From NCBI GenBank assembly GCA_900466605.1, contig UBMU01000012.1:310001-374000 (forward strand): a stretch of 64,000 nucleotides of DNA. Reading direction: 5' to 3'. This stretch comes from Hyphomicrobiales bacterium. GTDB taxonomy: Bacteria; Pseudomonadota; Alphaproteobacteria; Rhizobiales; Rhizobiaceae. Under the pieces are notes generated by a model. It had not been told where the DNA came from. It saw only the letters and a program-made list of their open reading frames with translations, and ran no database searches. Made by a program: the position numbers and the translations under genes. This document shows, one piece after another, positions 1 through 64,000 of the stretch. How positions within the stretch are numbered: the first letter of the stretch is position 1; the number at the start of each line of letters is the position of its first letter.

Positions 1-223
1 TCTTCTTCTGTCGATCGGTGTCGTCAAAGCATACGAGGTGATCGTGGCGATGACGAACGGCGGCCCTGGTGGCGGTTCATTCGTCCCTGCATTCTTCGCG
101 ATCTACAGCTACTGGCAGAGACAGAACCTGGGATACGCGAGTGCCGCCGCCACATCGCTGCTGATCATCACCTGCCTGCTGTTCCTGCCATTCGTTCTCC
201 TGCGCCGGAGGTCTGCATCATGA
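1..223 (+). CDS. Sugar ABC transporter permease (MalF/UgpA type), 3' fragment
   Basis: Only the last ~73 codons lie in the window; the reading frame is open from base 2, so the gene begins upstream. The fragment holds the motif MTNGGPGGGS, matching the TxGGP segment near the C-terminus of MalF-type permeases, and a last membrane helix (LLIITCLLFLPFVLL) followed by an RRR cytoplasmic tail. This would be one of two inner-membrane subunits of a CUT1 sugar importer. Its stop overlaps the start of the next permease (ATGA), so the two are translationally coupled. The family is clear from context; the substrate is unknown. Confidence 0.85.
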   Translation, partial: LLLSIGVVKAYEVIVAMTNGGPGGGSFVPAFFAIYSYWQRQNLGYASAAATSLLIITCLLFLPFVLLRRRSAS

Positions 224-1152
224 GTGCCGGGATCGACACAATGACACAAGCCACTTCCGTCTCGAAGGCCGTGGCCGCCCCCGTAGCGCGACGCCGAAAG
301 AGAAAAGGCTTTGGCCCCAAGCTGGCAATCTTCGCTTTCCTTGCGATGTCAGCCGCCTTCTTCTGTGTGCCGCTCTACGTGATCATCGTCACCGCCTTCA
401 AGTCGATGGACGAGATCCGGCTCGGGAACATCTTTTCCCTCCCGCAGACATGGACTGTCGAGGGCTGGCACTACGCGATGTTCGAAGCTTGCTCGGGCAC
501 CGTGTGCACCGGGTTGTCGATGGGCTTCTTCAACTCGCTTTACATTCTCGCGCCGAGCCTGATCCTGTCGATCGCGATCGCCCTGGTCACCGGATACGCC
601 ATGGCGGTCTGGAAGGTGAGGTGGGCCAACGGACTTCTCTTCACGATGTTCGTGTGCGCTTTCGTTCCGTTCCAGGTCATCATGTTTCCACTGATCAAGA
701 TCGCCTCGACGCTCGGTGTTTTTGGGTCCGTGTGGGGAGTCGCGCTGGTACACGCCGCCCTGGCGCTACCGATCCTGACGCTGATTTTTACCAACTACTT
801 CCGCGGACTGCCGTCGGACCTCATGTCGGCCGCGATGATCGACTCAGGCTCCTTCTGGGTCATCCTGCGGGAAGTCATCCTTCCGATGTCCGGCAACATC
901 CTGATCGTCGTTCTGATCATGCAGGTGACGGGTATCTGGAACGACTTTCTTGTCGGCGCAACTTTCGGCGGCGCTACGGGTCAGCCGATGACGGTCATGC
1001 TCAACAACATGAGTTCAACGACGACCTCGGGCGCCGTCTACAACGTCATCATGGCAGGTGCGCTGCTGACCGCAGCGCCACCACTGCTGATCTACTTCCT
1101 CTTGGGCAAACTCTTCGTGCAGGGCATTACTGCCGGCGCTTTGAAAGGCTGA
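220..1152 (+). CDS. Sugar ABC transporter permease (MalG type)
   Basis: 310-residue inner-membrane protein, usual size for a MalG-type permease. An Arg/Lys-rich N-terminal segment (RRRKRK near residue 25) is followed by six predicted helices. The cytoplasmic EAA loop that docks on the ATPase is at about residues 200-220 (SAAMIDSGSFWVILREVILP). The start ATG overlaps the preceding permease stop; an alternative ATG lies seven codons in. Four bases separate it from the ATPase gene. It should pair with the upstream permease as the membrane channel of a CUT1 importer serving the sugar-catabolic genes that follow. Confidence 0.92.
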   Translation: MSAGIDTMTQATSVSKAVAAPVARRRKRKGFGPKLAIFAFLAMSAAFFCVPLYVIIVTAFKSMDEIRLGNIFSLPQTWTVEGWHYAMFEACSGTVCTGLSMGFFNSLYILAPSLILSIAIALVTGYAMAVWKVRWANGLLFTMFVCAFVPFQVIMFPLIKIASTLGVFGSVWGVALVHAALALPILTLIFTNYFRGLPSDLMSAAMIDSGSFWVILREVILPMSGNILIVVLIMQVTGIWNDFLVGATFGGATGQPMTVMLNNMSSTTTSGAVYNVIMAGALLTAAPPLLIYFLLGKLFVQGITAGALKG

Positions 1153-1156
1153 ACAC

Positions 1157-2269
1157 ATGTCCGTCGTTCAATTCAGAAATATCCTCAAAACCTACGGTGC
1201 ACTGGTCATTCTGCAGGACCTCAATCTCAACGTCGATGACGGGGAATTCCTTGTTCTGCTCGGCCCTTCAGGCTGCGGAAAAACCACGCTTCTCAACCTT
1301 CTTGCTGGCCTGATCGAGCCTCAGGACGGCGAGATCATCATCGACGGCCGCGACGTGACGGATCTCGATCCGAGAGACCGCGGGCTCGCGATGGTGTTCC
1401 AATCCTATGCGCTCTATCCCACCAAAACCGTGCGCGGGAATATGCGGTTCGCCTTGACAGCACGCGGCCTTCCTGCCGAGGAGATCGACCGCCGTATCGC
1501 CTGGGCGGCAAAGATGCTGCAGCTCGAACACTTGCTCGACCGCAAGCCCGCGCAGCTGTCCGGCGGTCAGCGGCAGCGCGTGGCGATCGGGCGTGCACTG
1601 GTGCGGCAGGTCGGGCTTTTCCTCTTTGATGAACCGCTCTCGAACCTCGACGCCAAGCTCCGCAACGAGATGCGTATCGAGATCAAGAAGCTGCACAACG
1701 AACTCAAGAACACGATCGTCTACGTCACGCACGACCAGGTTGAAGCTATGACAATGGCCACTCGCATCGCCGTGATGAACAAGGGGCTCGTCGAGCAGAT
1801 CGGCACACCGACCGAAATCTACGATCGTCCGGAGAGTGTCTTCGTCGCCGGGTTCGTGGGATCTCCTGGCATGAACTTCCTGGATTGCACGATCAGACTC
1901 GATCAGGGGCGTCCGGTCGCTGCAGCGGAACATGCCGACGCGCGATTTGATCTCTCGTCCTACGACTGGAGCACCGCTCCGGCGGACGGCACGCGCATAA
2001 CGTTGGGCTTCCGGCCGGAGTCGATCTCCGTCGAACCCGATGAGGGATCTCCACGGGGCCAAGACACTGCGCTGACGCTGCCGTTGCAGATGGTCGAGCG
2101 TTCCGGCGCAGAATCGACAGCATTCCTCACGTTCTCGCCAAAGGAGACAATCGCGGTGCGATCGGATCCCGGTGTGATGGGCCGTCTGAATGGTTCGCAG
2201 ACGCCCACCGTGCACGTTCCGGCAGGCGTGCTCAATCTATTCAGTCGTGAAACTGGTCGCCGACTTTAA
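1157..2269 (+). CDS. Sugar ABC transporter ATP-binding protein (UgpC/MalK type)
   Basis: 370 residues. Walker A (GPSGCGKTT, about residues 36-44), ABC signature (LSGGQRQR, from about 134), Walker B (LFLFDEPLSNLDAK) and the switch histidine (YVTHDQVEAMT) are all intact. The last ~130 residues form the TOBE-type regulatory region of MalK/UgpC proteins, which distinguishes CUT1 ATPases from other classes. One oddity is SYALYPTKTVRGN after the Q-loop, where most homologues have YPHMTV. It energises the two upstream permeases and is in the same operon. ATPases of this class are sometimes shared between importers, so exclusive use is not certain. Confidence 0.94.
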   Translation: MSVVQFRNILKTYGALVILQDLNLNVDDGEFLVLLGPSGCGKTTLLNLLAGLIEPQDGEIIIDGRDVTDLDPRDRGLAMVFQSYALYPTKTVRGNMRFALTARGLPAEEIDRRIAWAAKMLQLEHLLDRKPAQLSGGQRQRVAIGRALVRQVGLFLFDEPLSNLDAKLRNEMRIEIKKLHNELKNTIVYVTHDQVEAMTMATRIAVMNKGLVEQIGTPTEIYDRPESVFVAGFVGSPGMNFLDCTIRLDQGRPVAAAEHADARFDLSSYDWSTAPADGTRITLGFRPESISVEPDEGSPRGQDTALTLPLQMVERSGAESTAFLTFSPKETIAVRSDPGVMGRLNGSQTPTVHVPAGVLNLFSRETGRRL

Positions 2270-2299
2270 GCGGCGCCACCTTGTGGAGGAGGAGACGTA

Positions 2300-3550
2300 A
2301 TGAAAGCAAAAGCCTATGGAATTGCCGCAGCGCTCGCTTTGTCGACAGCATTGGCCTCGCCCGTCCTGGCTCAGGATACTGAGCTCAAGGTAAACTACAC
2401 CTGGACTTCTCCGTCCGAAACGGCGGCCATCAAGGTGCTGATCGATGCGCTGAAGCCAAAGGGCATCAAGTGGTCTGACTTCAACGTCATCGCCCACGAC
2501 ACCGGGGCGAACGTCACCGTCGTTAACATGGTCTCCGGTGGTACTCCGCCCGACGCTTTCATGGACTCGATCCCTGGTCTGTACCGCGATCTGGCGGGCA
2601 TGGGACTGGGCGTGCCAATGGATGATGTCTTCAACAGGTCCGGGGCGACGGCCAATTTCCCGCCTGCAGTGAAGTCGGCGATCACTGTCGACGGCAAGAT
2701 GGTCAAGGTTCCGATCGGTGTCCAGATCGACGGCATGCTCTACTACAATCTCGAGGTCGCGCAGAAGGCGGGTGTCGACCCGACGAAGTGGACCTCGATG
2801 GACGACGTCTGGAAGGACTTCGACAAGGTAAAGGCAGCAGGCTTCATCCCGTTGGCGATTGGCGCCCAGGAATGGCAGGAGCGCTACTTATTGCACGCGC
2901 TCATGGCCGCATTCCATGGCGACGTCTACGACAAGTTCTATGCCGAGAAACCCGACGAAACCGTATTCGACGATCCCGGCCTGAAGCAGACGATCGATCT
3001 CGTCCGTCAGTTCCAGCAGCATGCGGATCCAGCCGCCACCAATCGCCCCTGGAACGATACGACGAACCTAGTCATCACGGGCAAAGCCCTGATGCAGATC
3101 CACGGTGACTGGATCAAGGGTGAATTCCGCAACGCTGGCAAGGTGGCAGGCAAGGACTTCGGCTGCATCATGATCCCCGGCGCAACGGGTGTTGCAGTCA
3201 CCGTCGATGCCTGGGGCTTCGTCAAGTCGAAGGACGAAGCCGTCAGCAAGGCGCAAGAGATAATGGCTGCGACCCAGGTCGATCCAAAGGTCAACGCCGA
3301 ATTTGCTGCGGCGAAGGGATCGACGCCCGTCGTTCTCAATGCACCGACTGATCATCTCGATCAATGCAACAAGGTCGTGCTGGAGCAACTCGCGGATCCG
3401 GCGAAGCAGCATCCGAACCCGAACAACACCGCCGATGCCGACTGGTATCAGGCGACGGGGCAGGTGATCGACCACTTCTGGAATGATCCGAACATGACCT
3501 CGGAGCAGGCGATCGAAGAGCTGCGCAATCAGTATAGCTCGATCTTCTGA
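2300..3550 (+). CDS. Sugar ABC transporter substrate-binding protein (extracellular family 1)
   Basis: 416 residues with a classic Sec signal peptide (residues 1 to about 24, hydrophobic core followed by SPVLAQD). The mature part reads as a family-1 solute-binding protein: an early WTSPSE segment, PIGVQIDGMLYYN in the middle, and a C-terminal EAIEELRNQYSSIF tail. A strong ribosome site (GGAGGAGA) precedes the ATG. It would capture the sugar in the periplasm and deliver it to the permeases encoded upstream. A perfect 9-bp hairpin follows the stop, as is common where the binding protein is made in excess over the membrane subunits. Ligand unknown; the neighbours suggest a glycoside or keto-sugar. 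Confidence 0.92.
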   Translation: MKAKAYGIAAALALSTALASPVLAQDTELKVNYTWTSPSETAAIKVLIDALKPKGIKWSDFNVIAHDTGANVTVVNMVSGGTPPDAFMDSIPGLYRDLAGMGLGVPMDDVFNRSGATANFPPAVKSAITVDGKMVKVPIGVQIDGMLYYNLEVAQKAGVDPTKWTSMDDVWKDFDKVKAAGFIPLAIGAQEWQERYLLHALMAAFHGDVYDKFYAEKPDETVFDDPGLKQTIDLVRQFQQHADPAATNRPWNDTTNLVITGKALMQIHGDWIKGEFRNAGKVAGKDFGCIMIPGATGVAVTVDAWGFVKSKDEAVSKAQEIMAATQVDPKVNAEFAAAKGSTPVVLNAPTDHLDQCNKVVLEQLADPAKQHPNPNNTADADWYQATGQVIDHFWNDPNMTSEQAIEELRNQYSSIF

Positions 3551-3558
3551 GATCCTTA

Positions 3559-3582
3559 GGCGATGCGTGAAGGCGCATCGCC
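3559..3582 (+). promoter_or_regulatory. Hairpin downstream of binding-protein gene
   Basis: Perfect 9-bp stem GGCGATGCG / CGCATCGCC with a 6-nt loop, starting 9 bases after the stop of the binding-protein gene. No T-tract follows and the next gene is 22 bases on, so an mRNA-stabilising or partial-attenuation role is likelier than full termination. Confidence 0.6.
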
Positions 3583-3603
3583 ATCACAGAAAGAGGACCA
3601 GAC

Positions 3604-4083
3604 ATGGAGAACGCGTTTCTCGAAGAAGACGCGATCATGCAGCTATGCTTTGTGACTGACGATGTCGAGCGAACTGCTGCATGGTTTGGTGATCTGATCG
3701 GCCGGAGCGATATCACAACCGCAAAGGCTGCGGATCCTGCCGTCGCCAAAGCGAAATACCTTGGCGAGGACGCGGCTGTGTCCTGCAAGATCAAGTTCAT
3801 GCGTTTCGGCAATATCGACCTCGAATTCCTCGAGCCGGGACCCGAGCCAAGCGCCTGGCGCGATCTTCTGGAACAGCGCGGACCGGGCCTGCATCACATC
3901 GCTTTCCGAACCAGCGACATGACAGGCAAGTCAGCCTACCTGGAAGGCAAAGGCCATTCGCTCTTGCAAAGCGGCGAGTTCGACGGTGGGGGAGGGCGCT
4001 ATGCCTACTTCGACACAAGCTCGCAACTCGGTGCCTTGATCGAACTCCTCGAGTTCGACCGCACCCCCAATCAATCAGTCTGA
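3604..4083 (+). CDS. VOC-family protein (glyoxalase/methylmalonyl-CoA-epimerase-like)
   Basis: 159 residues, a two-repeat vicinal-oxygen-chelate fold. The first beta strand reads MQLCFVTDDVERTAAWF, the second repeat begins GPGLHHIAFRTSDM, and the C-terminal strand is ALIELLEF, giving the usual His and Glu metal positions in the second half. The first metal position, usually His, appears to be Gln (MQLCF), so metal binding may differ from glyoxalase I. It follows the transporter and is directly followed by a second VOC gene. The family covers isomerases, epimerases, lyases and dioxygenases; here the setting suggests work on an alpha-hydroxy-ketone sugar intermediate, which is inference. Confidence 0.75.
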   Translation: MENAFLEEDAIMQLCFVTDDVERTAAWFGDLIGRSDITTAKAADPAVAKAKYLGEDAAVSCKIKFMRFGNIDLEFLEPGPEPSAWRDLLEQRGPGLHHIAFRTSDMTGKSAYLEGKGHSLLQSGEFDGGGGRYAYFDTSSQLGALIELLEFDRTPNQSV

Positions 4084-4108
4084 AACAGCAATCCGAAAGG
4101 GAATTCAA

Positions 4109-4585
4109 ATGAAACACATCAATGGCCTGGGCCACATCGCGATCAAGGTGAAGGACGTCGACGCTTCGATGAACTTCTACAACAAGGTTCTCGAGCTGCC
4201 GGAAATGCTTCGATTGCACCACGACGACGGCAGCCTGTTCCTGATCTACATCCGGATCACCGACAACGCTTTCCTCGAGATCTTCCCCGGCGCCGAGAGC
4301 GACCGTGCGCCTGGCCTTTCCGCCAACGGTGTCCATCACCTTTGCCTGACCGTCGACAAGCTTGAGCCGATGCTCGCACGCGTCAAGGAAAACGGTGGTC
4401 GGCTGGTTGCCTGGAAGGACGGCACACTGGTCACCGTCGACGAGCCGCAGATTGGCCATGGCCTCGATGGCAACCGTGGTTCCTGGCTCGAAGATCCGGA
4501 CGGCAACCGCATCGAGCTCATGGAGATGAACGAGGATTGCATTCAGTACAAGGCAATCCGGAGGCTCCACGCGGAGATGGCGTGA
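4109..4585 (+). CDS. VOC-family protein (lactoylglutathione-lyase-like)
   Basis: 158 residues. Canonical VOC metal positions are present: GLGHIAIKVKDV (His), NAFLEIF (Glu), GVHHLCLTVD (His) and the C-terminal DPDGNRIELME (Glu). Unlike its upstream neighbour it keeps the full H/E/H/E set, so it is probably an active metal enzyme. A tandem pair with different metal sites may form a heteromer or act on consecutive intermediates. A perfect 8-bp hairpin separates it from the aldo/keto reductase gene. Confidence 0.78.
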   Translation: MKHINGLGHIAIKVKDVDASMNFYNKVLELPEMLRLHHDDGSLFLIYIRITDNAFLEIFPGAESDRAPGLSANGVHHLCLTVDKLEPMLARVKENGGRLVAWKDGTLVTVDEPQIGHGLDGNRGSWLEDPDGNRIELMEMNEDCIQYKAIRRLHAEMA

Positions 4586-4604
4586 GGCACTGTCGCTTGC
4601 CTGT

Positions 4605-4625
4605 GAGGGGCCTTAACGGCCCCTC
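4605..4625 (+). promoter_or_regulatory. Intergenic hairpin
   Basis: Perfect 8-bp stem GAGGGGCC / GGCCCCTC with loop TTAAC, between the second VOC gene and the aldo/keto reductase. There is no T-run, and the next ribosome site begins 10 bases on, so it probably tunes transcript stability or partial termination inside the operon. Confidence 0.5.
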
Positions 4626-4641
4626 GTTGCCAAAGGAGGAA

Positions 4642-5463
4642 ATGATGGAAGACGGAACGCGTAGACCGATGCCCAGGATCGGTTTGGGGACCTTCGGCAA
4701 GAGCGGTGACATCGGCGCTGCCGCGATGCTAGCGGCGCTGGGGTTGAGTTATCGCAGGATCGATACTGCTCAAGGCTATGGCAACGAAGGCAATGTCGGA
4801 AAAGCGGTGCGCGAAAGCGGGCTGCCGCGCTCGGAAATCCATGTGACGACGAAGATCGGCTATGAGAATCTCAGGCCTGAACGTGTTGCAGAGAGCCTGG
4901 AGAAAAGCCTTCAGGCGCTGCGCACGGACTATGCCGATCTGGTGTTGATCCATTGGCCTCATCGCGATCATGAGACGATGCCGAATTACCTTGAGGCCCT
5001 CCGGGCAGCGAAGGATCGGGGTATGGCGCGAGAGATAGGCGTGTCGAACTTCACCGTCGCGCTGCTCAAGCGCTCCATCGAGATCCTTGGACCAGACGTG
5101 ATTTTCGACAATCAAGTCGAGGTTCACCCCTTTCTCCAGAACAAAGCACTTCGTTCGTTCTGTGCAGACAACGGCATTGGCGTCACAGGCTACATGCCCG
5201 TTGCGGGTGGGGCTGTTGCCGATGATCCGACGATCCGCGGGATAGCCACACGTCACGGCGCAACGCCGTCACAGGTAGCTATCGCCTGGGCAGTCCAGGA
5301 AGGACTGAGCGTCATCCCGTCTTCTCGCAGCCGGGAGCATTTGGCCGAAAACCTGGCAGCAGGGGAGTTGCGCCTCGATCCCGAAGAGCTTCTGGCGATT
5401 GCAGCGCTGGATCGCGGCCACCGCATCATCGATCCCGAAACAATCGCTCCCGACTGGGACTGA
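4642..5463 (+). CDS. Aldo/keto reductase
   Basis: About 273 residues. The catalytic tetrad is visible: Asp and Tyr in IDTAQGYGNE, Lys in VTTKIG, His in LIHWPH; the NADPH site region VIPSSRSREHLAENL is near the C-terminus. The frame is open upstream, but a strong AAAGGAGGA lies just before ATG 4642/4645 and the protein there starts with the family's usual MPRIGLGTFG, so that start is preferred. It probably reduces or oxidises a carbonyl on the imported sugar using NADP(H) in the cytoplasm. It resembles the 2,5-diketo-gluconate reductase branch, but the exact substrate is open. Confidence 0.88.
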   Translation: MMEDGTRRPMPRIGLGTFGKSGDIGAAAMLAALGLSYRRIDTAQGYGNEGNVGKAVRESGLPRSEIHVTTKIGYENLRPERVAESLEKSLQALRTDYADLVLIHWPHRDHETMPNYLEALRAAKDRGMAREIGVSNFTVALLKRSIEILGPDVIFDNQVEVHPFLQNKALRSFCADNGIGVTGYMPVAGGAVADDPTIRGIATRHGATPSQVAIAWAVQEGLSVIPSSRSREHLAENLAAGELRLDPEELLAIAALDRGHRIIDPETIAPDWD

Positions 5464-5474
5464 CAGGAAGCACC

Positions 5475-6299
5475 ATGACAAACTCTGAACGTTCACTTTT
5501 CGATGGCAGAACGATCGCGGGTTGGCATGCGGTTCCGCGCACCGTGGCGCCGCAATGGCCCACACAGCCGATGCCCGACATCCCGGAACCTGAGGCAAGC
5601 CGGATCAAGGCGCACACTGGCCGATGGACGGTTGAAGATGGCGCTATCGTCGGACGGCAGGATCCGCCTGGTTGCGGCCTTGGTGCCTATCTCGTTAGCG
5701 ACGAGACTTACCAGGATTTCGAACTGATCTTCGAAGCCCGGCCCGACTGGCCCGCGGATACGGGGATCATGGTACGTGCGAGCGCGATCGGCTCGCAGGG
5801 CTATCAAATTCTCCTGGATCACCGAAAATCCGGCAACATTGGCGGCTTCTACGGGAACGGGATCGGGAGGTTTCACGCAATCAATTTCCAGGTCGATGTC
5901 GAGCGAGACGCCACGGGCAATCCTATCGGCATGAAGCTCGAGGATCCCGAAACGACCATCGAGCCGATCAGCGATCGCAAGCGCTCGCTTCTGTCTTACG
6001 CGGCAACTGGCGAGGAGTTCATGCGCATATGGAAATGGGATGCCTGGAACGCGTTCCGCATCACGGTGCGCGGCGAACTTCCCGTAATCACCACGGTGAT
6101 CAACGGTACGCGCATCGCCGAGATGGATGCCGCGGCATTTCCTCCCTCGGTCTTCGATCCGGAAGCCACCAAGGCGCTACTTGGACGCTCCGGACACATA
6201 GCCTTCGAAGTCCACGACAACGATCCCAACATCGGTAACGAGCGATGGGGACAGGCGGCAGCGTGCAGATGGCGCGACATCCGCATCCGCACGCTTTGA
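5475..6299 (+). CDS. DUF1080 / 3-keto-disaccharide hydrolase-domain protein
   Basis: 274 residues. It opens with LFDGRTIAGWHAVPRT, the signature start of the DUF1080 (concanavalin-like beta-sandwich) family; typical segments follow: GRWTVEDGAIVGRQDPP, YQDFELIFEARPDWPADTGIMVRA and GHIAFEVHD. Family members cleave 3-keto-glycosides after oxidation of a sugar. No signal peptide is visible, unusual for this family, which is often exported, so it should act in the cytoplasm on an already imported substrate. It sits between an aldo/keto reductase and two sugar isomerase-like genes, which supports a keto-glycoside route. Confidence 0.82.
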   Translation: MTNSERSLFDGRTIAGWHAVPRTVAPQWPTQPMPDIPEPEASRIKAHTGRWTVEDGAIVGRQDPPGCGLGAYLVSDETYQDFELIFEARPDWPADTGIMVRASAIGSQGYQILLDHRKSGNIGGFYGNGIGRFHAINFQVDVERDATGNPIGMKLEDPETTIEPISDRKRSLLSYAATGEEFMRIWKWDAWNAFRITVRGELPVITTVINGTRIAEMDAAAFPPSVFDPEATKALLGRSGHIAFEVHDNDPNIGNERWGQAAACRWRDIRIRTL

Positions 6300-6313
6300 T
6301 CAGGAGAAGTGAA

Positions 6314-7072
6314 TTGACCTACAAGATCGCGTTTCAACTTTATTCCTCCCGCAATTTTCCGCCGCTTGAACCGCAGCTCGAAAAGCTGACGGCACTGGGC
6401 TACGACGGCGTCGAACCCTTCCTGCCAAACTATGAGGCTGATCCTTCAGCGTTTCGTGCGCAGCTCGACAATGCCGGGCTGAAGTGCTTCGGCTTCCATC
6501 TGCCTTACGACGGCCTCGTCGCCGATCCCGGCCGTTTCGCTGACATCGCCCACACCCTCGGCTCCGATCTCCTGATACCTCCATGGCTGGCGCCGGAGCA
6601 GCGCCCGCAGGACGCTGACGGATGGCGCCGTATCGGTGGCAGCCTTGGAAAAGTCGCGGATCAGCTCGCCGGGCAGGGGCTTCGGCTCGCGTGGCACAAT
6701 CATGACTTCGAGTACCTTGTTCTCCCCGACGGCTCCTACCCGATCGACCATCTGCTTGAGGCGGCCGGGGCGGGTGTCGGCTTTGAAGCCGATTTTGCCT
6801 GGATAACCCGGGCAGCGGTCGATCCCGAAGATGCCCTTCGACGTCACGCTGACCGAATTCTCGCGATCCAAGTCAAAGACACCAAGGCTGCGGGCGTGAC
6901 CGAAGAGGCCGGGTGGGCGGCGATGGGCGGTGGCATCATCGACTGGTCCCGGCTCTGGCCGCTGTTCTCAACGACGCGCGCCGATCACGTGGTGGTCGAA
7001 CACGATGATCCCAAAGACTGGTTCGAGACGGCCAAGCGTTCGATCGAGTTCATCAAGAGCCTGAAGGGTTGA
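6314..7072 (+). CDS. Sugar phosphate isomerase/epimerase-like TIM barrel
   Basis: About 252 residues from a TTG start preceded by CAGGAGAAG; an upstream in-frame ATG would overlap the previous gene by 55 bases and lacks such a site. The fold is the xylose-isomerase-like TIM barrel: GYDGVEPFLPNYEA, LAWHNHDFEY, GFEADFAWITRA and QVKDTKAAG carry the acidic and His residues that bind the metal. Such proteins epimerise or isomerise sugars, and some take part in beta-elimination of 3-keto-glycosides. It forms a tandem with the next, related gene. Confidence 0.82.
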   Translation: MTYKIAFQLYSSRNFPPLEPQLEKLTALGYDGVEPFLPNYEADPSAFRAQLDNAGLKCFGFHLPYDGLVADPGRFADIAHTLGSDLLIPPWLAPEQRPQDADGWRRIGGSLGKVADQLAGQGLRLAWHNHDFEYLVLPDGSYPIDHLLEAAGAGVGFEADFAWITRAAVDPEDALRRHADRILAIQVKDTKAAGVTEEAGWAAMGGGIIDWSRLWPLFSTTRADHVVVEHDDPKDWFETAKRSIEFIKSLKG

Positions 7073-7076
7073 TTTC

Positions 7077-7832
7077 ATGCAGCTGTCCTTCCAGCTATAC
7101 ACAGCGCGCGATGTCGCCCAGCTTGACCCTCTTTTAGATCTATTGGTTCGACGAGGTATCTACCGCGTTGAAGGCTGGGACGCGATCTATGGCATAGCAG
7201 GGTTCGCGAACAGTCTTTCCTCGCGGAATATGACAATGCCCAGCGCCCATATGTCTCTAGCAGACCTGAAAGACAGGGATCGACGCCAACAGGTTGCCAG
7301 GGAGTTTGGGGTCAGCCGATTCATCGTCCCGGGCATCGCGGCCGACAGAATATCAAGTCGGGACGGATGCCTGGATGTCGGACGTGAACTCCTCGAACTT
7401 TCGCAGCAGATGAAGGCCGAAGGACTACGGCTCGGGTGGCATAACAGCGGTGCCGAGACTACGCGGACTGCTACGAGAGAACGTCCGATCGATCTCCTTC
7501 TTGAGTTCGTCCCCGAACTCGAGTGGGAGTGTGATCTCGGCTGGCTGGCATCGGCTGGCCTTGAGCCGGCCACAGAGCTGCGCACCCAGGGAAACCGTAT
7601 CACCGCCCTCCATATGCGGGACGTCGCTGGTCCTGATGGCGATCCGAAGCAACAAGGCGGTGCCGACATCGGATCCGGCGTGCTCGAATGGGAAGCAATC
7701 CGCGCGGCACTCAAGCTAACCCGCGTCGATCTGTTGGTCATGGAGCACGACCATGCTCAGGACGTTCCGGGTTTCCTCAACCGATCAACCGATTTTCTCT
7801 TAGGCTGGATGACACCAGCTGCCACCGCTTAA
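7077..7832 (+). CDS. Sugar phosphate isomerase/epimerase-like TIM barrel (second copy)
   Basis: 251 residues, related in layout to the preceding gene (shared starts QLYSSR / QLYTARD) but divergent. Metal-site segments include YRVEGWDAIYG, LGWHNSGAE, WECDLGWLASAG and ALHMRDVAG. The WHN motif is retained, though the partner Asp of WHNHD is replaced by Ser-Gly, so its chemistry or metal use may differ. It starts four bases after the previous stop. Two unequal copies in one operon suggest either a heteromer or sequential steps. Confidence 0.78.
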   Translation: MQLSFQLYTARDVAQLDPLLDLLVRRGIYRVEGWDAIYGIAGFANSLSSRNMTMPSAHMSLADLKDRDRRQQVAREFGVSRFIVPGIAADRISSRDGCLDVGRELLELSQQMKAEGLRLGWHNSGAETTRTATRERPIDLLLEFVPELEWECDLGWLASAGLEPATELRTQGNRITALHMRDVAGPDGDPKQQGGADIGSGVLEWEAIRAALKLTRVDLLVMEHDHAQDVPGFLNRSTDFLLGWMTPAATA

Positions 7833-7852
7833 ACCAGAAAGAAAGGCAAACC

Positions 7853-8776
7853 ATGCGCCCCAAGTCGCCGCGCCGTCTGCATGACGGTCAGATCAGCCAG
7901 CTCGTTGTCGCCTCGCGCGACGGCGCCAGTGTTGAAGTCATTTATGAAACGACGGAGCTTATCGAAGCACCGAATTGGACACCGGACGGGAAGTGGCTCG
8001 TTTACAACGGCGACGGCCGCCTGTTCCGCATATCACCCGATGGCACAGTCGGTCCTTCCCGCATCAACACGGCGCCGATCGAGGATCTGAACAATGACCA
8101 TGTTGTGTCGCCTGACGGGAAACACCTTTATCTCAGCGCGAACGACGGCCACCTCTATCGGGTTGGGATCGAAGGCGGGAGGCCAGAGCGTGTCTCGAAC
8201 GAACAGGATCCGTCCCGTGGCTTTCGATACTATCTCCACGGCATTTCGCCAGACGGGGAAACCTTGGCCTATGTCGGTCTTGAGATCGATGATGGCAAGG
8301 TCATCACGCGTGTCTGCACCATACCTTCCGCCGGCGGTCCCGACACGGTTTTGACGGACGGTGCCTGCCCGGTCGACGGGCCGGAATATAGCCCGGACGG
8401 CGCCTGGATCTACTTCAATTCGGAAGCGGCGGCTAAGACGCCTGGCCATGCGCAGGTCTTCCGGATGAGGGCCGACGGATCGGCGGTTCAGCAGTTGACC
8501 CATGACGAACGCGTCAACTGGTTCCCGCACTTGTCTCCGGACGGCAGCACAGTCGCCTACATCGCGTTCCCGCAAGGCACGCTTGGACATCCTGCCGATA
8601 GGGATGTGATCATCCGGACAATGAAGCCTGAGGGCGGTGCAACAGCCGACATCGATCGTTTCAACGGTGGGCAAGGAAGCATCAATGTCGCATCGTGGTC
8701 GCCCGATTCGAAGTCGTTCGCCTATGTCCGATACCCAAACGGAAAGGACGCTAGTGGGCAGGCTATTGAAGACTGA
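7853..8776 (+). CDS. TolB-like beta-propeller protein
   Basis: About 307 residues starting at ATG 7853 after an AGAAAGAAAGG ribosome site. Repeated WD40/PD40-type blades carry the SPDG signature: APNWTPDGKWLVY, RISPDGTV, VVSPDGKHLYLS, HGISPDGETLAYVG, EYSPDGAWIYFNS, HLSPDGSTVAYIA and SWSPDSKSFAYV. No signal peptide is seen, unlike the periplasmic Tol protein TolB, so it is probably a cytoplasmic propeller, perhaps an enzyme or scaffold for the sugar pathway. It is the last gene of the operon. I cannot assign a reaction. Confidence 0.78.
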   Translation: MRPKSPRRLHDGQISQLVVASRDGASVEVIYETTELIEAPNWTPDGKWLVYNGDGRLFRISPDGTVGPSRINTAPIEDLNNDHVVSPDGKHLYLSANDGHLYRVGIEGGRPERVSNEQDPSRGFRYYLHGISPDGETLAYVGLEIDDGKVITRVCTIPSAGGPDTVLTDGACPVDGPEYSPDGAWIYFNSEAAAKTPGHAQVFRMRADGSAVQQLTHDERVNWFPHLSPDGSTVAYIAFPQGTLGHPADRDVIIRTMKPEGGATADIDRFNGGQGSINVASWSPDSKSFAYVRYPNGKDASGQAIED

Positions 8777-9237
8777 CCAAGCCTTTCCAGGCACTTTTAT
8801 GGGCGACTGACGACTTGCGACCGTGCGTCGACTGTGTTTGCTCACGTCGATCGCGTGCCGTTGCAATGAGGTGCCCCGTGCCTTGCAACACGGCCTAGAG
8901 CATGTCCGTCAGCGCAATCGACGGACATGAGATTCCTGCGGAACGAGACAAGTTTGTCGAGACAAACCCGACGGGCGACACGATGACCTGTCACGTCGGC
9001 GTCCAGTCGGGGATCCGAACTGCGCAGATCGCGGACGCTAACGATTGTTCGGTTGTGCAGATTGCGCATGCGTTAGACTTCGCTAGCGGCGGTGATCAGT
9101 CCCGCTGCGAAATCGGGAATGCCGCAAACCGCTACAAACCTCCTCACTTCTCGAATTCGGCTGTCGGCAACAACCGCTCGTGTAACAGAGCGCCTCGGGG
9201 TTTGGCCATCATTCCAAGGCGACGGGTCGAGTGTCAT
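8777..9237. other. Intergenic region with inverted repeats
   Basis: About 460 bases between the end of the sugar operon and the convergent RND gene. An open frame across it has no ribosome site and no recognisable protein. It holds two inverted repeats: 8901-8929 (listed separately) and GTTTGTC-GA-GACAAAC at 8952-8967. Either could end transcription, but neither has a T-run. Confidence 0.5.
8901..8929. repeat. Perfect 10-bp inverted repeat
   Basis: CATGTCCGTC, a 9-base spacer, then GACGGACATG. It follows a CTAGAG-type word. It may be a terminator-like hairpin for either convergent operon or a small dispersed rhizobial intergenic repeat; a genome-wide count would decide. Confidence 0.6.
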
Positions 9238-12200
9238 TCAACGCAGTGTCTCCATCGGCTCCGCTCTCGCCTCGACCCCGCGATATTTCAGCAAAGCCTC
9301 TGTGGGGCGATGTACCAGAAGAAATAGAGCAGGCACAACGACGAGCGAAAGGAATGTCGAGGCAAGAAGCCCGCCTATGACGAAAACCGCCATCGGCGCT
9401 CGAAATGCGCCGCCGTCACCCAACCCTAGTGAGACGGGCACCATCCCTGCGACCATCGCAGCGGTTGTCATCAAGATCGGGCGCAGTCGACGTCTGGAAG
9501 CCGTGATCGTAGCTTCGCGCGGCAATACTCCAGTCTTTATCAGACGGCTTGCGAGCTCCACGATCAAGATCGCGTTTTTTGCAACAATACCCATGAGCAT
9601 CAAGGCGCCGATGAGGACTGGCATAGTGAGCCCATGACCCGTGGCAGCAAGTGCCAGGACGCCGCCGGACAGTGAAAGCGGCAGGGATAGCAGAACGGTC
9701 AGTGGTTGGAAGATGTTTCCAAACAGAACAAACAGTATGAGGAAAACAAAAGTGAAGCCGAGAACGGTGGCTCTGATGAAGCTTGCGAAGAACTCTTCCA
9801 TCGATCGTGCGTCACCAGCTGTTTGCAAGAAGACCCCGGCCGGCAAGGGGTTACTTAAAATCAGCGATCTAACTTTTGCAAGCGCCGTCCCCGGTGAGGC
9901 GCTTTCGATTAGGTCGGCGTCGACTTCGAGCCTGTGGAGCCCATCTTGACGCAGTATTTGACCGGGTTCGTAAGCTGTCACAATTTGTGCAATCGCGCTT
10001 AATGGGACCGTGCCATTTTTTGAGCGCACCGCCATGGCCTCAAGTAGCGATAGGTCGTCGGCGCCTTTCTCGGCTTGGACGCGAACCGGAATGCTACGAC
10101 CGTCGATACTGATGGAACCGAGTGCCTGTTGCCTGTCTCCAATTGTTGCAACCCGCAAGGCATCTGGCAAAGAACTCAAGTCGACCTGTAGCGTCGAGGC
10201 CATTTCTAGATCCGGGATGATTTGAAGTTCCTGCCGATACGATGTACCGGACGACGTGATGTTTCGGATCTCCGGCATGGCTGACATTGAAGAGGTTAGC
10301 CACTCACCTGCATGCTTGAGCTCACGCGGATCCTCCGACAACAACGACACGGAGAATTGCCGTGCACCCGTCAATCCGACCTGACTGGTGCGTATATCAG
10401 CCACTGATGTCATCGCCAGAGCCATCTCAGATGCGATTGCTTGGCGGGTTCTTTTCCGATGCGCAGGCTCGGTCAGCTCGACGTGGACACGAAACGTCTC
10501 TCGGCTCATTTGGCCGCCACCTTGGTCTGGTCGAAAGCAAAAAACGCGCACTACATCGTCACGCGACCCCAGAAGTCTCGCGATCTCGCCTGACTTCTCA
10601 CGCAGGGCTAACGTACTCGTGCCACCGCCCATCTGGACGATGAATGTGAGTTGTGTTCCATCTTCCTTTGGTATGAAGCCGCGTGCAAGATTGGGAAGCA
10701 CAAGAACGGCAATCATTGTGAGGAGCAGGATGGCAGCTGCGACCGTGACGATTGACATGTCAATTGTGATTGATCGCGGTGGTGTCAATGGCGCCCGTGA
10801 CTGTCCAAACATCAGCCGGTGTCTGTCGGTCGCCAATCGTAACAGCGAGGAATAGATCGCAGCACCCGGTGGTTCAGCGGCTTCTGCGACGGTCTTGGTT
10901 GGCCGCATCAGACGCGAAGCAAGCAAAGGTGTCACGAGACGCGCAACCAACAACGACGCCAGGGTAGCGCCCGCGACCGTCATCCCGAATTCCCGAAAAT
11001 ACTGGCCGGGCATGCCTCCGATCATCGCGAGTGGCGCAAAGACGGCAACGATGGTCAACGAAATCGCGATGACCGGCCCGCCAATTTCCTCGGTTGCGTC
11101 GATGACTGCCTGACGCACCGGCTTTCCGAGGTCTAGATGTCGAGCCGTATTTTCAACCTCGACGACCGTATCATCCACGAGGAGGCCAATCGCCAGTGTC
11201 AAACCAAGCAGCGAAACCAGATTGAGGGAGAAGCCCAGCGCTTCCATCACAAGGAATGTGGGAATGACCGCTAGTGGCAAACTGATGGTGGCTATTGCAA
11301 CCGCACGCCAATCCCTCAGAAAGAAGAAGAGAACTGCAACTGTGCAAAGTGCCCCTTCAAGCATGGCCTCGACTGTGCTTGTAACATTGTTTCGCGTGTA
11401 GCTCGCGTTCTCATCCAGCAAGGTGAAGTTCAGGCGTGAGTCCTCTCTTGCGAGCTCCTCGATTGCCGCGCGGATTGCTGCGAATGCTTCAACTTCGTTC
11501 GCACCCTTTTCGACGAAAAACGCGAGCGCCAAAACTGGTTCGCCGTCAAGCAAGGCGAAGCCATCCGTAGCGGCCCAGCCGTCTTCGACGTGTGCTACGT
11601 CCGAGAGCCTCACACCCGCGCCACCACTGGTCGCCACGACGGTTTTCTCGAGCATCGCTATGCTGGCAACTTCCGCCTTGAGCCTCACTGGCCGGTCGTC
11701 CTCAGGCGTCGACGCTACCCCTGCCGGAGTGTTCGCAATTGCGGTGCGCAGCGCCGAGCTGACTTCGCTTGCGACAAGCCCGCGGGCAAGGACTTCGTCA
11801 GGAGCAAGTAAGACGTTCACTTCTCGCTTGCGTCCTCCGATCAATTCCACCCTGCCTACGCCGGGCAAGCGCACCAGCGGGCGGATTAGTTCGTCGTCGA
11901 CTAGGCGATTGAGGGCTTCAGGGGGCATCGAATTCGAACGCAGGGCGAACGTTGCAATCGCGAGTTCCCGGACGTTCGATAGTGTGATCGTCGGTGGTTC
12001 CATGTCGGCCGGAAGATCGCCGCGCACCGACGCCATTGCGCGGTCAATCCGCCCCAGCGCGACCTGTGGATCGACATCGCTGTCAAATTCCGCGCGGAGT
12101 ATCGCCCTTCCGTCTTCGATCGTTGTATCGAGGCGTCGGACACCTTGAATGCTGAGAATAGTATCTTCCGACCGCTTGGCGACTTCCCGTTCGAGATCGG

Positions 12201-12375
12201 TAGCCGACGCAGCTTGCTGGCGCAGCTCGACCTTGACGATCGGAGAATTCATTTCCGGAAAGCGGCTGACAGGAAGGGCGATCAGCGAGAAAAGGCCGCT
12301 CACGAGCAGAAGTACGAAGAGCGCAATGCTGAAGGATGGGCGTTCGATTGACCAGCGCGATATGTTAAGCGACAT
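9238..12375 (-). CDS. RND-family efflux pump inner-membrane transporter
   Basis: About 1045 residues, normal for an AcrB/MexB-like or heavy-metal RND pump. The N-terminus (NISRWSIERPSFSIALFVLLLVSGLFSL) is the first helix; TM4 carries the proton-relay pair in GLLVDDTVVEVENTAR (two adjacent Asp), and GIVAKNAILIVELA marks the second half. The paired Asp argues for a hydrophobe/amphiphile (HAE) type over a metal pump. ATG 12375 has a good ribosome site (GAGGCGG); a GTG four codons upstream overlaps the adaptor stop (GTGA) and is the alternative. Substrates would leave through an outer-membrane channel not encoded here. Confidence 0.93.
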   Translation of the reverse strand: MSLNISRWSIERPSFSIALFVLLLVSGLFSLIALPVSRFPEMNSPIVKVELRQQAASATDLEREVAKRSEDTILSIQGVRRLDTTIEDGRAILRAEFDSDVDPQVALGRIDRAMASVRGDLPADMEPPTITLSNVRELAIATFALRSNSMPPEALNRLVDDELIRPLVRLPGVGRVELIGGRKREVNVLLAPDEVLARGLVASEVSSALRTAIANTPAGVASTPEDDRPVRLKAEVASIAMLEKTVVATSGGAGVRLSDVAHVEDGWAATDGFALLDGEPVLALAFFVEKGANEVEAFAAIRAAIEELAREDSRLNFTLLDENASYTRNNVTSTVEAMLEGALCTVAVLFFFLRDWRAVAIATISLPLAVIPTFLVMEALGFSLNLVSLLGLTLAIGLLVDDTVVEVENTARHLDLGKPVRQAVIDATEEIGGPVIAISLTIVAVFAPLAMIGGMPGQYFREFGMTVAGATLASLLVARLVTPLLASRLMRPTKTVAEAAEPPGAAIYSSLLRLATDRHRLMFGQSRAPLTPPRSITIDMSIVTVAAAILLLTMIAVLVLPNLARGFIPKEDGTQLTFIVQMGGGTSTLALREKSGEIARLLGSRDDVVRVFCFRPDQGGGQMSRETFRVHVELTEPAHRKRTRQAIASEMALAMTSVADIRTSQVGLTGARQFSVSLLSEDPRELKHAGEWLTSSMSAMPEIRNITSSGTSYRQELQIIPDLEMASTLQVDLSSLPDALRVATIGDRQQALGSISIDGRSIPVRVQAEKGADDLSLLEAMAVRSKNGTVPLSAIAQIVTAYEPGQILRQDGLHRLEVDADLIESASPGTALAKVRSLILSNPLPAGVFLQTAGDARSMEEFFASFIRATVLGFTFVFLILFVLFGNIFQPLTVLLSLPLSLSGGVLALAATGHGLTMPVLIGALMLMGIVAKNAILIVELASRLIKTGVLPREATITASRRRLRPILMTTAAMVAGMVPVSLGLGDGGAFRAPMAVFVIGGLLASTFLSLVVVPALFLLVHRPTEALLKYRGVEARAEPMETLR

Positions 12376-12383
12376 TTGCCGCC

Positions 12384-13697
12384 TCACCGGTTTGACGCCA
12401 GCGAAAACGCCGCGGGCACAGGATTGACACGCGTCCCGGCGCGAACGATTTCACCTGCGCGCAGCACAACTTGCTCGCCCGCATCAAGGCCGGCCCGAAC
12501 TTGTATCCGCTCTCCCGAGTAGTCTCCCGTTACTATTTGTCTACGTTCAACGACGCCCGACACGACGACATTGACCAAGGCTCCGTCAGGGGTCAGATGG
12601 ACTGCCGTCAAAGGCAAGACCACAGACATCTCCTCCCTGTAAGGCAGTTCTGCTCGAGCAAATGCACCAAGCCGCAGTCCTTCCATCTTCGGAAGCGCGA
12701 TACGAACGCGGGCCATTCGGGTGAGTGGGTCGACGACGGGTGAGATTTGTCGAACGGTACCTGCAATCCACCCCTCCACCCCAGGAATGCCAACGTTTGC
12801 AGTTGAGGATGCATGAATGTGAGCGACAGTTCCTGCCGGAACCAATGCCTCGAACTCTACCAAGCCGTCCTTCAGGATCCGGAAAAGAGGGGCCTCGCCA
12901 GTTGCTGTTCCACCACGCTTTGCCAAGCGCTCTATCACAACCCCAGACGAAGGAGCCCTGATACGTGTTCGCTCCAACCTTGCCAGCAATTCTCGCCGCT
13001 TGACGTCGGCAATTGCGCGTTCAGCAAGGGCAACCCGTCTGGTTTGATGCGACGTTCGCAGCTTCGCGTCTGCGACCTTCACATCCGCCTCACGCTGTTC
13101 GAGCGTGTCAAGCGAGGTGATGCCCGTTCGAGACAGCGGTTTTGCTCTTCCAAGTGCCTTGTGCGCCAACTCCAGATTTGCAGCTTCAAGTGCAATCGCG
13201 CTTTCACTCTGCATCAGCATGGCGTTAGCACGCTCGACTTCGACGTCGTTCATTGCAAGTGCAATCTCGTCGAGGTCGGAGGTCAGGACAGCAAGAACCT
13301 GCCCTTCCCTTACCCTGTCACCTTCCTCCACGAGAATAGACTGAATTCTTGCGCTCCGCGGGCTTTCGGTTCCCACGAGAACCTCCTCGCGTGCCACAAG
13401 TGATCCGGATATGATCGCGCGCATTTCAAGGCTTTGACGCTCGGCGACAATCGTCGTGACTGTGGTAGCTGCTTGGTCGCCTGGCCTTGTGTTTCCAAGT
13501 GTGAGGCTCGGCATATCCGAAAGGCGTGCTCCTCGACCGGCCAAGGCTTTGCCTTCGAGAAATGAGCTGTTGAATATGGTGGCGGCAACCGCTGCAAGTG
13601 CTGCAGCACCTCCGATTTTGGCAATTAATACGGCACCACGTTGCGCTGGTGCCTGTTTGGTATCCGAACCTGCCGCCCCTGGCCGATGGTTGTTCAT
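12384..13697 (-). CDS. RND periplasmic adaptor (HlyD/AcrA family)
   Basis: About 437 residues from ATG 13697; the frame runs further upstream but would enter the preceding gene. An N-terminal membrane anchor (VLIAKIGGAAALAAVAATIF) is followed by a split biotinyl-lipoyl domain (RIQSILVEEGDRVREGQVLAVL and RTRIRAPSSGVVIERLAKRGG), a long coiled-coil hairpin between them, and a beta-barrel region (PVVDPLTRMARVRIAL). It links the RND pump to an outer-membrane factor. It lies 11 bases after the aminolevulinate synthase gene and abuts the pump, so all three should be co-transcribed. Confidence 0.92.
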   Translation of the reverse strand: MNNHRPGAAGSDTKQAPAQRGAVLIAKIGGAAALAAVAATIFNSSFLEGKALAGRGARLSDMPSLTLGNTRPGDQAATTVTTIVAERQSLEMRAIISGSLVAREEVLVGTESPRSARIQSILVEEGDRVREGQVLAVLTSDLDEIALAMNDVEVERANAMLMQSESAIALEAANLELAHKALGRAKPLSRTGITSLDTLEQREADVKVADAKLRTSHQTRRVALAERAIADVKRRELLARLERTRIRAPSSGVVIERLAKRGGTATGEAPLFRILKDGLVEFEALVPAGTVAHIHASSTANVGIPGVEGWIAGTVRQISPVVDPLTRMARVRIALPKMEGLRLGAFARAELPYREEMSVVLPLTAVHLTPDGALVNVVVSGVVERRQIVTGDYSGERIQVRAGLDAGEQVVLRAGEIVRAGTRVNPVPAAFSLASNR

Positions 13698-13708
13698 GAC
13701 GCCCGTCC

Positions 13709-15070
13709 TTAGACCAGCCCCGGTGCGACATTTGATGATTGGTCGCCGCCGATCGCGCCGCCGACCATCTGCAAAATCGTTCGGCAACCCCTGCAGATTG
13801 CCGGCTCCTTGGCGAGCAATGCATGAGCCGCCACCCTCTGCGGCTTTGTCAGGCGGATCGTTCTTGTTCGCGGCAGGGATGTCTGATCCCAAACCTCGTC
13901 GAGGGCCTCGACCAGTATTTCAACGTCGGCTCGGCTGTGTAGCGGAGAGGGCGTGATGCGAAGTCGCTCTGTGCCGCGGGGAACCGTCGGATAGTTTATG
14001 GGCTGGATGTAGATGTCGTAATCGTCAAGCAGCCGATTGGAAACCGTGCGACAGAGTGTCGGGTCGCCGACCATTACAGGCACGATATGACTTGGATTGC
14101 TTTTGTGTGGGATGCCCCTGTCGTCAAGCCGATCCCTTAGAAGCCGAACCCGATCCTGCTGGGCCTTACGCTCCCATTGGCTTTCCTTCAGATGCCTAAC
14201 GGAGGCCAGTGCTCCTGCGGCCAGCATCGGTGGGAGCGCGGTCGTGAAAATGAAACCTGACGCAAACGACCGAACGAAGTCAACAACCGGTGTACTGGAG
14301 GCGATATATCCGCCGACGACTCCAAAGGCCTTGCCAAGGGTCCCCTGGATGATCGTTAGTCGATCCATGACGCCATCGCGCTCTGCAATACCTGCTCCCC
14401 GACGCCCGTAAAGACCGACAGCGTGGACCTCGTCAAGATAGGTGAGTGCGCCATGGCGTTCGGCAACGTCGCACAGTTCGGCAATCGGAGCGATATCTCC
14501 ATCCATTGAGTAGACCGACTCGAAAGCGACGAGCTTAGCCCGATCGGGTTCGATCTCACTCAGGCAGCGCTCGAGATCATTAGGATTGTTGTGCCTGAAG
14601 ATTTTATACTCTGCGCGGGAGTGGCGAATCCCCTCAATCATAGAGGCATGGTTGCCGGCATCGGAAAAGACGACACAGTCTGGCAACTTGGCAGCTAGCG
14701 TTGAGAGTGCTGCCCAATTCGAGACGTAACCAGAACCAAAGAGCAGTGCGGCTTGCTTGCCATGGAGATCGGCCAATTCGCGTTCCAGCAAGACATGGCT
14801 GTGATTGGTTCCTGCAATGTTGCGCGTGCCACCCGCACCGGCGCCCGATAAATCGATCGAGCGATGCATTGCGGCACGGACTTTGTCGTTTTGACCCATG
14901 CCGAGATAATCGTTGGAACACCAAACGATCACGTCACGAACGCGTCCTCCATGGTGATAGCGAGCTTTTGGAAATGATCCTGCAATTCGCTCGATCTCCG
15001 CAAAAATCCGATAACGTCCTTCGAGACGCAGACTGTCCAAGGCGCTGTTGAAGAACGCGCTATAGTCCAT
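13709..15070 (-). CDS. hemA: 5-aminolevulinate synthase (C4 pathway), accessory copy
   Basis: About 453 residues starting [18 protein letters not shown] alpha-oxoamine synthase hallmarks are intact: [34 protein letters not shown] and the PLP lysine in [13 protein letters not shown] (about residue 247). It condenses glycine with succinyl-CoA to start tetrapyrrole synthesis. HemA proteins are usually 400-410 residues; here about 45 extra residues follow the core, carrying a CRGC motif near residue 426. It leads an operon with an RND adaptor and pump, an unusual setting, so it is more likely an accessory copy or a secondary-metabolite enzyme than the housekeeping gene. Confidence 0.85.
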
Positions 15071-15082
15071 TGCCCCCTCCAT

Positions 15083-15517
15083 GGCGTCATCCCTCTATAC
15101 CGACGCCGCTCGAAGGTTATCCTAGGGAATTTGGTGACGGTGCGGACCGTACTTAGGTTGGACGAAGTTTAAGACGTAGGTGCCGCTGAATGCGACTAAA
15201 GTCCCGCATCCGCTGATAGTGGTGACGACATTCAAGTTGTATTGTGTGCAAGCCGCGCATCGCTTCAGCGCCCGGTGAAACGCGTCTCGAATGAGGGGGC
15301 AGTCATGATGCGAAGAGAGAACGCCGGGCTCGAGCGGATTGTCACCGACCTGCCAGCTTTAGCGCTTATGTTCGGGTCCTGCGACTGATTGTCTATTGCC
15401 AGGTGAATGGCTATGTGAACGGCACGCGATTACCGCATATTCGGTCGGCTATCTTGGACATTGCTTCGCAGTCAATGATATCCTATATGTAGGTATGTTC
15501 CTACATGGAGGTCAGCT
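15083..15517. other. Intergenic region upstream of hemA-RND operon
   Basis: About 435 bases that should hold the promoter of the minus-strand hemA/RND operon and, at its right end, that of the plus-strand toxin-antitoxin pair. An imperfect palindrome (GTGCGGACCGTAC, 15140-15152) lies about 70 bases upstream of hemA and could bind a regulator. I see no gene in it; one 28-codon frame at 15305 has no recognisable product. Confidence 0.4.
15487..15506 (+). promoter_or_regulatory. Candidate antitoxin operator palindrome
   Basis: Perfect 7-bp inverted repeat ATGTAGG / CCTACAT with a 6-base spacer, ending 11 bases before the antitoxin ATG and just before its GGAGG ribosome site. Phd/YefM-type antitoxins autoregulate through palindromes in this position. 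Confidence 0.6.
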
Positions 15518-15772
15518 ATGAGTATTACAAGTTTGTCTAGCCGGGAGTTGAACCACGACGTCAGTAGGGCAAAGAAGGCTGCCAAAAGTGGACCTGTAGT
15601 TATTACAGATCGCGGGAGGCCGTCCCATGTTCTGATGACGTACAGCGAATTCGTGCGCCTGACCGGCAAGCGCCGGAATCTCGTCGACGCTCTGTCAATG
15701 CCTGGTTTGTCGACCATCGAATTGCATCCAACGAGAGCCGAAATTGCAGTCCGTGAGGTCGATCTGTCTTGA
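15518..15772 (+). CDS. Type II antitoxin, Phd/YefM family
   Basis: 84 residues, normal for the family. The N-terminal DNA-binding half contains SSRELNHDVSRAKKAAKSGPVVITDRGRPSHVLMTYSEF, a typical Phd/YefM layout (strand-helix then GxPxxVLxS/T-type segment). The C-terminal tail would wrap the toxin. It has a strong GGAGG site and its stop overlaps the toxin start, so the pair is translationally coupled. It should neutralise the VapC toxin and repress its own operon. Confidence 0.85.
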   Translation: MSITSLSSRELNHDVSRAKKAAKSGPVVITDRGRPSHVLMTYSEFVRLTGKRRNLVDALSMPGLSTIELHPTRAEIAVREVDLS

Positions 15773-16188
15773 AGTACCTGCTGGATACCAACGTCGTCTC
15801 CGAGTTGCGTAAGGTTGGGGACGGAAAAGCAGATGCCAATGTGACTTCGTGGGTCGGCGCGCAAGATTCCAATGACTTGTTCATATCCGCAATAACGATC
15901 CTGGAGATTGAGCGCGGGATATTGGCCATCCAGCGCCGCGACGCCTCCCAGGGCTCTCGCCTCCGGCTTTGGATGGATAGTCGTGTTCGCCCTGAATTCG
16001 CCGAGCGAGTTCTGCCAATCGATGACATGATCGCGACCCGTTGTGCCCACCTACATATTCCAGACCGCCGCAATGAGGCCGATGCTTTGATCGCCGCTAC
16101 CGCGCTAGTTCACGGCTTGGCTGTAGTCACGCGTAACGTTAAGGATTTCGATGAAACCGGCGTGATCATATTCGACCCGTGGCAATAG
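15769..16188 (+). CDS. Type II toxin, VapC/FitB-like PIN-domain ribonuclease
   Basis: 139 residues from a TTG start inside the overlap TTGA with the antitoxin stop. PIN-domain acidic residues are present: Asp6 (YLLDTNVVSEL), Glu46 (TILEIERGIL), Asp105 (NEADALIAATA) and Asp126 (TRNVKDFDETG). The family cleaves tRNA or rRNA using Mg2+ when not bound by its antitoxin. All catalytic positions look intact, so the toxin should be functional. The pair stands alone between unrelated genes. Confidence 0.88.
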   Translation: MKYLLDTNVVSELRKVGDGKADANVTSWVGAQDSNDLFISAITILEIERGILAIQRRDASQGSRLRLWMDSRVRPEFAERVLPIDDMIATRCAHLHIPDRRNEADALIAATALVHGLAVVTRNVKDFDETGVIIFDPWQ

Positions 16189-16574
16189 TGAAATCTGGCG
16201 CAGGCACGGCCAGGGATGCTGGTTCAGATTGCCCCAGAACCTTCTCAGGGTTGTATGGTCTGCGGCTCATACCCTTTAAAGAGTGTGAAACTGCCCTGAA
16301 CTCTGGCGTCGATAACGACCCCGGACGCACGCCACTACAGAGGCCAGTAGGTGAGGTGGGCCGCCTTTGAGCTTCCGCTCATTGTGCCCCGTCGACCATC
16401 CAAGCATTGCTTAGTGATCACCATGGATTTTTTCGTCATGCATCGACCGGTCCGATCGACTGGCGTCTGGAGATTTGAACCAGCGGCTTCGAAGCTGCGT
16501 CGGCTGACGTCAGCATGAACACATGATAACGGGCTTCATGGTCAAGCCGTCCGGGCAAAAATCAGTTTCTTTGT
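16189..16574. other. Intergenic region with palindromes, no gene seen
   Basis: About 385 bases between the toxin gene and the convergent cold-shock gene. It contains a perfect 12-bp palindrome GCTGACGTCAGC (16503-16514) and a 10-bp palindrome GCTTCGAAGC (16486-16495). A minus-strand GGTTCAAATC word resembles a tRNA T-arm, but no cloverleaf can be built around it. I see no coding gene. Confidence 0.4.
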
Positions 16575-16778
16575 TCAGTCGGCCCTGACATTTTCTGCTT
16601 TAGACTTCCCGGTCTTGCGATCCTGACCGACTTCATAGCTTACTTTCTGTCCTTCCCGTAGGGCTGTTGAACCCTGCAAGGCGGAAACGTGAACGAAGAC
16701 ATCCGCACCGCCGCTATCGGGCGTAATGAAGCCGAAGCCCTTGTCTTGATTGAAAAATTTGACAGTGCCGGTTGCCAT
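16575..16778 (-). CDS. Cold-shock-domain protein (CspA family)
   Basis: 67 residues, exactly the single cold-shock domain. RNP1 is KGFGFI ([12 protein letters not shown]) and RNP2 is VFVHVSAL. The start MATGTVKFF at 16778 is preceded by TGAGGT; an upstream in-frame ATG would add 15 atypical residues. It binds single-stranded RNA/DNA and prevents secondary structure. Whether it is cold-induced cannot be judged, though a leader exceeding 100 bases is possible upstream. Confidence 0.93.
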
Positions 16779-17111
16779 ATTGACCTCATCGCTTGAGTGG
16801 CTTGTTTGGATCGAGGGGAGCATAGTTGCGGTTCTGGATTATCGCAATGACGTCGTAGCGAATTCATTGACAAGGCGAGGTTCCGGGCTGTTGACCAACT
16901 AGCTGTCCTGTCGATGCAGCGTCGCCCGGTTGTGGTTGCTTATGGAGGAGATCCCCTCGTTGACGTACTGCATTTTGCCCCGTGCATTGGTGATTAGAGG
17001 GGAATTGAAAAGAAATCTCGGCCAGCATGGTTGATGAATGATCCTACGAACCTCACCAAGCACAGGGAACAAGCGCCAAAATCGGCAAATGCCGATCAGC
17101 AACGTTGGAAG
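16779..17111. other. Cold-shock gene leader and spacer
   Basis: About 330 bases between the cold-shock start and the end of the acyltransferase-fusion gene, both on the minus strand. It should hold the cold-shock promoter and 5' leader; a TTGTCA word on the minus strand near 16870 could be a -35 element. No further gene is supported. Confidence 0.35.
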
Positions 17112-18764
17112 TCAAAGGCCGAGGCCAACCGGGAGGGTTCGGTGGACGCCCTTTGGAACGAACGCGAAGTGCTCAGCCATTCCAAGGTATTCCGCCGCAA
17201 GGTGAACGACGGAAAGCCACATCTCGGTTCCCTGGAGGCTCGGTGTGCTTCCATCGGCAAAGGGAAAGCCTTCGCCGTCTCGCCAGCGTTCCAAAGCTCT
17301 CAAAATGATTGCCCGGGCAATAGCCTCGCCGGTGTCACGTCGGTAGTCAGTTTGCCGCGCGATCAGGAGGAGCGGATGTATCGTATCTAGCAGGTTGCAA
17401 GCCGTGTATTTCGCACCGACGAAGCCTCGGTGATTGCGATAGTTCAGGACGACAGTCTCAAAAGACGCGTGCGGGGCAGGAAGGGAAACTCCAAACTGGG
17501 CATAGGTGCCACGCGTCAGTCGGTAGAACCCATTGACAGGTTGCAGCCATCCTTCCAGCACGGTCGGCTCACCCCACAGGCCCGTGGTTCGATTGCTGTT
17601 TCGTGTTAGCCAATCAAACAGCGCTTGCCTGGGCTGCACGACGTCAAAATATCGTGCGTTGAAATACATGGCCGTTCCAATGGCGTCGACCACGCTGCCG
17701 GCGCTCCAGGCTGACACGTCCCAAGGCAGCGTGTCCAGCCAACTAACAAGCTCGTCTGGATCGACTTGTACCGCCGCAATTGGTTGACGCGGACGTGAAC
17801 CAAGAACTTCGAGTGCATAACCGACAGCAAGCACATTGTAGAGTGCCTTCGGGTCTTCCCTTGGCGCAATCCGGTCGCAATGCGCGGTTCTTTCGGGAAA
17901 AAGGCCGGTCGTTGCATCCTGAAGATCCTGGAGGTATTCGATCGCCTGCGCGGGATTAAGGTCGGGTGGCAACCCTCCAAATCCTGCGGCGATCTCGATT
18001 GCATCGCATAGATGGCGAGCCGCGGGCCGTTGGACGTCGTCGGCTTCTAGCGATTCATAGGTTTCGCCAGTCTTCCACCGCTTGAGAATGTCGGGCCATT
18101 GGGCTTTGGCCTTGCGACCGAGCTCTTGAAGACAATCCTCGATATTTTCGGATTTCGACGATCGGAAGGGCGCGCCACGCGAGCGGATAACTCGCGCCGG
18201 AACGCCCCCTGCTATCGCCATTGCCGGGATCTCGCCTGTGACCACGGCTCCCGCCGCAATGACCGCACCAGTCCCTATGATTGCGCCGTCGAGGACGACA
18301 GCATTTGCTCCAATCCACACATCGTCGCCGATCGTGATCCCGCTGCTCGTCACATTTTGGCGATGAATCGGTAAGGCGGGGTCGTCAAAACCATGGTTGA
18401 AGCCGACGATCGAGGCATGTGAGGCGATGCGAACACCATTGCCGCAGGTGACTTTTCCGGAGAGGCAGGCATAGGGGTTTATGGTGCAGTCGTCCCCGAG
18501 AACGATGTTACCTCGCACTAGCGCATGACCCGCAATCCAGGACCGGGCGCCCATTCTAAGGGTTTCGGTGAAGATCGCGGCATGTTCGCCAATGTAGGAT
18601 GTCTCTGACAGCTCGGCTCCGCATTTTTTTCGAAGCTCTTCCTTGCGCGCGATATGAGTTGGATGAAGAAGGTCGGAAGCGACATGTTCCCATGGTAGGA
18701 ACTGGAGCCTTCGGGCTTCATTCTGGTGTTCCACGGGTACGCCTACAGTGTTGGGCTGATCCAT
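17112..18764 (-). CDS. Hexapeptide acyltransferase fused to an alpha/alpha-toroid domain
   Basis: About 550 residues from ATG 18764, 19 bases after the binding-protein stop. Residues ~60-200 form a left-handed beta-helix acyltransferase of the maltose/galactoside O-acetyltransferase type: repeats such as [33 protein letters not shown], then [32 protein letters not shown] and [11 protein letters not shown]. Residues ~250-545 look like an alpha/alpha-toroid (prenyltransferase/terpene-cyclase-like) with glycine-aromatic repeats DATTGLF, RTTGLWG and DGEGFPF. I know of no standard family with this pairing. It probably acylates a sugar bound or trimmed by the second domain; this is inference. Confidence 0.7.
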
Positions 18765-18783
18765 CTTGGGTCCTCGAGGCAGC

Positions 18784-20049
18784 TTAGCCACCGAATATTC
18801 GCTTGCCTTCCGACATGAGCTGTTTGGCTGCTTCGGATGGCGTGATCTGTTCGAAAGCAAGGCTGTCGGCCGTTGCCGTCAATACCTGCTGCGAGAACTC
18901 CGCAGCGCCGATCGGAATTGCAGGCGGATAAGGCCCGACCCTTTCTTTCAACGAAACAATATAGTCGACCGTCTGCTTCGAAACCTTGTCACCGGCCGCC
19001 CCAACAGCGCTCTGTATTTTCGTGTTGACCGGAACGCCACGCTCTGTTCCGAGAGCATGTCCTGCGCCAGCGTCGTTGACGAAGAAATCAATGAACTTGG
19101 CAGCTGTCTCCGGCGACTTCGACCATGGCGAAATCGACCATAGAGTCGACGGGCGATAAAACAGACCCGAAGGACCTGCCGCACTCTGCACCGGCAGCGC
19201 GCCGATGGACATTTCGGATTTCGCCAGGGCGCCATACCCGGCAAGCTGATTGGAATAGGCAAACGCCATGACTGCGTTGCCGCTCGCAACAGGGTTTGTC
19301 TCGATGTTGCCTTTGTCGAGGGCCTGAATGTCGGCGGTGACACACCCGCCAGCCTTTGCCAACTGATCCCAGTAATTGAACCATTCGGCGGCGTCGTCCT
19401 CCTCAAAGCCAAGATGGCCATCTTGGGTAAAGAGGGTATTTCCCCTTTGGCGTAGCCAGTTCTCGAAAACGAAGCTGTATCGTGCGCCGTTACCCACGGC
19501 AAAGCGGTTGGGGGAGCCAGATGCTTTCTTGAATTCTGTGCAAATCGTCTTGAACTCTTCCCATGTCGTGGAGGCGGTCGGAATAGCAACGCCTGCCTTT
19601 TCCAGGGCCGCCCTGTCGACGATCAACGCTGCCGCATTCAAGGATGTCGGAACGCCAGTGAGTTTGCCATCCACAGTCCCGAGCTCAAGCGCGCCAGGTG
19701 AAAAGTCCTGGGACCGGATGATGCCTTTAAATTGCGCCAGCTCCAGCGTGGCACCCCTGCGCGAATAGTCCGCAAATGTGACAGGCTCCAGTGCGAAGAC
19801 ATCGGGTACATTTCGGCCGGCCACCATAGTGCTCAACTTGACCCAATAGTCGGAGGTCGCGACCTGTCCCGTAAACTTCACCCTGGGCGTCGTCGTCTCG
19901 AACTGCTTGATCACCTCGCCGGTTCGTTTGGCCCGGTCAGGGTTTCCCCACCAGAATACCCTCAGTGCCTCCTCAGCGGCTCGTGCTCCTTGGCTGTCGA
20001 TGATTGCCGCGGCAATTGCGGTGGCAATGAACTCTCTTCGTCTCAGCAT
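18784..20049 (-). CDS. Orphan sugar ABC substrate-binding protein (family 1)
   Basis: About 421 residues from ATG 20049, preceded by GGGAGGGG. The N-terminus [16 protein letters not shown] resembles a Tat-type signal, cleaved near ARAAEE. The mature protein has family-1 binding-protein segments: [45 protein letters not shown] and [29 protein letters not shown]. No permease or ATPase is adjacent; the next gene downstream is the acyltransferase fusion. It may work with a transporter encoded elsewhere or act as a sensor ligand binder. The divergent LacI gene is its probable regulator. Confidence 0.88.
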
Positions 20050-20126
20050 TTTCCCCTCCCAGGTCAATGCCGCCCGCTCCATGCGGCGACGTGGCCACGA
20101 TAAACGAAAAGCGGACCATGGAAAGA

Positions 20127-20153
20127 AAAATTTCGCACAAGAAGAAAATTTCG
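20127..20153. repeat. Direct repeats in the lacI/binding-protein divergent promoter region
   Basis: AAAATTTCG occurs at 20127-20135 and 20145-20153, 18 bases apart, between the divergent LacI and binding-protein genes. An ATTGCAAT palindrome lies at 20176-20183, nearer the LacI start. These are candidate operator elements for the LacI protein. Confidence 0.4.
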
Positions 20154-20214
20154 TGCCGTGTGGCGTATGGCAGGAATTGCAATCACGTGCTAGACAGCTG
20201 CCGAAGGAGAGCCC

Positions 20215-21261
20215 ATGACGCGCAGATCGAGAATCTCGGACATCGCCGAGGCCGCTGGCGTTTCTATCGCCTCGGTATCCAAGGCGCTCAACAACCGGGC
20301 TGGCGTTGGGAACGAAAACCGCGAAAGAATCCTTGAAGCGGCTGCGCGCCTCGACTACCGACACAAGACCGCTGATACCGCTGAGGCCTTTCCTTCCGGA
20401 ATTGCCATCGTGACCACGGCATCGCTCTACCTCAACTCGCAGTTCTACGAGGGTGTGATTCAAGGGGCGCTGGACGCTGCCAAGGAAGGAGGCGTCGCGG
20501 CAAAGGTTCACCTTTTGACCCCTGATATCGAGACTGGCAGCGTCAACGTGGAAAATCTTGTAGACGATAAGGGTGTCTGTTTCCTCCTTGTTGGCCTCGA
20601 TCATCCGGTGTTGATCGACCAGGTCGCCAGAAGCCACGCACCCGCTGTGATCGTCAACGGCATCGACAGGACGATGCGCCTCTCATGTGTTTTACCCGAC
20701 AACAGGTCCGCAGGATGGTTGGCGACGACAAGGCTGCTTTCCGAAGGGCATACAGAGATTGTGCACGTCAGCCGACTATTTAGAACCTCACTCAAGGAGA
20801 GGTTCGAGGGTTTCCGTGACGCTATGCAAGATGCCGGGATCGCGATCGATGCGGAGAGGCATCTTCTTGATCTTACAGCTGCGGGTTATTTGGAATTCGA
20901 CACATCGACCGCGCTGCTCGAAGCAATGCAGAAGAAAAGGTTTGCCAAGTCGACCGCATTCGTTTGCAGCAATGACATTATGGCGCTCGGAGTTATGGAC
21001 GCCCTTCGCGCCAGGGGAGGAAACATTCCACGCGACTATTCGATCATCGGCATGGACGACATCTCAATAGCACGGCACAGCAATCCGGCGCTGACGACCT
21101 TGAGGATAGAACGCGAAGAGCTCGGACGCGTTGGGTGGCAGATGCTTAAGGAGCGTGCACTCGACAGCGAGGCGAGAGTGCGCCGGATTGGGATGGCCGT
21201 TCGGATCATCGAGCGCGGGACAATAGGCCCGCCGCGTCATCATCTTCGTCCTCGTGCATGA
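20215..21261 (+). CDS. LacI-family transcriptional regulator
   Basis: 348 residues. The N-terminal LacI helix-turn-helix is clear: RISDIAEAAGVSIASVSKALNNRAGVGNENRERILEAA, including the hinge helix. The remainder is a periplasmic-binding-protein-like sugar sensor (SGIAIVTTASLYLNSQFYEGVIQGAL, AFVCSNDIMALGVMDALRARG, SIIGMDDISIARHSNPALTTLRI). It starts after GAAGGAGA and is divergent from the orphan binding protein, 165 bases away, so local repression relieved by a sugar is the simplest model. Confidence 0.93.
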   Translation: MTRRSRISDIAEAAGVSIASVSKALNNRAGVGNENRERILEAAARLDYRHKTADTAEAFPSGIAIVTTASLYLNSQFYEGVIQGALDAAKEGGVAAKVHLLTPDIETGSVNVENLVDDKGVCFLLVGLDHPVLIDQVARSHAPAVIVNGIDRTMRLSCVLPDNRSAGWLATTRLLSEGHTEIVHVSRLFRTSLKERFEGFRDAMQDAGIAIDAERHLLDLTAAGYLEFDTSTALLEAMQKKRFAKSTAFVCSNDIMALGVMDALRARGGNIPRDYSIIGMDDISIARHSNPALTTLRIEREELGRVGWQMLKERALDSEARVRRIGMAVRIIERGTIGPPRHHLRPRA

Positions 21262-21433
21262 GGCGTTAATTCTGGCCAGCTTGAGAGACCGTTAGAGGTA
21301 GCGGATACTCGGAAGTCGCTCGGCAGACCTTAACAAGCAGGTCGCGCGGCTGTTATTGAAACAGCCAGAGCGCCCTTTCAAGATTTGATAGATGCGCCAT
21401 ATCTGAACATCCTTTGACCATTGCTGCAGATAA

Positions 21434-21700
21434 ATGGATTGGGTGCTCGGGATGATATTAAGGACGCAGTTGATCTTCCGAATGTTTGCGGTTGGCTTGT
21501 TCGTTCTGGCCATGCCGAGTTCTCTAAACGCAAAGCACGAAGATATCGATCCTGACGTCATTCTGCGGTCGACCGGACCCTCCGCCGAAAACCAGGCACT
21601 ATGTACAGACAGCAGCTTGAGTGAGCCGGTGAGATGGTGGGTTAGAGACGGCAAGGGCGGTGTAATTTTTTCTGGACAGCAAGTGCTGGGGGAGTGCTAA
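21434..21700 (+). CDS. Possible small secreted hypothetical protein
   Basis: 88 residues if real. The N-terminus has a signal-peptide-like segment (LIFRMFAVGLFVLAMPSSLNA) followed by a short polar region with two cysteines (LCTDSS and the C-terminal GEC). No family is recognised. An inner ATG (MILRTQLIFRM) gives a more normal signal peptide. The ribosome site is weak and the surrounding region has no operon context, so it may be a chance frame. Confidence 0.3.
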   Translation: MDWVLGMILRTQLIFRMFAVGLFVLAMPSSLNAKHEDIDPDVILRSTGPSAENQALCTDSSLSEPVRWWVRDGKGGVIFSGQQVLGEC

Positions 21701-21796
21701 GGATCTGTGTATCCTTGGCGCAAAACCCGGCGCTCGCGCGGGTACATCTCCAACTGGCTGCACCAAGAGATCGAATGGCCATTCTCTAAAGCGTTA

Positions 21797-21820
21797 GGTG
21801 GGCAACAACAGTCGCCCACC
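21797..21820 (-). terminator. Hairpin after TPR/metallo-hydrolase operon
   Basis: Perfect 7-bp stem GGTGGGC / GCCCACC with a 10-base loop, 16 bases past the TPR gene stop on the minus strand. No strong T-run follows, so it may be factor-assisted. Confidence 0.45.
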
Positions 21821-21835
21821 CGAAGCAATCCGCTC

Positions 21836-22321
21836 TCAGCTTCCGCCGCGTTTGGCGATTGCCTCGCGGAGGTCGTCCAGCTCTTCGCAGCCTGCGGGGC
21901 ATAGCTGTTTCAACGACGCAAGCTGTGCATTCGCTTTGGCTGTGTCTCCGGTCTGAAGATAGAGTTCTCCGAGATACTCATGTGCCGCCTTATAGTCGGG
22001 TTGCAGCTCAAGGGCCTTGTTGTAGTAGGTCAGCGAGGTGCTGTAGTCGCCTGTCATGCGCAGCGTGTAGCCAAGCAGATTATAGACATCTGCTTGCTGG
22101 TTATCCTCAGCCAGCCCCCGTAGTTCATCGAGCGCACCGGCATAGTCCTTCGAAGCGATCTTGGCGCGTACCGATGTCAGATCCGGTCCATCAGCGTTCT
22201 CCATGGTGTCGACCGCAAATGCCGGCATCGCAGTTACTGCCGAGATTGCCGAGCCAGCTGCGGACAACGCGCAGATGCCAAAAACTGTTAGGACGGCGTA
22301 GCGTGTAATCAGTCTTTTCAT
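21836..22321 (-). CDS. Exported TPR-repeat protein
   Basis: 161 residues with a Sec signal peptide (MKRLITRYAVLTVFGICALSAAG, cleaved near AFAVD). The mature part is almost all tetratricopeptide repeats: ASKDYAGALDELRGLAEDNQQADVYNLLGYTLRMTGDYSTSLTYYNKALELQPDYKAAHEYLGELYLQTGDTAKANAQ. TPR arrays mediate protein contacts, so this is probably a periplasmic adaptor. The C-terminus has a Cys pair (LCPAGCEEL). It lies 12 bases downstream of the metallo-hydrolase gene and should be co-transcribed with it. Confidence 0.82.
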   Translation of the reverse strand: MKRLITRYAVLTVFGICALSAAGSAISAVTAMPAFAVDTMENADGPDLTSVRAKIASKDYAGALDELRGLAEDNQQADVYNLLGYTLRMTGDYSTSLTYYNKALELQPDYKAAHEYLGELYLQTGDTAKANAQLASLKQLCPAGCEELDDLREAIAKRGGS

Positions 22322-22333
22322 GACCTTTACTCC

Positions 22334-23308
22334 TCAGACTTGGATTGTGGGCGCGAAGGCGTAGGCATTTCCGTCCTTGACGAAGCTGCCGGAGCCAGGG
22401 AAGGGGAAGTGCGAGCCGCATATGGCGATCTTGTCGGCGATGACGCGATCGATCATCTTGCGGCGGCTCGCGATGGCAAGCGGCCCGTCCTGATCGTAGC
22501 TGCCTTGCCATTCCGGATGAGGGGCAAGCAAGGCCGGCACATACATGATATCCGCCGAAACCAGAAGCTGGTGGCTTCCCGAACTAACGAGATAGGTCGA
22601 ATGGCCCGGAGTATGGCCAGGTGCGGAGATCAGCTCAATGCCCGGCGCGACTTCAGCACCGTCCTCGACGAGCTTCCAGTTCTTCCATTTCGGGAAAACA
22701 TCGGCGATCCGCTTTCCGGCTGGCCTTCGCCCTTGTGCAAGCTTTTCGATGCGTCCGGGCTCGGTCCACCAATTGTATTCGGCGGCCTGCACGACGAGCT
22801 CGGCATTCGGGAAGACGAGTTCGTTGGTACCCTTTTCCATCAACCCCCAGACATGGTCGGGGTGAAAATGCGAAATCATGACGGCGTCGATCTTTTTATG
22901 ATCGATACCCGCCGCTGCCATGTTTCCAGGAAGGTGGGTGGCATTTGCCTGCCATTGGCCTACGCCCGAACCCGCATCCATAGCGATCAATCGGCCGCCA
23001 ACCTTCAACACGAGGACAGTCAACGGAATTGGCATGAACTCGGTTGGCAAATTGGCCTTTGCGAGTGCCGCCTTCGTCTCTTCAATCGAGGCATTCTTGA
23101 TAAACGCAGGATCGTGCGGCTTGCGCCAGATGCCGTCATAGATGGCAGTCACTTCGATATCGCCAACATGGTACCGATAGAAACCGATCGCCGGCTCATC
23201 GGCCGGTGCGGCAAATGCCGGAACTGACATTTCGAGCTTGGACGCCAGGCCGAATGCGACTGCAGCGGCAGCCGATCCGAGCACGGTGCGGCGTGACATT
23301 TCCAACAT
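22334..23308 (-). CDS. Tat-exported metallo-beta-lactamase-fold hydrolase
   Basis: About 324 residues from ATG 23308, preceded by GAAGGAGG. The N-terminus has a twin-arginine signal (MSRRTVLGSAAAAVAFGLAS). The metal-binding motif HFHPDH is present (VMISHFHPDHVWG), with downstream HTPGHSTY, and GSHFPFPG near the end, as in MBL-fold hydrolases such as lactonases and dehalogenase-like enzymes. It should act in the periplasm as a folded metalloprotein. It is the first gene of a pair with the TPR protein and diverges from the ECF sigma gene, suggesting it may be a target of that sigma factor. Confidence 0.87.
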   Translation of the reverse strand: MLEMSRRTVLGSAAAAVAFGLASKLEMSVPAFAAPADEPAIGFYRYHVGDIEVTAIYDGIWRKPHDPAFIKNASIEETKAALAKANLPTEFMPIPLTVLVLKVGGRLIAMDAGSGVGQWQANATHLPGNMAAAGIDHKKIDAVMISHFHPDHVWGLMEKGTNELVFPNAELVVQAAEYNWWTEPGRIEKLAQGRRPAGKRIADVFPKWKNWKLVEDGAEVAPGIELISAPGHTPGHSTYLVSSGSHQLLVSADIMYVPALLAPHPEWQGSYDQDGPLAIASRRKMIDRVIADKIAICGSHFPFPGSGSFVKDGNAYAFAPTIQV

Positions 23309-23476
23309 GGTCTTGCCTCCTTCAAGGCTTGGGGCGTGATTTGAGCGAGGCGCGATTTGCTTCAACGGCCCGCTGAAAAAGAAGACCTTGGCGCGTGCCG
23401 GCTTATTCCCATTGTCGCCGGACGAATCCCGTAACATGTTGTAAAAGCGTAAGAAAAATTTACCTACTGGTACTGC

Positions 23477-23506
23477 GGAGAATAAATCGCACCCGAAGGG
23501 AATAAA
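23477..23506 (+). promoter_or_regulatory. Tandem GRGAATAAA boxes upstream of ECF sigma gene
   Basis: GGAGAATAAA (23477-23486) and AGGGAATAAA (23497-23506) are spaced 20 bases apart, in the gap between the divergent metallo-hydrolase and sigma genes. They resemble -35 elements of ECF promoters (GGAATAA type), but I cannot place a convincing -10 element for either, so the function is tentative. Confidence 0.3.
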
Positions 23507-23598
23507 ACCGGTCGGTAGACGATCTTGTCAGGAGAGGCCATGTTGCACACGCGCCGGCCGCAGGATTAGAGTCAGCTTGAGCTGTAGCCGCAGAGGAC

Positions 23599-24360
23599 AT
23601 GATGACTGACATCAGTAGTTCCTATCCCGTCGTGCTCGACGGCCAGATAGCTACCGCGGCGCGCCGCTTTGGCCGCCACGCATGGATATTGGCGAAGCAG
23701 GTCACGACATTTCTCGTACGGGCAGAAACGGTAATCGCCAGCTGCATGGAAATGGCGCAGGTCAAAGCTTTCTCTCACACGCTTGAACCATCCTCGACGT
23801 CGCATCAAAGGGAATTGACGCTTCGCTTCCAGCAGATAATTCTCCCGCATATGGATGCTGCGTATAATTTTGCGCGCTTCCTCAGCCGTGATTCCGATGC
23901 CGCACAGGACATCCTTCAGGACGCGTTCCTGCGCGCGTATCGCAGCTTTGAGACTTATCGCGGCGGCGATCCGCGCGGCTGGATATTTGCGATCGTGCGT
24001 AATTGCTATCTTGCGTGGTACCAGCATGGACGACGCAAGGCCCATTTCGAGACGCCGCTAGACGATCAGGCGGTTGGCTCAGGCGGCACGGTGGCGCATG
24101 AGGTCGCATCGCAAGACGATACGGCGGAAGCCATGATGATGCGCAAGAGCGAGACTTCCCAGGTCCGCCACGTCATCAACATGTTGCCGGACGCTATGAG
24201 GGAAATCCTCGTGCTGCGCGAATTGGAGGAGTTGTCCTATCGGCAGATCGCCGAGATCATCGACGTGCCCATCGGCACGGTAATGTCGCGCATTGCCCGT
24301 GCGCGCCGCGAATTCGGTGATATCTGGGCAGCACTCGAGGACGACGGGGTGGCAGGATGA
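23599..24360 (+). CDS. ECF-type RNA polymerase sigma factor
   Basis: 253 residues as drawn. The sigma-2 region is at IILPHMDAAYNFARFLSRDSDAAQDILQDAFLRAYRSFETYRGGDPRGWIFAIVRNC and sigma-4 at LPDAMREILVLRELEELSYRQIAEIIDVPIGTVMSRIARARRE. ECF factors are usually 170-200 residues; the extra ~70 N-terminal residues here could mean a later start (ATG 23746, MEMAQVKAF), although the GAGG before 23599/23602 favours the long form. Its stop overlaps the anti-sigma start, so the two are coupled. It probably directs transcription of its own locus and perhaps the divergent operon. Confidence 0.9.
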   Translation: MMTDISSSYPVVLDGQIATAARRFGRHAWILAKQVTTFLVRAETVIASCMEMAQVKAFSHTLEPSSTSHQRELTLRFQQIILPHMDAAYNFARFLSRDSDAAQDILQDAFLRAYRSFETYRGGDPRGWIFAIVRNCYLAWYQHGRRKAHFETPLDDQAVGSGGTVAHEVASQDDTAEAMMMRKSETSQVRHVINMLPDAMREILVLRELEELSYRQIAEIIDVPIGTVMSRIARARREFGDIWAALEDDGVAG

Positions 24361-25160
24361 TGGAAGGGCAGAAACGAGGCTGCGGGGAATGGGGTCCGAT
24401 GCTGCACGCCTTCATTGATGGCGAGCTCGACCTTGTGAGAGCCGCCGATCTCGACGCCCATCTTGTCGGTTGCCCGGATTGCCGGGCCGAGATCGAAAGG
24501 GTGCGAGCAGTGCGACAACGGATCGGACGAGATGGCGTGCGGTTCCGCCTACCCGAGGAGGTGCGGTCAAAGGTCCTGTCCGCTCTGTCGCAGGAGGCGG
24601 AGATGGTTCCTTCACGCTCCTTGTCAGATGTCCCCACGGCTAGGGTTTGGCGTCGCTTGTTCCGATTTGTGCGTGACTGGAGTTTCATACCCTCGCTTGC
24701 CATGCTTGCGGCGAGTGCGATGCTTTTCATCAACACGCCCGCACCAAATCTCGGGATCGAGGATCAACTGATTTCAAGCCATGTTCAATCGATGCTGGCC
24801 AACCATCTGACCGATGTTGAAACCTCCAATCAGCATACCGTGAAACCCTGGTTCAACGGCCGCATAGACTTCTCACCTCCGGTCAACGACCTTTCCAAAG
24901 ATGGTTTTCCCCTGGTCGGTGGCCGCGTAAATTATCTCGACGGCCGGGTCGTCGCAGCCCTTGTCTACCGGCACAACGGTCACGTGATCAACCTTTTCAT
25001 CTGGCCGCAGGTGAACGGCGGACAAGCGGCCAGCGAACGCGATGGTTACAACATGGTACAATGGTGGGCCGGTGGGCTGGTGTTTTGGGCGGTATCCGAC
25101 ATCAGCGCCGCCGATCTGGCCAACTTTCGCACCAGCTTTATCCGCGCCTCTGGTAGCTAG
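24357..25160 (+). CDS. Anti-sigma factor with zinc-finger (zf-HC2) domain
   Basis: 267 residues. The N-terminal zinc-binding anti-sigma domain carries the HxxxCxxC motif (DAHLVGCPDCRAE), the Zn/redox site that holds ECF factors. One membrane helix is at about residues 100-122 (FIPSLAMLAASAMLFIN), leaving a periplasmic C-terminal domain of ~140 residues (GRIDFSPPVNDLSKDGFPLVGGRVNYLDGRVVAALVYRHNGHVINLFIWP), a segment seen in several transmembrane anti-sigma regulators. It starts in overlap with the sigma gene stop. It should tether and inhibit the sigma factor until a periplasmic signal is sensed. Confidence 0.9.
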   Translation: MMEGQKRGCGEWGPMLHAFIDGELDLVRAADLDAHLVGCPDCRAEIERVRAVRQRIGRDGVRFRLPEEVRSKVLSALSQEAEMVPSRSLSDVPTARVWRRLFRFVRDWSFIPSLAMLAASAMLFINTPAPNLGIEDQLISSHVQSMLANHLTDVETSNQHTVKPWFNGRIDFSPPVNDLSKDGFPLVGGRVNYLDGRVVAALVYRHNGHVINLFIWPQVNGGQAASERDGYNMVQWWAGGLVFWAVSDISAADLANFRTSFIRASGS

Positions 25161-25264
25161 CGCAAGAAAGCCAATCTTCCGCTCTTCTTGGAACCTCGAT
25201 CGCCTATAAACGGAACCGGGTCATGTGAGGACGAAAGAATTGTGCAGTCGGAAAAGGAGGTAGA

Positions 25265-25280
25265 GGGCCGACAACGGCCC
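25265..25280 (-). terminator. Hairpin after amidohydrolase gene
   Basis: Perfect 6-bp stem GGGCCG / CGGCCC with a 4-base loop, 14 bases beyond the amidohydrolase stop. On the minus strand it is followed by a pyrimidine-rich stretch ending CCTTTT, so it is a plausible terminator. Confidence 0.5.
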
Positions 25281-25294
25281 GCCCCTTCGGTTGC

Positions 25295-26695
25295 CTAAGA
25301 GGAGACCTTGTCGACCCCGCCAGAAACGAGACGTCCCTTGTGGAACGTGGCGCTGCGCACCGGCAGGCGGGCAACGGCTTCGGCCGAGCAACTGGCCCTT
25401 GTAAGCGTGAAGCCCGCTTCGTCACCGACCTTTGGCCATGCGCGGTTGCCCTTGTCATCGAGGGGCAAGACGCCGCCGGTCGAGATGGCGAGCGAGCGGG
25501 ACAGGTGATATTCATCGGAGCCACGGTATAGCTGTGCATAGAGATTGGCTTTCTCCAGCATGTCACCGCTACCAAATGGCGACCAGTGATCGATAACGCT
25601 GTCGGTACCTGTCATGACGAAGACACCCGCTTTGCTGAGCTGCGGCAGCGGCATCATGAGGCCGCCGATCGGAACCGTTGAGGCGATGCTCATACCATTT
25701 GCCGCCAGCCGCACGGCCGTTTCTTCGAGGGCGCCAGAATTCAGTGTTGTCAAGGCGAACGCATGGCTAATCGTCACCTTGCCCTTGAGAGCTGGATTCT
25801 TCTCTACCGTGTCGATCATATATGTGATTGCGGCAACACCTGCCGGGCTCGTCTCATGCAGATGGATATCGACGCCCTTGCCGGTGTCTAGTGCGATCTG
25901 GAACATCGCATCGAGCGATTTTTCCATTGCACCGTCGACATTCGTCGGGTCGAGACCGCCAACATAGTCGACGCCCATCTGCATTGCTTCGCGCATCAGT
26001 CCGTCGACTTTAGAGTGAAGCAGGCCATGCTGCGGAAACGCGACAATTTCGCAGACGAAGTCGTCCTTGTGTTTGTCCAGTGCAAGCTTGAGGTGCTCGA
26101 GACTCTTCAAACCGCTTACGGGATCGATGTTGCAATGGCTGCGGGCGATCGTGCTGCCCTTGGATTGCAGAAGGGCAATCAAGCCCTCGGCACGCTCAAC
26201 AGAGGTTGGCAGCAGTGTCGGCAACAACTTTTCCTCGAGTGCGATCATATCCATGATCGTTTTGCCCTGGCGTGGCAGGGGTGCCTGCCATGGGCCACCG
26301 TAAAACGTCTTATCGAGGTGAATATGCATGTCGCGCATGATCGGCAGCGCAAGCTGACCATCCGCTGCGTAGGTCGGCAGACCCTGAGGAAGAGCTGCAC
26401 CTTTAGGATGCAGCGCCGCGATTTTCCCGTCCTTGATTTCCAACGTGTAGAGCGCAGTCGAGGTGGCGACGACAATTGCGGCGTCCTTCTCAAAACCCTC
26501 CTCAAGGCGGACATCGGAAAGCAGGTAGTGGGTCTCTTTCACATTCACCGTCTCACCCACTAGACAATTCCCGGGCGCCGCCCGGGCCTCGCGGCCCACG
26601 CCACCGGCAAGGCCCGCGACTGCCGCGGCGGTGGTCAATTGGCCGGTGCGGCTAAGGAAGGACCGGCGGCTCTGCGATACGGTATTTTGCAACAT
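25295..26695 (-). CDS. Tat-exported CodA-like amidohydrolase
   Basis: 466 residues. The N-terminus has a twin-arginine signal (SQSRRSFLSRTGQ, then a hydrophobic stretch ending at REARAAP). The body is an amidohydrolase of the cytosine-deaminase branch: metal ligands HxH in MRDMHIHLDKT, then HCNID, HLHE, SHAF and the catalytic Asp in TGTDSVIDHWSPFGSGDM. Cytosine deaminases are usually cytoplasmic, so an exported version suggests periplasmic deamination or hydrolysis of a cyclic N-compound. It lies downstream of, and is probably regulated by, the LysR gene. Confidence 0.85.
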   Translation of the reverse strand: MLQNTVSQSRRSFLSRTGQLTTAAAVAGLAGGVGREARAAPGNCLVGETVNVKETHYLLSDVRLEEGFEKDAAIVVATSTALYTLEIKDGKIAALHPKGAALPQGLPTYAADGQLALPIMRDMHIHLDKTFYGGPWQAPLPRQGKTIMDMIALEEKLLPTLLPTSVERAEGLIALLQSKGSTIARSHCNIDPVSGLKSLEHLKLALDKHKDDFVCEIVAFPQHGLLHSKVDGLMREAMQMGVDYVGGLDPTNVDGAMEKSLDAMFQIALDTGKGVDIHLHETSPAGVAAITYMIDTVEKNPALKGKVTISHAFALTTLNSGALEETAVRLAANGMSIASTVPIGGLMMPLPQLSKAGVFVMTGTDSVIDHWSPFGSGDMLEKANLYAQLYRGSDEYHLSRSLAISTGGVLPLDDKGNRAWPKVGDEAGFTLTRASCSAEAVARLPVRSATFHKGRLVSGGVDKVSS

Positions 26696-26801
26696 CGTCT
26701 CCTCATCGGTGTGCAGGGAATGGATGAGGTCACTTTAGGAAGAGGTGGCGCGATATGGCAGCGACATTTCAAAATGATGCCTATTCGATTTCCCAATAGC
26801 G

Positions 26802-27659
26802 TCACCGCGCAAGGCCGCAAAAAACGATAAGCCGTTCGGCTAGGTCGAGTGCAATGGGCGATGCATTGTCGCGATAGAACAAGGCAAGCTCGAAATCTTC
26901 GACCGGCGGCAGACCCTCAGCGGTGCTCAGCACGCGATGTGTAGGCAGCCGGCAACTTGATGGCAGAAGGCTGACGCCAAGGCCTGCGGCGGACGCTGCA
27001 GCCAGTGCGGCAAGTCCGCCGCCGCTGTAGCTCACGCGCCAGCGCATGCCGAGGCTATCGAGCGTTTGGCATAGTTCATCGCGGTAAAGGCCGTTCACGG
27101 GAAAGACGGCGATCGGAACCGGGGATTGTTCAATCGCAGGATGTGTCTGGCTATCAAGCCAAAGCAATGGCTCGGCTCTTGCCGCGCGAGGCTGATGCAG
27201 CCGTCGTTGCTTGACGAGCACGAGATCTAACTCCTCCTCAAGGTAGGCCCGATGCAGCTCACGGCTGAGTCCGCTGGTGACGTCGAGTCTCAGGTGGGGA
27301 TGCTCGCGCTTGAACACTGCGAGAAGGTCAACCGTCGGCACGGTAAAATCCTCTGGCATGCCGAGCCGCAGAACGCCGTCTCGCCAAGGGCCGGTCAACG
27401 CGTCGTGCGCTTCCTCATTGAGCGCAATGATACGTCGCGCGTAACTTAGAAGTTTGATGCCCTCCTCTGTCAATCTCACCTCATGGGAGGTTCGCGCGAA
27501 GAGAGCCTTCTCCAACAGCTCCTCCAGCCGGCGTACCTGCTGGCTTACGGTCGATTGCGACAATGACACTCGATCGGCCGCACGCGTGAAGCTGCTGGTC
27601 TCGCAAACCGCAACGAACGTGATCAAGAGTTGCGGATTGAACATGGGATAGCGGTTCAT
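26802..27659 (-). CDS. LysR-family transcriptional regulator
   Basis: 285 residues. The N-terminal winged HTH is typical: LLITFVAVCETSSFTRAADRVSLSQSTVSQQVRRLEELLEKALFARTSHEVRLTEEG. The C-terminal effector domain contains VLRLGMPEDFTVPTVDLLAVFKREHPHLRLDV. The gene precedes the amidohydrolase on the same strand by about 106 bases, a gap large enough for its own promoter. It may activate the amidohydrolase in response to its substrate, although LysR genes are more often divergent from their targets. Confidence 0.93.
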   Translation of the reverse strand: MNRYPMFNPQLLITFVAVCETSSFTRAADRVSLSQSTVSQQVRRLEELLEKALFARTSHEVRLTEEGIKLLSYARRIIALNEEAHDALTGPWRDGVLRLGMPEDFTVPTVDLLAVFKREHPHLRLDVTSGLSRELHRAYLEEELDLVLVKQRRLHQPRAARAEPLLWLDSQTHPAIEQSPVPIAVFPVNGLYRDELCQTLDSLGMRWRVSYSGGGLAALAAASAAGLGVSLLPSSCRLPTHRVLSTAEGLPPVEDFELALFYRDNASPIALDLAERLIVFCGLAR

Positions 27660-27879
27660 TTGTCTGCCGGCACGGTGGATGATCGCCCACTTTTAACCTG
27701 TCGAGTAAGGCATCACAATCTACAGGGCTGGATGGCTGAAACACTCTTATGCCCCTGCCTTCAGGTCAAATGTTGACCGCCGGGGCTTCGCGTTCTGTAT
27801 CCTATGCCGCCACCCTGCGGCCATACGCGACTGGCTATGGCCTTGGCTCGGAGACATCATCAAAGAGTGGGCGCGCATT

Positions 27880-28110
27880 CTATTCTGTGGGATATTTGTA
27901 GTGAGCGACACGCATATACTGACTTAGCTTGTCGACAATAGCAGCAGGTGATTTTTCGCCGCCTGCTGCAAGCCGGATCGCCTCCGACATTGCTTCCTGT
28001 CCCTGTGAGGACTCTAACGGCACCTTATGATGACCGCACCATTGGCTAACTGCAGCCGTGACCACCTCGATGCTGTCATCATCAAGCGCGAGAAGATTGC
28101 TGAGAGACAT
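27880..28110 (-). CDS. Small hypothetical protein
   Basis: 76 residues with a strong ribosome site (GGGAGGAGCAGAAA) before ATG 28110, which supports it as real. It is a soluble, helical-looking protein (MSLSNLLALDDDSIEVVTAA...), with no signal peptide or membrane segment and no motif I recognise. It stands alone between the LysR gene and the sugar module. Function unknown. Confidence 0.6.
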   Translation of the reverse strand: MSLSNLLALDDDSIEVVTAAVSQWCGHHKVPLESSQGQEAMSEAIRLAAGGEKSPAAIVDKLSQYMRVAHYKYPTE

Positions 28111-28281
28111 TTTCTGCTCCTCCCATCACGGCAAGAGCATCTAATATCTCTCAAGCGACCTCCGCCGTTCCTTGAGGGGCCGACAGGCCACATTATACGG
28201 CAAAGCTCTGCATGGTGTTAGTTGCTCGTTGAGAAGATCGAGTACTCTCCCGTAGTTGACCGATTGCGCTACCGGCGAAGA

Positions 28282-29118
28282 TCACCACTCGAAGCGGGTC
28301 ATCAAAAAGTTTGGGCGGGTCGCCGACTCTATAAAAATACGCTCGAGGTTTTCATTCGGCAGGTCAGCGAGGATGCCGGTCCTAACGAGCACCGATGACA
28401 AGCCGACGGTTTGCGCTCCCTTGATATCATGATCGACACTGTCGCCCACACCCACGATCCGTGCATGATTTGGGTTACCCCATTGGCGCATTGCAGTCTC
28501 GTACATTTCCCGGTGCGGCTTGCCGATCCACTGAACCGTGCCTCCCAGCTCCTCATACAACTTTGCTATGGCGCCGGCGCCGGGAGCATTCTGACCACCC
28601 GAAAGCTTGTGGATATCTGGATTGGTGCACACACAGGGGATCAGCCGCTCGGCCGCAGGTTGGAGCATCTTTCGATAGGCATCGAGCGAAACATGCTCGG
28701 CTTCGCTCCCGGAAATGATCACGAGATTGGCGTCGCCGGCATTGTCGACCGTCGTCAGTTGCAATCGATCTGCAAGGTTTTGATCTCCCCCGCTCGAAAT
28801 CGTGAACGCACGCATGCCCGGCTCGATTAGGATTGGGTTCGTGAGTAGCTCAACGGCGACGTCCCCGGAGGTTACGAAGCGGTCAAATGAAGAGCGAGCA
28901 AACCCAAGTTGAACAAAACGCTCAGCATTGTAGTCGCCGCTTCTGCCTGAGTTGGACAGTATGATTATGTGTTTGCCGGCCCGTCTAAGCGCATCAAGTG
29001 CCTCGACTGCACCGCCATAGGCTCCTTGATCGTCACGCAAGACGCCGAACTGATCCAAAAGAAAGTAGTCAAAGCGAGACGCTAGCTCGGAAAGATTTGT
29101 CCAGGGTACTGCGCTCAC
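28282..29118 (-). CDS. HAD-superfamily class IIA phosphatase (TIGR01459-like)
   Basis: 278 residues. The nucleophile motif is FLLDQFGVLRDD, in which the usual second Asp is replaced by Phe; the same position is commonly Trp in the TIGR01459 subfamily, so this is likely a family trait, not a defect. Motif II is IILSNSGR, and the acidic motif IV is GVGDSVDHDIKGA; a NagD-like cap lies between. It would dephosphorylate a small sugar phosphate. It overlaps the kinase gene by four bases, so a kinase and a phosphatase are made together. Confidence 0.83.
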   Translation of the reverse strand: MSAVPWTNLSELASRFDYFLLDQFGVLRDDQGAYGGAVEALDALRRAGKHIIILSNSGRSGDYNAERFVQLGFARSSFDRFVTSGDVAVELLTNPILIEPGMRAFTISSGGDQNLADRLQLTTVDNAGDANLVIISGSEAEHVSLDAYRKMLQPAAERLIPCVCTNPDIHKLSGGQNAPGAGAIAKLYEELGGTVQWIGKPHREMYETAMRQWGNPNHARIVGVGDSVDHDIKGAQTVGLSSVLVRTGILADLPNENLERIFIESATRPNFLMTRFEW

Positions 29119-30398
29119 GACGGCATCCTTTCCCCTTGAAGGATTAAGGCAGCCGTGCCGACCGCAGCCTCGACGGACCGAGGCTTTTCGAACGGCACCC
29201 CAAGAGCCTTTTCACGCATAAATGTCCAGGCTTCATTCCTTGCGCCACCCCCGACCGTGCGAACACTCCTAAGCGGCGCTGCACCAAGCTCGACCAGGCG
29301 TGCGTATCCCAATCGCTCGATCTCAGAAATACCTTCCAGGACGGCCTGAAAGAACTGCGCTTCAGACGCAGGGCGCGGCTCAAGGAGCGCTGGGTGTTGA
29401 GGGTCATTTATCGGGAACCGCTCGCCGGCCCTTAACAGTGGATAGTAGCTAAGGCCGGTCGGTGTTGCCGGATCGATTTCTACGGTCAACTTGTCGAGCC
29501 GATCCTCACCGAAGAGCGACTTGATGACCGCCCCTCCGGAGTTGGACGCTCCGCCCGGAAGCCAAAAATCAAGGACACGGTGCGAATAGATGCCGTATTG
29601 AGGAGCGCTGACAGGGCGAGGGGATGCAAGCTTGAGCACCATTGTCGATCCCAGAGCGGTCACGGCGTCTCCGATTTCTGATGCTCCGGTTGAAAGAAAG
29701 GATGCGCAGCCATCCGTAGTACCGGCGTGGAAGCGTCCATTGTTGGCCAAACCGAGTTGGCGTGCGAACCCATCGACCTTTGAGAGTGCGGTCCCTGCGC
29801 GTACGACGGGGGGAAGAAGGTTCCGATCCAACCCCGCGTCCTCGATCCATGCCGGCCATGCCTCTAGCGAAAGATCATATCCCGTCTTAAGGGCATTGTT
29901 TTCGTCTGAGTGGATTTCCGAGATTCCGAGTTTCCCGAGGATCCAATCAGCTTGATGGAGAACGCGCGATGCTCCCCTTTGGTGGCTGAGAACGATCGCA
30001 CGCGAGAGTGCGGAACCACGGCCACGTGCGGGACTGTCGGTTGGCGCAACTTCGTCGATGCGGGCGACGACCTCCATGTCGGCGCAGACATCATTGTACA
30101 TCGAGGGCTCACCGATGGGAGTAAGGCGCTCATCGACGCAAAGGACGGTTCCAGATGTACCGTCCACGCCAATCCCCCTGACGTTGCTGAGGTCTGTTTT
30201 AGCAGCAAGTGAACGCAGAGCCTCCTGAGTGTTGAGCCACCACGCCGCCGGAGATCTAAACTCGACGCTGCTCTTGAATGGTGCGGTCGAAATGGCGATC
30301 GCTGCTCCGCTGTCGTCAACGGCCGCCGCTCGAACTCCAGACGTGCCTATATCGATCCCGATAACTGTCGGCATCCCGGTCAGCACGATACTACTCAC
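29115..30398 (-). CDS. FGGY-family carbohydrate kinase
   Basis: 427 residues. The N-terminal phosphate-1 motif is VIGIDIGTSGVRAAAVDD; the second domain has FHAGTTDGCASFLSTGASEIGDAVTALGSTMVLKL and the FGGY signature region near the end (VRTVGGGARNEAWTFMREKALGVPF). It phosphorylates a sugar or polyol in the cytoplasm. The GTG start overlaps the aldolase stop; an inner ATG eight codons later (MPTVIGID) is an alternative. It is one of two FGGY kinases in this cluster, implying two different acceptors. Confidence 0.88.
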   Translation of the reverse strand: MSSIVLTGMPTVIGIDIGTSGVRAAAVDDSGAAIAISTAPFKSSVEFRSPAAWWLNTQEALRSLAAKTDLSNVRGIGVDGTSGTVLCVDERLTPIGEPSMYNDVCADMEVVARIDEVAPTDSPARGRGSALSRAIVLSHQRGASRVLHQADWILGKLGISEIHSDENNALKTGYDLSLEAWPAWIEDAGLDRNLLPPVVRAGTALSKVDGFARQLGLANNGRFHAGTTDGCASFLSTGASEIGDAVTALGSTMVLKLASPRPVSAPQYGIYSHRVLDFWLPGGASNSGGAVIKSLFGEDRLDKLTVEIDPATPTGLSYYPLLRAGERFPINDPQHPALLEPRPASEAQFFQAVLEGISEIERLGYARLVELGAAPLRSVRTVGGGARNEAWTFMREKALGVPFEKPRSVEAAVGTAALILQGERMPS

Positions 30399-31468
30399 TT
30401 TCGGATCGCTTCGCGATCGAGTGCCTGGCGATATTGCTCGGCCTCCCAGTTCGTCAGATCATGTTCATCGTCATCGGTCAGATAGATAACCTGCGCATGG
30501 TCGGGAATGCGGGCCACAACTTCGGCAAGACATCTGGCCATAACCTTCCCGCCCTGCGTCAGTTGATCGGATAAAAGCACGCCATGCCCAGGAACGATCA
30601 CAAGCTTTGGAGCCATTCCAGCCGGCACACTCGTCAGGAACTCGCCAAGCGGCATGCCATCGGGAAGAACGCCGATTTCGGTCCCGAGGAAAATGACATG
30701 GTCAGGATACATGGATCCACCTGCAGCCAAGCGTATGTTCTCTCGCGATAGCGCCAACTGATGGCTTTCCATATCGCTTGCCGGCGAATATCCCGTTTGG
30801 CTACTCAGCGTTTCAAGCATGCTAAACGAAGGCACGCCAGCTTCTCTCGGTGGCATCGCTAGCGAAGCGGAAACCGTCTCGATTTTCGCAGCGACTTCGT
30901 CGACCGTTTCTCCCACAATGATAATACCGTGATTGAATAGTATCAGCACATCCGGGCGGCTCGCTGATGCCGCGTCCACTTCACGTGCGAGTGGAGTTCC
31001 GGGTCGCCGATAAGGTACTGTCGTCCAACTCAACCCCGTTGCACCAAGCCGTTCCGCCAAAACCTGCTCGCGGTTCGTGAGTACTGATAGAGCTATCGTG
31101 TTGACACAGTGGTAATGTGCAATGACTGCATTGGGCAGGGCAGCGTGGAAGCTGGTTTCGATAGATGGGCGCAATCCGCTACTGTTTAACGGACCCACCA
31201 CGAAATCGGTGGCTTTTTCCGCGCGCTCGTCCTTCCTGCGCAGGGCATCGACCAGTGGTGCGACAGTTACCGGAACCATGATGTCCCGCTCGCCGGCGTG
31301 CGCGAGCCAGGTACCGGATGCCTTTACCCACATGGTGCCGTCGCGCTTCAACGACGTATTTCCACCGGCCCCCTGGGTCTTGAGGATGTCGGTTCCAATT
31401 TGCCTCGACAGCTCCAGAAACTGATCGAACTCGCTCAGCGAGCCGCGCGTCGCCACCGTCAAAGTCAT
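30395..31468 (-). CDS. Class II aldolase/adducin-family sugar-phosphate aldolase
   Basis: About 357 residues. Class II aldolase signatures are present: GAGGNTSLKRDGTMWVKASGTWLAHA, zinc ligands HYHCVNT (HxH) and NHGIIIVGE. The domain usually spans ~220 residues; the additional C-terminal ~130 residues (from EMSHQLALSRENIRLA-type sequence onward) resemble the linker region of RhaD-like proteins without the dehydrogenase half. Start is uncertain: ATG 31468 follows a very close GGAGG, while TTG 31462 has ideal spacing. It cleaves a ketose phosphate in the pathway with the adjacent kinase and phosphatase. Confidence 0.82.
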   Translation of the reverse strand: MTLTVATRGSLSEFDQFLELSRQIGTDILKTQGAGGNTSLKRDGTMWVKASGTWLAHAGERDIMVPVTVAPLVDALRRKDERAEKATDFVVGPLNSSGLRPSIETSFHAALPNAVIAHYHCVNTIALSVLTNREQVLAERLGATGLSWTTVPYRRPGTPLAREVDAASASRPDVLILFNHGIIIVGETVDEVAAKIETVSASLAMPPREAGVPSFSMLETLSSQTGYSPASDMESHQLALSRENIRLAAGGSMYPDHVIFLGTEIGVLPDGMPLGEFLTSVPAGMAPKLVIVPGHGVLLSDQLTQGGKVMARCLAEVVARIPDHAQVIYLTDDDEHDLTNWEAEQYRQALDREAIRK

Positions 31469-31641
31469 ACCTCCATGTCTGTATGCTGCCCTCACATCAT
31501 CGTGAGCGAACTTGCTCTGCATCGTATTGAGTAGATCAATGATCGTCAACAATGAAGATATTACGTCATAATGTCTTGAACTGGCGGCGCTCGTATGATT
31601 ATCTTCAATCACCGGCAGGGAGCGGCCGCGGAGGAGAGGCA

Positions 31642-32415
31642 TTGAACGATTTCGAGCGACACAAGATTATTACGGACGTGCTCCGCGATACTCCGTTTGC
31701 CTCGGTTCGCGACCTCCAGGACCGGTTGGGCGTGTCCCCAGCGACTATTAGACGTGATATTGACAAGCTCCATGAGCTGGGGAAGGCGAAAAAAGTCTAC
31801 GGTGGCATCTCGGCGTTCGAGGTCGGCCCGCGCCTTTCAGCGCGACCCTATGACGAAAACCGCGACATCGCTGTTGAGGCAAAGCGAGCAATCGCCGAAA
31901 AGGCCGCGTCGCTGGTGCGCGACGGTGACTCCGTCATAGTCCACGCAGGGTCCACCTGCTATCAACTTGGCGTTCTCCTCGCTCGGCGGAACTTGAGGGT
32001 CTACACCAACTCGATGCCGCTGGCCGCCTATCTTGGGGAGCATGGCAGTTGCCATCTCAGCCTCGCGGGCGGAGAGCTCTATCGTGAGCCAGGCATCATT
32101 CACAACCCGTCATCGGGTTCTCCCGATTTTTTCGCATCGCGTTTCTTCCTTGGCACTCAAGGGATCAGCGCGCAGGGGCTGCTGGAGTCGCATCCGCTAC
32201 TGGTCAAAGCGATTGGAGAGCTGAGCGCGTGCGCCGATGAGATCGTGCTTTTGGCAGATAGTCGGAAGTTTTCCATCCAGCCGAGAAATCTCGTCCTTCC
32301 ACTTTCAAGAGTTGGGACCATTGTCACCGATGACGGCTTGTCTGACCAGGACGCCAAAATGCTTGAGGATGCAGGCATCACGATAGTTGTTGCTCAGGTC
32401 GGGAGTGGAAACTGA
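31642..32415 (+). CDS. DeoR-family transcriptional regulator
   Basis: About 257 residues from a TTG start (LNDFERHKIITDVL) preceded by GGAGAGG; an upstream ATG would add 30 residues of atypical sequence. The HTH is SVRDLQDRLGVSPATIRRDIDKLHELGKAKKVYGG, the DeoR hallmark, and the effector domain contains VIVHAGSTCYQLGVLL and the phosphosugar-binding FLGTQGISAQGLL. It is divergent from the aldolase operon and starts the kinase-transporter operon, so it probably represses both and is released by a sugar phosphate. Confidence 0.92.
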   Translation: MNDFERHKIITDVLRDTPFASVRDLQDRLGVSPATIRRDIDKLHELGKAKKVYGGISAFEVGPRLSARPYDENRDIAVEAKRAIAEKAASLVRDGDSVIVHAGSTCYQLGVLLARRNLRVYTNSMPLAAYLGEHGSCHLSLAGGELYREPGIIHNPSSGSPDFFASRFFLGTQGISAQGLLESHPLLVKAIGELSACADEIVLLADSRKFSIQPRNLVLPLSRVGTIVTDDGLSDQDAKMLEDAGITIVVAQVGSGN

Positions 32416-33821
32416 TGAGCCACGCGCCGGTCGCCGTCTTTGACCTTGGAAAAACCAATTCGAAGCTGTTCGTTTTGGACGCCAACGGCGACGTTGTCTC
32501 CGAGACGCGGTCGAAGCCTGTCTGGAAGAACGCTGCAGATATACGTGTTCTCGATGACCAGGCGCTTTATGCCTGGATGAGCATTGAGCTTAAAAACGTC
32601 GTGGAGAGCCATGGCGTTCGGCATGTGACCTTCTCAGGTCATGGTTGCACATTTGCCCTTATTGCCGGCGACAGGCTGCACCACCCGATACTCGACTACG
32701 AGCAGGAGCCCCCAGCCAGTGTCGCGAGGCGGATCGATGCGACCATCCCGGCGTTCTCCGAGACGTTTTCGCCAAGACTGCCGCTCGGCTTCAACTACGG
32801 TCGGCATATGCTCTGGCTTGCCGATCGCGACCCCCGAAACATCGATGATGCAAGCGCAATACTTGGCTATCCGCAATTCTGGTCGTGGCGGTTTTCGGGC
32901 CATGCAGTCTGCGAGGTATCCTACCTTGGCTGCCACTCCCACCTCTGGGCACCGCTGGCGGACGATTTCAGCTCCCTTGTCGACGAGCGGGGCTGGCGAA
33001 CCAAAATGCCTCCTTTTGCGGCCGCAGGTGCGGAGCTTGGCACGCATCGTGTCGAGCTGGCCGACGGGAAAACGGTCGACGTCAAGGTGCACAACGGTGT
33101 ACACGACAGCAATTCTGCCCTCTATTATTACAGATCCCTGGGCTTTGACGATTTCACTCTGATCTCGACTGGCACCTGGGTGATCATATTCAATCAGGCG
33201 TGCCCTCTCGATGTGCTCGATCGCGATCGCGATATGCTCGCAAACGTGACGGTGGATCACGTTCCCACTGCCACCATCCGCTTCATGGGTGGACGCGAAT
33301 ATGAAGTGGCGAGTGGCGGCTGGAACCATCCGATAACCGTTGAGGCACTCGAAGCAGTGATTGCGAAAGGTTGCTTTGCCTTGCCGTCGTTTTCACCCGG
33401 CGGGCCTTTTCCGGATTTGAACGGCAGGTTTGTTGGGCCGGACGTATCAGGTGAGCAAAGGGCAGCAGTTGCCCTCCTCTATGTTGCCTTGATGACCGAC
33501 CTGTCGCTTGACCTCATTCAGTCAGAAAATGACATCGTCATTGACGGCGGACTGGTTAAGGCGGAGCTCTATGCCCCAATCCTTGCATCGCTTCGCAGGC
33601 AAAAGGTGTTCACCAGCGCGAACCCTCAGGGCAGTGCCTTTGGCGCTGCTGCCCTGGTGTTTCGCCAATCCGGATTAAGCCCCTTCCAGAACCAATGCGA
33701 TCTGGCCGCACCCGCCGCCATTTCAGGACTTGAGCAATACCGCGTTGAATGGAGGCGCCACGCAGAAGCGTTACGCCTGGTGCCCGATAACGCACGTTCC
33801 TTGGTGGAGGTAACGAGATGA
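32415..33821 (+). CDS. FGGY-family carbohydrate kinase (second copy)
   Basis: 468 residues, overlapping the DeoR stop by one base (TGATG). Phosphate-1 is [17 protein letters not shown]; the central [21 protein letters not shown] and [18 protein letters not shown] carry acceptor and phosphate-2 sites. The overall shape recalls the fuculokinase/rhamnulokinase branch, different from the other FGGY kinase in the cluster. It is directly coupled to the transporter ATPase gene (ATGA overlap), so it likely phosphorylates the imported sugar or its epimer. Confidence 0.86.
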
Positions 33822-35368
33822 CCATGTTGGCCGCTTCCCAGCACAGTGCTGCACCCGTCCTGGAGATGCGCAACATCAGCAAGACATTTGGCAATACGCG
33901 TGCGCTAACCAATGTGTCGCTCACTGTTCGTGCCGGGGAGGTCCATGCGCTCATGGGCGAGAACGGAGCCGGCAAGTCGACGCTGATGAAAGTTCTTTCA
34001 GGCGCCTATGTGCCCGATCCGGGCGGTACCATCCTGGTCCGTGGTCGCCCTGCCGTTACTGGTGATCCCACAAAGGCAAAGGCCAATGGGATCGCGGTCA
34101 TCTATCAGGAGCTCGCATTAGCCCCGAACCTGACGGTCGCTCAAAACATGTTCCTCGGTGGTGAACCGTCGCGACTGGGGCTCGTAGACCGCGCGGAAAT
34201 CAAGAAGCGTGCGGAACCGATCCTCAAGCGTCTTGGCATTAACTTTGGGCCAAACCAACTTGTCTCCACGCTCTCACTTGGAGAGCGACAGATGGTCGAA
34301 ATCGCCCGCGCGCTGACGACGGATGCACGCATCATCGTCATGGACGAACCGACAACCTCGCTAACCAGTCGTGAGACGGAGAAGCTTTTCGAGGTTATTG
34401 CAAACCTGAAAGCGCATGGCATCGCCATCATCTATATCAGCCATCGAATGGAGGAGATCTATACCCTTGCGGATCGCGTCAGCGTACTTCGTGATAGCGC
34501 ATACGTAGGCACGTTGGATCGCAGTGAGCTTTCGGCCGATCGGCTTGTCGCGATGATGGTTGGTCGCGACCTATCTTCCTTCTACAAAAAGGAGCATCGC
34601 GCGCTTTCTGGTGAGCGCAGGGCTGTCCTTTCAATCAAACAGGTCGGCGATGGACGGCGTGTCCACGACTGCTCTTTCGACGCTTTCGCAGGTGAGGTTC
34701 TTGCGATCGCTGGGTTGGTAGGCTCCGGCCGAACCGAACTTGCAAGACTGATCTACGGTGCTGATCGGAAAACCACCGGCTCGGTCCTGTTGGAAGGCCG
34801 TGACCTTACGCTAAATGGCCCCGGAGACGCTCTTGACGCAGGAATTGCCTATCTCACCGAAGACCGCAAGGGGCTCGGGCTCTTTCTGGATATGACCGTC
34901 AGTGAGAACATCAACATTGGTGTGATCGCAAATGATGCGCGTTCGGGAGGGTTGCTGGACTTTTCCAAGGCGAAGACGCGTGCAGATGGCGCGGTATCGT
35001 CGCTGTCAGTGCGGACAAAAAGCACGTCCATCAATGTCGGGGCGTTGTCGGGTGGCAACCAGCAGAAGGTCCTGCTGGCGCGCCTTTTAGAGACAAAGCC
35101 GCGCCTGATCATCCTCGATGAACCGACACGCGGCGTCGACGTCGGCGCAAAATCTGAAATTTACAGAATTATCGATGAGCTTGCCCAGAGCGGCATCGCA
35201 ATTGTCGTTATCTCCAGTGACCTGCCAGAGGTGATTGGCATTGCTGACCGCGTGCTCGTCATGCGGGAAGGCCGGATCGCCGGCGAGATTGTCGGTTCAC
35301 AAGACAAGCCGATCAGGCAGGAAGCCATCATGGCACTGTCGACCGGATCCGCCACGCGAGACGCATAA
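33818..35368 (+). CDS. Sugar ABC transporter ATP-binding protein (RbsA/MglA type, two domains)
   Basis: 516 residues with two ATPase domains. Domain 1: GENGAGKST (Walker A), [30 protein letters not shown]. Domain 2: the usual degenerate Walker A ([10 protein letters not shown]), [15 protein letters not shown] and [17 protein letters not shown]. This asymmetry is normal for RbsA-type proteins. It powers import through the adjacent permease, in an operon of kinase, ATPase, permease, binding protein and epimerase. Confidence 0.95.
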
Positions 35369-35393
35369 AGCGTGACAACAGAGAGACTGAGAA

Positions 35394-36377
35394 ATGAGCG
35401 CAACACAGAGCGAACAAACAGCAACAGACAAAATGAAGTTGCGATCGACCTTGACCGCACTCGGCATGCTGCCCGTGCTTGTCATACTGGCAATCGGGTT
35501 TCACGTTCTCAGCGGACGCTTTTTGAGCGTCAACAATCTTTCAATCGTCATGCAACAGGCCTCGATCAATACCGTGCTAGCGGCGGGAATGACCTTTGTC
35601 ATCCTGACCGGCGGCATTGATCTGTCGGTTGGCTCGATCCTTGCAGCATCAGCAATGGTCGGCGTGATGGTTTCCCTGTGGCCGGATATCGGAATGCTGG
35701 GAATTCCCGCAGCAATCGCAGTTGGTCTTGCATGCGGCGTCGCAAACGGTGCGATCATCGCGTTCTTCAAGCTTCCGCCCTTTATCGTCACGCTCGGCTC
35801 GTTGACGGCAATGCGCGGCATTGCGCGCCTTCTTGGCAACGACACCACGGTATTCAACCCCGACCTTCCTTTTGACTTTATCGGCAATGGCAGTTTCCTC
35901 GGCATTCCTTGGCTTGCGATCATCGCGTTGCTGACCATCCTGATTTCCTGGGTCATCCTGAAACGCACTGTGCTCGGCACCTGGATCTACGCGGTTGGCG
36001 GCAATGTGGAGGCGGCGCGCCTTACTGGCATCAAGGTCCCGCTCGTCCTGCTCTTCGTCTATTCAATGTCGGGCCTGCTTGCTGGCCTGGGCGGCGTCAT
36101 GTCGGCGGCGCGCCTCTATGCTGCCAACGGCCTTCAGCTTGGTCAGGCATATGAGTTGGATGCCATCGCTGCTGTCATCCTTGGCGGTACGAGCTTTGTT
36201 GGCGGCGTCGGCTCGATCTGGGGCACGTTGATTGGCGCTCTCATCATCGCCGTCCTGTCAAACGGACTGATCCTCGTTGGGGTGTCCGATATCTGGCAGT
36301 ACATCATCAAGGGGCTTGTCATCATCGTCGCCGTCGCGCTCGACCGCTATCGGCTGAAAGGGCTTAGCCGCACGTGA
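35394..36377 (+). CDS. Sugar ABC transporter permease (RbsC type)
   Basis: 327 residues, about eight to ten hydrophobic helices. Family signatures include AAGMTFVILTGGIDLSVGSILAASAM, LPPFIVTLGSLTAMRGIARL and YELDAIAAVILGGTSFVGGVGSIWGTLIGALII. It is a homodimeric inner-membrane channel for the RbsA-type ATPase immediately upstream. The start MSATQSEQ follows GAGAGACTGAGAA, a modest ribosome site. CUT2 systems commonly carry ribose, xylose, galactose and rare sugars, so the substrate cannot be set from the permease. Confidence 0.94.
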   Translation: MSATQSEQTATDKMKLRSTLTALGMLPVLVILAIGFHVLSGRFLSVNNLSIVMQQASINTVLAAGMTFVILTGGIDLSVGSILAASAMVGVMVSLWPDIGMLGIPAAIAVGLACGVANGAIIAFFKLPPFIVTLGSLTAMRGIARLLGNDTTVFNPDLPFDFIGNGSFLGIPWLAIIALLTILISWVILKRTVLGTWIYAVGGNVEAARLTGIKVPLVLLFVYSMSGLLAGLGGVMSAARLYAANGLQLGQAYELDAIAAVILGGTSFVGGVGSIWGTLIGALIIAVLSNGLILVGVSDIWQYIIKGLVIIVAVALDRYRLKGLSRT

Positions 36378-36442
36378 GGTGAGGCTGGAGGAACCGGGGT
36401 TTCCGGATAACAGGGCGCAGGAAGCGCTATATGGAGGAAAGC

Positions 36443-37381
36443 ATGCGTATGATCACTAAACTGCTTGCGGCCAGTGCATTGGCGGCGTCAATTGCAATGC
36501 CAGCCGCCGCCAAGGATCTCGAAAAGATCGGCATTTCGGTGGGTCTGCTCGGAAACCCGTTCTTCGTTGCGACAATCAAGGGGATCGAGGACCGCGCCAA
36601 GGAAATCAATCCGAATGTACAGGTTACCTCCGTATCGGCCGATTACGACCTCAACAAGCAGGTGTCCCAGATTGACAGCTTTATTGCTGCCGGTGTCGAC
36701 ATCATCATGCTGAACGCCGTCGACGCCAAGGCCATCGCTCCTGCCGTGAAGAAGGCGCAGGCCGCTGGCGTTATCGTTGCCGCGTTCGACGTGTCTGCTC
36801 CAGGTTCTGACGTGACTGTCATGACCAACAACATCAAGGCTGGTGAAGAAGCTTGCCAGTACATTGTCGATCAGCTGAAGGGCAAGGGTGATGTCGTTAT
36901 CATCAATGGTCCGGCCTCGTCTTCGATCCTCGACCGTGTTCAGGGATGCAAAAACGTGCTTGCGAAGAGCGCCGATATCAAGATCCTTTCGGACGATCAA
37001 AATGGCCAGGGATCGCGCGACGGCGGACTTGCCGTCATGCAGGGCCTGTTGACCCGTTTTGACAAGATTGACGCGGTTTTCGCAATCAACGACCCCACCG
37101 GAATCGGTGCGGAACTTGCAGCAAAGCAACTGAACCGCAACGAATTCTTCATCACGGCAGTCGACGGCGCCCCTGATATCGAGAAGTCACTGGCAAGCGG
37201 CAATTCGATGATCAAGGCGTCAGCGTCGCAGGATCCCTACGTCATGGCTGGTGACTCCCTTAAGATGGCTGTCGAGGTGCTTAAGGGCAACAAGCCTGCA
37301 CAGGATACGGTACTCCTCGATCCAAAATTGATCACAGCGGACAACATCAAGGACTACAAGGGCTGGACAGCAGCTCGCTAA
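36443..37381 (+). CDS. Sugar ABC transporter substrate-binding protein (RbsB type)
   Basis: About 312 residues from ATG 36443 (MRMITKLLAAS), which has an ideal GGAGG; an ATG four codons upstream overlaps that site. A Sec signal ends near PAAAKD. The mature protein is a typical periplasmic binding protein 4 domain: ISVGLLGNPFFVATIKGIEDRAKE, GVDIIMLNAVDAKAIAPAVKKAQAAGV, VAAFDVSAPGSDVTVMTNN and AVFAINDPTGIGAELA. A strong 12-bp hairpin follows the stop. Confidence 0.94.
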   Translation: MRMITKLLAASALAASIAMPAAAKDLEKIGISVGLLGNPFFVATIKGIEDRAKEINPNVQVTSVSADYDLNKQVSQIDSFIAAGVDIIMLNAVDAKAIAPAVKKAQAAGVIVAAFDVSAPGSDVTVMTNNIKAGEEACQYIVDQLKGKGDVVIINGPASSSILDRVQGCKNVLAKSADIKILSDDQNGQGSRDGGLAVMQGLLTRFDKIDAVFAINDPTGIGAELAAKQLNRNEFFITAVDGAPDIEKSLASGNSMIKASASQDPYVMAGDSLKMAVEVLKGNKPAQDTVLLDPKLITADNIKDYKGWTAAR

Positions 37382-37394
37382 CGCTTCCTCCCGA

Positions 37395-37429
37395 GCGACC
37401 CACCGTTGTCTTTTGACACGGTGGGTCGC
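37395..37429 (+). terminator. Strong hairpin after RbsB-type gene
   Basis: Perfect 12-bp stem GCGACCCACCGT / ACGGTGGGTCGC with an 11-base loop (TGTCTTTTGAC), 14 bases after the binding-protein stop and before the epimerase gene. No terminal T-run, so it may both stabilise the upstream message and reduce read-through. Confidence 0.6.
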
Positions 37430-37465
37430 GACTGACCCAGTACACCAATCAGAAAGCCCCTCCCC

Positions 37466-38365
37466 ATGTCTAAAATCGGTGTTCATTCTTTCGTCTGGAG
37501 CGCGGGCTCATCGAAGGAGGAGCTGGAAAAAGCTCTCATGCGATCGCATGAGCTTGGCTTTGAACTCATCGAATTCTCCTACCTCGATCCTAAGCAGGTC
37601 GATGTGAAGTGGCTTGCTTCGCGCCTCGAGGAGCTCGGCCTCAAAGTGGCAATCAGCATGGGCTTGCCTGCGGAAGGCGACATTTCCAGTGGAGATCCAG
37701 CGGTTGTATCTGCTGGTCAGGATATTCTGGATCGTGCCGTCGCGCTCGTTCGTGATCTGGGTGGGACCAAACTTGCGGGCATCTTGAGCTCCGCTCATGG
37801 CAAACAGGAGCGCGCGCTGACGAAGAAAGACTGGGACACAAGTGTGTCGGCGCTGTCGAAAGTAGCAGATCGTGCCAATTCGGCGGGTGTCACGCTGAAC
37901 CTTGAAATTGTCAATCGCTTCGAAAGCAACATGCTGAACACGGCCGCCCAGGGAATGGCCTACATTGCTGACACGGGCGCCTCCAATGTTTTTTTGCATC
38001 TCGACACGTTTCACATGAACATTGAGGAAGCTGACGTTGGGCTTGCGATCCGCCACGCAGCCGACAAGATTGGCTACGTCCACATAGGCGAAAGTCACCG
38101 CGGTTTTCTCGGGACCGGGAACATAGATTTCGCGGCGATATTTGATGCACTGGTCGCCATCGGATGGAATGACTACGTCACTTTCGAGTCCTTCTCGACG
38201 ACGATCGTTGACAAGGATCTTTCTCTGAAGACCGCGATCTGGCGCAATCTTTGGAGCGACAACATCGCCCTGGCAAGACATGCCCGGCAATTCATAGAAC
38301 TCGGAATGCAAACGGCTAGGCTGAAAGCGGAGCTTGTAGGAAAGGCCCAACTGCCGACAGCTTGA
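37466..38365 (+). CDS. Ketose 3-epimerase-like protein (tagatose/psicose 3-epimerase family)
   Basis: 299 residues, the usual size. The TIM-barrel metal ligands are visible in order: Glu in LNLEIVNRFESN, Asp in LHLDTFHMNIEE, His in YVHIGESHRG and Glu in YVTFESFSTT; the ESHRG motif is characteristic of D-psicose/D-tagatose 3-epimerases. It would invert C3 of a free ketose before phosphorylation. It ends the transporter operon. This is the strongest clue that the module handles a rare ketose or an aldose converted to one. Confidence 0.88.
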   Translation: MSKIGVHSFVWSAGSSKEELEKALMRSHELGFELIEFSYLDPKQVDVKWLASRLEELGLKVAISMGLPAEGDISSGDPAVVSAGQDILDRAVALVRDLGGTKLAGILSSAHGKQERALTKKDWDTSVSALSKVADRANSAGVTLNLEIVNRFESNMLNTAAQGMAYIADTGASNVFLHLDTFHMNIEEADVGLAIRHAADKIGYVHIGESHRGFLGTGNIDFAAIFDALVAIGWNDYVTFESFSTTIVDKDLSLKTAIWRNLWSDNIALARHARQFIELGMQTARLKAELVGKAQLPTA

Positions 38366-38379
38366 ACCTAAGTTCAAGC
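38360..38379 (+). terminator. Hairpin overlapping epimerase stop
   Basis: Perfect 8-bp stem GCTTGAAC / GTTCAAGC with loop CTAA; the left arm spans the epimerase stop codon. It is a candidate end signal between the plus-strand sugar operon and the convergent minus-strand catabolic operon. Confidence 0.45.
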
Positions 38380-38483
38380 GCATCGCGGTGGCGGTTGCTA
38401 TGTCAGAAGGGGCGGGCGGGGAGCCGCGCGTTCCTTTTGATTTTGCTTTATGCCGAGAAGAAAAACGGCGCTGATCCAGCCAT

Positions 38484-39815
38484 CTAAAAGCCGCTTATCA
38501 GCTCAATCTTCGACCCGTCACGAAAGCGGTCGAACCGGAAGGGTGCAATGTCCACAATCGGGCTGCGTCCGATCACGATGTCAGCCATCAGCCGGCCGGC
38601 AGCAGGCCCAATGCCAAATCCGTGGCCGGAAAAGCCCGTAGCGACATAGAAGCCTGGGATGGTATCAATCGCACCGATTACTGGCACCGCGTCTGGCGTT
38701 ACATCGATCATCCCCGCCCAGCGCTGCGCAATTTCGGCTCGCTCAAAGACCGGAAACTCCTTCTTCAACCGGTCGAGGGCACCGTCAGCCATCGCCCTCG
38801 ACGGAACAGGATCGAGTGTTCTGACATATTCGAAGGGCGACGGTTCATCGAGCGCCCAGCGACGAGGCATCCTCGCGTCATCGATAAAGCGCCAACCTAG
38901 GCGAAGACGCAGCGAGCGCCATTCATGTCTGAGGGCGGGCAGAAACGCGGCCATGTGGCGGAAGGAATCGGGCACGATATCGACGATGTTTCGGGTCCCA
39001 TCGGCAATGGTGTAACCGCCGTCCTGCCTCTTGCGTGTGGCAAAGCCACGAGCCCAGATCGACTCCTCTGGTCCCCCTTCGAGCGGCTTTGTGCGCAAGA
39101 CGGAATTCATGACGCGCAGTTGCGGCAAGTTGAGATCATTGTTACCCATGAAGAGGCTTGACCAGGCACCACCTGCAAGGACGACAGCCTGGCAGCTGAT
39201 TTCGCCGCGTTCGGTCACCACGCCGCAAACCCTGCCGCCAGCAGTTTGCAGTCCGCGCACTGCGCATTCCGTCAAGACGTGGGCGCCTCGCTCACGTGCG
39301 GCTTCTGCAATCGCAGGGGTGGCAAGCTGTGGTTCGGCTCTGCAGTCATCGGGCGTATATAGCGCTCCGGCTATTTTCATCGTCGAGCCTGGAAATTTCG
39401 CATTGAATTCGGCAGTGCTGAGCATCCGGCTTTCGATGTCATAGCCGTGCAGGTTGCGGTTCCAGCGTTCGTGGTCGGCAAATTCTTGCTCGGTTGCACA
39501 GGTAAAAAGGATGCCGGCGCGCTTGAAACCCGTTTGCCGCCCCGTCCGGCGGTTCAGCTCAGCCCAGAGCTTCAACGATTGTGCCATCAGCGGCACTTCG
39601 CGCGGATCGCGTCGTGATATGCGAACCCAGCCCCAGTTGCGACTAGACTGTTCTCTTGCAATCCCACCCTTCTCGCAAAGCGCGACCGTCAACCCGTGTT
39701 CGGCAATCTCGAGCGCAGTCGACGCGCCGATGATCCCGCCTCCGATCACCACAACATCGACGCTGCGCGGTAGGTCTTCGTCACCGTGAACGGGCACGAC
39801 ATAAGGTCCAGGCAT
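38484..39815 (-). CDS. FAD-dependent oxidoreductase, DAO family
   Basis: 443 residues. The FAD dinucleotide-binding motif is VDVVVIGGGIIGASTALEIAEHGLTVALCEKG. Further DAO-family segments are EQSSRNWGWVR, AVVLAGGAWSSLF and the C-terminal GFYVATGFSGHGFGIGPAAGRLMADIV, which contacts the flavin. Relatives oxidise D-amino acids, sarcosine, glycine betaine derivatives or secondary amines. It is the last gene of the transporter operon, directly after a second DAO enzyme, so both probably attack the imported compound. The SSRNWGW motif is shared with a branch of deaminating amine/amino-acid oxidases. Confidence 0.85.
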   Translation of the reverse strand: MPGPYVVPVHGDEDLPRSVDVVVIGGGIIGASTALEIAEHGLTVALCEKGGIAREQSSRNWGWVRISRRDPREVPLMAQSLKLWAELNRRTGRQTGFKRAGILFTCATEQEFADHERWNRNLHGYDIESRMLSTAEFNAKFPGSTMKIAGALYTPDDCRAEPQLATPAIAEAARERGAHVLTECAVRGLQTAGGRVCGVVTERGEISCQAVVLAGGAWSSLFMGNNDLNLPQLRVMNSVLRTKPLEGGPEESIWARGFATRKRQDGGYTIADGTRNIVDIVPDSFRHMAAFLPALRHEWRSLRLRLGWRFIDDARMPRRWALDEPSPFEYVRTLDPVPSRAMADGALDRLKKEFPVFERAEIAQRWAGMIDVTPDAVPVIGAIDTIPGFYVATGFSGHGFGIGPAAGRLMADIVIGRSPIVDIAPFRFDRFRDGSKIELISGF

Positions 39816-39895
39816 GGGGCTCTCCGTAAGCGACGTTTGGGAGTGCCGGGCAGGTCGGGCTTCAAGCCGGCAAGGGGAAGGGTTGTCACAAGACG

Positions 39896-41185
39896 TCAGC
39901 TACGCCGATCCTGGAGCCGGTGCCAGGGATGCATGCGGTTAGCGACCTGAACGGCAACTGCGTGCATCCTGATTTTCTGCATGGCTGTGACGGGAAGGGG
40001 CATCTCGTCGTCTGATCGTCGTCCCGCCGCCCATCGGCCCATTTCCTGACCGAGCGACATCGACAGCGCCACGCCGCGTCCGGAATAGACACCACCGAAG
40101 ACAAGACCCGGACCAAGTCGATAAAGCCGCGGACGGCGATCCGGGACCACCGCAAAGGTCCCGTGCCAGTATTCAACAACTTTCGGCGGTCCGCCAAAGG
40201 CAGGAAATGCCTTTTCAAGGACCTGGGCCACCTTTGCGCGCCCCCGTTCAGCTTCGTCGAACCAAAGCGTATGTGTGGCGCCACTGACCAACCGGTTGTC
40301 GCAGTCATAATGGAAGTAACGAAGGTCGTTACGCATGTCGGAGACTGCGGGATCGCCGACCAGGATCTTCTCTCTCAGTTCGTCGCACAAAGGCTCAGTT
40401 GCCGCCTGAAAGACCTTGAACGGAATGAGTGTGCGCTTGAGGTCCGGCCAGATGTCTCCAGTCAATGCATTGGTGGCGAGCACGACCTCCGGAGCTGTGA
40501 CACTTCCCTGATCGGTGTGCACTCGCCAGCCCCTATCCAGTCGCTCAATGAGAAGGGCGCGCGAATTTTCGAAGATCGTAACGCCTTCCTGCTCCAACGC
40601 GTTGGCAAGGCCAATCGTCATGGCAAAAGGGTTGATGTGACCGGAGTTGTGGACCATCCAGCCTCCGAGGTAGGGGCTGCCAATTTTTGCGGTTGCGTCA
40701 CTGCTGGAGAGCCAGGACACTTCGGCTCCAATCGCCTTCCATTCTTCGTAGAACTGCCGCGCGCGCTTTAGTGTCTTTTCCGTGTGGGCAGGTTGGATCC
40801 AACCTTCCTGTACCTGATGAGCATTGATCCCGAAGCGTTGCATAAGACCAAAGGCAACGCCCGCAGATCCTGCGACCATGCGGTTGTAACGCTCGCCGAT
40901 GACCGGGCCAAAGGTGCTTTCGAACTCGGAAGGCGAGGCCTTTGAATGGTGGGAGATGACGAGGCCATTGTTGCGCCCGGAGGCTGCCGAACCGATCTCG
41001 TTGCCCTCGAGCATGATCACGTTGACGCCACTGTCCTTGGCGCCAAGTGCTGCTGCCATGCCTGTAAAACCACCACCGACGACAAGCACGTCCGTTTCAT
41101 GGTCGCCCAAAAGTCGGGGCGCAGCATCCCGCTTGAGCGCCGTCTTTCGCCACAGGTGTGGGGTGTGCCAGTCGACGTCAAACAT
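39896..41185 (-). CDS. FAD-dependent oxidoreductase, DAO/PuuB-like
   Basis: About 429 residues from ATG 41185, which overlaps the LivF stop by eight bases. It begins MFDVDWHTPHLWRKTAL and has the dinucleotide fold TDVLVVGGGFTGMAAALGAKDSGVNVIMLEGNEIGSAASGRNNG; the G-SGRN(N)G motif is typical of gamma-glutamylputrescine-oxidase-like enzymes. The C-terminus has GPGLVFGGVYSGRGVALSMSLGQEMGRW. It would oxidise an amine or amino acid after uptake, passing electrons to oxygen or the respiratory chain. Confidence 0.86.
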   Translation of the reverse strand: MFDVDWHTPHLWRKTALKRDAAPRLLGDHETDVLVVGGGFTGMAAALGAKDSGVNVIMLEGNEIGSAASGRNNGLVISHHSKASPSEFESTFGPVIGERYNRMVAGSAGVAFGLMQRFGINAHQVQEGWIQPAHTEKTLKRARQFYEEWKAIGAEVSWLSSSDATAKIGSPYLGGWMVHNSGHINPFAMTIGLANALEQEGVTIFENSRALLIERLDRGWRVHTDQGSVTAPEVVLATNALTGDIWPDLKRTLIPFKVFQAATEPLCDELREKILVGDPAVSDMRNDLRYFHYDCDNRLVSGATHTLWFDEAERGRAKVAQVLEKAFPAFGGPPKVVEYWHGTFAVVPDRRPRLYRLGPGLVFGGVYSGRGVALSMSLGQEMGRWAAGRRSDDEMPLPVTAMQKIRMHAVAVQVANRMHPWHRLQDRRS

Positions 41186-41927
41186 GGATTGTTTCCTCGG
41201 TGGCACCACCGAGATAGTGCTCAGTGATTGCCGAATGCTCTGCAAGTTCCTCAGTCGGGCCGTGCACCCGCACGCGGCCCGTGTTGAGAAGATAGGCGTA
41301 GTCGCCACATTCCAGTGCGAGCTGGACATTCTGTTCGACGAGCAGGATGGAGATACCTGACTTTGACAGGTCAAGAATGATGTGGAAGATCTGCTGAACG
41401 ATCTTGGGTGCTAGCCCAAGTGAAGGTTCGTCCAGCATCAAGAGCTTCGGTTCGGCCATAAGGGCGCGGCCGATGGCAAGCATCTGTTGCTGACCGCCCG
41501 ACATGCGGCTCGCCATGCCATTGCGTCGTTCCTTCAGAACCGGAAACAATTCGAAGACTTCGCTTCTAAGGGTCTCGAAGCTCTTTCCCGCACGACCGAT
41601 ATGGGCAGCGATGAGATTTTCCTCGACAGTGAGGCGCTGGAATATCTGGCGGCCCTCCGGGCAATGAGCAAGCCCCATACGGACCACGTGCTCCGGGCGT
41701 GCGCCTGTGATTTCTTTGCCATCATAGTGGATGGTACCGGCAGTTGGCCGTGCCACACCCGAAATCGAGTTCAAAAGCGTTGTCTTTCCGGCCCCGTTTG
41801 GTCCGAGGATGACGACGATCTCGCGCTCGTCGATCTCCAGATCGACGCCCTCAAGAACGCCGACGCGGCCGTATCCCGAGTTGAGCCCGGCGATCTTTAG
41901 CAGCGGTCCTGATGTCGTCGATGTCAT
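41178..41927 (-). CDS. livF: Branched-chain-amino-acid-type ABC ATPase (LivF)
   Basis: 249 residues. Walker A GPNGAGKTT, signature MSGGQQQMLAIGRALM, Walker B LLMLDEPSLGLAP and the H-loop-equivalent Q (ILLVEQNVQLAL) are intact and typical of LivF. Its start lies inside the end of livG (77-base overlap). It pairs with LivG to drive the LivHM channel. The Liv family transports many substrates besides branched-chain amino acids, including amides, urea and aromatic acids. Confidence 0.94.
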   Translation of the reverse strand: MTSTTSGPLLKIAGLNSGYGRVGVLEGVDLEIDEREIVVILGPNGAGKTTLLNSISGVARPTAGTIHYDGKEITGARPEHVVRMGLAHCPEGRQIFQRLTVEENLIAAHIGRAGKSFETLRSEVFELFPVLKERRNGMASRMSGGQQQMLAIGRALMAEPKLLMLDEPSLGLAPKIVQQIFHIILDLSKSGISILLVEQNVQLALECGDYAYLLNTGRVRVHGPTEELAEHSAITEHYLGGATEETIHV

Positions 41928-42681
41928 TGGCTGTTCCCAGGTAAGCGAGTTGAACGTCGGTGCTCGCCTGGACTTCGGCGGGCGTTCCTTGAAAGAGCAG
42001 TTTGCCGTGGTGCATCACGAGGATTCGATCGCAGAGCGACATGACGAGATCCATATCGTGCTCCACAATGATCATGATACGGTCGGGCGAACGCAGTTCT
42101 GCAAGCTTGGCCGTCAGTTCGGCCGTCTCGTGGTGATTGAGGCCCGCAGCTGGTTCGTCAAGCAGAAGCACTCGCGGATTGACCACCAGCGCGCGAGCAA
42201 TCTCCAGCATGCGCTGGCGGCCATAGGGCAGGCTTCCTGCCTCGGCATTGGCATATCCCTGCAGATTGAAGAAGGCTAGCAGTTCCATGCAGGCAGCCCG
42301 GCGGCGGGTCTCTCGGTCGGTGGCAAATGGCGGCCAGAGGATTTCCTTCCAGGCGCTTCCGACAGCTTGCGGATAGTAGCAAACCTCCAGATTTTCCAAA
42401 GCCGTCATCTGATCGAATAGACGGATGTTTTGGTAGGTTCGTGCGATGCCTGCGTTTGCGATCTGGTATTTCTTCAAACCACTCAGTTCGCGACTATCCA
42501 GGCTGATCGAGCCAGAGGATACCGTGTATGAACCGGCAGTCATATTGATCAGCGTCGATTTGCCGGCGCCATTTGGACCGATCACGCCATGGATTAACCC
42601 AGGTGCGAACTGTGTCGTGACATCATCGATTGCAACGTTGTGTCCATATTGCTTTCGAAGGTTTTGAAAAACGAGCGTCAT
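41851..42681 (-). CDS. livG: Branched-chain-amino-acid-type ABC ATPase (LivG)
   Basis: About 276 residues from ATG 42681 (MTLVFQNLRKQYG), overlapping the livM stop by four bases. Walker A is GPNGAGKST, signature LPYGRQRMLEIARALV, Walker B VLLLDEPAAGLNHHET and H-loop IMIIVEHDMDLVM. LPYGRQR in place of LSGGQ-type is normal for LivG. The C-terminal ~25 residues (RTAAKDRRAQLGIRPRRRS) extend beyond the family end and overlap livF in another frame, perhaps loss of an older stop. Confidence 0.93.
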   Translation of the reverse strand: MTLVFQNLRKQYGHNVAIDDVTTQFAPGLIHGVIGPNGAGKSTLINMTAGSYTVSSGSISLDSRELSGLKKYQIANAGIARTYQNIRLFDQMTALENLEVCYYPQAVGSAWKEILWPPFATDRETRRRAACMELLAFFNLQGYANAEAGSLPYGRQRMLEIARALVVNPRVLLLDEPAAGLNHHETAELTAKLAELRSPDRIMIIVEHDMDLVMSLCDRILVMHHGKLLFQGTPAEVQASTDVQLAYLGTANDIDDIRTAAKDRRAQLGIRPRRRS

Positions 42682-43673
42682 TTCCCGAACAGCCTCCGGA
42701 TGAGTTTGTCTGGTCCGAACGTGCGTGGCACGATGCCGGCCGGCCTGAGGATGATGAGGACGATCATCAACAAGCCGAGGAAGAGGATGCGCCATTCGGC
42801 GAATTCGCGCAGCACTTCTGGCAGAAGAATGAGTATGGCTGCACCGACGACGATCCCGAGGATGTTGCCGATACCGCCGATTACGATCATCAAAACGATG
42901 AGAACCGATTCCTGCAACGAGAAGCTTTCTGGACTGACGAAACGCTGCGAGGCAGCAAACATCACACCGGCAATTGCGCCAATCGTGGCCGAGGTGGCAA
43001 ACGCAGCCAGTTTTGCAACCGTGGTGTTGATGCCGATGCCCCGGGCAGCATCCTGATCCTCGCGAATGGCCGCCCATGCCTTGCCGAGAATTGAACGTTC
43101 CATCCGCCAGACAAGCGTGCCGATTATGATGACGGTGACGAGGAGAAGCCAGAAGATTTCTACTGGTCTCGCAAGCTCGATGCCCACAATTGACGCCTTG
43201 TCGAGGCGCGCAATTCCTTTCGGGCCACCAGTCAGCCAGTCGATGTTGTTGAGGATGATGCGGATGATCTCGCCGAATCCGAGCGTTACGATTGCGAGGT
43301 AGTCGCCGCGCAACTTGAGAACAGGAATTCCAAGCAGGATGCCCGCAAGCATTCCCGCGCAGGCGGCGATGAGGACTATCAGGAGAAACGGGAGATGAAG
43401 CCCCAGTTGCGGGCTGGCGAGGAGCCCGTAGGTGTAGGCGCCCACGGCGTAGAATGCGACAAAGCCGAGATCAAGGAGACCGGCATAGCCAATCACAATG
43501 TTGAGGCCCATGCCGAGTAGAATATAGATGAGAAGCCCGTTGACGACGCGTACGTAGTAGTTGGGGAGGAAGGGTGTTGCGACAATGAGGGCAACAGCCA
43601 GCAGAAGCATAAGCCATGGAAGGAGCCTGCCGCTGCCAGTCGATGCCTGGACTGAAGTATCGGCGGAGGACAT
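42678..43673 (-). CDS. livM: Branched-chain-amino-acid-type ABC permease (LivM)
   Basis: 331 residues, about nine helices. Family marks include LNIVIGYAGLLDLGFVAFYAVGAYTYGLL, LKLRGDYLAIVTLGFGEIIRIIL and the cytoplasmic loop RSILGKAWAAIREDQDAARGIGIN that contacts the ATPase. Overlaps livG by four bases and abuts livH. It forms the heterodimeric channel with LivH. Confidence 0.94.
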   Translation of the reverse strand: MSSADTSVQASTGSGRLLPWLMLLLAVALIVATPFLPNYYVRVVNGLLIYILLGMGLNIVIGYAGLLDLGFVAFYAVGAYTYGLLASPQLGLHLPFLLIVLIAACAGMLAGILLGIPVLKLRGDYLAIVTLGFGEIIRIILNNIDWLTGGPKGIARLDKASIVGIELARPVEIFWLLLVTVIIIGTLVWRMERSILGKAWAAIREDQDAARGIGINTTVAKLAAFATSATIGAIAGVMFAASQRFVSPESFSLQESVLIVLMIVIGGIGNILGIVVGAAILILLPEVLREFAEWRILFLGLLMIVLIILRPAGIVPRTFGPDKLIRRLFGK

Positions 43674-44623
43674 CAGAATTCCCTCTTGTAGACCATGCTC
43701 TCCTCCGAAACCGGCTCGCCGAGAATGCCGGCTGGCCGCACGAGAAGAACGAGAATGAGAATGATGAAGGCGAGCACGTCACGATATTCGGTGCCAAGCA
43801 TTCCGCCCGATAAGGCCGGAAGCAAGGCCGTGCCCGCGACCTCCACAAAGGCAAGGATGAACGCGCCGAGCATAGCGCCGGGGATTGAGCCAATACCACC
43901 GAGGATCGCCGCGGTGAAGGCTTTGAGGCCAACCACCGCGCCCATCGTTGGAGACATGATGCCGTAATAACTGGCATAAAGAATGCCGCCTGCCGCACCA
44001 AGCAAAGGTCCGGCGAAGAACACCAGCGAGATCGCAAGGTTGACGTTGATTCCAAGCAGCTGAGCTGTCGGTCGGCTCTCGGAAACAGCGCGCACGATGA
44101 TCCCTGCACGACTGCGGTTCACCAGGGTGTAAAGCGCAAACATCAGCACGAAGGCTGCAATCAAGATGCCGATCTGGACCGAGGTGATCGTTCCGCCAAA
44201 CACGTTGAAACGCGTTGTCGGAAAGAAGCTTGGAAAGCCGACCGGTTGAGGGCCGGCTACGATCTGGACGGCGGTGACCAGGGAGAGCGAGACACCAAGC
44301 GATGACAGCATGGGCGCGAGGCGATTTGAGCTGCGCAACGGCTTGTAGGCAACGCGTTCGATCCCGACGCCGATAAGTCCCACAATGATGACTGCCGCAA
44401 AGAAGGCAAGCGCCAAGAAGACGACACCCCCACCGCCGATGTCGCCGATAAGAAGCGACAATATCACGAACGCTGCATATGCCCCGAGCATGAACATCTC
44501 GCCGTGCGCGAAGTTGATCATGCGCAGGACGCCATAGACCATCGTGTAGCCAAGTGCGATCAGGGCGTAGATCGAACCGATCGTCAGGGCGTTGAAAGTT
44601 TGTTGGATGACTGTTCCAAGCAT
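43673..44623 (-). CDS. livH: Branched-chain-amino-acid-type ABC permease (LivH)
   Basis: About 316 residues from ATG 44623 (MLGTVIQQTFNALTIGSIYALIALGYTMVYGVLRMINFAHGEMFMLGAY), a textbook LivH start; the longer frame would add 29 non-family residues. The coupling loop is RAGIIVRAVSESRPTAQLLGINV. Partner of LivM in the membrane. Encoded directly downstream of the binding protein, with a hairpin in the gap. Confidence 0.94.
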   Translation of the reverse strand: MLGTVIQQTFNALTIGSIYALIALGYTMVYGVLRMINFAHGEMFMLGAYAAFVILSLLIGDIGGGGVVFLALAFFAAVIIVGLIGVGIERVAYKPLRSSNRLAPMLSSLGVSLSLVTAVQIVAGPQPVGFPSFFPTTRFNVFGGTITSVQIGILIAAFVLMFALYTLVNRSRAGIIVRAVSESRPTAQLLGINVNLAISLVFFAGPLLGAAGGILYASYYGIMSPTMGAVVGLKAFTAAILGGIGSIPGAMLGAFILAFVEVAGTALLPALSGGMLGTEYRDVLAFIILILVLLVRPAGILGEPVSEESMVYKREF

Positions 44624-44711
44624 TTTGGATCCTGTCCGCAAAGGCCTCAAAGGCGAGGATAGGATGCGCGGCTGATCGACTGAAATCAATCGACAGCCAC
44701 ACGACGGCAAA

Positions 44712-44730
44712 GGCGGCCTGGTTGGCCGCC
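44712..44730 (-). promoter_or_regulatory. Hairpin downstream of LivK-type gene
   Basis: Perfect 7-bp stem GGCGGCC / GGCCGCC with a 5-base loop, 15 bases after the binding-protein stop and before livH. It probably raises the binding-protein to permease ratio by protecting the upstream mRNA. Confidence 0.5.
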
Positions 44731-44744
44731 GACTGGCTCAGACG

Positions 44745-45854
44745 CTATTTTGAACCGGCGAGGACAAACTTGTCGCCTTCCACCTTGTAGAGGTAGGAGG
44801 GCGCGACCTTGAGCTCGCCAATATCGTCGAATTCGAGATGGCCGATTGCCGTATCAACCTTCACGTTATGAAGCGCTTCGTTCATGTCTTCACGTGTCAG
44901 GTCCTTGGCGTCCTTGAGGACCGCTTCGAGTATCTGGCCCTGAACGTAGCCGTAAATGGAGTAGGGGCCAGGATCTTGGCCGTATTTCTCCTTGTAAAGC
45001 TTCGCAAATTCGGCAATGGCGGGTGAGGCGTCGGTCGGCGGTGCCTGGATGGCTACCAGCGAGCCTTGGACATTCGCTTGGCCGGCCTGAGAGATGTAAT
45101 CAGGCGTGTAGCCGCCATCTGGTACCAGAAGTGTTGTCTTCAGGCCCTGCTCATGAAGCTGTTTGGCAAAGAGGGCAAGCTGCGGCATCACGGCGCCAAG
45201 ATAAATCACATCCGGCGTCTTCGATTTGATCTGGGCAAGCACGGCGGTGAAATCGACGTCTGTCGGTGCCACGGAAAGCGTATCTAGCACCTTGCCGCCG
45301 CCGTCGGTAAAATTCTTGCCGAAGATTTCTGAAATTCCCTGGCCGAATACCTGCTTGTCGTTGACGATGACGGCAGTCTTGGCATTCAGCTTCTGCAGTG
45401 CATACTCAGCCGGCAGGAGCGCGCCGGCAAAGTCGTTGGCGACCGGGCGAACCATGAACTTGTAGCCCTGTTGTGTCAGTGCCGGGTTCGAGCCGAAGGT
45501 CATGGTCGGAAGCGTGCAATCCTCGTAGATTGGCAGCGTGGACTGAGCAACGCCTGAGTTGAAATTGACGAGCCCGATCACGACGTCCTCATTGTCGCAG
45601 AACTTCTGCGCGACCAGCGTGCCCTGGCGCGGGTCGGCCTGATCGTCTTCCTGCTCGATCTTCACGGTTGTGCCGTTGGCACCACCCGCGGCATTCAGCT
45701 TATCGATGTAAAGCTTGAATCCATTGTGCCAGGTCGACCCGAAATAGGCCTGCGGGCCCGAGATGGGGCCTGCAAGTCCGATGGTGATGTCTTTGGCCGA
45801 AGCCGGTGCTGCGATGAATGCTGCGCCAATGGCCAGCGAGGCGATGAACTTCAT
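44745..45854 (-). CDS. Branched-chain-amino-acid-type ABC substrate-binding protein (LivK)
   Basis: 369 residues with a Sec signal (MKFIASLAIGAAFIAAPASAKD). The mature part is a Leu/Ile/Val-type binding protein: ITIGLAGPISGPQAYFGSTWHNGFKLYIDKLNAAGGANG, VVIGLVNFNSGVAQSTLPIYEDCTLPTMTFGSNPALTQQGYKFMVRPVANDF and VIYLGAVMPQLALFAKQL. First gene of the operon that continues through livHMGF and two DAO oxidases. A perfect AGTGTCGACACT palindrome about 97 bases upstream marks its control region. Ligand unknown. Confidence 0.93.
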   Translation of the reverse strand: MKFIASLAIGAAFIAAPASAKDITIGLAGPISGPQAYFGSTWHNGFKLYIDKLNAAGGANGTTVKIEQEDDQADPRQGTLVAQKFCDNEDVVIGLVNFNSGVAQSTLPIYEDCTLPTMTFGSNPALTQQGYKFMVRPVANDFAGALLPAEYALQKLNAKTAVIVNDKQVFGQGISEIFGKNFTDGGGKVLDTLSVAPTDVDFTAVLAQIKSKTPDVIYLGAVMPQLALFAKQLHEQGLKTTLLVPDGGYTPDYISQAGQANVQGSLVAIQAPPTDASPAIAEFAKLYKEKYGQDPGPYSIYGYVQGQILEAVLKDAKDLTREDMNEALHNVKVDTAIGHLEFDDIGELKVAPSYLYKVEGDKFVLAGSK

Positions 45855-45951
45855 AATGTTCCCCTTGTTCGGTTCCGATCGCGTTCGGCAGGCCGTTCCG
45901 GTCTCTGGCCGATAACGTCATGGAAGCAGACAATTCGAACCACGTCAAGAA

Positions 45952-45963
45952 AGTGTCGACACT
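45952..45963. promoter_or_regulatory. GntR operator candidate upstream of liv operon
   Basis: Perfect 12-bp palindrome AGTGTCGACACT in the gap between the gntR stop and the liv-operon start, about 97 bases before the binding-protein ATG. The same 12 bases occur in the E1-alpha/SDR divergent region at 53866-53877. Confidence 0.7.
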
Positions 45964-45998
45964 ATTGCGTTCAATTTATTCATCGCGTAATTCTGATG

Positions 45999-46766
45999 TC
46001 ACGATGCACGCCGCCGGTGCCGGCGTTCATTCGGTTCACCTGGCGAATACACCCTGAGCAAGGCATCCTTCAAAGCTTGCTGCGTAGCGGAAACGGTCAA
46101 CTCAATATGCTGGCGCAACAGTTCCACGCCGCCTTCGGAATCACGTCTGATTGCCGCTGCCACGATTGCGGAATGGGCATCAACCTGGCTCATGTCGTGG
46201 GTGCGATGCTCGATTTGGATCCGACGGATGAAACGGATGCGGGCATTGATGGCAGCCAGCTGGTTGACGAGCTCGGGATTGCCGGAGAGCTCGGCAATCA
46301 TCAGGTGGAAGCCCTCGTCTTCGGCAAGGATCATGTCAGCCGGCTGCTCGCGATAGCCATCGACGATCGAACTCCAATAGGCCCGGAGCCTGTCGATCTG
46401 ATCATCTTCAGCGCGTTCGCACAACAACCGAAAAGCGGCGCATTCGATGATCGATCGCAACTCGTAAAGATCAATCAATCCCTCGGTGCTCAGGCTTCTG
46501 ACGAAAAAACCACGGTTCGGTGTCAAAGAGACAAAGCCCTCCGAAGCCAGCCGGTTCAAAGCCTCACGAATAGGGGTTCGCGACACACCGAGGGTTTTGG
46601 CAAGATGAACCTCGTTGATCCTTTCCTCAGGCTTCAGCTTGAATTCGACGAGGAGCTTGCGGATCGTATTGTAGGCGCGCTCGCTGCTGTCAGCGCTGCG
46701 CCGCGTCTCGGTGTCGCCCTCGACTGGCGTTTCCTCGACCATGCTGAGTTCATTTTTTTTGTTCAT
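45999..46766 (-). CDS. GntR-family regulator, FCD (FadR) subfamily
   Basis: About 255 residues from ATG 46766 (MNKKNELSMVEETP); a longer frame would run into the divergent reductase gene. The winged HTH is at KPEERINEVHLAKTLGVSRTPIREALNRLASEGFVSLTPNRGFFVRSL. The FCD effector domain shows its metal-site residues in DEGFHLMIAELSGNP, DAHSAIVAAAI and RQHIELTV. It is central to the catabolic island and likely binds the TGTCGACA-type sites in the surrounding control regions, repressing until the substrate or an intermediate binds. Confidence 0.92.
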   Translation of the reverse strand: MNKKNELSMVEETPVEGDTETRRSADSSERAYNTIRKLLVEFKLKPEERINEVHLAKTLGVSRTPIREALNRLASEGFVSLTPNRGFFVRSLSTEGLIDLYELRSIIECAAFRLLCERAEDDQIDRLRAYWSSIVDGYREQPADMILAEDEGFHLMIAELSGNPELVNQLAAINARIRFIRRIQIEHRTHDMSQVDAHSAIVAAAIRRDSEGGVELLRQHIELTVSATQQALKDALLRVYSPGEPNERRHRRRAS

Positions 46767-46795
46767 GGTAACCTGTTCCAATTGTCGCAAACTGT

Positions 46796-46803
46796 TGTCG
46801 ACA
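46796..46803. promoter_or_regulatory. Weaker TGTCGACA site in gntR/reductase gap
   Basis: TGTCGACA core without the matching AG/CT flanks (sequence GTTGTCGACAGA), 30 bases upstream of gntR and 72 bases upstream of the divergent ProC-like gene. It may serve autoregulation, but as a bare 8-mer it could be chance. Confidence 0.4.
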
Positions 46804-46874
46804 GATGTTTGTGCATCCTTGTTTCTCAAGTTTGCCCTGTTGGCAACTCCAAGAATTTTCATTGAGGGGTCGCA

Positions 46875-47633
46875 ATGATCATTGGGTTTCTGGGCGTTGG
46901 CCATCTGGCAGCAGCTCTCATCGCCGGCCTGAAGAGGGCAGGGGTGTCTCCACAGGCGATGCTTCTGTCGCCGCGGGGCCGTTCAGCTGAGCTCTCAGGG
47001 CGCTATGGCATCGATATTGCCGCGTCCTCAAAGGCTCTGGTCGCCCGATGCGATATCATTGTACTGGCAGTGCGTCCGCATGATGCAGCCCAAGCAGTAG
47101 CGGGCCTTCCCTTTAGAGCCGGACAAGTCTTGATCTCGGTCTGCGCCGGCGTTGCGTTAGCAGAGCTTGCATCCGGACCGGCAAAGGTGGTGCGTGCCAT
47201 GCCGCTGACAGCCGCTGAAATCAACGCCAGTCCGACCGTGTTTTTTCCAGATGACGGCGCCGCGCGTCAGCTTCTCGAGCGGCTTGGTCCTGCCTTTGCA
47301 CTGCGCAGCGAACGGGAATTTGAAGTCGCGACTGTCAATGCCGCTATCTACGGCTGGGCGCAGTCGCTTATCGCCCAGAGCGCCGAATGGTGCGCTACAA
47401 AGGGCACCGATGCTGCTACGATGCGCCAACTTGTGGCGCAAACCTTCGTCGCTGCCGGCCGTTTGATTGCCGAAAAGAACGACCCGATGGAGCACATGCT
47501 AAGCGAGCTTGTTACGCCAGGTGGCATCACGGAGCTCGGTCTGTCGGTTCTTGATGCTGCTGACCAGCGACGGGCCTGGCAGTGTGCGTGCGAGGCTGTC
47601 CTCGATCGCCTCACCGGCAGGTCCTCGGCTTAA
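46875..47633 (+). CDS. Pyrroline-5-carboxylate-reductase-like protein
   Basis: 252 residues. NAD(P) motif MIIGFLGVGHLAAALIAGL with Gly-rich turn; ProC-type segments VLAVRPHDAAQAVAG, VISVCAGVAL-type strand, VVRAMPLTAAEINASPTVFFP and the C-terminal LVTPGGITELGLSVLDAADQRRAW. True ProC proteins have RxMPNxP and SPGGTT-like motifs; here MPLTAAEI and TPGGITE differ, so the substrate is probably another imine or a cyclic amino acid. It is divergent from gntR and its stop overlaps that of the SDR gene. It would reduce or oxidise a cyclic imine formed by the DAO enzymes; this is inference. Confidence 0.78.
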   Translation: MIIGFLGVGHLAAALIAGLKRAGVSPQAMLLSPRGRSAELSGRYGIDIAASSKALVARCDIIVLAVRPHDAAQAVAGLPFRAGQVLISVCAGVALAELASGPAKVVRAMPLTAAEINASPTVFFPDDGAARQLLERLGPAFALRSEREFEVATVNAAIYGWAQSLIAQSAEWCATKGTDAATMRQLVAQTFVAAGRLIAEKNDPMEHMLSELVTPGGITELGLSVLDAADQRRAWQCACEAVLDRLTGRSSA

Positions 47634-48412
47634 TTCGAGCGGCTCTTGTCGCCAACGTTATCGCCGATATTCGGCGCCGGCGCATAGACGTGCCCGCCAG
47701 CCGCCTGCTCGCTCGGAGATAATATGATCTCCGCGATATCGGCGTGAGATGGCAACTGCAAGGCAGAGATGAGCACCGCCGCGATGTCATCCGGCCGCAG
47801 CGGCCGTTGATGCGTGTACATTTTTTCGCGGAGTTGTTCGCCATCGCCATCGAATGCCTTCAAATAGAATTCCGTCTCAACGCGGCCGGGCGCGATCTCA
47901 GTGAGGCGGACGCCGGTGCCGGCGAGGTCGTAGCGCAAAATGCGGCCGGCCTGTGACAGGCCGGCCTTGGCAGCGCCATAGGTAGTCGTGCCGGGAAATA
48001 CACCTGAAGCGGCAGTGCTCGTCAGATTGAAGATATGGCCGCGTCGGCGCGCGATCATGCCAGGCAGAAGCAGGCGCATCAGCTGCAGTGGTGCCGTCAG
48101 ATTGAGTGCAACGACCTCTTCAGTTTCCTCGGCAGTCTGCTGATGTAACGGTTTGACGGTTGAAAGACCGCCGGCATTGTTGACGAGAATATCAATTTCA
48201 GTGCGACCGAGGCTAGCGGCGATCGCGTCATGATCGCGCACATCGGCCGCGATCGACTTTAGCGAAGGACCAAGGTGTTCGGCCAGCCGCTCCAACGCCG
48301 GTTGATCACGGCCAACGGCATATACTGTCAAGCCCTTCGCCACGAGCGCCGCGCAAATCGCCGCGCCGATCCCCTTGGAGCCCCCGGTCACCAATGCGTT
48401 GCGGTAGTCCAT
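47630..48412 (-). CDS. Short-chain dehydrogenase/reductase
   Basis: About 260 residues from ATG 48412 (MDYRNALVTGG) after GAGGAGAGATCC. SDR motifs: NALVTGGSKGIGAAICAAL (cofactor), DILVNNAGG, catalytic Ser in NLTSTAASGVFPG and YxxxK in TTYGAAKAGLSQAGR. The C-terminus is longer than usual (ADIAEIILSPSEQAAGGHVY). Last gene of the seven-gene minus-strand operon led by E1 alpha. It oxidises or reduces an alcohol/ketone intermediate. Confidence 0.88.
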   Translation of the reverse strand: MDYRNALVTGGSKGIGAAICAALVAKGLTVYAVGRDQPALERLAEHLGPSLKSIAADVRDHDAIAASLGRTEIDILVNNAGGLSTVKPLHQQTAEETEEVVALNLTAPLQLMRLLLPGMIARRRGHIFNLTSTAASGVFPGTTTYGAAKAGLSQAGRILRYDLAGTGVRLTEIAPGRVETEFYLKAFDGDGEQLREKMYTHQRPLRPDDIAAVLISALQLPSHADIAEIILSPSEQAAGGHVYAPAPNIGDNVGDKSRSN

Positions 48413-48441
48413 GGATCTCTCCTCTGAGGTGTTGTCGATGG

Positions 48442-49365
48442 TCACAAGGCGCCGTGCTCGGCAATTCCTTTAAGGACGGTTATCAGACCGGTGTCACGTT
48501 GCTCCCTTAACTGTTCCTGGCTCCTGTCGCCGGCTGCAGCTGCTGTCGATGCCGTGACCGCCGCTATCGTCTGCTCATCCAGCTTCGCGTCGAGCAGGGT
48601 GTCCCAGATCGCCTGGTAGGTCGGCCCGTATTTCCGGAGGAAATCTTCCATGCCGCTCGCATTCAGCTGGTTTGAGATGAACGAGCCCTGCAAAGTCCAT
48701 TTTGGGCCCGGGCCATAGACGAAGGCACGGTCTACGTCTTCGACCGAGGCCACACCGTCACGCACCAACGCGATCGCCTCCCGCCACATGGCACCCATGA
48801 GGCGCAATGCGAGGTGGCCTGTGATTTCCCTCGTCATGACAACAGGCTTCTTGCCCATCTCTTCGTAGAGCGCTCTTGCCGTTTCCAACGCCGACGGGTC
48901 GGTCAGTCGCCCGCCGACCATTTCGACGAGCGGCATCAAATGCACCGGATTAAAGGGATGTCCGAGCACAACGCGTGCAGGGTAGCGGCACTCGCTTTGC
49001 ATGTCGGAGACCAAAAGCGCCGAAGAGGAGGATGCGATCACAACCTCCGCTCCAACATGCTGTTCGATTTCAACGAGGAGCTCGCGTTTGAGCTGAAGGT
49101 TTTCCGGTCCATTCTCCTGCACGAAATCGACGTCGCAAAGCGCTTCACGCATGGATCCGAATACGCGGATCGGGCCGATTTCACCGGCGGCTGGTGAAAG
49201 CGCTTCAAGATCTGCTTTCAAGGCAGGATAGGTCCCATTGAACGAGATCTGGCAGTCTGGCCCCGGGTCGAACACGTTCACCGTGTGGCCCGCATGGGCA
49301 AAAGCAGCAGCCCAGCGCTGGCCGATGACCCCGAAGCCGACAATGCCGATGGTTTTTTTACTCAT
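48442..49365 (-). CDS. 3-hydroxyacyl-CoA-dehydrogenase-family enzyme (carnitine DH/lambda-crystallin-like)
   Basis: 307 residues. Rossmann motif IGIVGFGVIGQRWAAAFAHAGHTVNVFDPGPD; catalytic His and Glu in VVLGHPFNPVHLMPLVEMVGG; the WAAAFAxAGH signature places it with L-gulonate/L-carnitine/lambda-crystallin dehydrogenases, which act on free hydroxy-acids and not CoA esters. Length fits (~310-320). It would oxidise a 3-hydroxy acid with NAD. It lies in the TPP-complex operon; coupling with the downstream SDR is indicated by a 30-base gap. Confidence 0.85.
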   Translation of the reverse strand: MSKKTIGIVGFGVIGQRWAAAFAHAGHTVNVFDPGPDCQISFNGTYPALKADLEALSPAAGEIGPIRVFGSMREALCDVDFVQENGPENLQLKRELLVEIEQHVGAEVVIASSSSALLVSDMQSECRYPARVVLGHPFNPVHLMPLVEMVGGRLTDPSALETARALYEEMGKKPVVMTREITGHLALRLMGAMWREAIALVRDGVASVEDVDRAFVYGPGPKWTLQGSFISNQLNASGMEDFLRKYGPTYQAIWDTLLDAKLDEQTIAAVTASTAAAAGDRSQEQLREQRDTGLITVLKGIAEHGAL

Positions 49366-49377
49366 GGGTCCGATCCT

Positions 49378-50232
49378 TCAGTCAAGTGCAGCGCGAAACG
49401 CCTCGTTGATATCGTTCCAGGGGATAAGAAGATCGACCCAGGCGCCGATCCGGCCTGCGACCAGGATTGCTTCGTCGATCAGCAAGCCGAAATCGAGCGG
49501 TTCGTCCATGGCCCGTTCCAGCCGGAAGAGCAGGGCCGGTGTCTCGTCCATGTGACAGAAGTCGCGCAATCGGGTCGCGGTCTTGTTGAGCGCAAGGCCA
49601 GCGGTCTGTCGCAGGACCCGCTCATCACGTTGCCCGCGCGCTGCCCGTATCCACCATAACAGTTCGTGGAGCACACGTGCTTCGCCTTCAGCGGCAAAGA
49701 CCGGGCCAGCAGGATGCATGATGGCGCGTGACGTTGTCACCCGCGCGATGTCGTCCGGGCATTTTGCCCAGAGCGATAAACGCGCTGACAAGATATCTTC
49801 TGGAAGCGGAAGTGTCTGAGCAGGCGCAGGACCGGTTCCTTCGCCTGGCGTCAGGCGGCCAGAGAGTATACGCCGGCCTTGTTCATGCTTCAGGGTGGCA
49901 GCAAGTGACGCGATCCCTTCGATGGGCGCATCGAGAACGCCAAGCACCGTGACCTGAGCGTTTTCAGCTTGGAGCGGTGCGAAGGTAATCTCCAGAAACT
50001 GGCGCACCGGCCAGTAAATGAAGGCGCCGGCTGGCGCGTCCAGAACGTGCGTCGCTCCTTCGACATCCTCGACGAACGGAGCGTGCCAATAGATATGGCT
50101 GCCCGCAATCTTTGGCGTGTGCAACTGAAGGTCAAGTGGCAGGCTGCGCAAGAGAGCGTTTCGGGTGCGCTCTGCGTCGCCGGTCAGCTTGATTGGCCAG
50201 CTTTGCCCTTCGGCCGAAAAAACAAGACGCAT
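49378..50232 (-). CDS. DUF3830-like protein with helical C-terminal domain
   Basis: 284 residues. The first ~125 residues (MRLVFSAEGQSWPIKL..., SHIYWHAPFVEDVEGATHVLDAPAGAFIYWPVRQFLEITFAP) match the cyclophilin-like beta-barrel DUF3830 pattern, which is often found alone in amino-acid or hydantoin catabolic operons. The last ~130 residues form a separate helical domain (LHELLWWIRAARGQRDERVLRQTAGLALNKTATRLRDF). Adjacent to a NIPSNAP gene (one base apart) and the hydroxy-acid dehydrogenase. Function unknown; it may be a lyase or a binding/scaffold protein. Confidence 0.55.
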   Translation of the reverse strand: MRLVFSAEGQSWPIKLTGDAERTRNALLRSLPLDLQLHTPKIAGSHIYWHAPFVEDVEGATHVLDAPAGAFIYWPVRQFLEITFAPLQAENAQVTVLGVLDAPIEGIASLAATLKHEQGRRILSGRLTPGEGTGPAPAQTLPLPEDILSARLSLWAKCPDDIARVTTSRAIMHPAGPVFAAEGEARVLHELLWWIRAARGQRDERVLRQTAGLALNKTATRLRDFCHMDETPALLFRLERAMDEPLDFGLLIDEAILVAGRIGAWVDLLIPWNDINEAFRAALD

Positions 50233-50233
50233 G

Positions 50234-50557
50234 CTATTTTTCCAGGTTGAAGAAGGAGACGGGCTTGAGAATTTGATTACGCATGTCGCTCAGGTAGTCC
50301 GTCTCGATGACCTTGCGTCGATAGGCCTGCCATTCGGGATCAGCCTCCATGCGGTCGCGCCGGATTTCGCGATCGGCCAGGCTGTCGTATTTCCAAAGGT
50401 GTACCGTGCGCGACAGATCACCGATATGTGTCTGGAAGAAACCGAATGGCTCGCCGAGATAATGACGTTGCATCGGCAGGCCGACGTCTTCGTATAACTT
50501 GAGAAAGCTCGGCAGCATGTTCGGTTTGGCGGTGTAAGTGCGATGGTCGAAGATCAT
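50234..50557 (-). CDS. NIPSNAP-family protein
   Basis: 107 residues from ATG 50557 (MIFDHRTYTAKPNML) preceded by AAGGA. The family pattern is clear: FDHRTYTAKPNMLPSFLKLYEDVGLPMQRHYLGEPFGFFQT, then VHLWKYDSLADREIRRDRMEADPEWQAYRRKV, a ferredoxin-like dimeric alpha/beta barrel. Bacterial NIPSNAP proteins occur in catabolic operons and may bind or modify small acids. It follows the E2 gene. Confidence 0.8.
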   Translation of the reverse strand: MIFDHRTYTAKPNMLPSFLKLYEDVGLPMQRHYLGEPFGFFQTHIGDLSRTVHLWKYDSLADREIRRDRMEADPEWQAYRRKVIETDYLSDMRNQILKPVSFFNLEK

Positions 50558-50597
50558 TGTCTCATTCCTTTTACTGCACATGCTTGATCTGAAAAAA

Positions 50598-51869
50598 TCA
50601 TCCTGCGCTTCTGACCGTTTCCATGATCAGTCGCGCGGACATCGCTGGTGCTTCCATCTGTGGTACGTGACCGATACCTGACAGGAGATGGACGGCCGCA
50701 TGATCGGGTAGGTATTGCGTATGATTGAATGGGATGACGCGGTCGGCCCGGCCCCACACGATACGGGTCGGAACCTTGACGCTTTGAAGTGCCGGTTTGC
50801 AGTCAAAGCGCTGCGTGTTGCCGTCAAACAGATTTCGGGCGAGCCCTTCAAGGGCGCTGCGGTTACCGATCCTGTCCATTTGTTTCAGTACCGCAGATGC
50901 ATAGCCTTGCGGCAGGTCACCTGCATTGCCGACCATCTCAGCCAGCCAGCGTTCCAGCCCAGAAGCACTCTGCGATCCGGTCAATCCAGCAATGAAGGCG
51001 CCATTGATTTCCGGTCCAAGACCGCCAGGGGCAAAAAGCGTCAGCGAGTGTACCGCCACTCGTCCAATCGCCGACAAGAAAAGGGCGGTAGCGCCGCCGA
51101 GGGAATGGCCGACAACATGTGCCCGCTCAATGCCTGCCGCCTCCAATTGGTCCGAGACAAACGATGCGAGGTCTTCAATCCCGCCGGCCGGCGCCTCAGC
51201 ACTCGTCCCATGCCCCGGTAGGTCCAGCGCCACCGTGTGGTATTCCTTTGCAAGCAGCGGCGTGACTTGGCGCCAGGCGGACCGATCGGCGCCGAAGCCG
51301 TGCAGAAGGACGATCGGGATGGAGCCTTCAGGTGTTGATATCCTCGGCGCTACAGCATCACTCTTGATCGCCTGGGCTTTGGCAGTGTGACCTTCAATCG
51401 ACTTTAGGACATCGCGCTGCTTGATGCGTCCATGCGGGCCGGATCCCTGCACGGTCGAAAGATCGAGGCCGGCCTGACCGGCCAGACGACGGGCAAGCGG
51501 GCTTGCAATGACCCGTGTTGATATCGAACGCTCAGCCTTTTGACAGGGCTCGCTGCTGGTGACCGACAAGGAGGCTGTAGCCGACGGCTGCGCAGGCGCC
51601 AGATCCATCGTTTTTGCCTGTGGTTCGGCATCGGAGATTGTTCCGAGCACGGCGCCGACTGGCGCCTCCTGCCCTTCGAGATAATGGATGTCAGAAAGCC
51701 AGCCGTCCCGGTCAGCCTCGACTTCAGTTGCGGCCTTTGCGGTTTCGACTGTTACGAGAAGATCGCCGGCCTTGACCGGTTGGCCTGGCTTGGCCGACCA
51801 AGCGACAACGAGGACGGACTCCATATATTCGCCGCCGGCGCTCTCAATGCTGATGGGATGGTTCGCCAT
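50598..51869 (-). CDS. Acetoin-dehydrogenase-like E2 (AcoC type: lipoyl, E3-binding, alpha/beta hydrolase)
   Basis: About 423 residues from ATG 51869. Residues 1-80 are a lipoyl domain with the lipoyl lysine at about K45 (TVETAKAATEV); residues ~119-155 are the E3/E1-binding domain (VIASPLARRLAGQAGLDLSTVQGSGPHGRIKQRDV). In place of the usual catalytic acyltransferase the C-terminus is an alpha/beta hydrolase: LLHGFGADRSAW, nucleophile Ser256 in VVGHSLGGAT, acid in WGRADRVIPF and His in SGIGHVPQMEAP. This layout is that of AcoC in acetoin dehydrogenase complexes. Forms the core linking E1 to a generic E3. Confidence 0.86.
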   Translation of the reverse strand: MANHPISIESAGGEYMESVLVVAWSAKPGQPVKAGDLLVTVETAKAATEVEADRDGWLSDIHYLEGQEAPVGAVLGTISDAEPQAKTMDLAPAQPSATASLSVTSSEPCQKAERSISTRVIASPLARRLAGQAGLDLSTVQGSGPHGRIKQRDVLKSIEGHTAKAQAIKSDAVAPRISTPEGSIPIVLLHGFGADRSAWRQVTPLLAKEYHTVALDLPGHGTSAEAPAGGIEDLASFVSDQLEAAGIERAHVVGHSLGGATALFLSAIGRVAVHSLTLFAPGGLGPEINGAFIAGLTGSQSASGLERWLAEMVGNAGDLPQGYASAVLKQMDRIGNRSALEGLARNLFDGNTQRFDCKPALQSVKVPTRIVWGRADRVIPFNHTQYLPDHAAVHLLSGIGHVPQMEAPAMSARLIMETVRSAG

Positions 51870-51880
51870 GACGCTGCCCT

Positions 51881-52855
51881 CTACTTCAACGTCGCAAGCG
51901 CCGCCGCACGGATCTTTTCCGCATTGGGCAACATCGCGGTTTCCAATGGCTCGGAGTAGGGTATCGGCATGTCTGGTAGGGTAACGCGAGCAACAGGTGC
52001 GTCGAGTTCGTCGAAGGCATGATCCATGATGGTTGCCGATAGTTCCGCAGCATAGCCGCAAAAACGCCAGCCCTCGTTGACGACAACAGCATGATGGGTC
52101 TTGGCAATCGAGGCGACGATAGCACTGACATCAAGCGGCCGAAGCGAACGGAGATCGATCACCTCTGCAGACACGCCGTCGGTTGAAAGCAGGTCTGCCG
52201 CCTTTACAGCTTCGACAACCATCTTGGAGGTGGCGAAAATCGAGATGTCGCTGCCTTCGCGCATTGTCGCAGCTTTGCCGAGAGGGACGATGACGTCGCC
52301 GTCAGGCACTTCGCCGCGGGTGTTATAAAGAAGCTTGTGTTCGAGGAAGACGACAGGCTGATCGTCGCGGATTGCCGCTTTCAGCATCCCCTTTGCGTCG
52401 GCCGGCGTCGAAGGCGCGACAACTTTGATGCCCGGGATATGGGCGAGCATGGAATCGAGTGCCTTGGAGTGCTGGGCACCCGCACCCGCACCGCCGCCAC
52501 CCTGCGTTCGAAGTACGAAGGGCATCTTCACCTGGCCATCCCAGATGTAATTATAGATCGATGCCTGATTGACGAGCGCGTCGAGCGAAAGCGGAATGAA
52601 ATCTGCATACATGATCTCAAGGATCGGCCTGGTTCCCGTCATCGCAGCCGTAACGGCCATCGCCGTCATCGCCTGTTCCGAAATCGGTGTATCGCGAACC
52701 CGGCTCTCGCCAAACTCGTCCAGCAGACCCTTCGTCACCTTGAAGACGCCGCCATAGCGGCCGATGTCTTCCCCGAACAGGAACACCGACGGATCAGCTG
52801 TCATTTCCTCGCGCAGCGCCGCATTGAGGGCTTCGGCATATCGCATAAGGGCCAT
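51881..52855 (-). CDS. TPP-dependent dehydrogenase E1 beta subunit (AcoB type)
   Basis: About 324 residues from ATG 52855, whose GAGG site lies inside the end of the E1 alpha gene. Family segments: RYAEALNAALREEMTADPSVFLFGEDIGRYGGVFKVTKGL, DTPISEQAMTAMAVTAAM, FVLRTQGGGGAGAGAQHSKAL and EVIDLRSLRPLD. The conserved Glu and the transketolase C-domain are present. Pairs with E1 alpha as a heterotetramer that decarboxylates or cleaves a keto substrate using thiamine diphosphate. In this context an acyloin or diketone is more likely than pyruvate. Confidence 0.9.
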   Translation of the reverse strand: MALMRYAEALNAALREEMTADPSVFLFGEDIGRYGGVFKVTKGLLDEFGESRVRDTPISEQAMTAMAVTAAMTGTRPILEIMYADFIPLSLDALVNQASIYNYIWDGQVKMPFVLRTQGGGGAGAGAQHSKALDSMLAHIPGIKVVAPSTPADAKGMLKAAIRDDQPVVFLEHKLLYNTRGEVPDGDVIVPLGKAATMREGSDISIFATSKMVVEAVKAADLLSTDGVSAEVIDLRSLRPLDVSAIVASIAKTHHAVVVNEGWRFCGYAAELSATIMDHAFDELDAPVARVTLPDMPIPYSEPLETAMLPNAEKIRAAALATLK

Positions 52856-52857
52856 GT

Positions 52858-53832
52858 TCAGTGCGCCTCGCTGTAGGGATTGCATGCATTATCAACCGCA
52901 AAGGTCGGCATCGGATCAGACAGGGCCGCCTCGAATGCTGCTTCGACCTCGGCCTTTGCCGAAGCCTCGACCTCGCTGAGCCTCTCCTCGCTCACCGCTT
53001 GCATCAGCATGTTGCGGGATAGTGTCAAAGGATCGCGGTCCTTCCAGGCGGCGATATCCTCGGCCTTCTGGTAGCCACCCATATCCGAAGTGGAGAAGCC
53101 CTCCAGACGGTATGTCTTGCACTCGATCATAGCGGGGCCTTCGCCCCGGCGGGCGCGTTCAACCATGCCAGACACAGCACGGTAAACCGCAACCGCGTCA
53201 TTTCCGTCGACGATCTCTGAAGGCATATTGTAGCCGGCGGCCCGAACGGAGAGGTCTGCTACAGATGACTGAACCTCTGATGGAACGGTTAATCCGAACT
53301 GATTGTGTTCGAGAACAAAAACCACCGGAAGCTTCCAGAGCGCTGCCATGTTCATGGCTTCGTGACAGATGCCGGTTTGCGCGGCTCCGTCGCCGAAGAT
53401 GCACATGGCGACGTTGCTTTGCCCCATGATCTGCATCGAAAGCGCCATACCGGTTGCAGCGGGGATTCCTGCGCCGACGATGGCATTGCCCCCAATGACG
53501 CCCTTTTCAGCATCTGCTACCAGCATGTGCCCCGCCCGGCCGCCGCAGGCGCCGGTTGCGCGTCCGAAGATCTCGGCGATCACCGGCCGCATCGCCATTC
53601 CCTTGCCGATATAGACGGCGTGGCCGCGATGCGTTGTTGCAACCTTGTCGCCGGTTTCCAAAACGGCGGTTGCTGCGATCCCGACCGCCTCCTGCCCATC
53701 GCAGCGGTGGATCGGGCCACGTGTGCGCCCCTCCTTGTGTAGAGCGCCAAGCCCCTCTTCAAGATGACGGACCATGAGCATCTTCCGGTAGATTTCGAGA
53801 TGCTCTTCAACTGAGGGTGTGTTCTTCACCAT
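52858..53832 (-). CDS. TPP-dependent dehydrogenase E1 alpha subunit (AcoA type)
   Basis: About 324 residues from ATG 53832 preceded by GGAGG; the longer frame would run through the operator. The TPP-binding motif is IFGDGAAQTGICHEAMNMAALWKLPVVFVLEHNQ, and the phosphorylation-loop region is YRLEGFSTSDMGGYQ. HRGHAVYIGKGM and ACGGRAGHMLVADAEKGVIGGNAIVGAG are typical of acetoin/pyruvate E1 alpha. First gene of the seven-gene operon; the palindrome 53864-53879 is centred ~40 bases upstream. No E3 gene is seen in the island. Confidence 0.91.
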   Translation of the reverse strand: MVKNTPSVEEHLEIYRKMLMVRHLEEGLGALHKEGRTRGPIHRCDGQEAVGIAATAVLETGDKVATTHRGHAVYIGKGMAMRPVIAEIFGRATGACGGRAGHMLVADAEKGVIGGNAIVGAGIPAATGMALSMQIMGQSNVAMCIFGDGAAQTGICHEAMNMAALWKLPVVFVLEHNQFGLTVPSEVQSSVADLSVRAAGYNMPSEIVDGNDAVAVYRAVSGMVERARRGEGPAMIECKTYRLEGFSTSDMGGYQKAEDIAAWKDRDPLTLSRNMLMQAVSEERLSEVEASAKAEVEAAFEAALSDPMPTFAVDNACNPYSEAH

Positions 53833-53863
53833 AGCCTCCAAGTGCTTCACCAAATTTAATACA

Positions 53864-53879
53864 AAAGTGTCGACACTTT
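53864..53879. promoter_or_regulatory. GntR operator candidate, perfect 16-bp palindrome
   Basis: AAAGTGTCGACACTTT between the divergent E1-alpha (start 53832) and SDR (start 53930) genes. It contains the 12-mer found upstream of the liv operon and could control both flanking operons at once. Confidence 0.75.
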
Positions 53880-53929
53880 GCAAGGGGTTCTGCAAAATAG
53901 ATTTGGATAGTCACAAAAGGAGAGAGTGA

Positions 53930-54670
53930 ATGCGTCTGATGGATAAGGTTGCGATCGTGACCGGGGCAGCGGCAGGTATCGGAGCAGCGACCGCAAAGCT
54001 CTTTGGTCGCGAGGGAGCAAAAGTACTTGTCGTCGATCGCGACGGAGCGGCAGCGCAAAAAATTGCCGTCGAAGTCGGTGGCTATTCCAGCGCCGTCGAC
54101 GTTGCCGACGAGGCTGCCGTTGCCAAGATGGCGCTGGACGCCCGCCAGCGCTTCGGTCAAATCGACATCCTCGTCAACAATGCAGGTTACGGCATCAGAG
54201 GTTCAGTGGTCACGACGCGGGCGGATGACTGGGATGCGCTGATGTCGGTCAACGTCAAAGGTGTCTTCCTGTGCTCCAAGCACGTGATCCCGCTGATGAC
54301 AAATGGTGGTTCGATCGTCAACACGGCCTCCAATGTTGCCAATGTCGGCCTTGCTGACCGCGCCGCCTATGTCGCGTCAAAGGGTGCCATAGCGGCGCTG
54401 ACGCGCGCCATGGCACTCGATCACGCAGCCGACAAGATCCGCGTTAATGCGGTTGCGCCCGGGACCACCTGGTCGAGCTACTTCGACAAGATGCTTGCGA
54501 GCCATCCCGATCCAGATGGCTTTATCAAGGCCCTGAATGCCAGAGCACCGATGAACCGCATAGGCGAACCAGATGAGATCGCCCAGGCGATCCTTTGGCT
54601 TGCAAGCGACGCCTCTTCCTACGCGACGGGCTCCATTCTGACGGTCGACGGCGGCATGACAGCGTGGTGA
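53930..54670 (+). CDS. Short-chain dehydrogenase/reductase
   Basis: 246 residues with GGAGAGAG upstream. SDR motifs: VAIVTGAAAGIGAATAKLFGREGAKVLVVD, DILVNNAGYG, Ser in IVNTASNVANVG, YxxxK in AAYVASKGAIAALTRAMALDHA, and RVNAVAPGTTWSSYF. Classical, ~250 residues, C-terminal SILTVDGGMTAW. The only plus-strand gene in its half of the island besides the ProC-like one, divergent from E1 alpha across the shared operator and convergent with the cobalamin gene. Likely NAD-dependent oxidation of a hydroxy intermediate. Confidence 0.9.
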   Translation: MRLMDKVAIVTGAAAGIGAATAKLFGREGAKVLVVDRDGAAAQKIAVEVGGYSSAVDVADEAAVAKMALDARQRFGQIDILVNNAGYGIRGSVVTTRADDWDALMSVNVKGVFLCSKHVIPLMTNGGSIVNTASNVANVGLADRAAYVASKGAIAALTRAMALDHAADKIRVNAVAPGTTWSSYFDKMLASHPDPDGFIKALNARAPMNRIGEPDEIAQAILWLASDASSYATGSILTVDGGMTAW

Positions 54671-54682
54671 GCCTGAGCTTTC

Positions 54683-56422
54683 TCACTCTGACCCGATGCT
54701 GGCGCGCAGGGCCGCCAGCATCTCGTCAAGATCGGCACAGGGAAGACATCCGGTAGCGGCAATGTCGGATCGAACGTCGACTGGCAGACCGGAATTCGAA
54801 TCCGGCGGGATCTCGTTCAGGCGCCCGCCGATCAAAACCGGAAGATCAAGACCCTGCGCAGCCATGACCGCTTTGACAGACTTCGCATAGGAGAGGGCTA
54901 CCCCGTTATAGGTGCTGACGGCTATGACATTCGCACCCGTGTCCCTTGCCTTGGCAACCAGCGTCTCCGGATCAATGGCGACCCCTGCATCGATGATGTT
55001 GGCGCCAAGCCCTTCCAATGCCTGTTCGACCAGATACTTGCCATGCTCGTGGACATCGGTGGTACCGATACAGACGAGTGGCGGTTGGCGCGCGTTTAGA
55101 GGTCCTTGCTTGCCGACCCAATCGGCAGCCTTGTGATTGAGCTCGCGCGCCCATTCGGCATGAATAAGTGGCATTCTGCCGCGCGAGCTCTGGACCCCAG
55201 GGCCAAACAGCATCTCCATCCGCTTTGGCCCCATGCGGCGGATGGCGAGCATCAGCGCGGCGCAATCGTTGGTGTTCACACCGAGTTCTTCGAGCCCTCT
55301 TAAGACTGACGCAGCGAAACGCTGGCCGCCGTCGACGAGGATCTCCGCCATGGCTTCGATCTTTGGCCAGTCTAGAACCGGCTCATAGAAGGGCGCGTGG
55401 GATGCAAGGCGATGGGCAAAGCACTGCGCATCGATAATCTCGTCGATATCGGGGATACGCTGGTTTTCGGTCACCGGGACAGGATTGATCGCATGCCCGG
55501 CCGGCCAACGTCCGAGCGAGAGGATGTCAGCGAGAAGATAGCTTGCAAGACTTGCGTAATTGGCAGCTGGCGTGCCCTGGTAGGCAACAGTATTGCCGAA
55601 GATCATCGTACCAGGCGTGTCGCTGACGCGCACCAGCGCCGCATGGAAGGCTGCGCGCGACAAGGGATCACTGAAATGGTGCCCGTAGCAATGAGAGACG
55701 CGCGCGCCAATCAGGTGCTCGATGATGTGCTTCTCGATGATGACCATGCCAAGCGCACATGCCATGTCGACGAAAAGTCCGGCAAAACCGTCGTCGAGAT
55801 TTGAGTGGACGAGAATGGTTTCTTCCTGTGCAGCAATCAGCCCGAGTGCGGTTACGGTCGCCTCGGTGGTCGCGACGTCATCGTCCCAATAGGGAAGGCG
55901 GAACGTGAAATACTGACCGAGATTGCCAACGGCGGTGGCGCCAGCTGCAAGCGCCGCGCGCGTGTTTTCGACAGCACCAGGCAGACCTAGCATGAAATCG
56001 CCGAAATGGGCGGCCGCTGGCGCGGCATTCGTGATGCGGGCAAAATCCTCAGGTCCGCTCAGCACAATCCCAGTCCCGCGAGATGCCTTGGCGCGCATGC
56101 CTTCAGGATAACCCATCGACCAGTCGAGCGTGATGCCGAAGCGATCGACAGTGACGCCTGCTTTCGCCGATGTCGCGTGTACCGTGCGAATTGCTTCGAT
56201 CGTCCGATTAACGTCACGAAAGCCGATATGAGCGTGTTGCATCACCCGGCCCTTAGCCGCGCACTGCCGTTTCCATTCGGCCTCCGACGAGACACCGTTT
56301 TCAGAGAGAAACAGACAACTGCCGAGCTGCCAGCTGCGCTTCATGGCGCGTCCAGCACTCAGAAGCTCTGACCCCGGCTGCAGGCGCGGATCAATCAAGG
56401 CAGGCATCGTATCATCGGTCAT
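54683..56422 (-). CDS. Single-chain glutamate-mutase-like cobalamin-dependent mutase
   Basis: 579 residues. The C-terminal ~130 residues (from about 447) are a B12-binding domain with the base-off/His-on signature DxHxxG (DVHEHG, His about 458), the SxL-type serine segment AVSTYNGVALS and the third motif VLIGGRLNE. The N-terminal ~440 residues are a TIM-barrel-like region resembling the epsilon (large) subunit of methylaspartate (glutamate) mutase: VGNLGQYFTFRLPYWDDDVATTEATV, VHSNLDDGFAGLFVDMACALGMVIIEKHIIEHLIGARVSHCYGHHF and GTMIFGNTVAYQGTPAANYASL. Classical glutamate mutase uses two polypeptides (S and E); here they are fused E-S. It should rearrange a carbon skeleton via adenosylcobalamin. 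Confidence 0.8.
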   Translation of the reverse strand: MTDDTMPALIDPRLQPGSELLSAGRAMKRSWQLGSCLFLSENGVSSEAEWKRQCAAKGRVMQHAHIGFRDVNRTIEAIRTVHATSAKAGVTVDRFGITLDWSMGYPEGMRAKASRGTGIVLSGPEDFARITNAAPAAAHFGDFMLGLPGAVENTRAALAAGATAVGNLGQYFTFRLPYWDDDVATTEATVTALGLIAAQEETILVHSNLDDGFAGLFVDMACALGMVIIEKHIIEHLIGARVSHCYGHHFSDPLSRAAFHAALVRVSDTPGTMIFGNTVAYQGTPAANYASLASYLLADILSLGRWPAGHAINPVPVTENQRIPDIDEIIDAQCFAHRLASHAPFYEPVLDWPKIEAMAEILVDGGQRFAASVLRGLEELGVNTNDCAALMLAIRRMGPKRMEMLFGPGVQSSRGRMPLIHAEWARELNHKAADWVGKQGPLNARQPPLVCIGTTDVHEHGKYLVEQALEGLGANIIDAGVAIDPETLVAKARDTGANVIAVSTYNGVALSYAKSVKAVMAAQGLDLPVLIGGRLNEIPPDSNSGLPVDVRSDIAATGCLPCADLDEMLAALRASIGSE

Positions 56423-57215
56423 GGCTTATATCCGAAAGAAAACGCCGAAGCACGGCGGCAAACTGTTGCGGCCGTGCCAGGGGATGGAAATGAGCGCCAT
56501 CGAGCCGCGTCAACCTTGCGCCGGAAATGGCACTGGCGACACGTTCGGACAACTCAGGTGGTGTGAGGATGTCATCGTTGGCGACGATGACATGGACCGG
56601 CTTGGCAATGCGTGACAGATCGACGAGCCTGTCATGGTCGAGCAACATTCTCACACGTGCCGCAGCAACGCGAAGCGGAGCGAGCACATCACTTGCTCTC
56701 GCGACCGCCTTGGCAAGCTCTTCGGCATGGGCCTCGAGATAAGATGCCTCGTGACCAAAAACATGGGTCAGCCGCTGGTAGGCCTCGGTCAGGCCATTCT
56801 CCAGCATTTCAGCCCGGGCGATGAAAAGACTGCGAAAGCGTTCATCGGCCTCTGCCCAGGAACTGCTGATTGTGAAGCTGAGACCAGTTCCAGGGTGATC
56901 AATTGCCAATGTCTGGGCGATTGCACCACCTGTCGAATGACCGACAACGTGCACCATTTCTCCCAACAAGGCGGCAATCCCTGCTGTATCAGCAGCGATC
57001 TGCCCGATGGAGTAGGCGCCGCCGGGCCGATCGCTGCGCCCGGCTCCGCGATGGTCAACAACCAAAAGCCGATATGCGCCGACGAGTTCATGGACCACGC
57101 CATTCCAGAACCTACCATCCCCGCCGAGCCCGGGGATCAAAAGGACAACCGGCCCGCGGTCCCCAAATGTCTCATAGTGGATGCGGCAGCCATCGCTTGC
57201 TACAAACTGCGCCAT
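56412..57215 (-). CDS. Alpha/beta hydrolase
   Basis: 267 residues. Oxyanion region VVLLIPGLGGDGRFWNGV; nucleophile Ser94 in HVVGHSTGGAIAQ; Asp in IVANDDILTPPE; His near the end in LDGAHFHPLARP. It resembles 3-oxoadipate-enol-lactonase-like esterases. Start codon overlaps the upstream gene stop by one base and its end overlaps the mutase start by 11, so translation is coupled. It could open a lactone, cleave an ester or a C-C bond in the pathway. Confidence 0.87.
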   Translation of the reverse strand: MAQFVASDGCRIHYETFGDRGPVVLLIPGLGGDGRFWNGVVHELVGAYRLLVVDHRGAGRSDRPGGAYSIGQIAADTAGIAALLGEMVHVVGHSTGGAIAQTLAIDHPGTGLSFTISSSWAEADERFRSLFIARAEMLENGLTEAYQRLTHVFGHEASYLEAHAEELAKAVARASDVLAPLRVAAARVRMLLDHDRLVDLSRIAKPVHVIVANDDILTPPELSERVASAISGARLTRLDGAHFHPLARPQQFAAVLRRFLSDISHDR

Positions 57216-58006
57216 CAGCCTGCTTGCCCCGTATCGATGACCCTTAAAACGGCGGCCGCCAGACTGAGCCCCGTCACGGCTGAGGTCTTCGGATTGTCAA
57301 AAGACGGCTTATTGATAAAGCGGAAGGATGCCAATCCAACGGAGCTTTCCACCTCGAATTCGTGGATATTGCTATCGATGGAAGGATCGGCGACGACGGT
57401 CATGGTAACAGGTGCCGGAGCGACGATTAGTTGAGCGGTGTAGGCGGCATTCAGGTTCTTCGGGTAAAGGAGCGCAGCCTCCGACGGAGTACCCTCAAAC
57501 AGCGTAACCGGCTGATTGATATCTGACAGTTCAAGGGCTGCCAGCTCCTCCTTCCACGCCGCGACCGGTTTGGTCAGTGTGTATCTCACCCGGGTATCTG
57601 AAAGCCCAGCGACGGTGGCCAAGTAGTCGAGGCCGCCAATCGCACCCGTCGGGATTATCAGGTCGCCCCGCTTCAGCGCTCGAGCTTCGGCGACGGCGCC
57701 CGCTGTGGTCAAGTCGGCGAGGGCGCCAACCGAGGCAACAACGACAGTCATTCCAGCTCGCAGCAGGGCCGGCACGTAGGCCGCCACGCTTTCCTGGCCT
57801 GCAGCCTCGACAACCACCTGGGGCTGAAAGGCTACGAGTTCATCAACGTGATGCACGACACCCATTCCATCGGGGACGGTCGCCTGCGACCCCTCGCGCA
57901 GCAACACGATCCATTTGACAGACCGGCCCTTAAGGGCATCGACGGTTTGCCGCGCAAGAGTGCCGAACCCGATCAGTCCAATGGTGGCTGGGGTCATGGC
58001 GGTCAT
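57215..58006 (-). CDS. Aspartate-dehydrogenase-like protein (NadX/DUF108)
   Basis: 263 residues. Rossmann motif ATIGLIGFGTLARQTVDAL, catalytic-region segments PTGAIGGLDYLA, LLYPKNLNAAYTAQLIV and the C-terminal FRFINKPSFDNPKTSAVTGLSLAAAVLR; FEVES and NPKTS are signatures of L-aspartate dehydrogenases. Family size is ~265. It would oxidatively deaminate an amino acid or reductively aminate an oxo-acid with NAD(P). In the island it sits between a cupin and an esterase, so a beta-amino or aspartate-like intermediate is suggested; NAD synthesis is less likely without nadA/nadC. Confidence 0.83.
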   Translation of the reverse strand: MTAMTPATIGLIGFGTLARQTVDALKGRSVKWIVLLREGSQATVPDGMGVVHHVDELVAFQPQVVVEAAGQESVAAYVPALLRAGMTVVVASVGALADLTTAGAVAEARALKRGDLIIPTGAIGGLDYLATVAGLSDTRVRYTLTKPVAAWKEELAALELSDINQPVTLFEGTPSEAALLYPKNLNAAYTAQLIVAPAPVTMTVVADPSIDSNIHEFEVESSVGLASFRFINKPSFDNPKTSAVTGLSLAAAVLRVIDTGQAG

Positions 58007-58009
58007 AGA

Positions 58010-58546
58010 TCAGCTGCCCTGATTTACCGGGTCAAACTTGTCCTCGAGATCCTTGCCAAATACAGTCTGGCGCTCGATTTCGAGAACATTATCGGGCCGC
58101 GGAAAATTGGACGGGACCCGGTCGCCAGCCTTTCGTGGCCTGCCGATCTGTCGGAAAAAGTCCTCCAGTCCGTTCGGCACGATCAACCAAACCCAACGCA
58201 GCCGTGTTTCACCGTCATTGATGAACATGTGGCGCATGTTCTTCGGCAGGAAGATCACGCTGTCGGGGCCAATCGGAAACTCCGTGCCATCGACGACGGC
58301 GCGACCTTGACCTTCGATGATGTAAACTGCTTCCTCGTTGCGGTCATGGGTATGCTCACGCACGTAACCACCAGGCGCAACCGACTGCGTGCCAAGTGCG
58401 AAGGGGTGTTCCATAGGAACGATATGTGGGGCAAGTGCCACATCGACATGCCCGTTTGCCGGAACCGGTTGCCAATAGCTTTCCCGGGAAGCCGGCCCGG
58501 AAATATGGGCGCCTTCTGGCGGTGCGCGACCGATCTGCTCTTCCAT
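58010..58546 (-). CDS. Cupin-domain protein
   Basis: About 178 residues from ATG 58546 after GGAGGAAG. Cupin motif 1: APGGYVREHTHDRNEEAVYIIEGQG with HxH and Glu metal ligands; motif 2: GPDSVIFLPKNMRHMFIN with the third His. A conserved RVDWLIV-type strand follows. Metal-binding cupins include oxygenases, isomerases and storage-type proteins. Three bases separate it from the NadX-like gene; it lies downstream of the flavoprotein gene in the same operon. No specific reaction can be assigned. Confidence 0.83.
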   Translation of the reverse strand: MEEQIGRAPPEGAHISGPASRESYWQPVPANGHVDVALAPHIVPMEHPFALGTQSVAPGGYVREHTHDRNEEAVYIIEGQGRAVVDGTEFPIGPDSVIFLPKNMRHMFINDGETRLRWVWLIVPNGLEDFFRQIGRPRKAGDRVPSNFPRPDNVLEIERQTVFGKDLEDKFDPVNQGS

Positions 58547-58626
58547 TTCTTCCTCCAAATTTTTGCCAGCAGCGCGGCTGGCCCATGATTGTAAAACCCG
58601 GACAGATGGCCAGCGGTCGAAAAGCT

Positions 58627-60234
58627 TTACTGGTTCTGCCGAAGGATGGTCTCGGCCGAGATGTAGCCCCAGGTCAGGTTGGGCCCAAGGGTCGTTCCTG
58701 CACCAACGGCGCGCGTTCCGATCGGATTTGCCATTGCAAGGCCTGCTGCGTAGAGGCCGGCGATAATCGAGCCGTCTTCGCGAAGAACCTGGCCAAGGTC
58801 GTTGGTGCGGGCGCCTCCCTTGGTGCCAATAATCGAGCGGTTGACGGAAAGACCGACATAAGGCGGCTTGTTGATCGGCTGCAGGCGTACCAAGCCACCG
58901 TCCTTCTTGCGCTCCCAGGCAGGCTCTCCACGATGGAAGTCTTCGTCTTTCCCCTTGGCGCAGAAGGCGTTCCATCGGTCGATCGATGCCTTTAGCTCAG
59001 CGGCGGGCAAGCCAAGCTTTGCTGCAAGCTCCTCGATCGTATCCGCCTTCTTGACCCAGTCGCGCTCGTAGGATGCATACCAGCGAAACACCACTGATGA
59101 TTTGAGGAAGCGATGGTCGCCGACGAGATAGCAGGGAAGGTGTAAAGGCGATCCGTCGGGATTGCGCGCATCGAGGGCTTCGCCGATGTTGAAATGGGCT
59201 TCGCTCACGAAACGCTTTGCAAGCCGATTGACGACGATCGAATGCGGTTCGTAAAGGAAGTTAATCGGCAAGCCATAAGGCTTCCCCTCGTAGCGCGTTG
59301 GAAGGCAGACATAAACATTTGCCTGATCCATGCGGTCGAGATGGGCGCCAACCGAGGCTGCAAGTTTCTGGCCGTCGCCTTCGTTGCTGGAGGGTGTCCC
59401 AATACGGTCAAGCGGGCCAGGGAAGTGCTTCTCGCGCATTTCCTTGTTCCACTCGAAACCTCCCGATGCAATCACGACCCCGCGGCGCGCGCCGATGATT
59501 TCACGCCGGCCGTCGAACTCAACCTCGACGCCCCTGACCCGACCCGCATCGTCCTGGCGAAGACCTATGGCGCGTGTTGACAGGCGAAAGGTCACGCCAG
59601 CGTCAAGGCAGCCCTTGACCAGACCCGTCATCAGCGCCGTCCCCTGGGCGCCAGAATTGGTAAGCCAGCGCCAAAGGAGCTTCGGCCACATTTTCAGGCC
59701 GGCCTGAATAGGGCGATGGTAGAGGTCGAGGTTGACATTTTCTTGATAGGTAAAAACGTGAGGAAGCGTAGAGCGTCGCATCCGCTTGGCGTATTTCCCA
59801 ACGATCCTACGGCTGAGAGGCATCGGCGAGACCATGCGACCATACTTCTTGCCACCTGGTGCCTCGACGTAAGGGTCGGGCTCGTCGATAAGCCTGAAGT
59901 CAATTGGGGTATTGTCAGAGACGAATTTCAGCATTGCCGGAGCATTTTCAACAAAGGCGCGATGGCGCGCTCCTTCGGTTTCTGCCCAATCTGCAGGCTG
60001 GACGGCGCGCAGATAATCGAGCGCATCCTGCTTGCTGTCTGAAACGCCAGCGGTTGCAGCGATATGGTTGGCCGGAATCCAAACACCCGAACCGGACATC
60101 GCCGAAGTGCCGCCAAGCCACTCGCTCTTTTCCAGAGCGAGAACTTTGAGACCGCCCTTGGCCGCTCGCAGCGCCGCCGAGCAAGCTGCCGATCCCGTGC
60201 CGATGACGACAACGTCAAACTCAGTCATTCCCAT
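58627..60234 (-). CDS. FAD-dependent KstD/fumarate-reductase-like flavoprotein
   Basis: 535 residues. The FAD motif is FDVVVIGTGSAACSAALRAAKGGLKVLALEKSEWLGGTSAMSGSGVWIP, where GGTSAMSG is the hallmark of the fumarate-reductase/3-ketosteroid-dehydrogenase family. Further marks: GVVIASGGFEWNKEMREKHFPG, and C-terminal GLYAAGLAMANPIGTRAVGAGTTLGPNLTWGYISAETIL. It would introduce or reduce a C=C bond next to a carbonyl. It is first in a five-gene operon; a TGTCGACA-type site lies about 58 bases upstream. Confidence 0.87.
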   Translation of the reverse strand: MGMTEFDVVVIGTGSAACSAALRAAKGGLKVLALEKSEWLGGTSAMSGSGVWIPANHIAATAGVSDSKQDALDYLRAVQPADWAETEGARHRAFVENAPAMLKFVSDNTPIDFRLIDEPDPYVEAPGGKKYGRMVSPMPLSRRIVGKYAKRMRRSTLPHVFTYQENVNLDLYHRPIQAGLKMWPKLLWRWLTNSGAQGTALMTGLVKGCLDAGVTFRLSTRAIGLRQDDAGRVRGVEVEFDGRREIIGARRGVVIASGGFEWNKEMREKHFPGPLDRIGTPSSNEGDGQKLAASVGAHLDRMDQANVYVCLPTRYEGKPYGLPINFLYEPHSIVVNRLAKRFVSEAHFNIGEALDARNPDGSPLHLPCYLVGDHRFLKSSVVFRWYASYERDWVKKADTIEELAAKLGLPAAELKASIDRWNAFCAKGKDEDFHRGEPAWERKKDGGLVRLQPINKPPYVGLSVNRSIIGTKGGARTNDLGQVLREDGSIIAGLYAAGLAMANPIGTRAVGAGTTLGPNLTWGYISAETILRQNQ

Positions 60235-60291
60235 TCCCTCGAATTCTTATTGGGAGCACTATAAAATGAGTTTGAGCAATCTGTCTACTAA

Positions 60292-60305
60292 GCTGTCGAC
60301 ACTTT
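60292..60305. promoter_or_regulatory. GntR operator candidate upstream of KstD-like operon
   Basis: GCTGTCGACACTTT, sharing the core and right arm of the 53864-53879 palindrome, ~58 bases before the flavoprotein start. The left arm deviates (GC in place of AG), so it is a weaker copy. Confidence 0.55.
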
Positions 60306-60348
60306 TGCAGAAGACTTCCGCCTCTCTAGAGATCTCGTCCGCAAAATG

Positions 60349-60386
60349 AAAAAAGGGGCGGCCGGGCAGGGAACCCGAGCCACCCC
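60349..60386 (-). terminator. Intrinsic terminator after porin gene
   Basis: On the minus strand a GC-rich 12-bp stem (with one bulge and two G-T pairs) and a 7-base loop is followed by six T residues, about 100 bases past the porin stop. It separates the porin from the flavoprotein operon. Confidence 0.75.
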
Positions 60387-60487
60387 TCCCAACTGGTCGG
60401 AGGTCAATCTGATCAGAAACTTTAGGCGGCGCCGCGTTGCCAAGCGACCACAAACGCGAACCAAGGATAAAACGTGGCGCCGGCTTA

Positions 60488-61528
60488 CTAGAATGCACGC
60501 TGCAGGCGGAAGAACCCGGTCGTCACATCGTCGCTCTGGTCAGGATCGAGGTAATTGACGGTCGCCTTGGCATAGATGTTGTCAGCGATCTGGTAGTCAA
60601 CCGTCAGACCAACTTTCCAGGCGTCGTTGTCGTCGTTGAAGTCGCCCGCGACGATGCCGTAGTTGCCGTAGTACTGGAACCCGGGGGTGATCTTCAGCTT
60701 GTCAGTCGCCTTGATGGCATATTCGGCAGCGACAACCCATTCAGCAGTCTGGTAGTAGGAGTTCGGGCCGCTGGAGTAGACTGCTGCAAGGCCGAGAGTG
60801 CCCGGGCCGATAGCGAGGGTGCCCATGGCGCGAACGGCGCCTTCTTCGTTGTCGGTGTCGTAGCCAGCTGTGATCTGGTAGCCGAACGAGCCGGCCTTAC
60901 CGCCGAGGCCGATCGCGATACCGACGTTGTTCGGCTGTTCGCCGGCGCTGTAGTAGCCGTCTTCCAGTTCGTCGACGCTGATACCAGCGTAGAAGTTGTC
61001 GGCTTCGTACTGATAACGGATCGAGTTGTGCAGCGTCACCTTGCTGCCGATATCGTCGGTTTCGCCCGAGAGACCATCGTCCCACCAGCTGTAGAACAGG
61101 CCGGCGCGGATGCCTGCGACGTCGATATAGGCCGAGTCGAGCCTTGCGAGTTGCGAGGAGGCATTGTCAGCGTTCGTCTGCAGAACGATGACGCCGGTCA
61201 GCGGCCCGTATTCGGTGTCGCTCTTGGCCGTGAACTGGACCTGACCACGGGTATAAGCGTCCCAATCCGAGTTGTTGGTAACGAAGGTACCATTTCCAGT
61301 GGTGGCGCTGGCGTTCGGGCCTGCATTGACCTGGAAACGGACGTAACCGCTGATCTTCAGGCAGGTTTCCGTGCCCGGGATATAGAAGTAGCCGCTGCCG
61401 TAAGCGTCACAGACGCGGACGTATTCAACCGGCTCCGGCTCGCCAGCAACGATGGCGTCAGCAGCCTGAGCGCTCGAGATAGCAGCCAAAGCTGCAGCCG
61501 AGCTCATGAGGATCATCTTAATGTTCAT
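60488..61528 (-). CDS. Outer-membrane porin (Omp2b/RopA type)
   Basis: 346 residues. Sec signal peptide of ~22 residues (MKMILMSSAAALAAISSAQAAD). The mature part has the Rhizobiales porin start EPVEYVRVCDAYGSGYFYIPGTETCLKISGYVRFQ and alternates short strands typical of a 16-strand beta-barrel; it ends in an aromatic FRLQRAF terminus for barrel assembly. Forms trimeric diffusion channels in the outer membrane. A second ATG (MILMSS) is possible. Ends with a strong terminator downstream. Confidence 0.92.
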   Translation of the reverse strand: MNIKMILMSSAAALAAISSAQAADAIVAGEPEPVEYVRVCDAYGSGYFYIPGTETCLKISGYVRFQVNAGPNASATTGNGTFVTNNSDWDAYTRGQVQFTAKSDTEYGPLTGVIVLQTNADNASSQLARLDSAYIDVAGIRAGLFYSWWDDGLSGETDDIGSKVTLHNSIRYQYEADNFYAGISVDELEDGYYSAGEQPNNVGIAIGLGGKAGSFGYQITAGYDTDNEEGAVRAMGTLAIGPGTLGLAAVYSSGPNSYYQTAEWVVAAEYAIKATDKLKITPGFQYYGNYGIVAGDFNDDNDAWKVGLTVDYQIADNIYAKATVNYLDPDQSDDVTTGFFRLQRAF

Positions 61529-62035
61529 AATCAGTCCAATCTTCTATCGATTGGGCACAGGTCATCATTGCCGAAAATCGGCCCTACCTACCCCAGTTTT
61601 TTGTGCAAGCCGCCGCGGATCCGCGTGGTTCAGCGCAGCAGCATCGGATTAAATGCTGTTTGGAAACTATAATTTTCGATGGTGTTTCTATCTTGAGATG
61701 TGCACGGCTTACCCCCTGATTCCGCTTATATTCTACCCCTGCGAGAGCCCCCGCTCTCGCCATAGCTTGTCGGTTACCTTACCGTGCGCCCAGACGGCAT
61801 GGCTCGTTCGTTCCCCTATCATGCGTAGCGTGTTGTTCCGCCGGTTCGCTAATTTGGATTTCATACGATTGATAAGTTCACGCTATGGGCCGGCCTGGGC
61901 TCGGCGGATTGAGCGGACGCTCTTTCGCCTTGACGCCCTCGTCGAGGGTGTACTTTCCCAGAAAATTGCCATCACCAGATCGCCGGGCGTTGCTCCAGAC
62001 TTTCGATCTAGCGATGGCTGGATGGCCAGCGTGCT
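61529..62035. other. Porin promoter region and spacer
   Basis: About 500 bases between the porin start and the family-5 binding-protein stop, both minus strand. It should hold the porin promoter and leader near 61530-61700. I see no supported gene; a plus-strand frame across 61653-62057 lacks a ribosome site and known family features. Confidence 0.4.
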
Positions 62036-63643
62036 TCAACTGTTCTTTCGCAGGTAGGTGGATGACAAGCTCCCCGACAGCCCGTCAGCAACAACCGTAT
62101 GATCCTGAACCTTCCGGTTGAAGATCGTAAGCTGTCTGAAGGCGACGAGTGTGATATCGGGCAGATCCCTTGCAATGATCACTTGCATCTTATTAAAAAG
62201 TTCGACCCGTTTGACGTGATCATTCTCCACCGCGGCCTGCTCGAAGAGCTGGTCGACTTCGGGGTTGTTGTAGCCAGAACCGTTCGAGAAGGGCACGCCC
62301 TTCTTGAAGTTCTTCGACCAGTAAAGCCGCTGCACACCAATCGTCGGATCGAATGTGTTCCCCATTCCGCCGGTCACGAAGGCGAAGTCGCGGTCGGTGT
62401 AGACGCGCTTCAACCATGTCGGCACATCTTGTCCGCGCAGTTCGACTTTTATGCCGATCTTGGCAAGCGTATCACGAAGATAATCACCAATCCGGGTATA
62501 GGTATCGCCGTACGGCATGACATCGTGTGGGACTGTAAAGCGAATGCCACTTTCACCGCGCCGATATCCCGCTTCATCCAGAAGTTGCTCTGCCTTCGCT
62601 AGATCGAATTCATAGACAGGTACATCTGGATTATAAAAGGCCTTCAGATAAGGACTTATAGGGCTCGGTGCCGGAATGGCATAACCGTAGAATGCTATAT
62701 CCGCTATCTTCTGACGATCGATCGCATGAGCTACAGCCTGGCGGACCTTGTCATGCTTGAAGTACTCATTCGAGAGGTTGAATTCGATACGATACACATT
62801 TGGCGAATAGTCGTTGCCACGATCATCCACTGCGAGTGTCGGGAGGGATTTGATGCGGTCAATCTGACTGAGCGACACCGGTGTATCAGGTGCGATATCG
62901 ACCTCGCCCGTCTCAAGAGCCGCCAGTCGGGCGCTAGCGTCAGGGATGAATTTGATGACAATTCGCTCGAGAAGCGGCCGGCCCTTATCCCAATAGTCCG
63001 GGTTGCGCTCAAGAATTATGTGGCTTCCGGCGACCCATTCACGAAAGATGAAAGGACCCGTGCCGATCGGAGCATGGCCATTGGGATTGCCGGGCAAATC
63101 GGTGCTGCCCTCGTAGACATGCTTAGGCACGATCGGTGACTCGCTCGCCTGGAGAGCGCCGAGCAGATAGGGGGCAGGCTTGGCGAGTTTGACGATTGCG
63201 GTATGAGGATCTGGCGTTGCGACTTCGGTCACGTTCGCAAATGTGGCACGGCCACGCGGATGGACTTCTTTCAGCGCCAGGATCGAAAATGCAACATCCG
63301 CAGACGTAAACTCCCTACCGTCGTGCCATTTGACGCCTTCACGCAGCTTGAACGTATATTGGAGGCCATCGCTACTGGCTTGCCATGCGGTAGCAAGTTG
63401 AGGGATCGGCTTGAAATCAAGACCATATGCTAGCAGACCCTCGGTGATCTTGCCGCTCACCCGCGTCGTTGGCCCGGCTGTATGGGCGAGTGTCACGATG
63501 GTTGGCGGCTCCGGCTGCACTAGCAAATTGAGCGTTGCATCTGCAGCCGGCTCGTCAGCCGCTGCAAGGTTCTTGAGCGGCAAGATTGCGCTAAGCGCCG
63601 TCAGAGCGAAAACTTGGTTGAGTCGACGTCTATTGATGTCCAT
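62036..63643 (-). CDS. ABC transporter substrate-binding protein, family 5 (peptide/nickel type)
   Basis: 535 residues. The N-terminus MDINRRRLNQVFALTALSAIL has a twin-arginine-like RR and a hydrophobic core, cleaved near NLAAAD. Family-5 marks: LRVVQPEPPTIV-type start, GRVSGKITEGLLAYG, LREGVKWHDGREFTSADVAFS and AVAHAIDRQKIADIAF. No permease or ATPase follows downstream; partners would be upstream beyond the window, or it is orphan. It binds oligopeptides or opine-like ligands in the periplasm. Confidence 0.9.
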   Translation of the reverse strand: MDINRRRLNQVFALTALSAILPLKNLAAADEPAADATLNLLVQPEPPTIVTLAHTAGPTTRVSGKITEGLLAYGLDFKPIPQLATAWQASSDGLQYTFKLREGVKWHDGREFTSADVAFSILALKEVHPRGRATFANVTEVATPDPHTAIVKLAKPAPYLLGALQASESPIVPKHVYEGSTDLPGNPNGHAPIGTGPFIFREWVAGSHIILERNPDYWDKGRPLLERIVIKFIPDASARLAALETGEVDIAPDTPVSLSQIDRIKSLPTLAVDDRGNDYSPNVYRIEFNLSNEYFKHDKVRQAVAHAIDRQKIADIAFYGYAIPAPSPISPYLKAFYNPDVPVYEFDLAKAEQLLDEAGYRRGESGIRFTVPHDVMPYGDTYTRIGDYLRDTLAKIGIKVELRGQDVPTWLKRVYTDRDFAFVTGGMGNTFDPTIGVQRLYWSKNFKKGVPFSNGSGYNNPEVDQLFEQAAVENDHVKRVELFNKMQVIIARDLPDITLVAFRQLTIFNRKVQDHTVVADGLSGSLSSTYLRKNS

Positions 63644-64000
63644 GAAGTAACCTCGGAAAGTCGGCTGGTGCCCCAGTGCAAGAACAGCCTTCGACCCGCA
63701 TAATCACGTCGTGGCTGTCCTTTTTGGAAGAATGTTTTTCTGCGCTGCGAAGAAAGTAAAACGTCGCTTGGCGGGCTGCAGCCGTGCCAGCGATCGACAT
63801 GGGATCGGCCACAGATCCGGTCAGTAGCCAGCGCAAAATGCACTCTCGGCCAGTGGCGTACTCATGCGGATATTGGCTTTTCCTGCAAATACTCGGCGCG
63901 GCTGAAGCAAGGACTAGACCTTGGTCCGAGACTAAAGTCTCGACAAAGTGGGCCGTTAGTACCCTTGTCGACTCGACCGTGGTCCAGATGATTATGCGAC
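63644..64000. other. Upstream region of family-5 binding-protein gene
   Basis: 357 bases to the window edge with no supported gene. It holds a 16-bp palindrome (63927-63942) and a GACCTTGGTC palindrome (63917-63926). It should contain the promoter of the family-5 binding-protein gene or the end of a gene outside the window. Confidence 0.4.
63927..63942. promoter_or_regulatory. Perfect 16-bp palindrome
   Basis: CGAGACTAAAGTCTCG: arms CGAGACT and AGTCTCG around AA. It lies about 285 bases upstream of the family-5 binding-protein start and next to a second palindrome (63917-63926), so it could be an operator for that gene or for a gene beyond the edge. Confidence 0.45.

Follow-up and report, generated by a model that had tools for sequence, protein, structure and literature searches.

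Does a single local transcription factor govern the run of seemingly catabolic genes around gntR in the 64,000-nucleotide stretch of DNA analysed here (hereafter the window), and what would these genes degrade? A sequence-only reading had proposed that the gntR product (45999–46766) controls about 20 genes spanning ~22 kb as one pathway, through palindromes shared by their promoter regions. With gene content checked using Pfam and NCBIfam, we counted 22 genes from 38484 to 60234, in agreement with that outline.

Gene content of the island

The genes of the island are as follows (+ and − denote the strand).

38484–39815, −: DAO1, FAD-dependent amino/imino-acid oxidoreductase-like (PF01266, 253.7 bits)
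39896–41374, −: DAO2, FAD oxidoreductase (best NCBIfam model L-pipecolate oxidase, which at 243 bits misses its cut-off of 600); translation probably begins further into the listed ORF
41178–45854, −: livFGMHK, branched-chain-amino-acid-type ABC importer, five genes (profile matches)
45999–46766, −: gntR, FCD/FadR-type GntR regulator, 255 aa from the ATG at 46766 (PF00392, PF07729)
46875–47633, +: ProC-like reductase (PF03807 and PF14748; NCBIfam ProC models below cut-off)
47630–48445, −: SDR1 (profile match)
48442–49365, −: 3HCDH-type dehydrogenase, carnitine-dehydrogenase-like but below cut-offs (Pfam, NCBIfam)
49378–50232, −: unk284, 284-aa protein with a predicted McbB Pictet-Spenglerase fold and no significant Pfam family
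50234–50581, −: NIPSNAP protein (PF07978, 94 bits)
50598–52061, −: E2, lipoyl, E3-binding and alpha/beta-hydrolase domains, acetoin-dehydrogenase E2-like (321 bits, cut-off 307); real start probably near 51880
51881–52885, −: E1-beta (Pfam, NCBIfam)
52858–53832, −: E1-alpha (Pfam, NCBIfam)
53930–54670, +: SDR2, divergent from E1-alpha (Pfam, NCBIfam)
54683–56422, −: cobalamin-dependent mutase-like protein, single chain, 579 aa (barrel ~1–440, B12 domain DVHEHG 456–461)
56412–57215, −: alpha/beta hydrolase (profile match)
57215–58006, −: aspartate-dehydrogenase-like (PF01958 and PF03447; PDB L-aspartate dehydrogenase, E 5.5e-25)
58010–58600 (58600 approximate), −: cupin (PF07883; the listed ORF, 58010–58975, overruns into KstD)
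58627–60234, −: KstD-like FAD dehydrogenase (PF00890, 193.5 bits; NCBIfam 354 bits, short of its cut-off of 788)

Judging by gene order, these would form six transcripts: livKHMGF-DAO2-DAO1; gntR; the ProC-like gene; E1a-E1b-E2-NIPSNAP-unk284-3HCDH-SDR1; SDR2; and KstD-cupin-AspDH-hydrolase-B12. An Rfam scan of the window gave no match of any kind at gathering score, and hence no cobalamin riboswitch at that threshold.

Palindromic sites in the window and in related loci

The core TGTCGACA occurs seven times in the window, whereas 100 dinucleotide shuffles averaged 1.2 copies and yielded 4 at most. Four copies (45954, 46796, 53868 and 60294) are those named in the sequence-only reading; the remaining three lie within a 416-aa ORF (2340), within an rbsB-like ORF (36694) and where there is no ORF of at least 100 aa (27930). 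The two perfect palindromes of that reading were also located: exact AGTGTCGACACT stands at 45952–45963 and 53866–53877 and nowhere else in the 6.59-Mb assembly, in which our own arithmetic, assuming equal base use, predicts ~0.4 copies. The putative operators of the island are listed below.

45952–45963: operator AGTGTCGACACT, livK promoter (TGTMKACA in 28/28 livK promoters)
46796–46803: operator core TGTCGACA, divergent gap between gntR and proC (TGTMKACA in 26/26 gntR promoters)
53864–53879: operator AAAGTGTCGACACTTT, perfect 16-bp palindrome, divergent gap between E1-alpha and SDR2 (conserved in 25/26)
60292–60303: operator GCTGTCGACACT, two mismatches to AGTGTCGACACT, KstD promoter (conserved in 29/29)
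60282–60289, −: second KstD operator copy AGTAGACA (as read on the minus strand), 12 bp downstream of the main KstD site

A loose scan of the window for AGTGTCGACACT with three mismatches returned 25 places versus 21.3, which is not above chance; the signal therefore rests on the near-perfect sites.

Absence of the sites upstream of orthologous operons had been named as grounds for abandoning the proposal. Instead, all four promoter sets retain them: pooled, TGTMKACA was found in 108 of 109 promoters, a count that used higher identity thresholds and left out KstD of locus L078, gntR of L061 and L065 and E1-alpha of L046, with E1-alpha at 63–64 % identity in L084, L089 and L094 also outside the comparison. 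None of 63 control palindromes exceeded 12 in the same promoter sets. Because the loci are related, site counts are not independent events; in promoters thinned to less than 90 % alike (18–24 per set), core identity was 0.98–1.00 versus 0.56–0.71 for the flanks. The exact core lies upstream of KstD in 26/30, E1-alpha in 25/26 and livK in 24/28, and nearly all deviations from it (TGTAGACA, TGTCTACA) fall within TGTMKACA. The site at 46796 had been called weak, and in the window it is indeed the 8-bp core only, but it has a counterpart in every one of the 26 orthologous gntR promoters, 21 of them with the exact core.

The exact core was also found upstream of proC (22/36), SDR2 (18/36) and cupin (16/49); the gap upstream of each of these is, or can be, one of the operator gaps. 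The DAO2, E2 and cupin queries in this comparison were cut at approximate starts rather than start codons. No exact TGTCGACA was present within 250 bp upstream of HCDH (26), SDR1 (30), abh (42), aspDH (25), E1-beta (30) or livM (23). Across the 26 gntR-ortholog loci, 84 copies fall in the 23,748 bases outside matched genes (that is, not covered by a tblastn hit) versus 16 in the 370,467 bases inside, and the second-ranked of all 256 palindromic octamers reaches 10 outside genes. Sites still mark the transcript start in Mesorhizobium, where KstD is inverted, in L047, whose stretch lacks E1/E2, and in Shinella, whose cluster is short. Each target promoter region thus carries a site that is conserved in relatives, as expected of control by a single regulator. 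Clustering of the palindromes by chance, with which the background-level loose scan would agree, is refuted by this conservation and opposed by the excess of exact cores in the window, and we give it practically no weight.

Conservation across orthologous islands, one half of the motif search that the sequence-only reading had suggested, was thus confirmed, but the other half, a genome-wide regulon, did not rise above background: in the bacterium's own genome, AGTGTMKACACT with at most one mismatch occurs in 19 places versus 18 for the reversed control. Among the 17 places outside the island, 14 of the 15 examined lie inside an open frame of at least 100 aa, which is weak evidence at this G+C.

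The GntR regulator and its probable mode of control

The gntR product carries an N-terminal GntR winged helix-turn-helix domain (PF00392, 60.4 bits, cut-off 27) and a C-terminal FCD domain (PF07729, 84.8 bits, cut-off 24.3). The sections of PMC4494728 drawn on here give NyGTM-N0-1-KACNy as the operator form of the FadR subfamily, which TGTMKACA fits, suggesting that GntR binds these sites. As in the GntR, HpxS, HypR, MdcY, PrpR and UxuR groups of those sections, winged helix-turn-helix and FCD domains are combined with this operator form and a 2-nt GT–AC spacing. Unlike the FadR groups described there, the island GntR has other target genes. The same sections describe weaker boxes 7–12 nt from the palindrome centre, whereas what recurs here at 12-bp steps, clearly at KstD and also in six less closely related loci, is a nearly complete palindrome.

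Orthologs of gntR (~69–85 % identity) are present in 28 of 80 loci, and all 26 loci with a gntR at least 69 % identical have 3–5 sites. Might the palindromes nonetheless serve another regulator, with the local gntR product binding elsewhere? Six loci of Bosea and relatives, with a GntR 53–57 % identical, speak for this, as none has TGTMKACA upstream of cluster genes; in the two aligned, the recognition helix is near-identical. Against it stand the sites in all 26 close-gntR loci, the gntR promoter itself among them (26/26), the FadR-subfamily form of the motif (in the sections of PMC4494728 used) and six mostly Rhodobacteraceae loci with a GntR 35–38 % identical, where reading the sequence upstream of gntR shows TGTCGACA in 6/6, although the distance rule of the TGTMKACA count finds sites in only four of these loci. 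We regard this alternative as very unlikely. Sites were absent from all five loci with a GntR at most 32 % identical, and sites without a gntR in the stretch occurred in 3 of 35 loci (L060, L067 and L074), each ended by a contig end.

Taken together, conservation upstream of KstD, E1-alpha, gntR and livK orthologs supports the gntR product as island controller, and one local regulator very probably controls the 22-gene island. A GntR dimer would bind AGTGTMKACACT-like operators in the four promoter regions, the core at 46796 probably serving gntR autoregulation.

Promoter architecture bears on the direction of control. In livK promoters, TTGAC stands at +13 and TTC[CG][AT]T at +36 in 29/29; in KstD promoters, GT[AG]GACA stands at +13 in 30/30, with a mean match of 6.97/8 at +12; and among 26 E1-alpha promoters, 23 have TTG[CA] at −8 and all have TATT[AT]A at +14 (window included throughout). 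The operators of KstD and livK adjoin or overlap the putative −35, and that of E1-alpha is flanked by the putative −35 and −10, in the window a TTGC and a TATT element. Downstream copies at 12–13 bp are clear at KstD, partial at E1-alpha and weak at gntR; no clear second copy was found at livK.

From these positions relative to the putative −35 and −10, GntR is most likely a repressor that excludes RNA polymerase and would release DNA on binding the substrate taken up or one of the first intermediates. We hold it unlikely, if worth considering, that GntR acts at the same sites as an activator, or as an activator at livK and KstD and a repressor at E1-alpha and gntR. The livK and KstD sites just upstream of a putative −35 would suit activation, but the second KstD copy overlaps the putative −35, and the E1-alpha operator lies between its promoter elements in 23/26 promoters, which suits a repressor. 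Repression is thus part of our preferred reading, in which the island is one local GntR regulon with operators in four promoter regions and encodes a catabolic route; taken as a whole, we consider this highly likely.

Individual loci depart from the pattern. E1-alpha of L046 (64 %, inverted) has no site, and L078 has none at KstD (63 %) or E1-alpha and no detected gntR, yet retains most island genes. L061 has an exact site at gntR and falls in a lower identity bin with five sites, and L065, whose GntR is just below 69 %, has three sites and, at gntR, TGTCCACA, outside the consensus. The siteless Bosea-type loci, L078 and TGTCCACA of L065 were counted against the regulon model, as was the operator position at livK and KstD, where by our estimate its centre precedes the inferred start by ~45 bp, a distance at which activators bind as well.

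Candidate pathway and its enzymes

No known pathway could be assigned from NCBIfam resemblances, matching the earlier failure to name one. Those to pipecolate oxidase, carnitine, 4-oxocyclohexanecarboxylate, pyridoxal and aspartate dehydrogenase were all below cut-off among the matches listed, where the only models passed were those for acetoin E2, for a subfamily of E1-beta and for SDRs in general. Acetoin dehydrogenase shares the E2 with a C-terminal alpha/beta hydrolase; a difference is that only some of the related clusters carry E1-alpha, E1-beta and E2. Among the matches listed from the open-licence literature, no title concerned this cluster.

The McbB Pictet-Spenglerase belongs to the marinacarboline pathway. 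The 284-aa protein is predicted to adopt the two-domain McbB fold, at 14 % identity to McbB and KslB and with no sequence-level PDB match to either; unlike these, it would represent a Pictet-Spenglerase fold in a seemingly catabolic setting.

The 579-aa protein combines a predicted barrel with a DxHxxG B12 domain, as in adenosylcobalamin-dependent glutamate mutase (GlmE and GlmS), from which it differs as a single chain with 10 % identity. It had no match to PF06368 (Met_asp_mut_E) up to E 10, nor was one found in its own genome; hhalign of the family against one GlmE from another alphaproteobacterium detected no relation, and no close relative was found among solved structures. In OraE/KamE PLP-dependent aminomutases, a lysine follows the B12-ligand His at a distance of 11 residues. 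We rejected an ornithine/lysine aminomutase reading, as this lysine is absent: residue 469 is Leu, nearly invariant in a 21-row alignment. Scoring of 7999 candidates gave 1419 relatives of this family.

The regulated set may serve to degrade an amino-acid-like or cyclic-amine compound, proceeding from import through C–N oxidation, ring/imine chemistry and B12-dependent skeleton rearrangement to a 2-oxoacid/acetoin-type dehydrogenase that would supply acyl-CoA to central metabolism. As a more specific and rather improbable version, an undescribed aerobic route might use the Pictet-Spenglerase-fold enzyme catabolically to open a cyclic secondary amine (alkaloid or imino acid) and a new single-chain adenosylcobalamin mutase family to rearrange the product, all under one tandem-operator GntR switch. 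The four conserved promoter regions and one regulator offer a ready reporter for finding the inducer and hence the substrate; with a GntR ligand, the B12 mutase-like and Pictet-Spenglerase-fold families would both become assignable.

Many rhizobia carry the gene set, Neorhizobium sp. NCHU2750 and a Mesorhizobium strain among them, and parts of it occur in other Alphaproteobacteria. Loci were collected with the B12 gene as bait, so all of them contain it by design and its constancy has no evidential value; twenty B12-gene neighbours in six other loci (L080, L076, L081, L090, L093 and L088) showed no common theme. The Shinella cluster retains KstD, B12, unk284, ProC-like, gntR, liv and DAO2, and Ancylobacter-type loci retain liv, cupin, SDR2, AspDH, NIPSNAP, B12 and hydrolase. 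Such partial sets would fit two or more unrelated pathways under one regulator, a reading we think doubtful given the repeated co-occurrence of parts of the set in differing arrangements. The single pathway of the sequence-only reading still has an unnamed substrate but is plausible, as the genes travel together.

Gene content and putative transcripts of the island

Pfam and NCBIfam annotation assigns 22 genes to the island (38484..60234), and their strand and spacing suggest the six transcripts below.

Putative transcripts of the island, with operator positions
Branched-chain-amino-acid-type ABC importer and two FAD amine/amino-acid oxidoreductase-like genes; operator upstream of livK, 45952..45963
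gntR alone (45999..46766, minus strand; FCD/FadR-type GntR); operator in the gntR/ProC-like gap, 46796..46803
ProC-like gene alone; same gap
Seven genes: E1-alpha, E1-beta, lipoyl-hydrolase E2, NIPSNAP, 284-aa protein, 3HCDH-type dehydrogenase (HCDH) and SDR; operator in the E1-alpha/SDR2 gap, 53864..53879
Second SDR (SDR2) alone; same gap
Five genes: KstD-like dehydrogenase, cupin, aspartate-dehydrogenase-like protein, hydrolase and 579-aa cobalamin-binding protein; operator upstream of KstD, 60292..60303

Every putative transcript begins at one of four palindromes, two of which, lying in divergent gaps, are each common to two transcripts. No known pathway matching the enzyme set could be assigned, in agreement with the sequence-only reading, and none of the titles listed from the open-licence literature concerns this set. 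The enzyme set under the proposed GntR regulon is the new part; the regulator itself fits a known kind.

The cobalamin-binding protein (B12 protein, 54683–56422) belongs to a family of single-chain, cobalamin-dependent mutase-like proteins; of 7999 candidates scored, 1419 were relatives. The barrel half of the protein returned no significant Pfam family. The same was true of the 284-aa protein (unk284, 49378–50232), for which the predicted fold is that of the Pictet-Spenglerase McbB, in catabolic-looking surroundings.

Among 61 nearby genomes searched, a full-length B12-protein ortholog (>80 % identity) occurred in 2 of the 37 genomes of the genus, own included, and the island is therefore accessory. 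Relatives also lie on Neorhizobium and Shinella plasmids. On a conjugative Phyllobacterium plasmid (L128, 12120–15728), genes for a GntR, a ProC-like protein and a B12 protein of 49 % identity occur together, adjoining proline-racemase-family, FAD oxidoreductase and dapA-like genes.

Operators in the window and in orthologous loci

The four site positions proposed from the sequence were borne out: a TGTCGACA copy precedes both livK and the KstD-like gene, and one lies in each of the two divergent gaps, gntR/ProC-like and E1-alpha/SDR2. These are four of seven copies in the window (shuffle mean 1.2, maximum 4, n=100 shuffles). Another copy (TTGTCGACAA, 27930–27937) lies outside any ORF of at least 80 aa, the neighbouring ORF edges being 27744 and 28282. 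AGTGTCGACACT has only two exact matches in the 6.59 Mb assembly, both in the island and 7.9 kb apart. A loose scan of the window allowing three mismatches was at background (25 vs 21.3), so the signal is carried only by near-perfect sites. Further operator targets in the own genome were not above background, and the regulon is therefore a local switch.

For comparison, the B12-protein family was used as bait in a collection holding one genome per species; this gave 120 stretches encoding a relative, from which the 80 best loci were retained. In the 26 loci whose gntR ortholog reaches 69 % identity or more, exact TGTCGACA occurred 84 times in 23,748 bases outside matched genes and 16 times in 370,467 bases inside them; the runner-up among the 256 palindromic octamers had 10 copies outside. 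Promoters without the exact core instead carry TGTAGACA or TGTCTACA, except in L078 (neither at KstD and E1-alpha) and L065 (TGTCCACA at gntR).

Conservation upstream of orthologous operons, the check that the sequence-only reading had named, was found at all four promoters. Counting only rows that passed thresholds and sites up to 250 bp upstream, the relaxed core TGTMKACA preceded KstD in 29/29, E1-alpha in 25/26 (L078 lacking it), gntR in 26/26 and livK in 28/28. Among 63 same-form control palindromes, the highest counts were 6, 12, 10 and 8, respectively. Upstream of operon-internal genes, exact TGTCGACA was found once each for unk284, livH and B12 and not at all for HCDH, SDR1, abh (alpha/beta hydrolase), aspDH, E1b and livM. 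In promoters thinned to <90 % alike, window included, identity was 98–100 % in the 8-bp core; in the flanks it was 71 % for livK (23 promoters), 71 % for E1-alpha (18), 60 % for KstD (24) and 56 % for gntR (19). The operator also keeps its place at the transcript start despite altered gene order: in Mesorhizobium, where KstD is inverted and divergent from cupin; in L047, a stretch without E1/E2; and in the short Shinella cluster KstD-B12-unk284-ProC-gntR-liv-DAO2.

Putative promoter layout and proposed mechanism

Conservation points to putative promoters around these operators (positions relative to the core's first base; counts include the window). For E1-alpha, TTG[CA] lies at -8 in 23/26 and TATT[AT]A at +14 in 26/26, and the operator therefore falls between a putative -35 and -10, a placement expected for a repressor. 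The most economical reading is that GntR bound at the operators would exclude RNA polymerase, giving repression. GntR may instead act as an activator at livK, where TTGAC at +13 and TTC[CG][AT]T at +36 each occur in 29/29, and at KstD, with GT[AG]GACA at +13 in 30/30 and TATA at +38 in 28/30. This GT[AG]GACA element is a second copy of the core (in the window it reads AGTAGACA) and coincides in part with the putative -35 of KstD. The mean TGTMKACA match at +12 is 6.97 of 8 for KstD and 6.0 for E1-alpha (background median about 2.6); livK has no clear second copy near +12 (best 5.07, at +11), and the best downstream match for gntR is 4.89, at +13.

Regulator and operator across loci

The single local GntR regulon that the sequence-only reading proposed over the island is well supported by comparison of loci. 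The motif has the form of FadR-subfamily operators, given in PMC4494728 as NyGTM-N0-1-KACNy, with 2 nt between GT and AC, a spacing described there for a minority of the subfamily's groups. All 26 loci with a close gntR carry three to five sites. Where the stretch lacks gntR, sites occurred in 3/35 loci (L060, L067, L074), all three ending at a contig end. No sites occurred in the five loci with a neighbouring GntR no more than 32 % alike, and in the three aligned the recognition helix differs (SRIPLREAIR-like vs SRTPIREALNR). TGTMKACA was likewise found upstream of genes in 0/6 loci with a 53–57 % GntR (Bosea and relatives; L090, L091, L092, L096, L098, L099), and these count against a regulator–site match, as the recognition helix is near-identical in the two aligned.

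Six mostly Rhodobacteraceae loci with a 35–38 %-identical GntR have TGTCGACA upstream of their own gntR (6/6), and all six carry another copy 12 bp downstream that agrees at 6 or more of the 8 positions. Upstream of gntR in L080, L084, L103, L109, L120 and L121, TGTCGACA is accompanied by imperfect copies at 12-bp steps, and these array-like copies adjoin a distant GntR and a ProC-like gene. In L083, L085, L086 and L111, which have a different GntR, inspection by eye revealed an A/T-rich TTGGATAC-like element upstream of gntR, not TGTCGACA.
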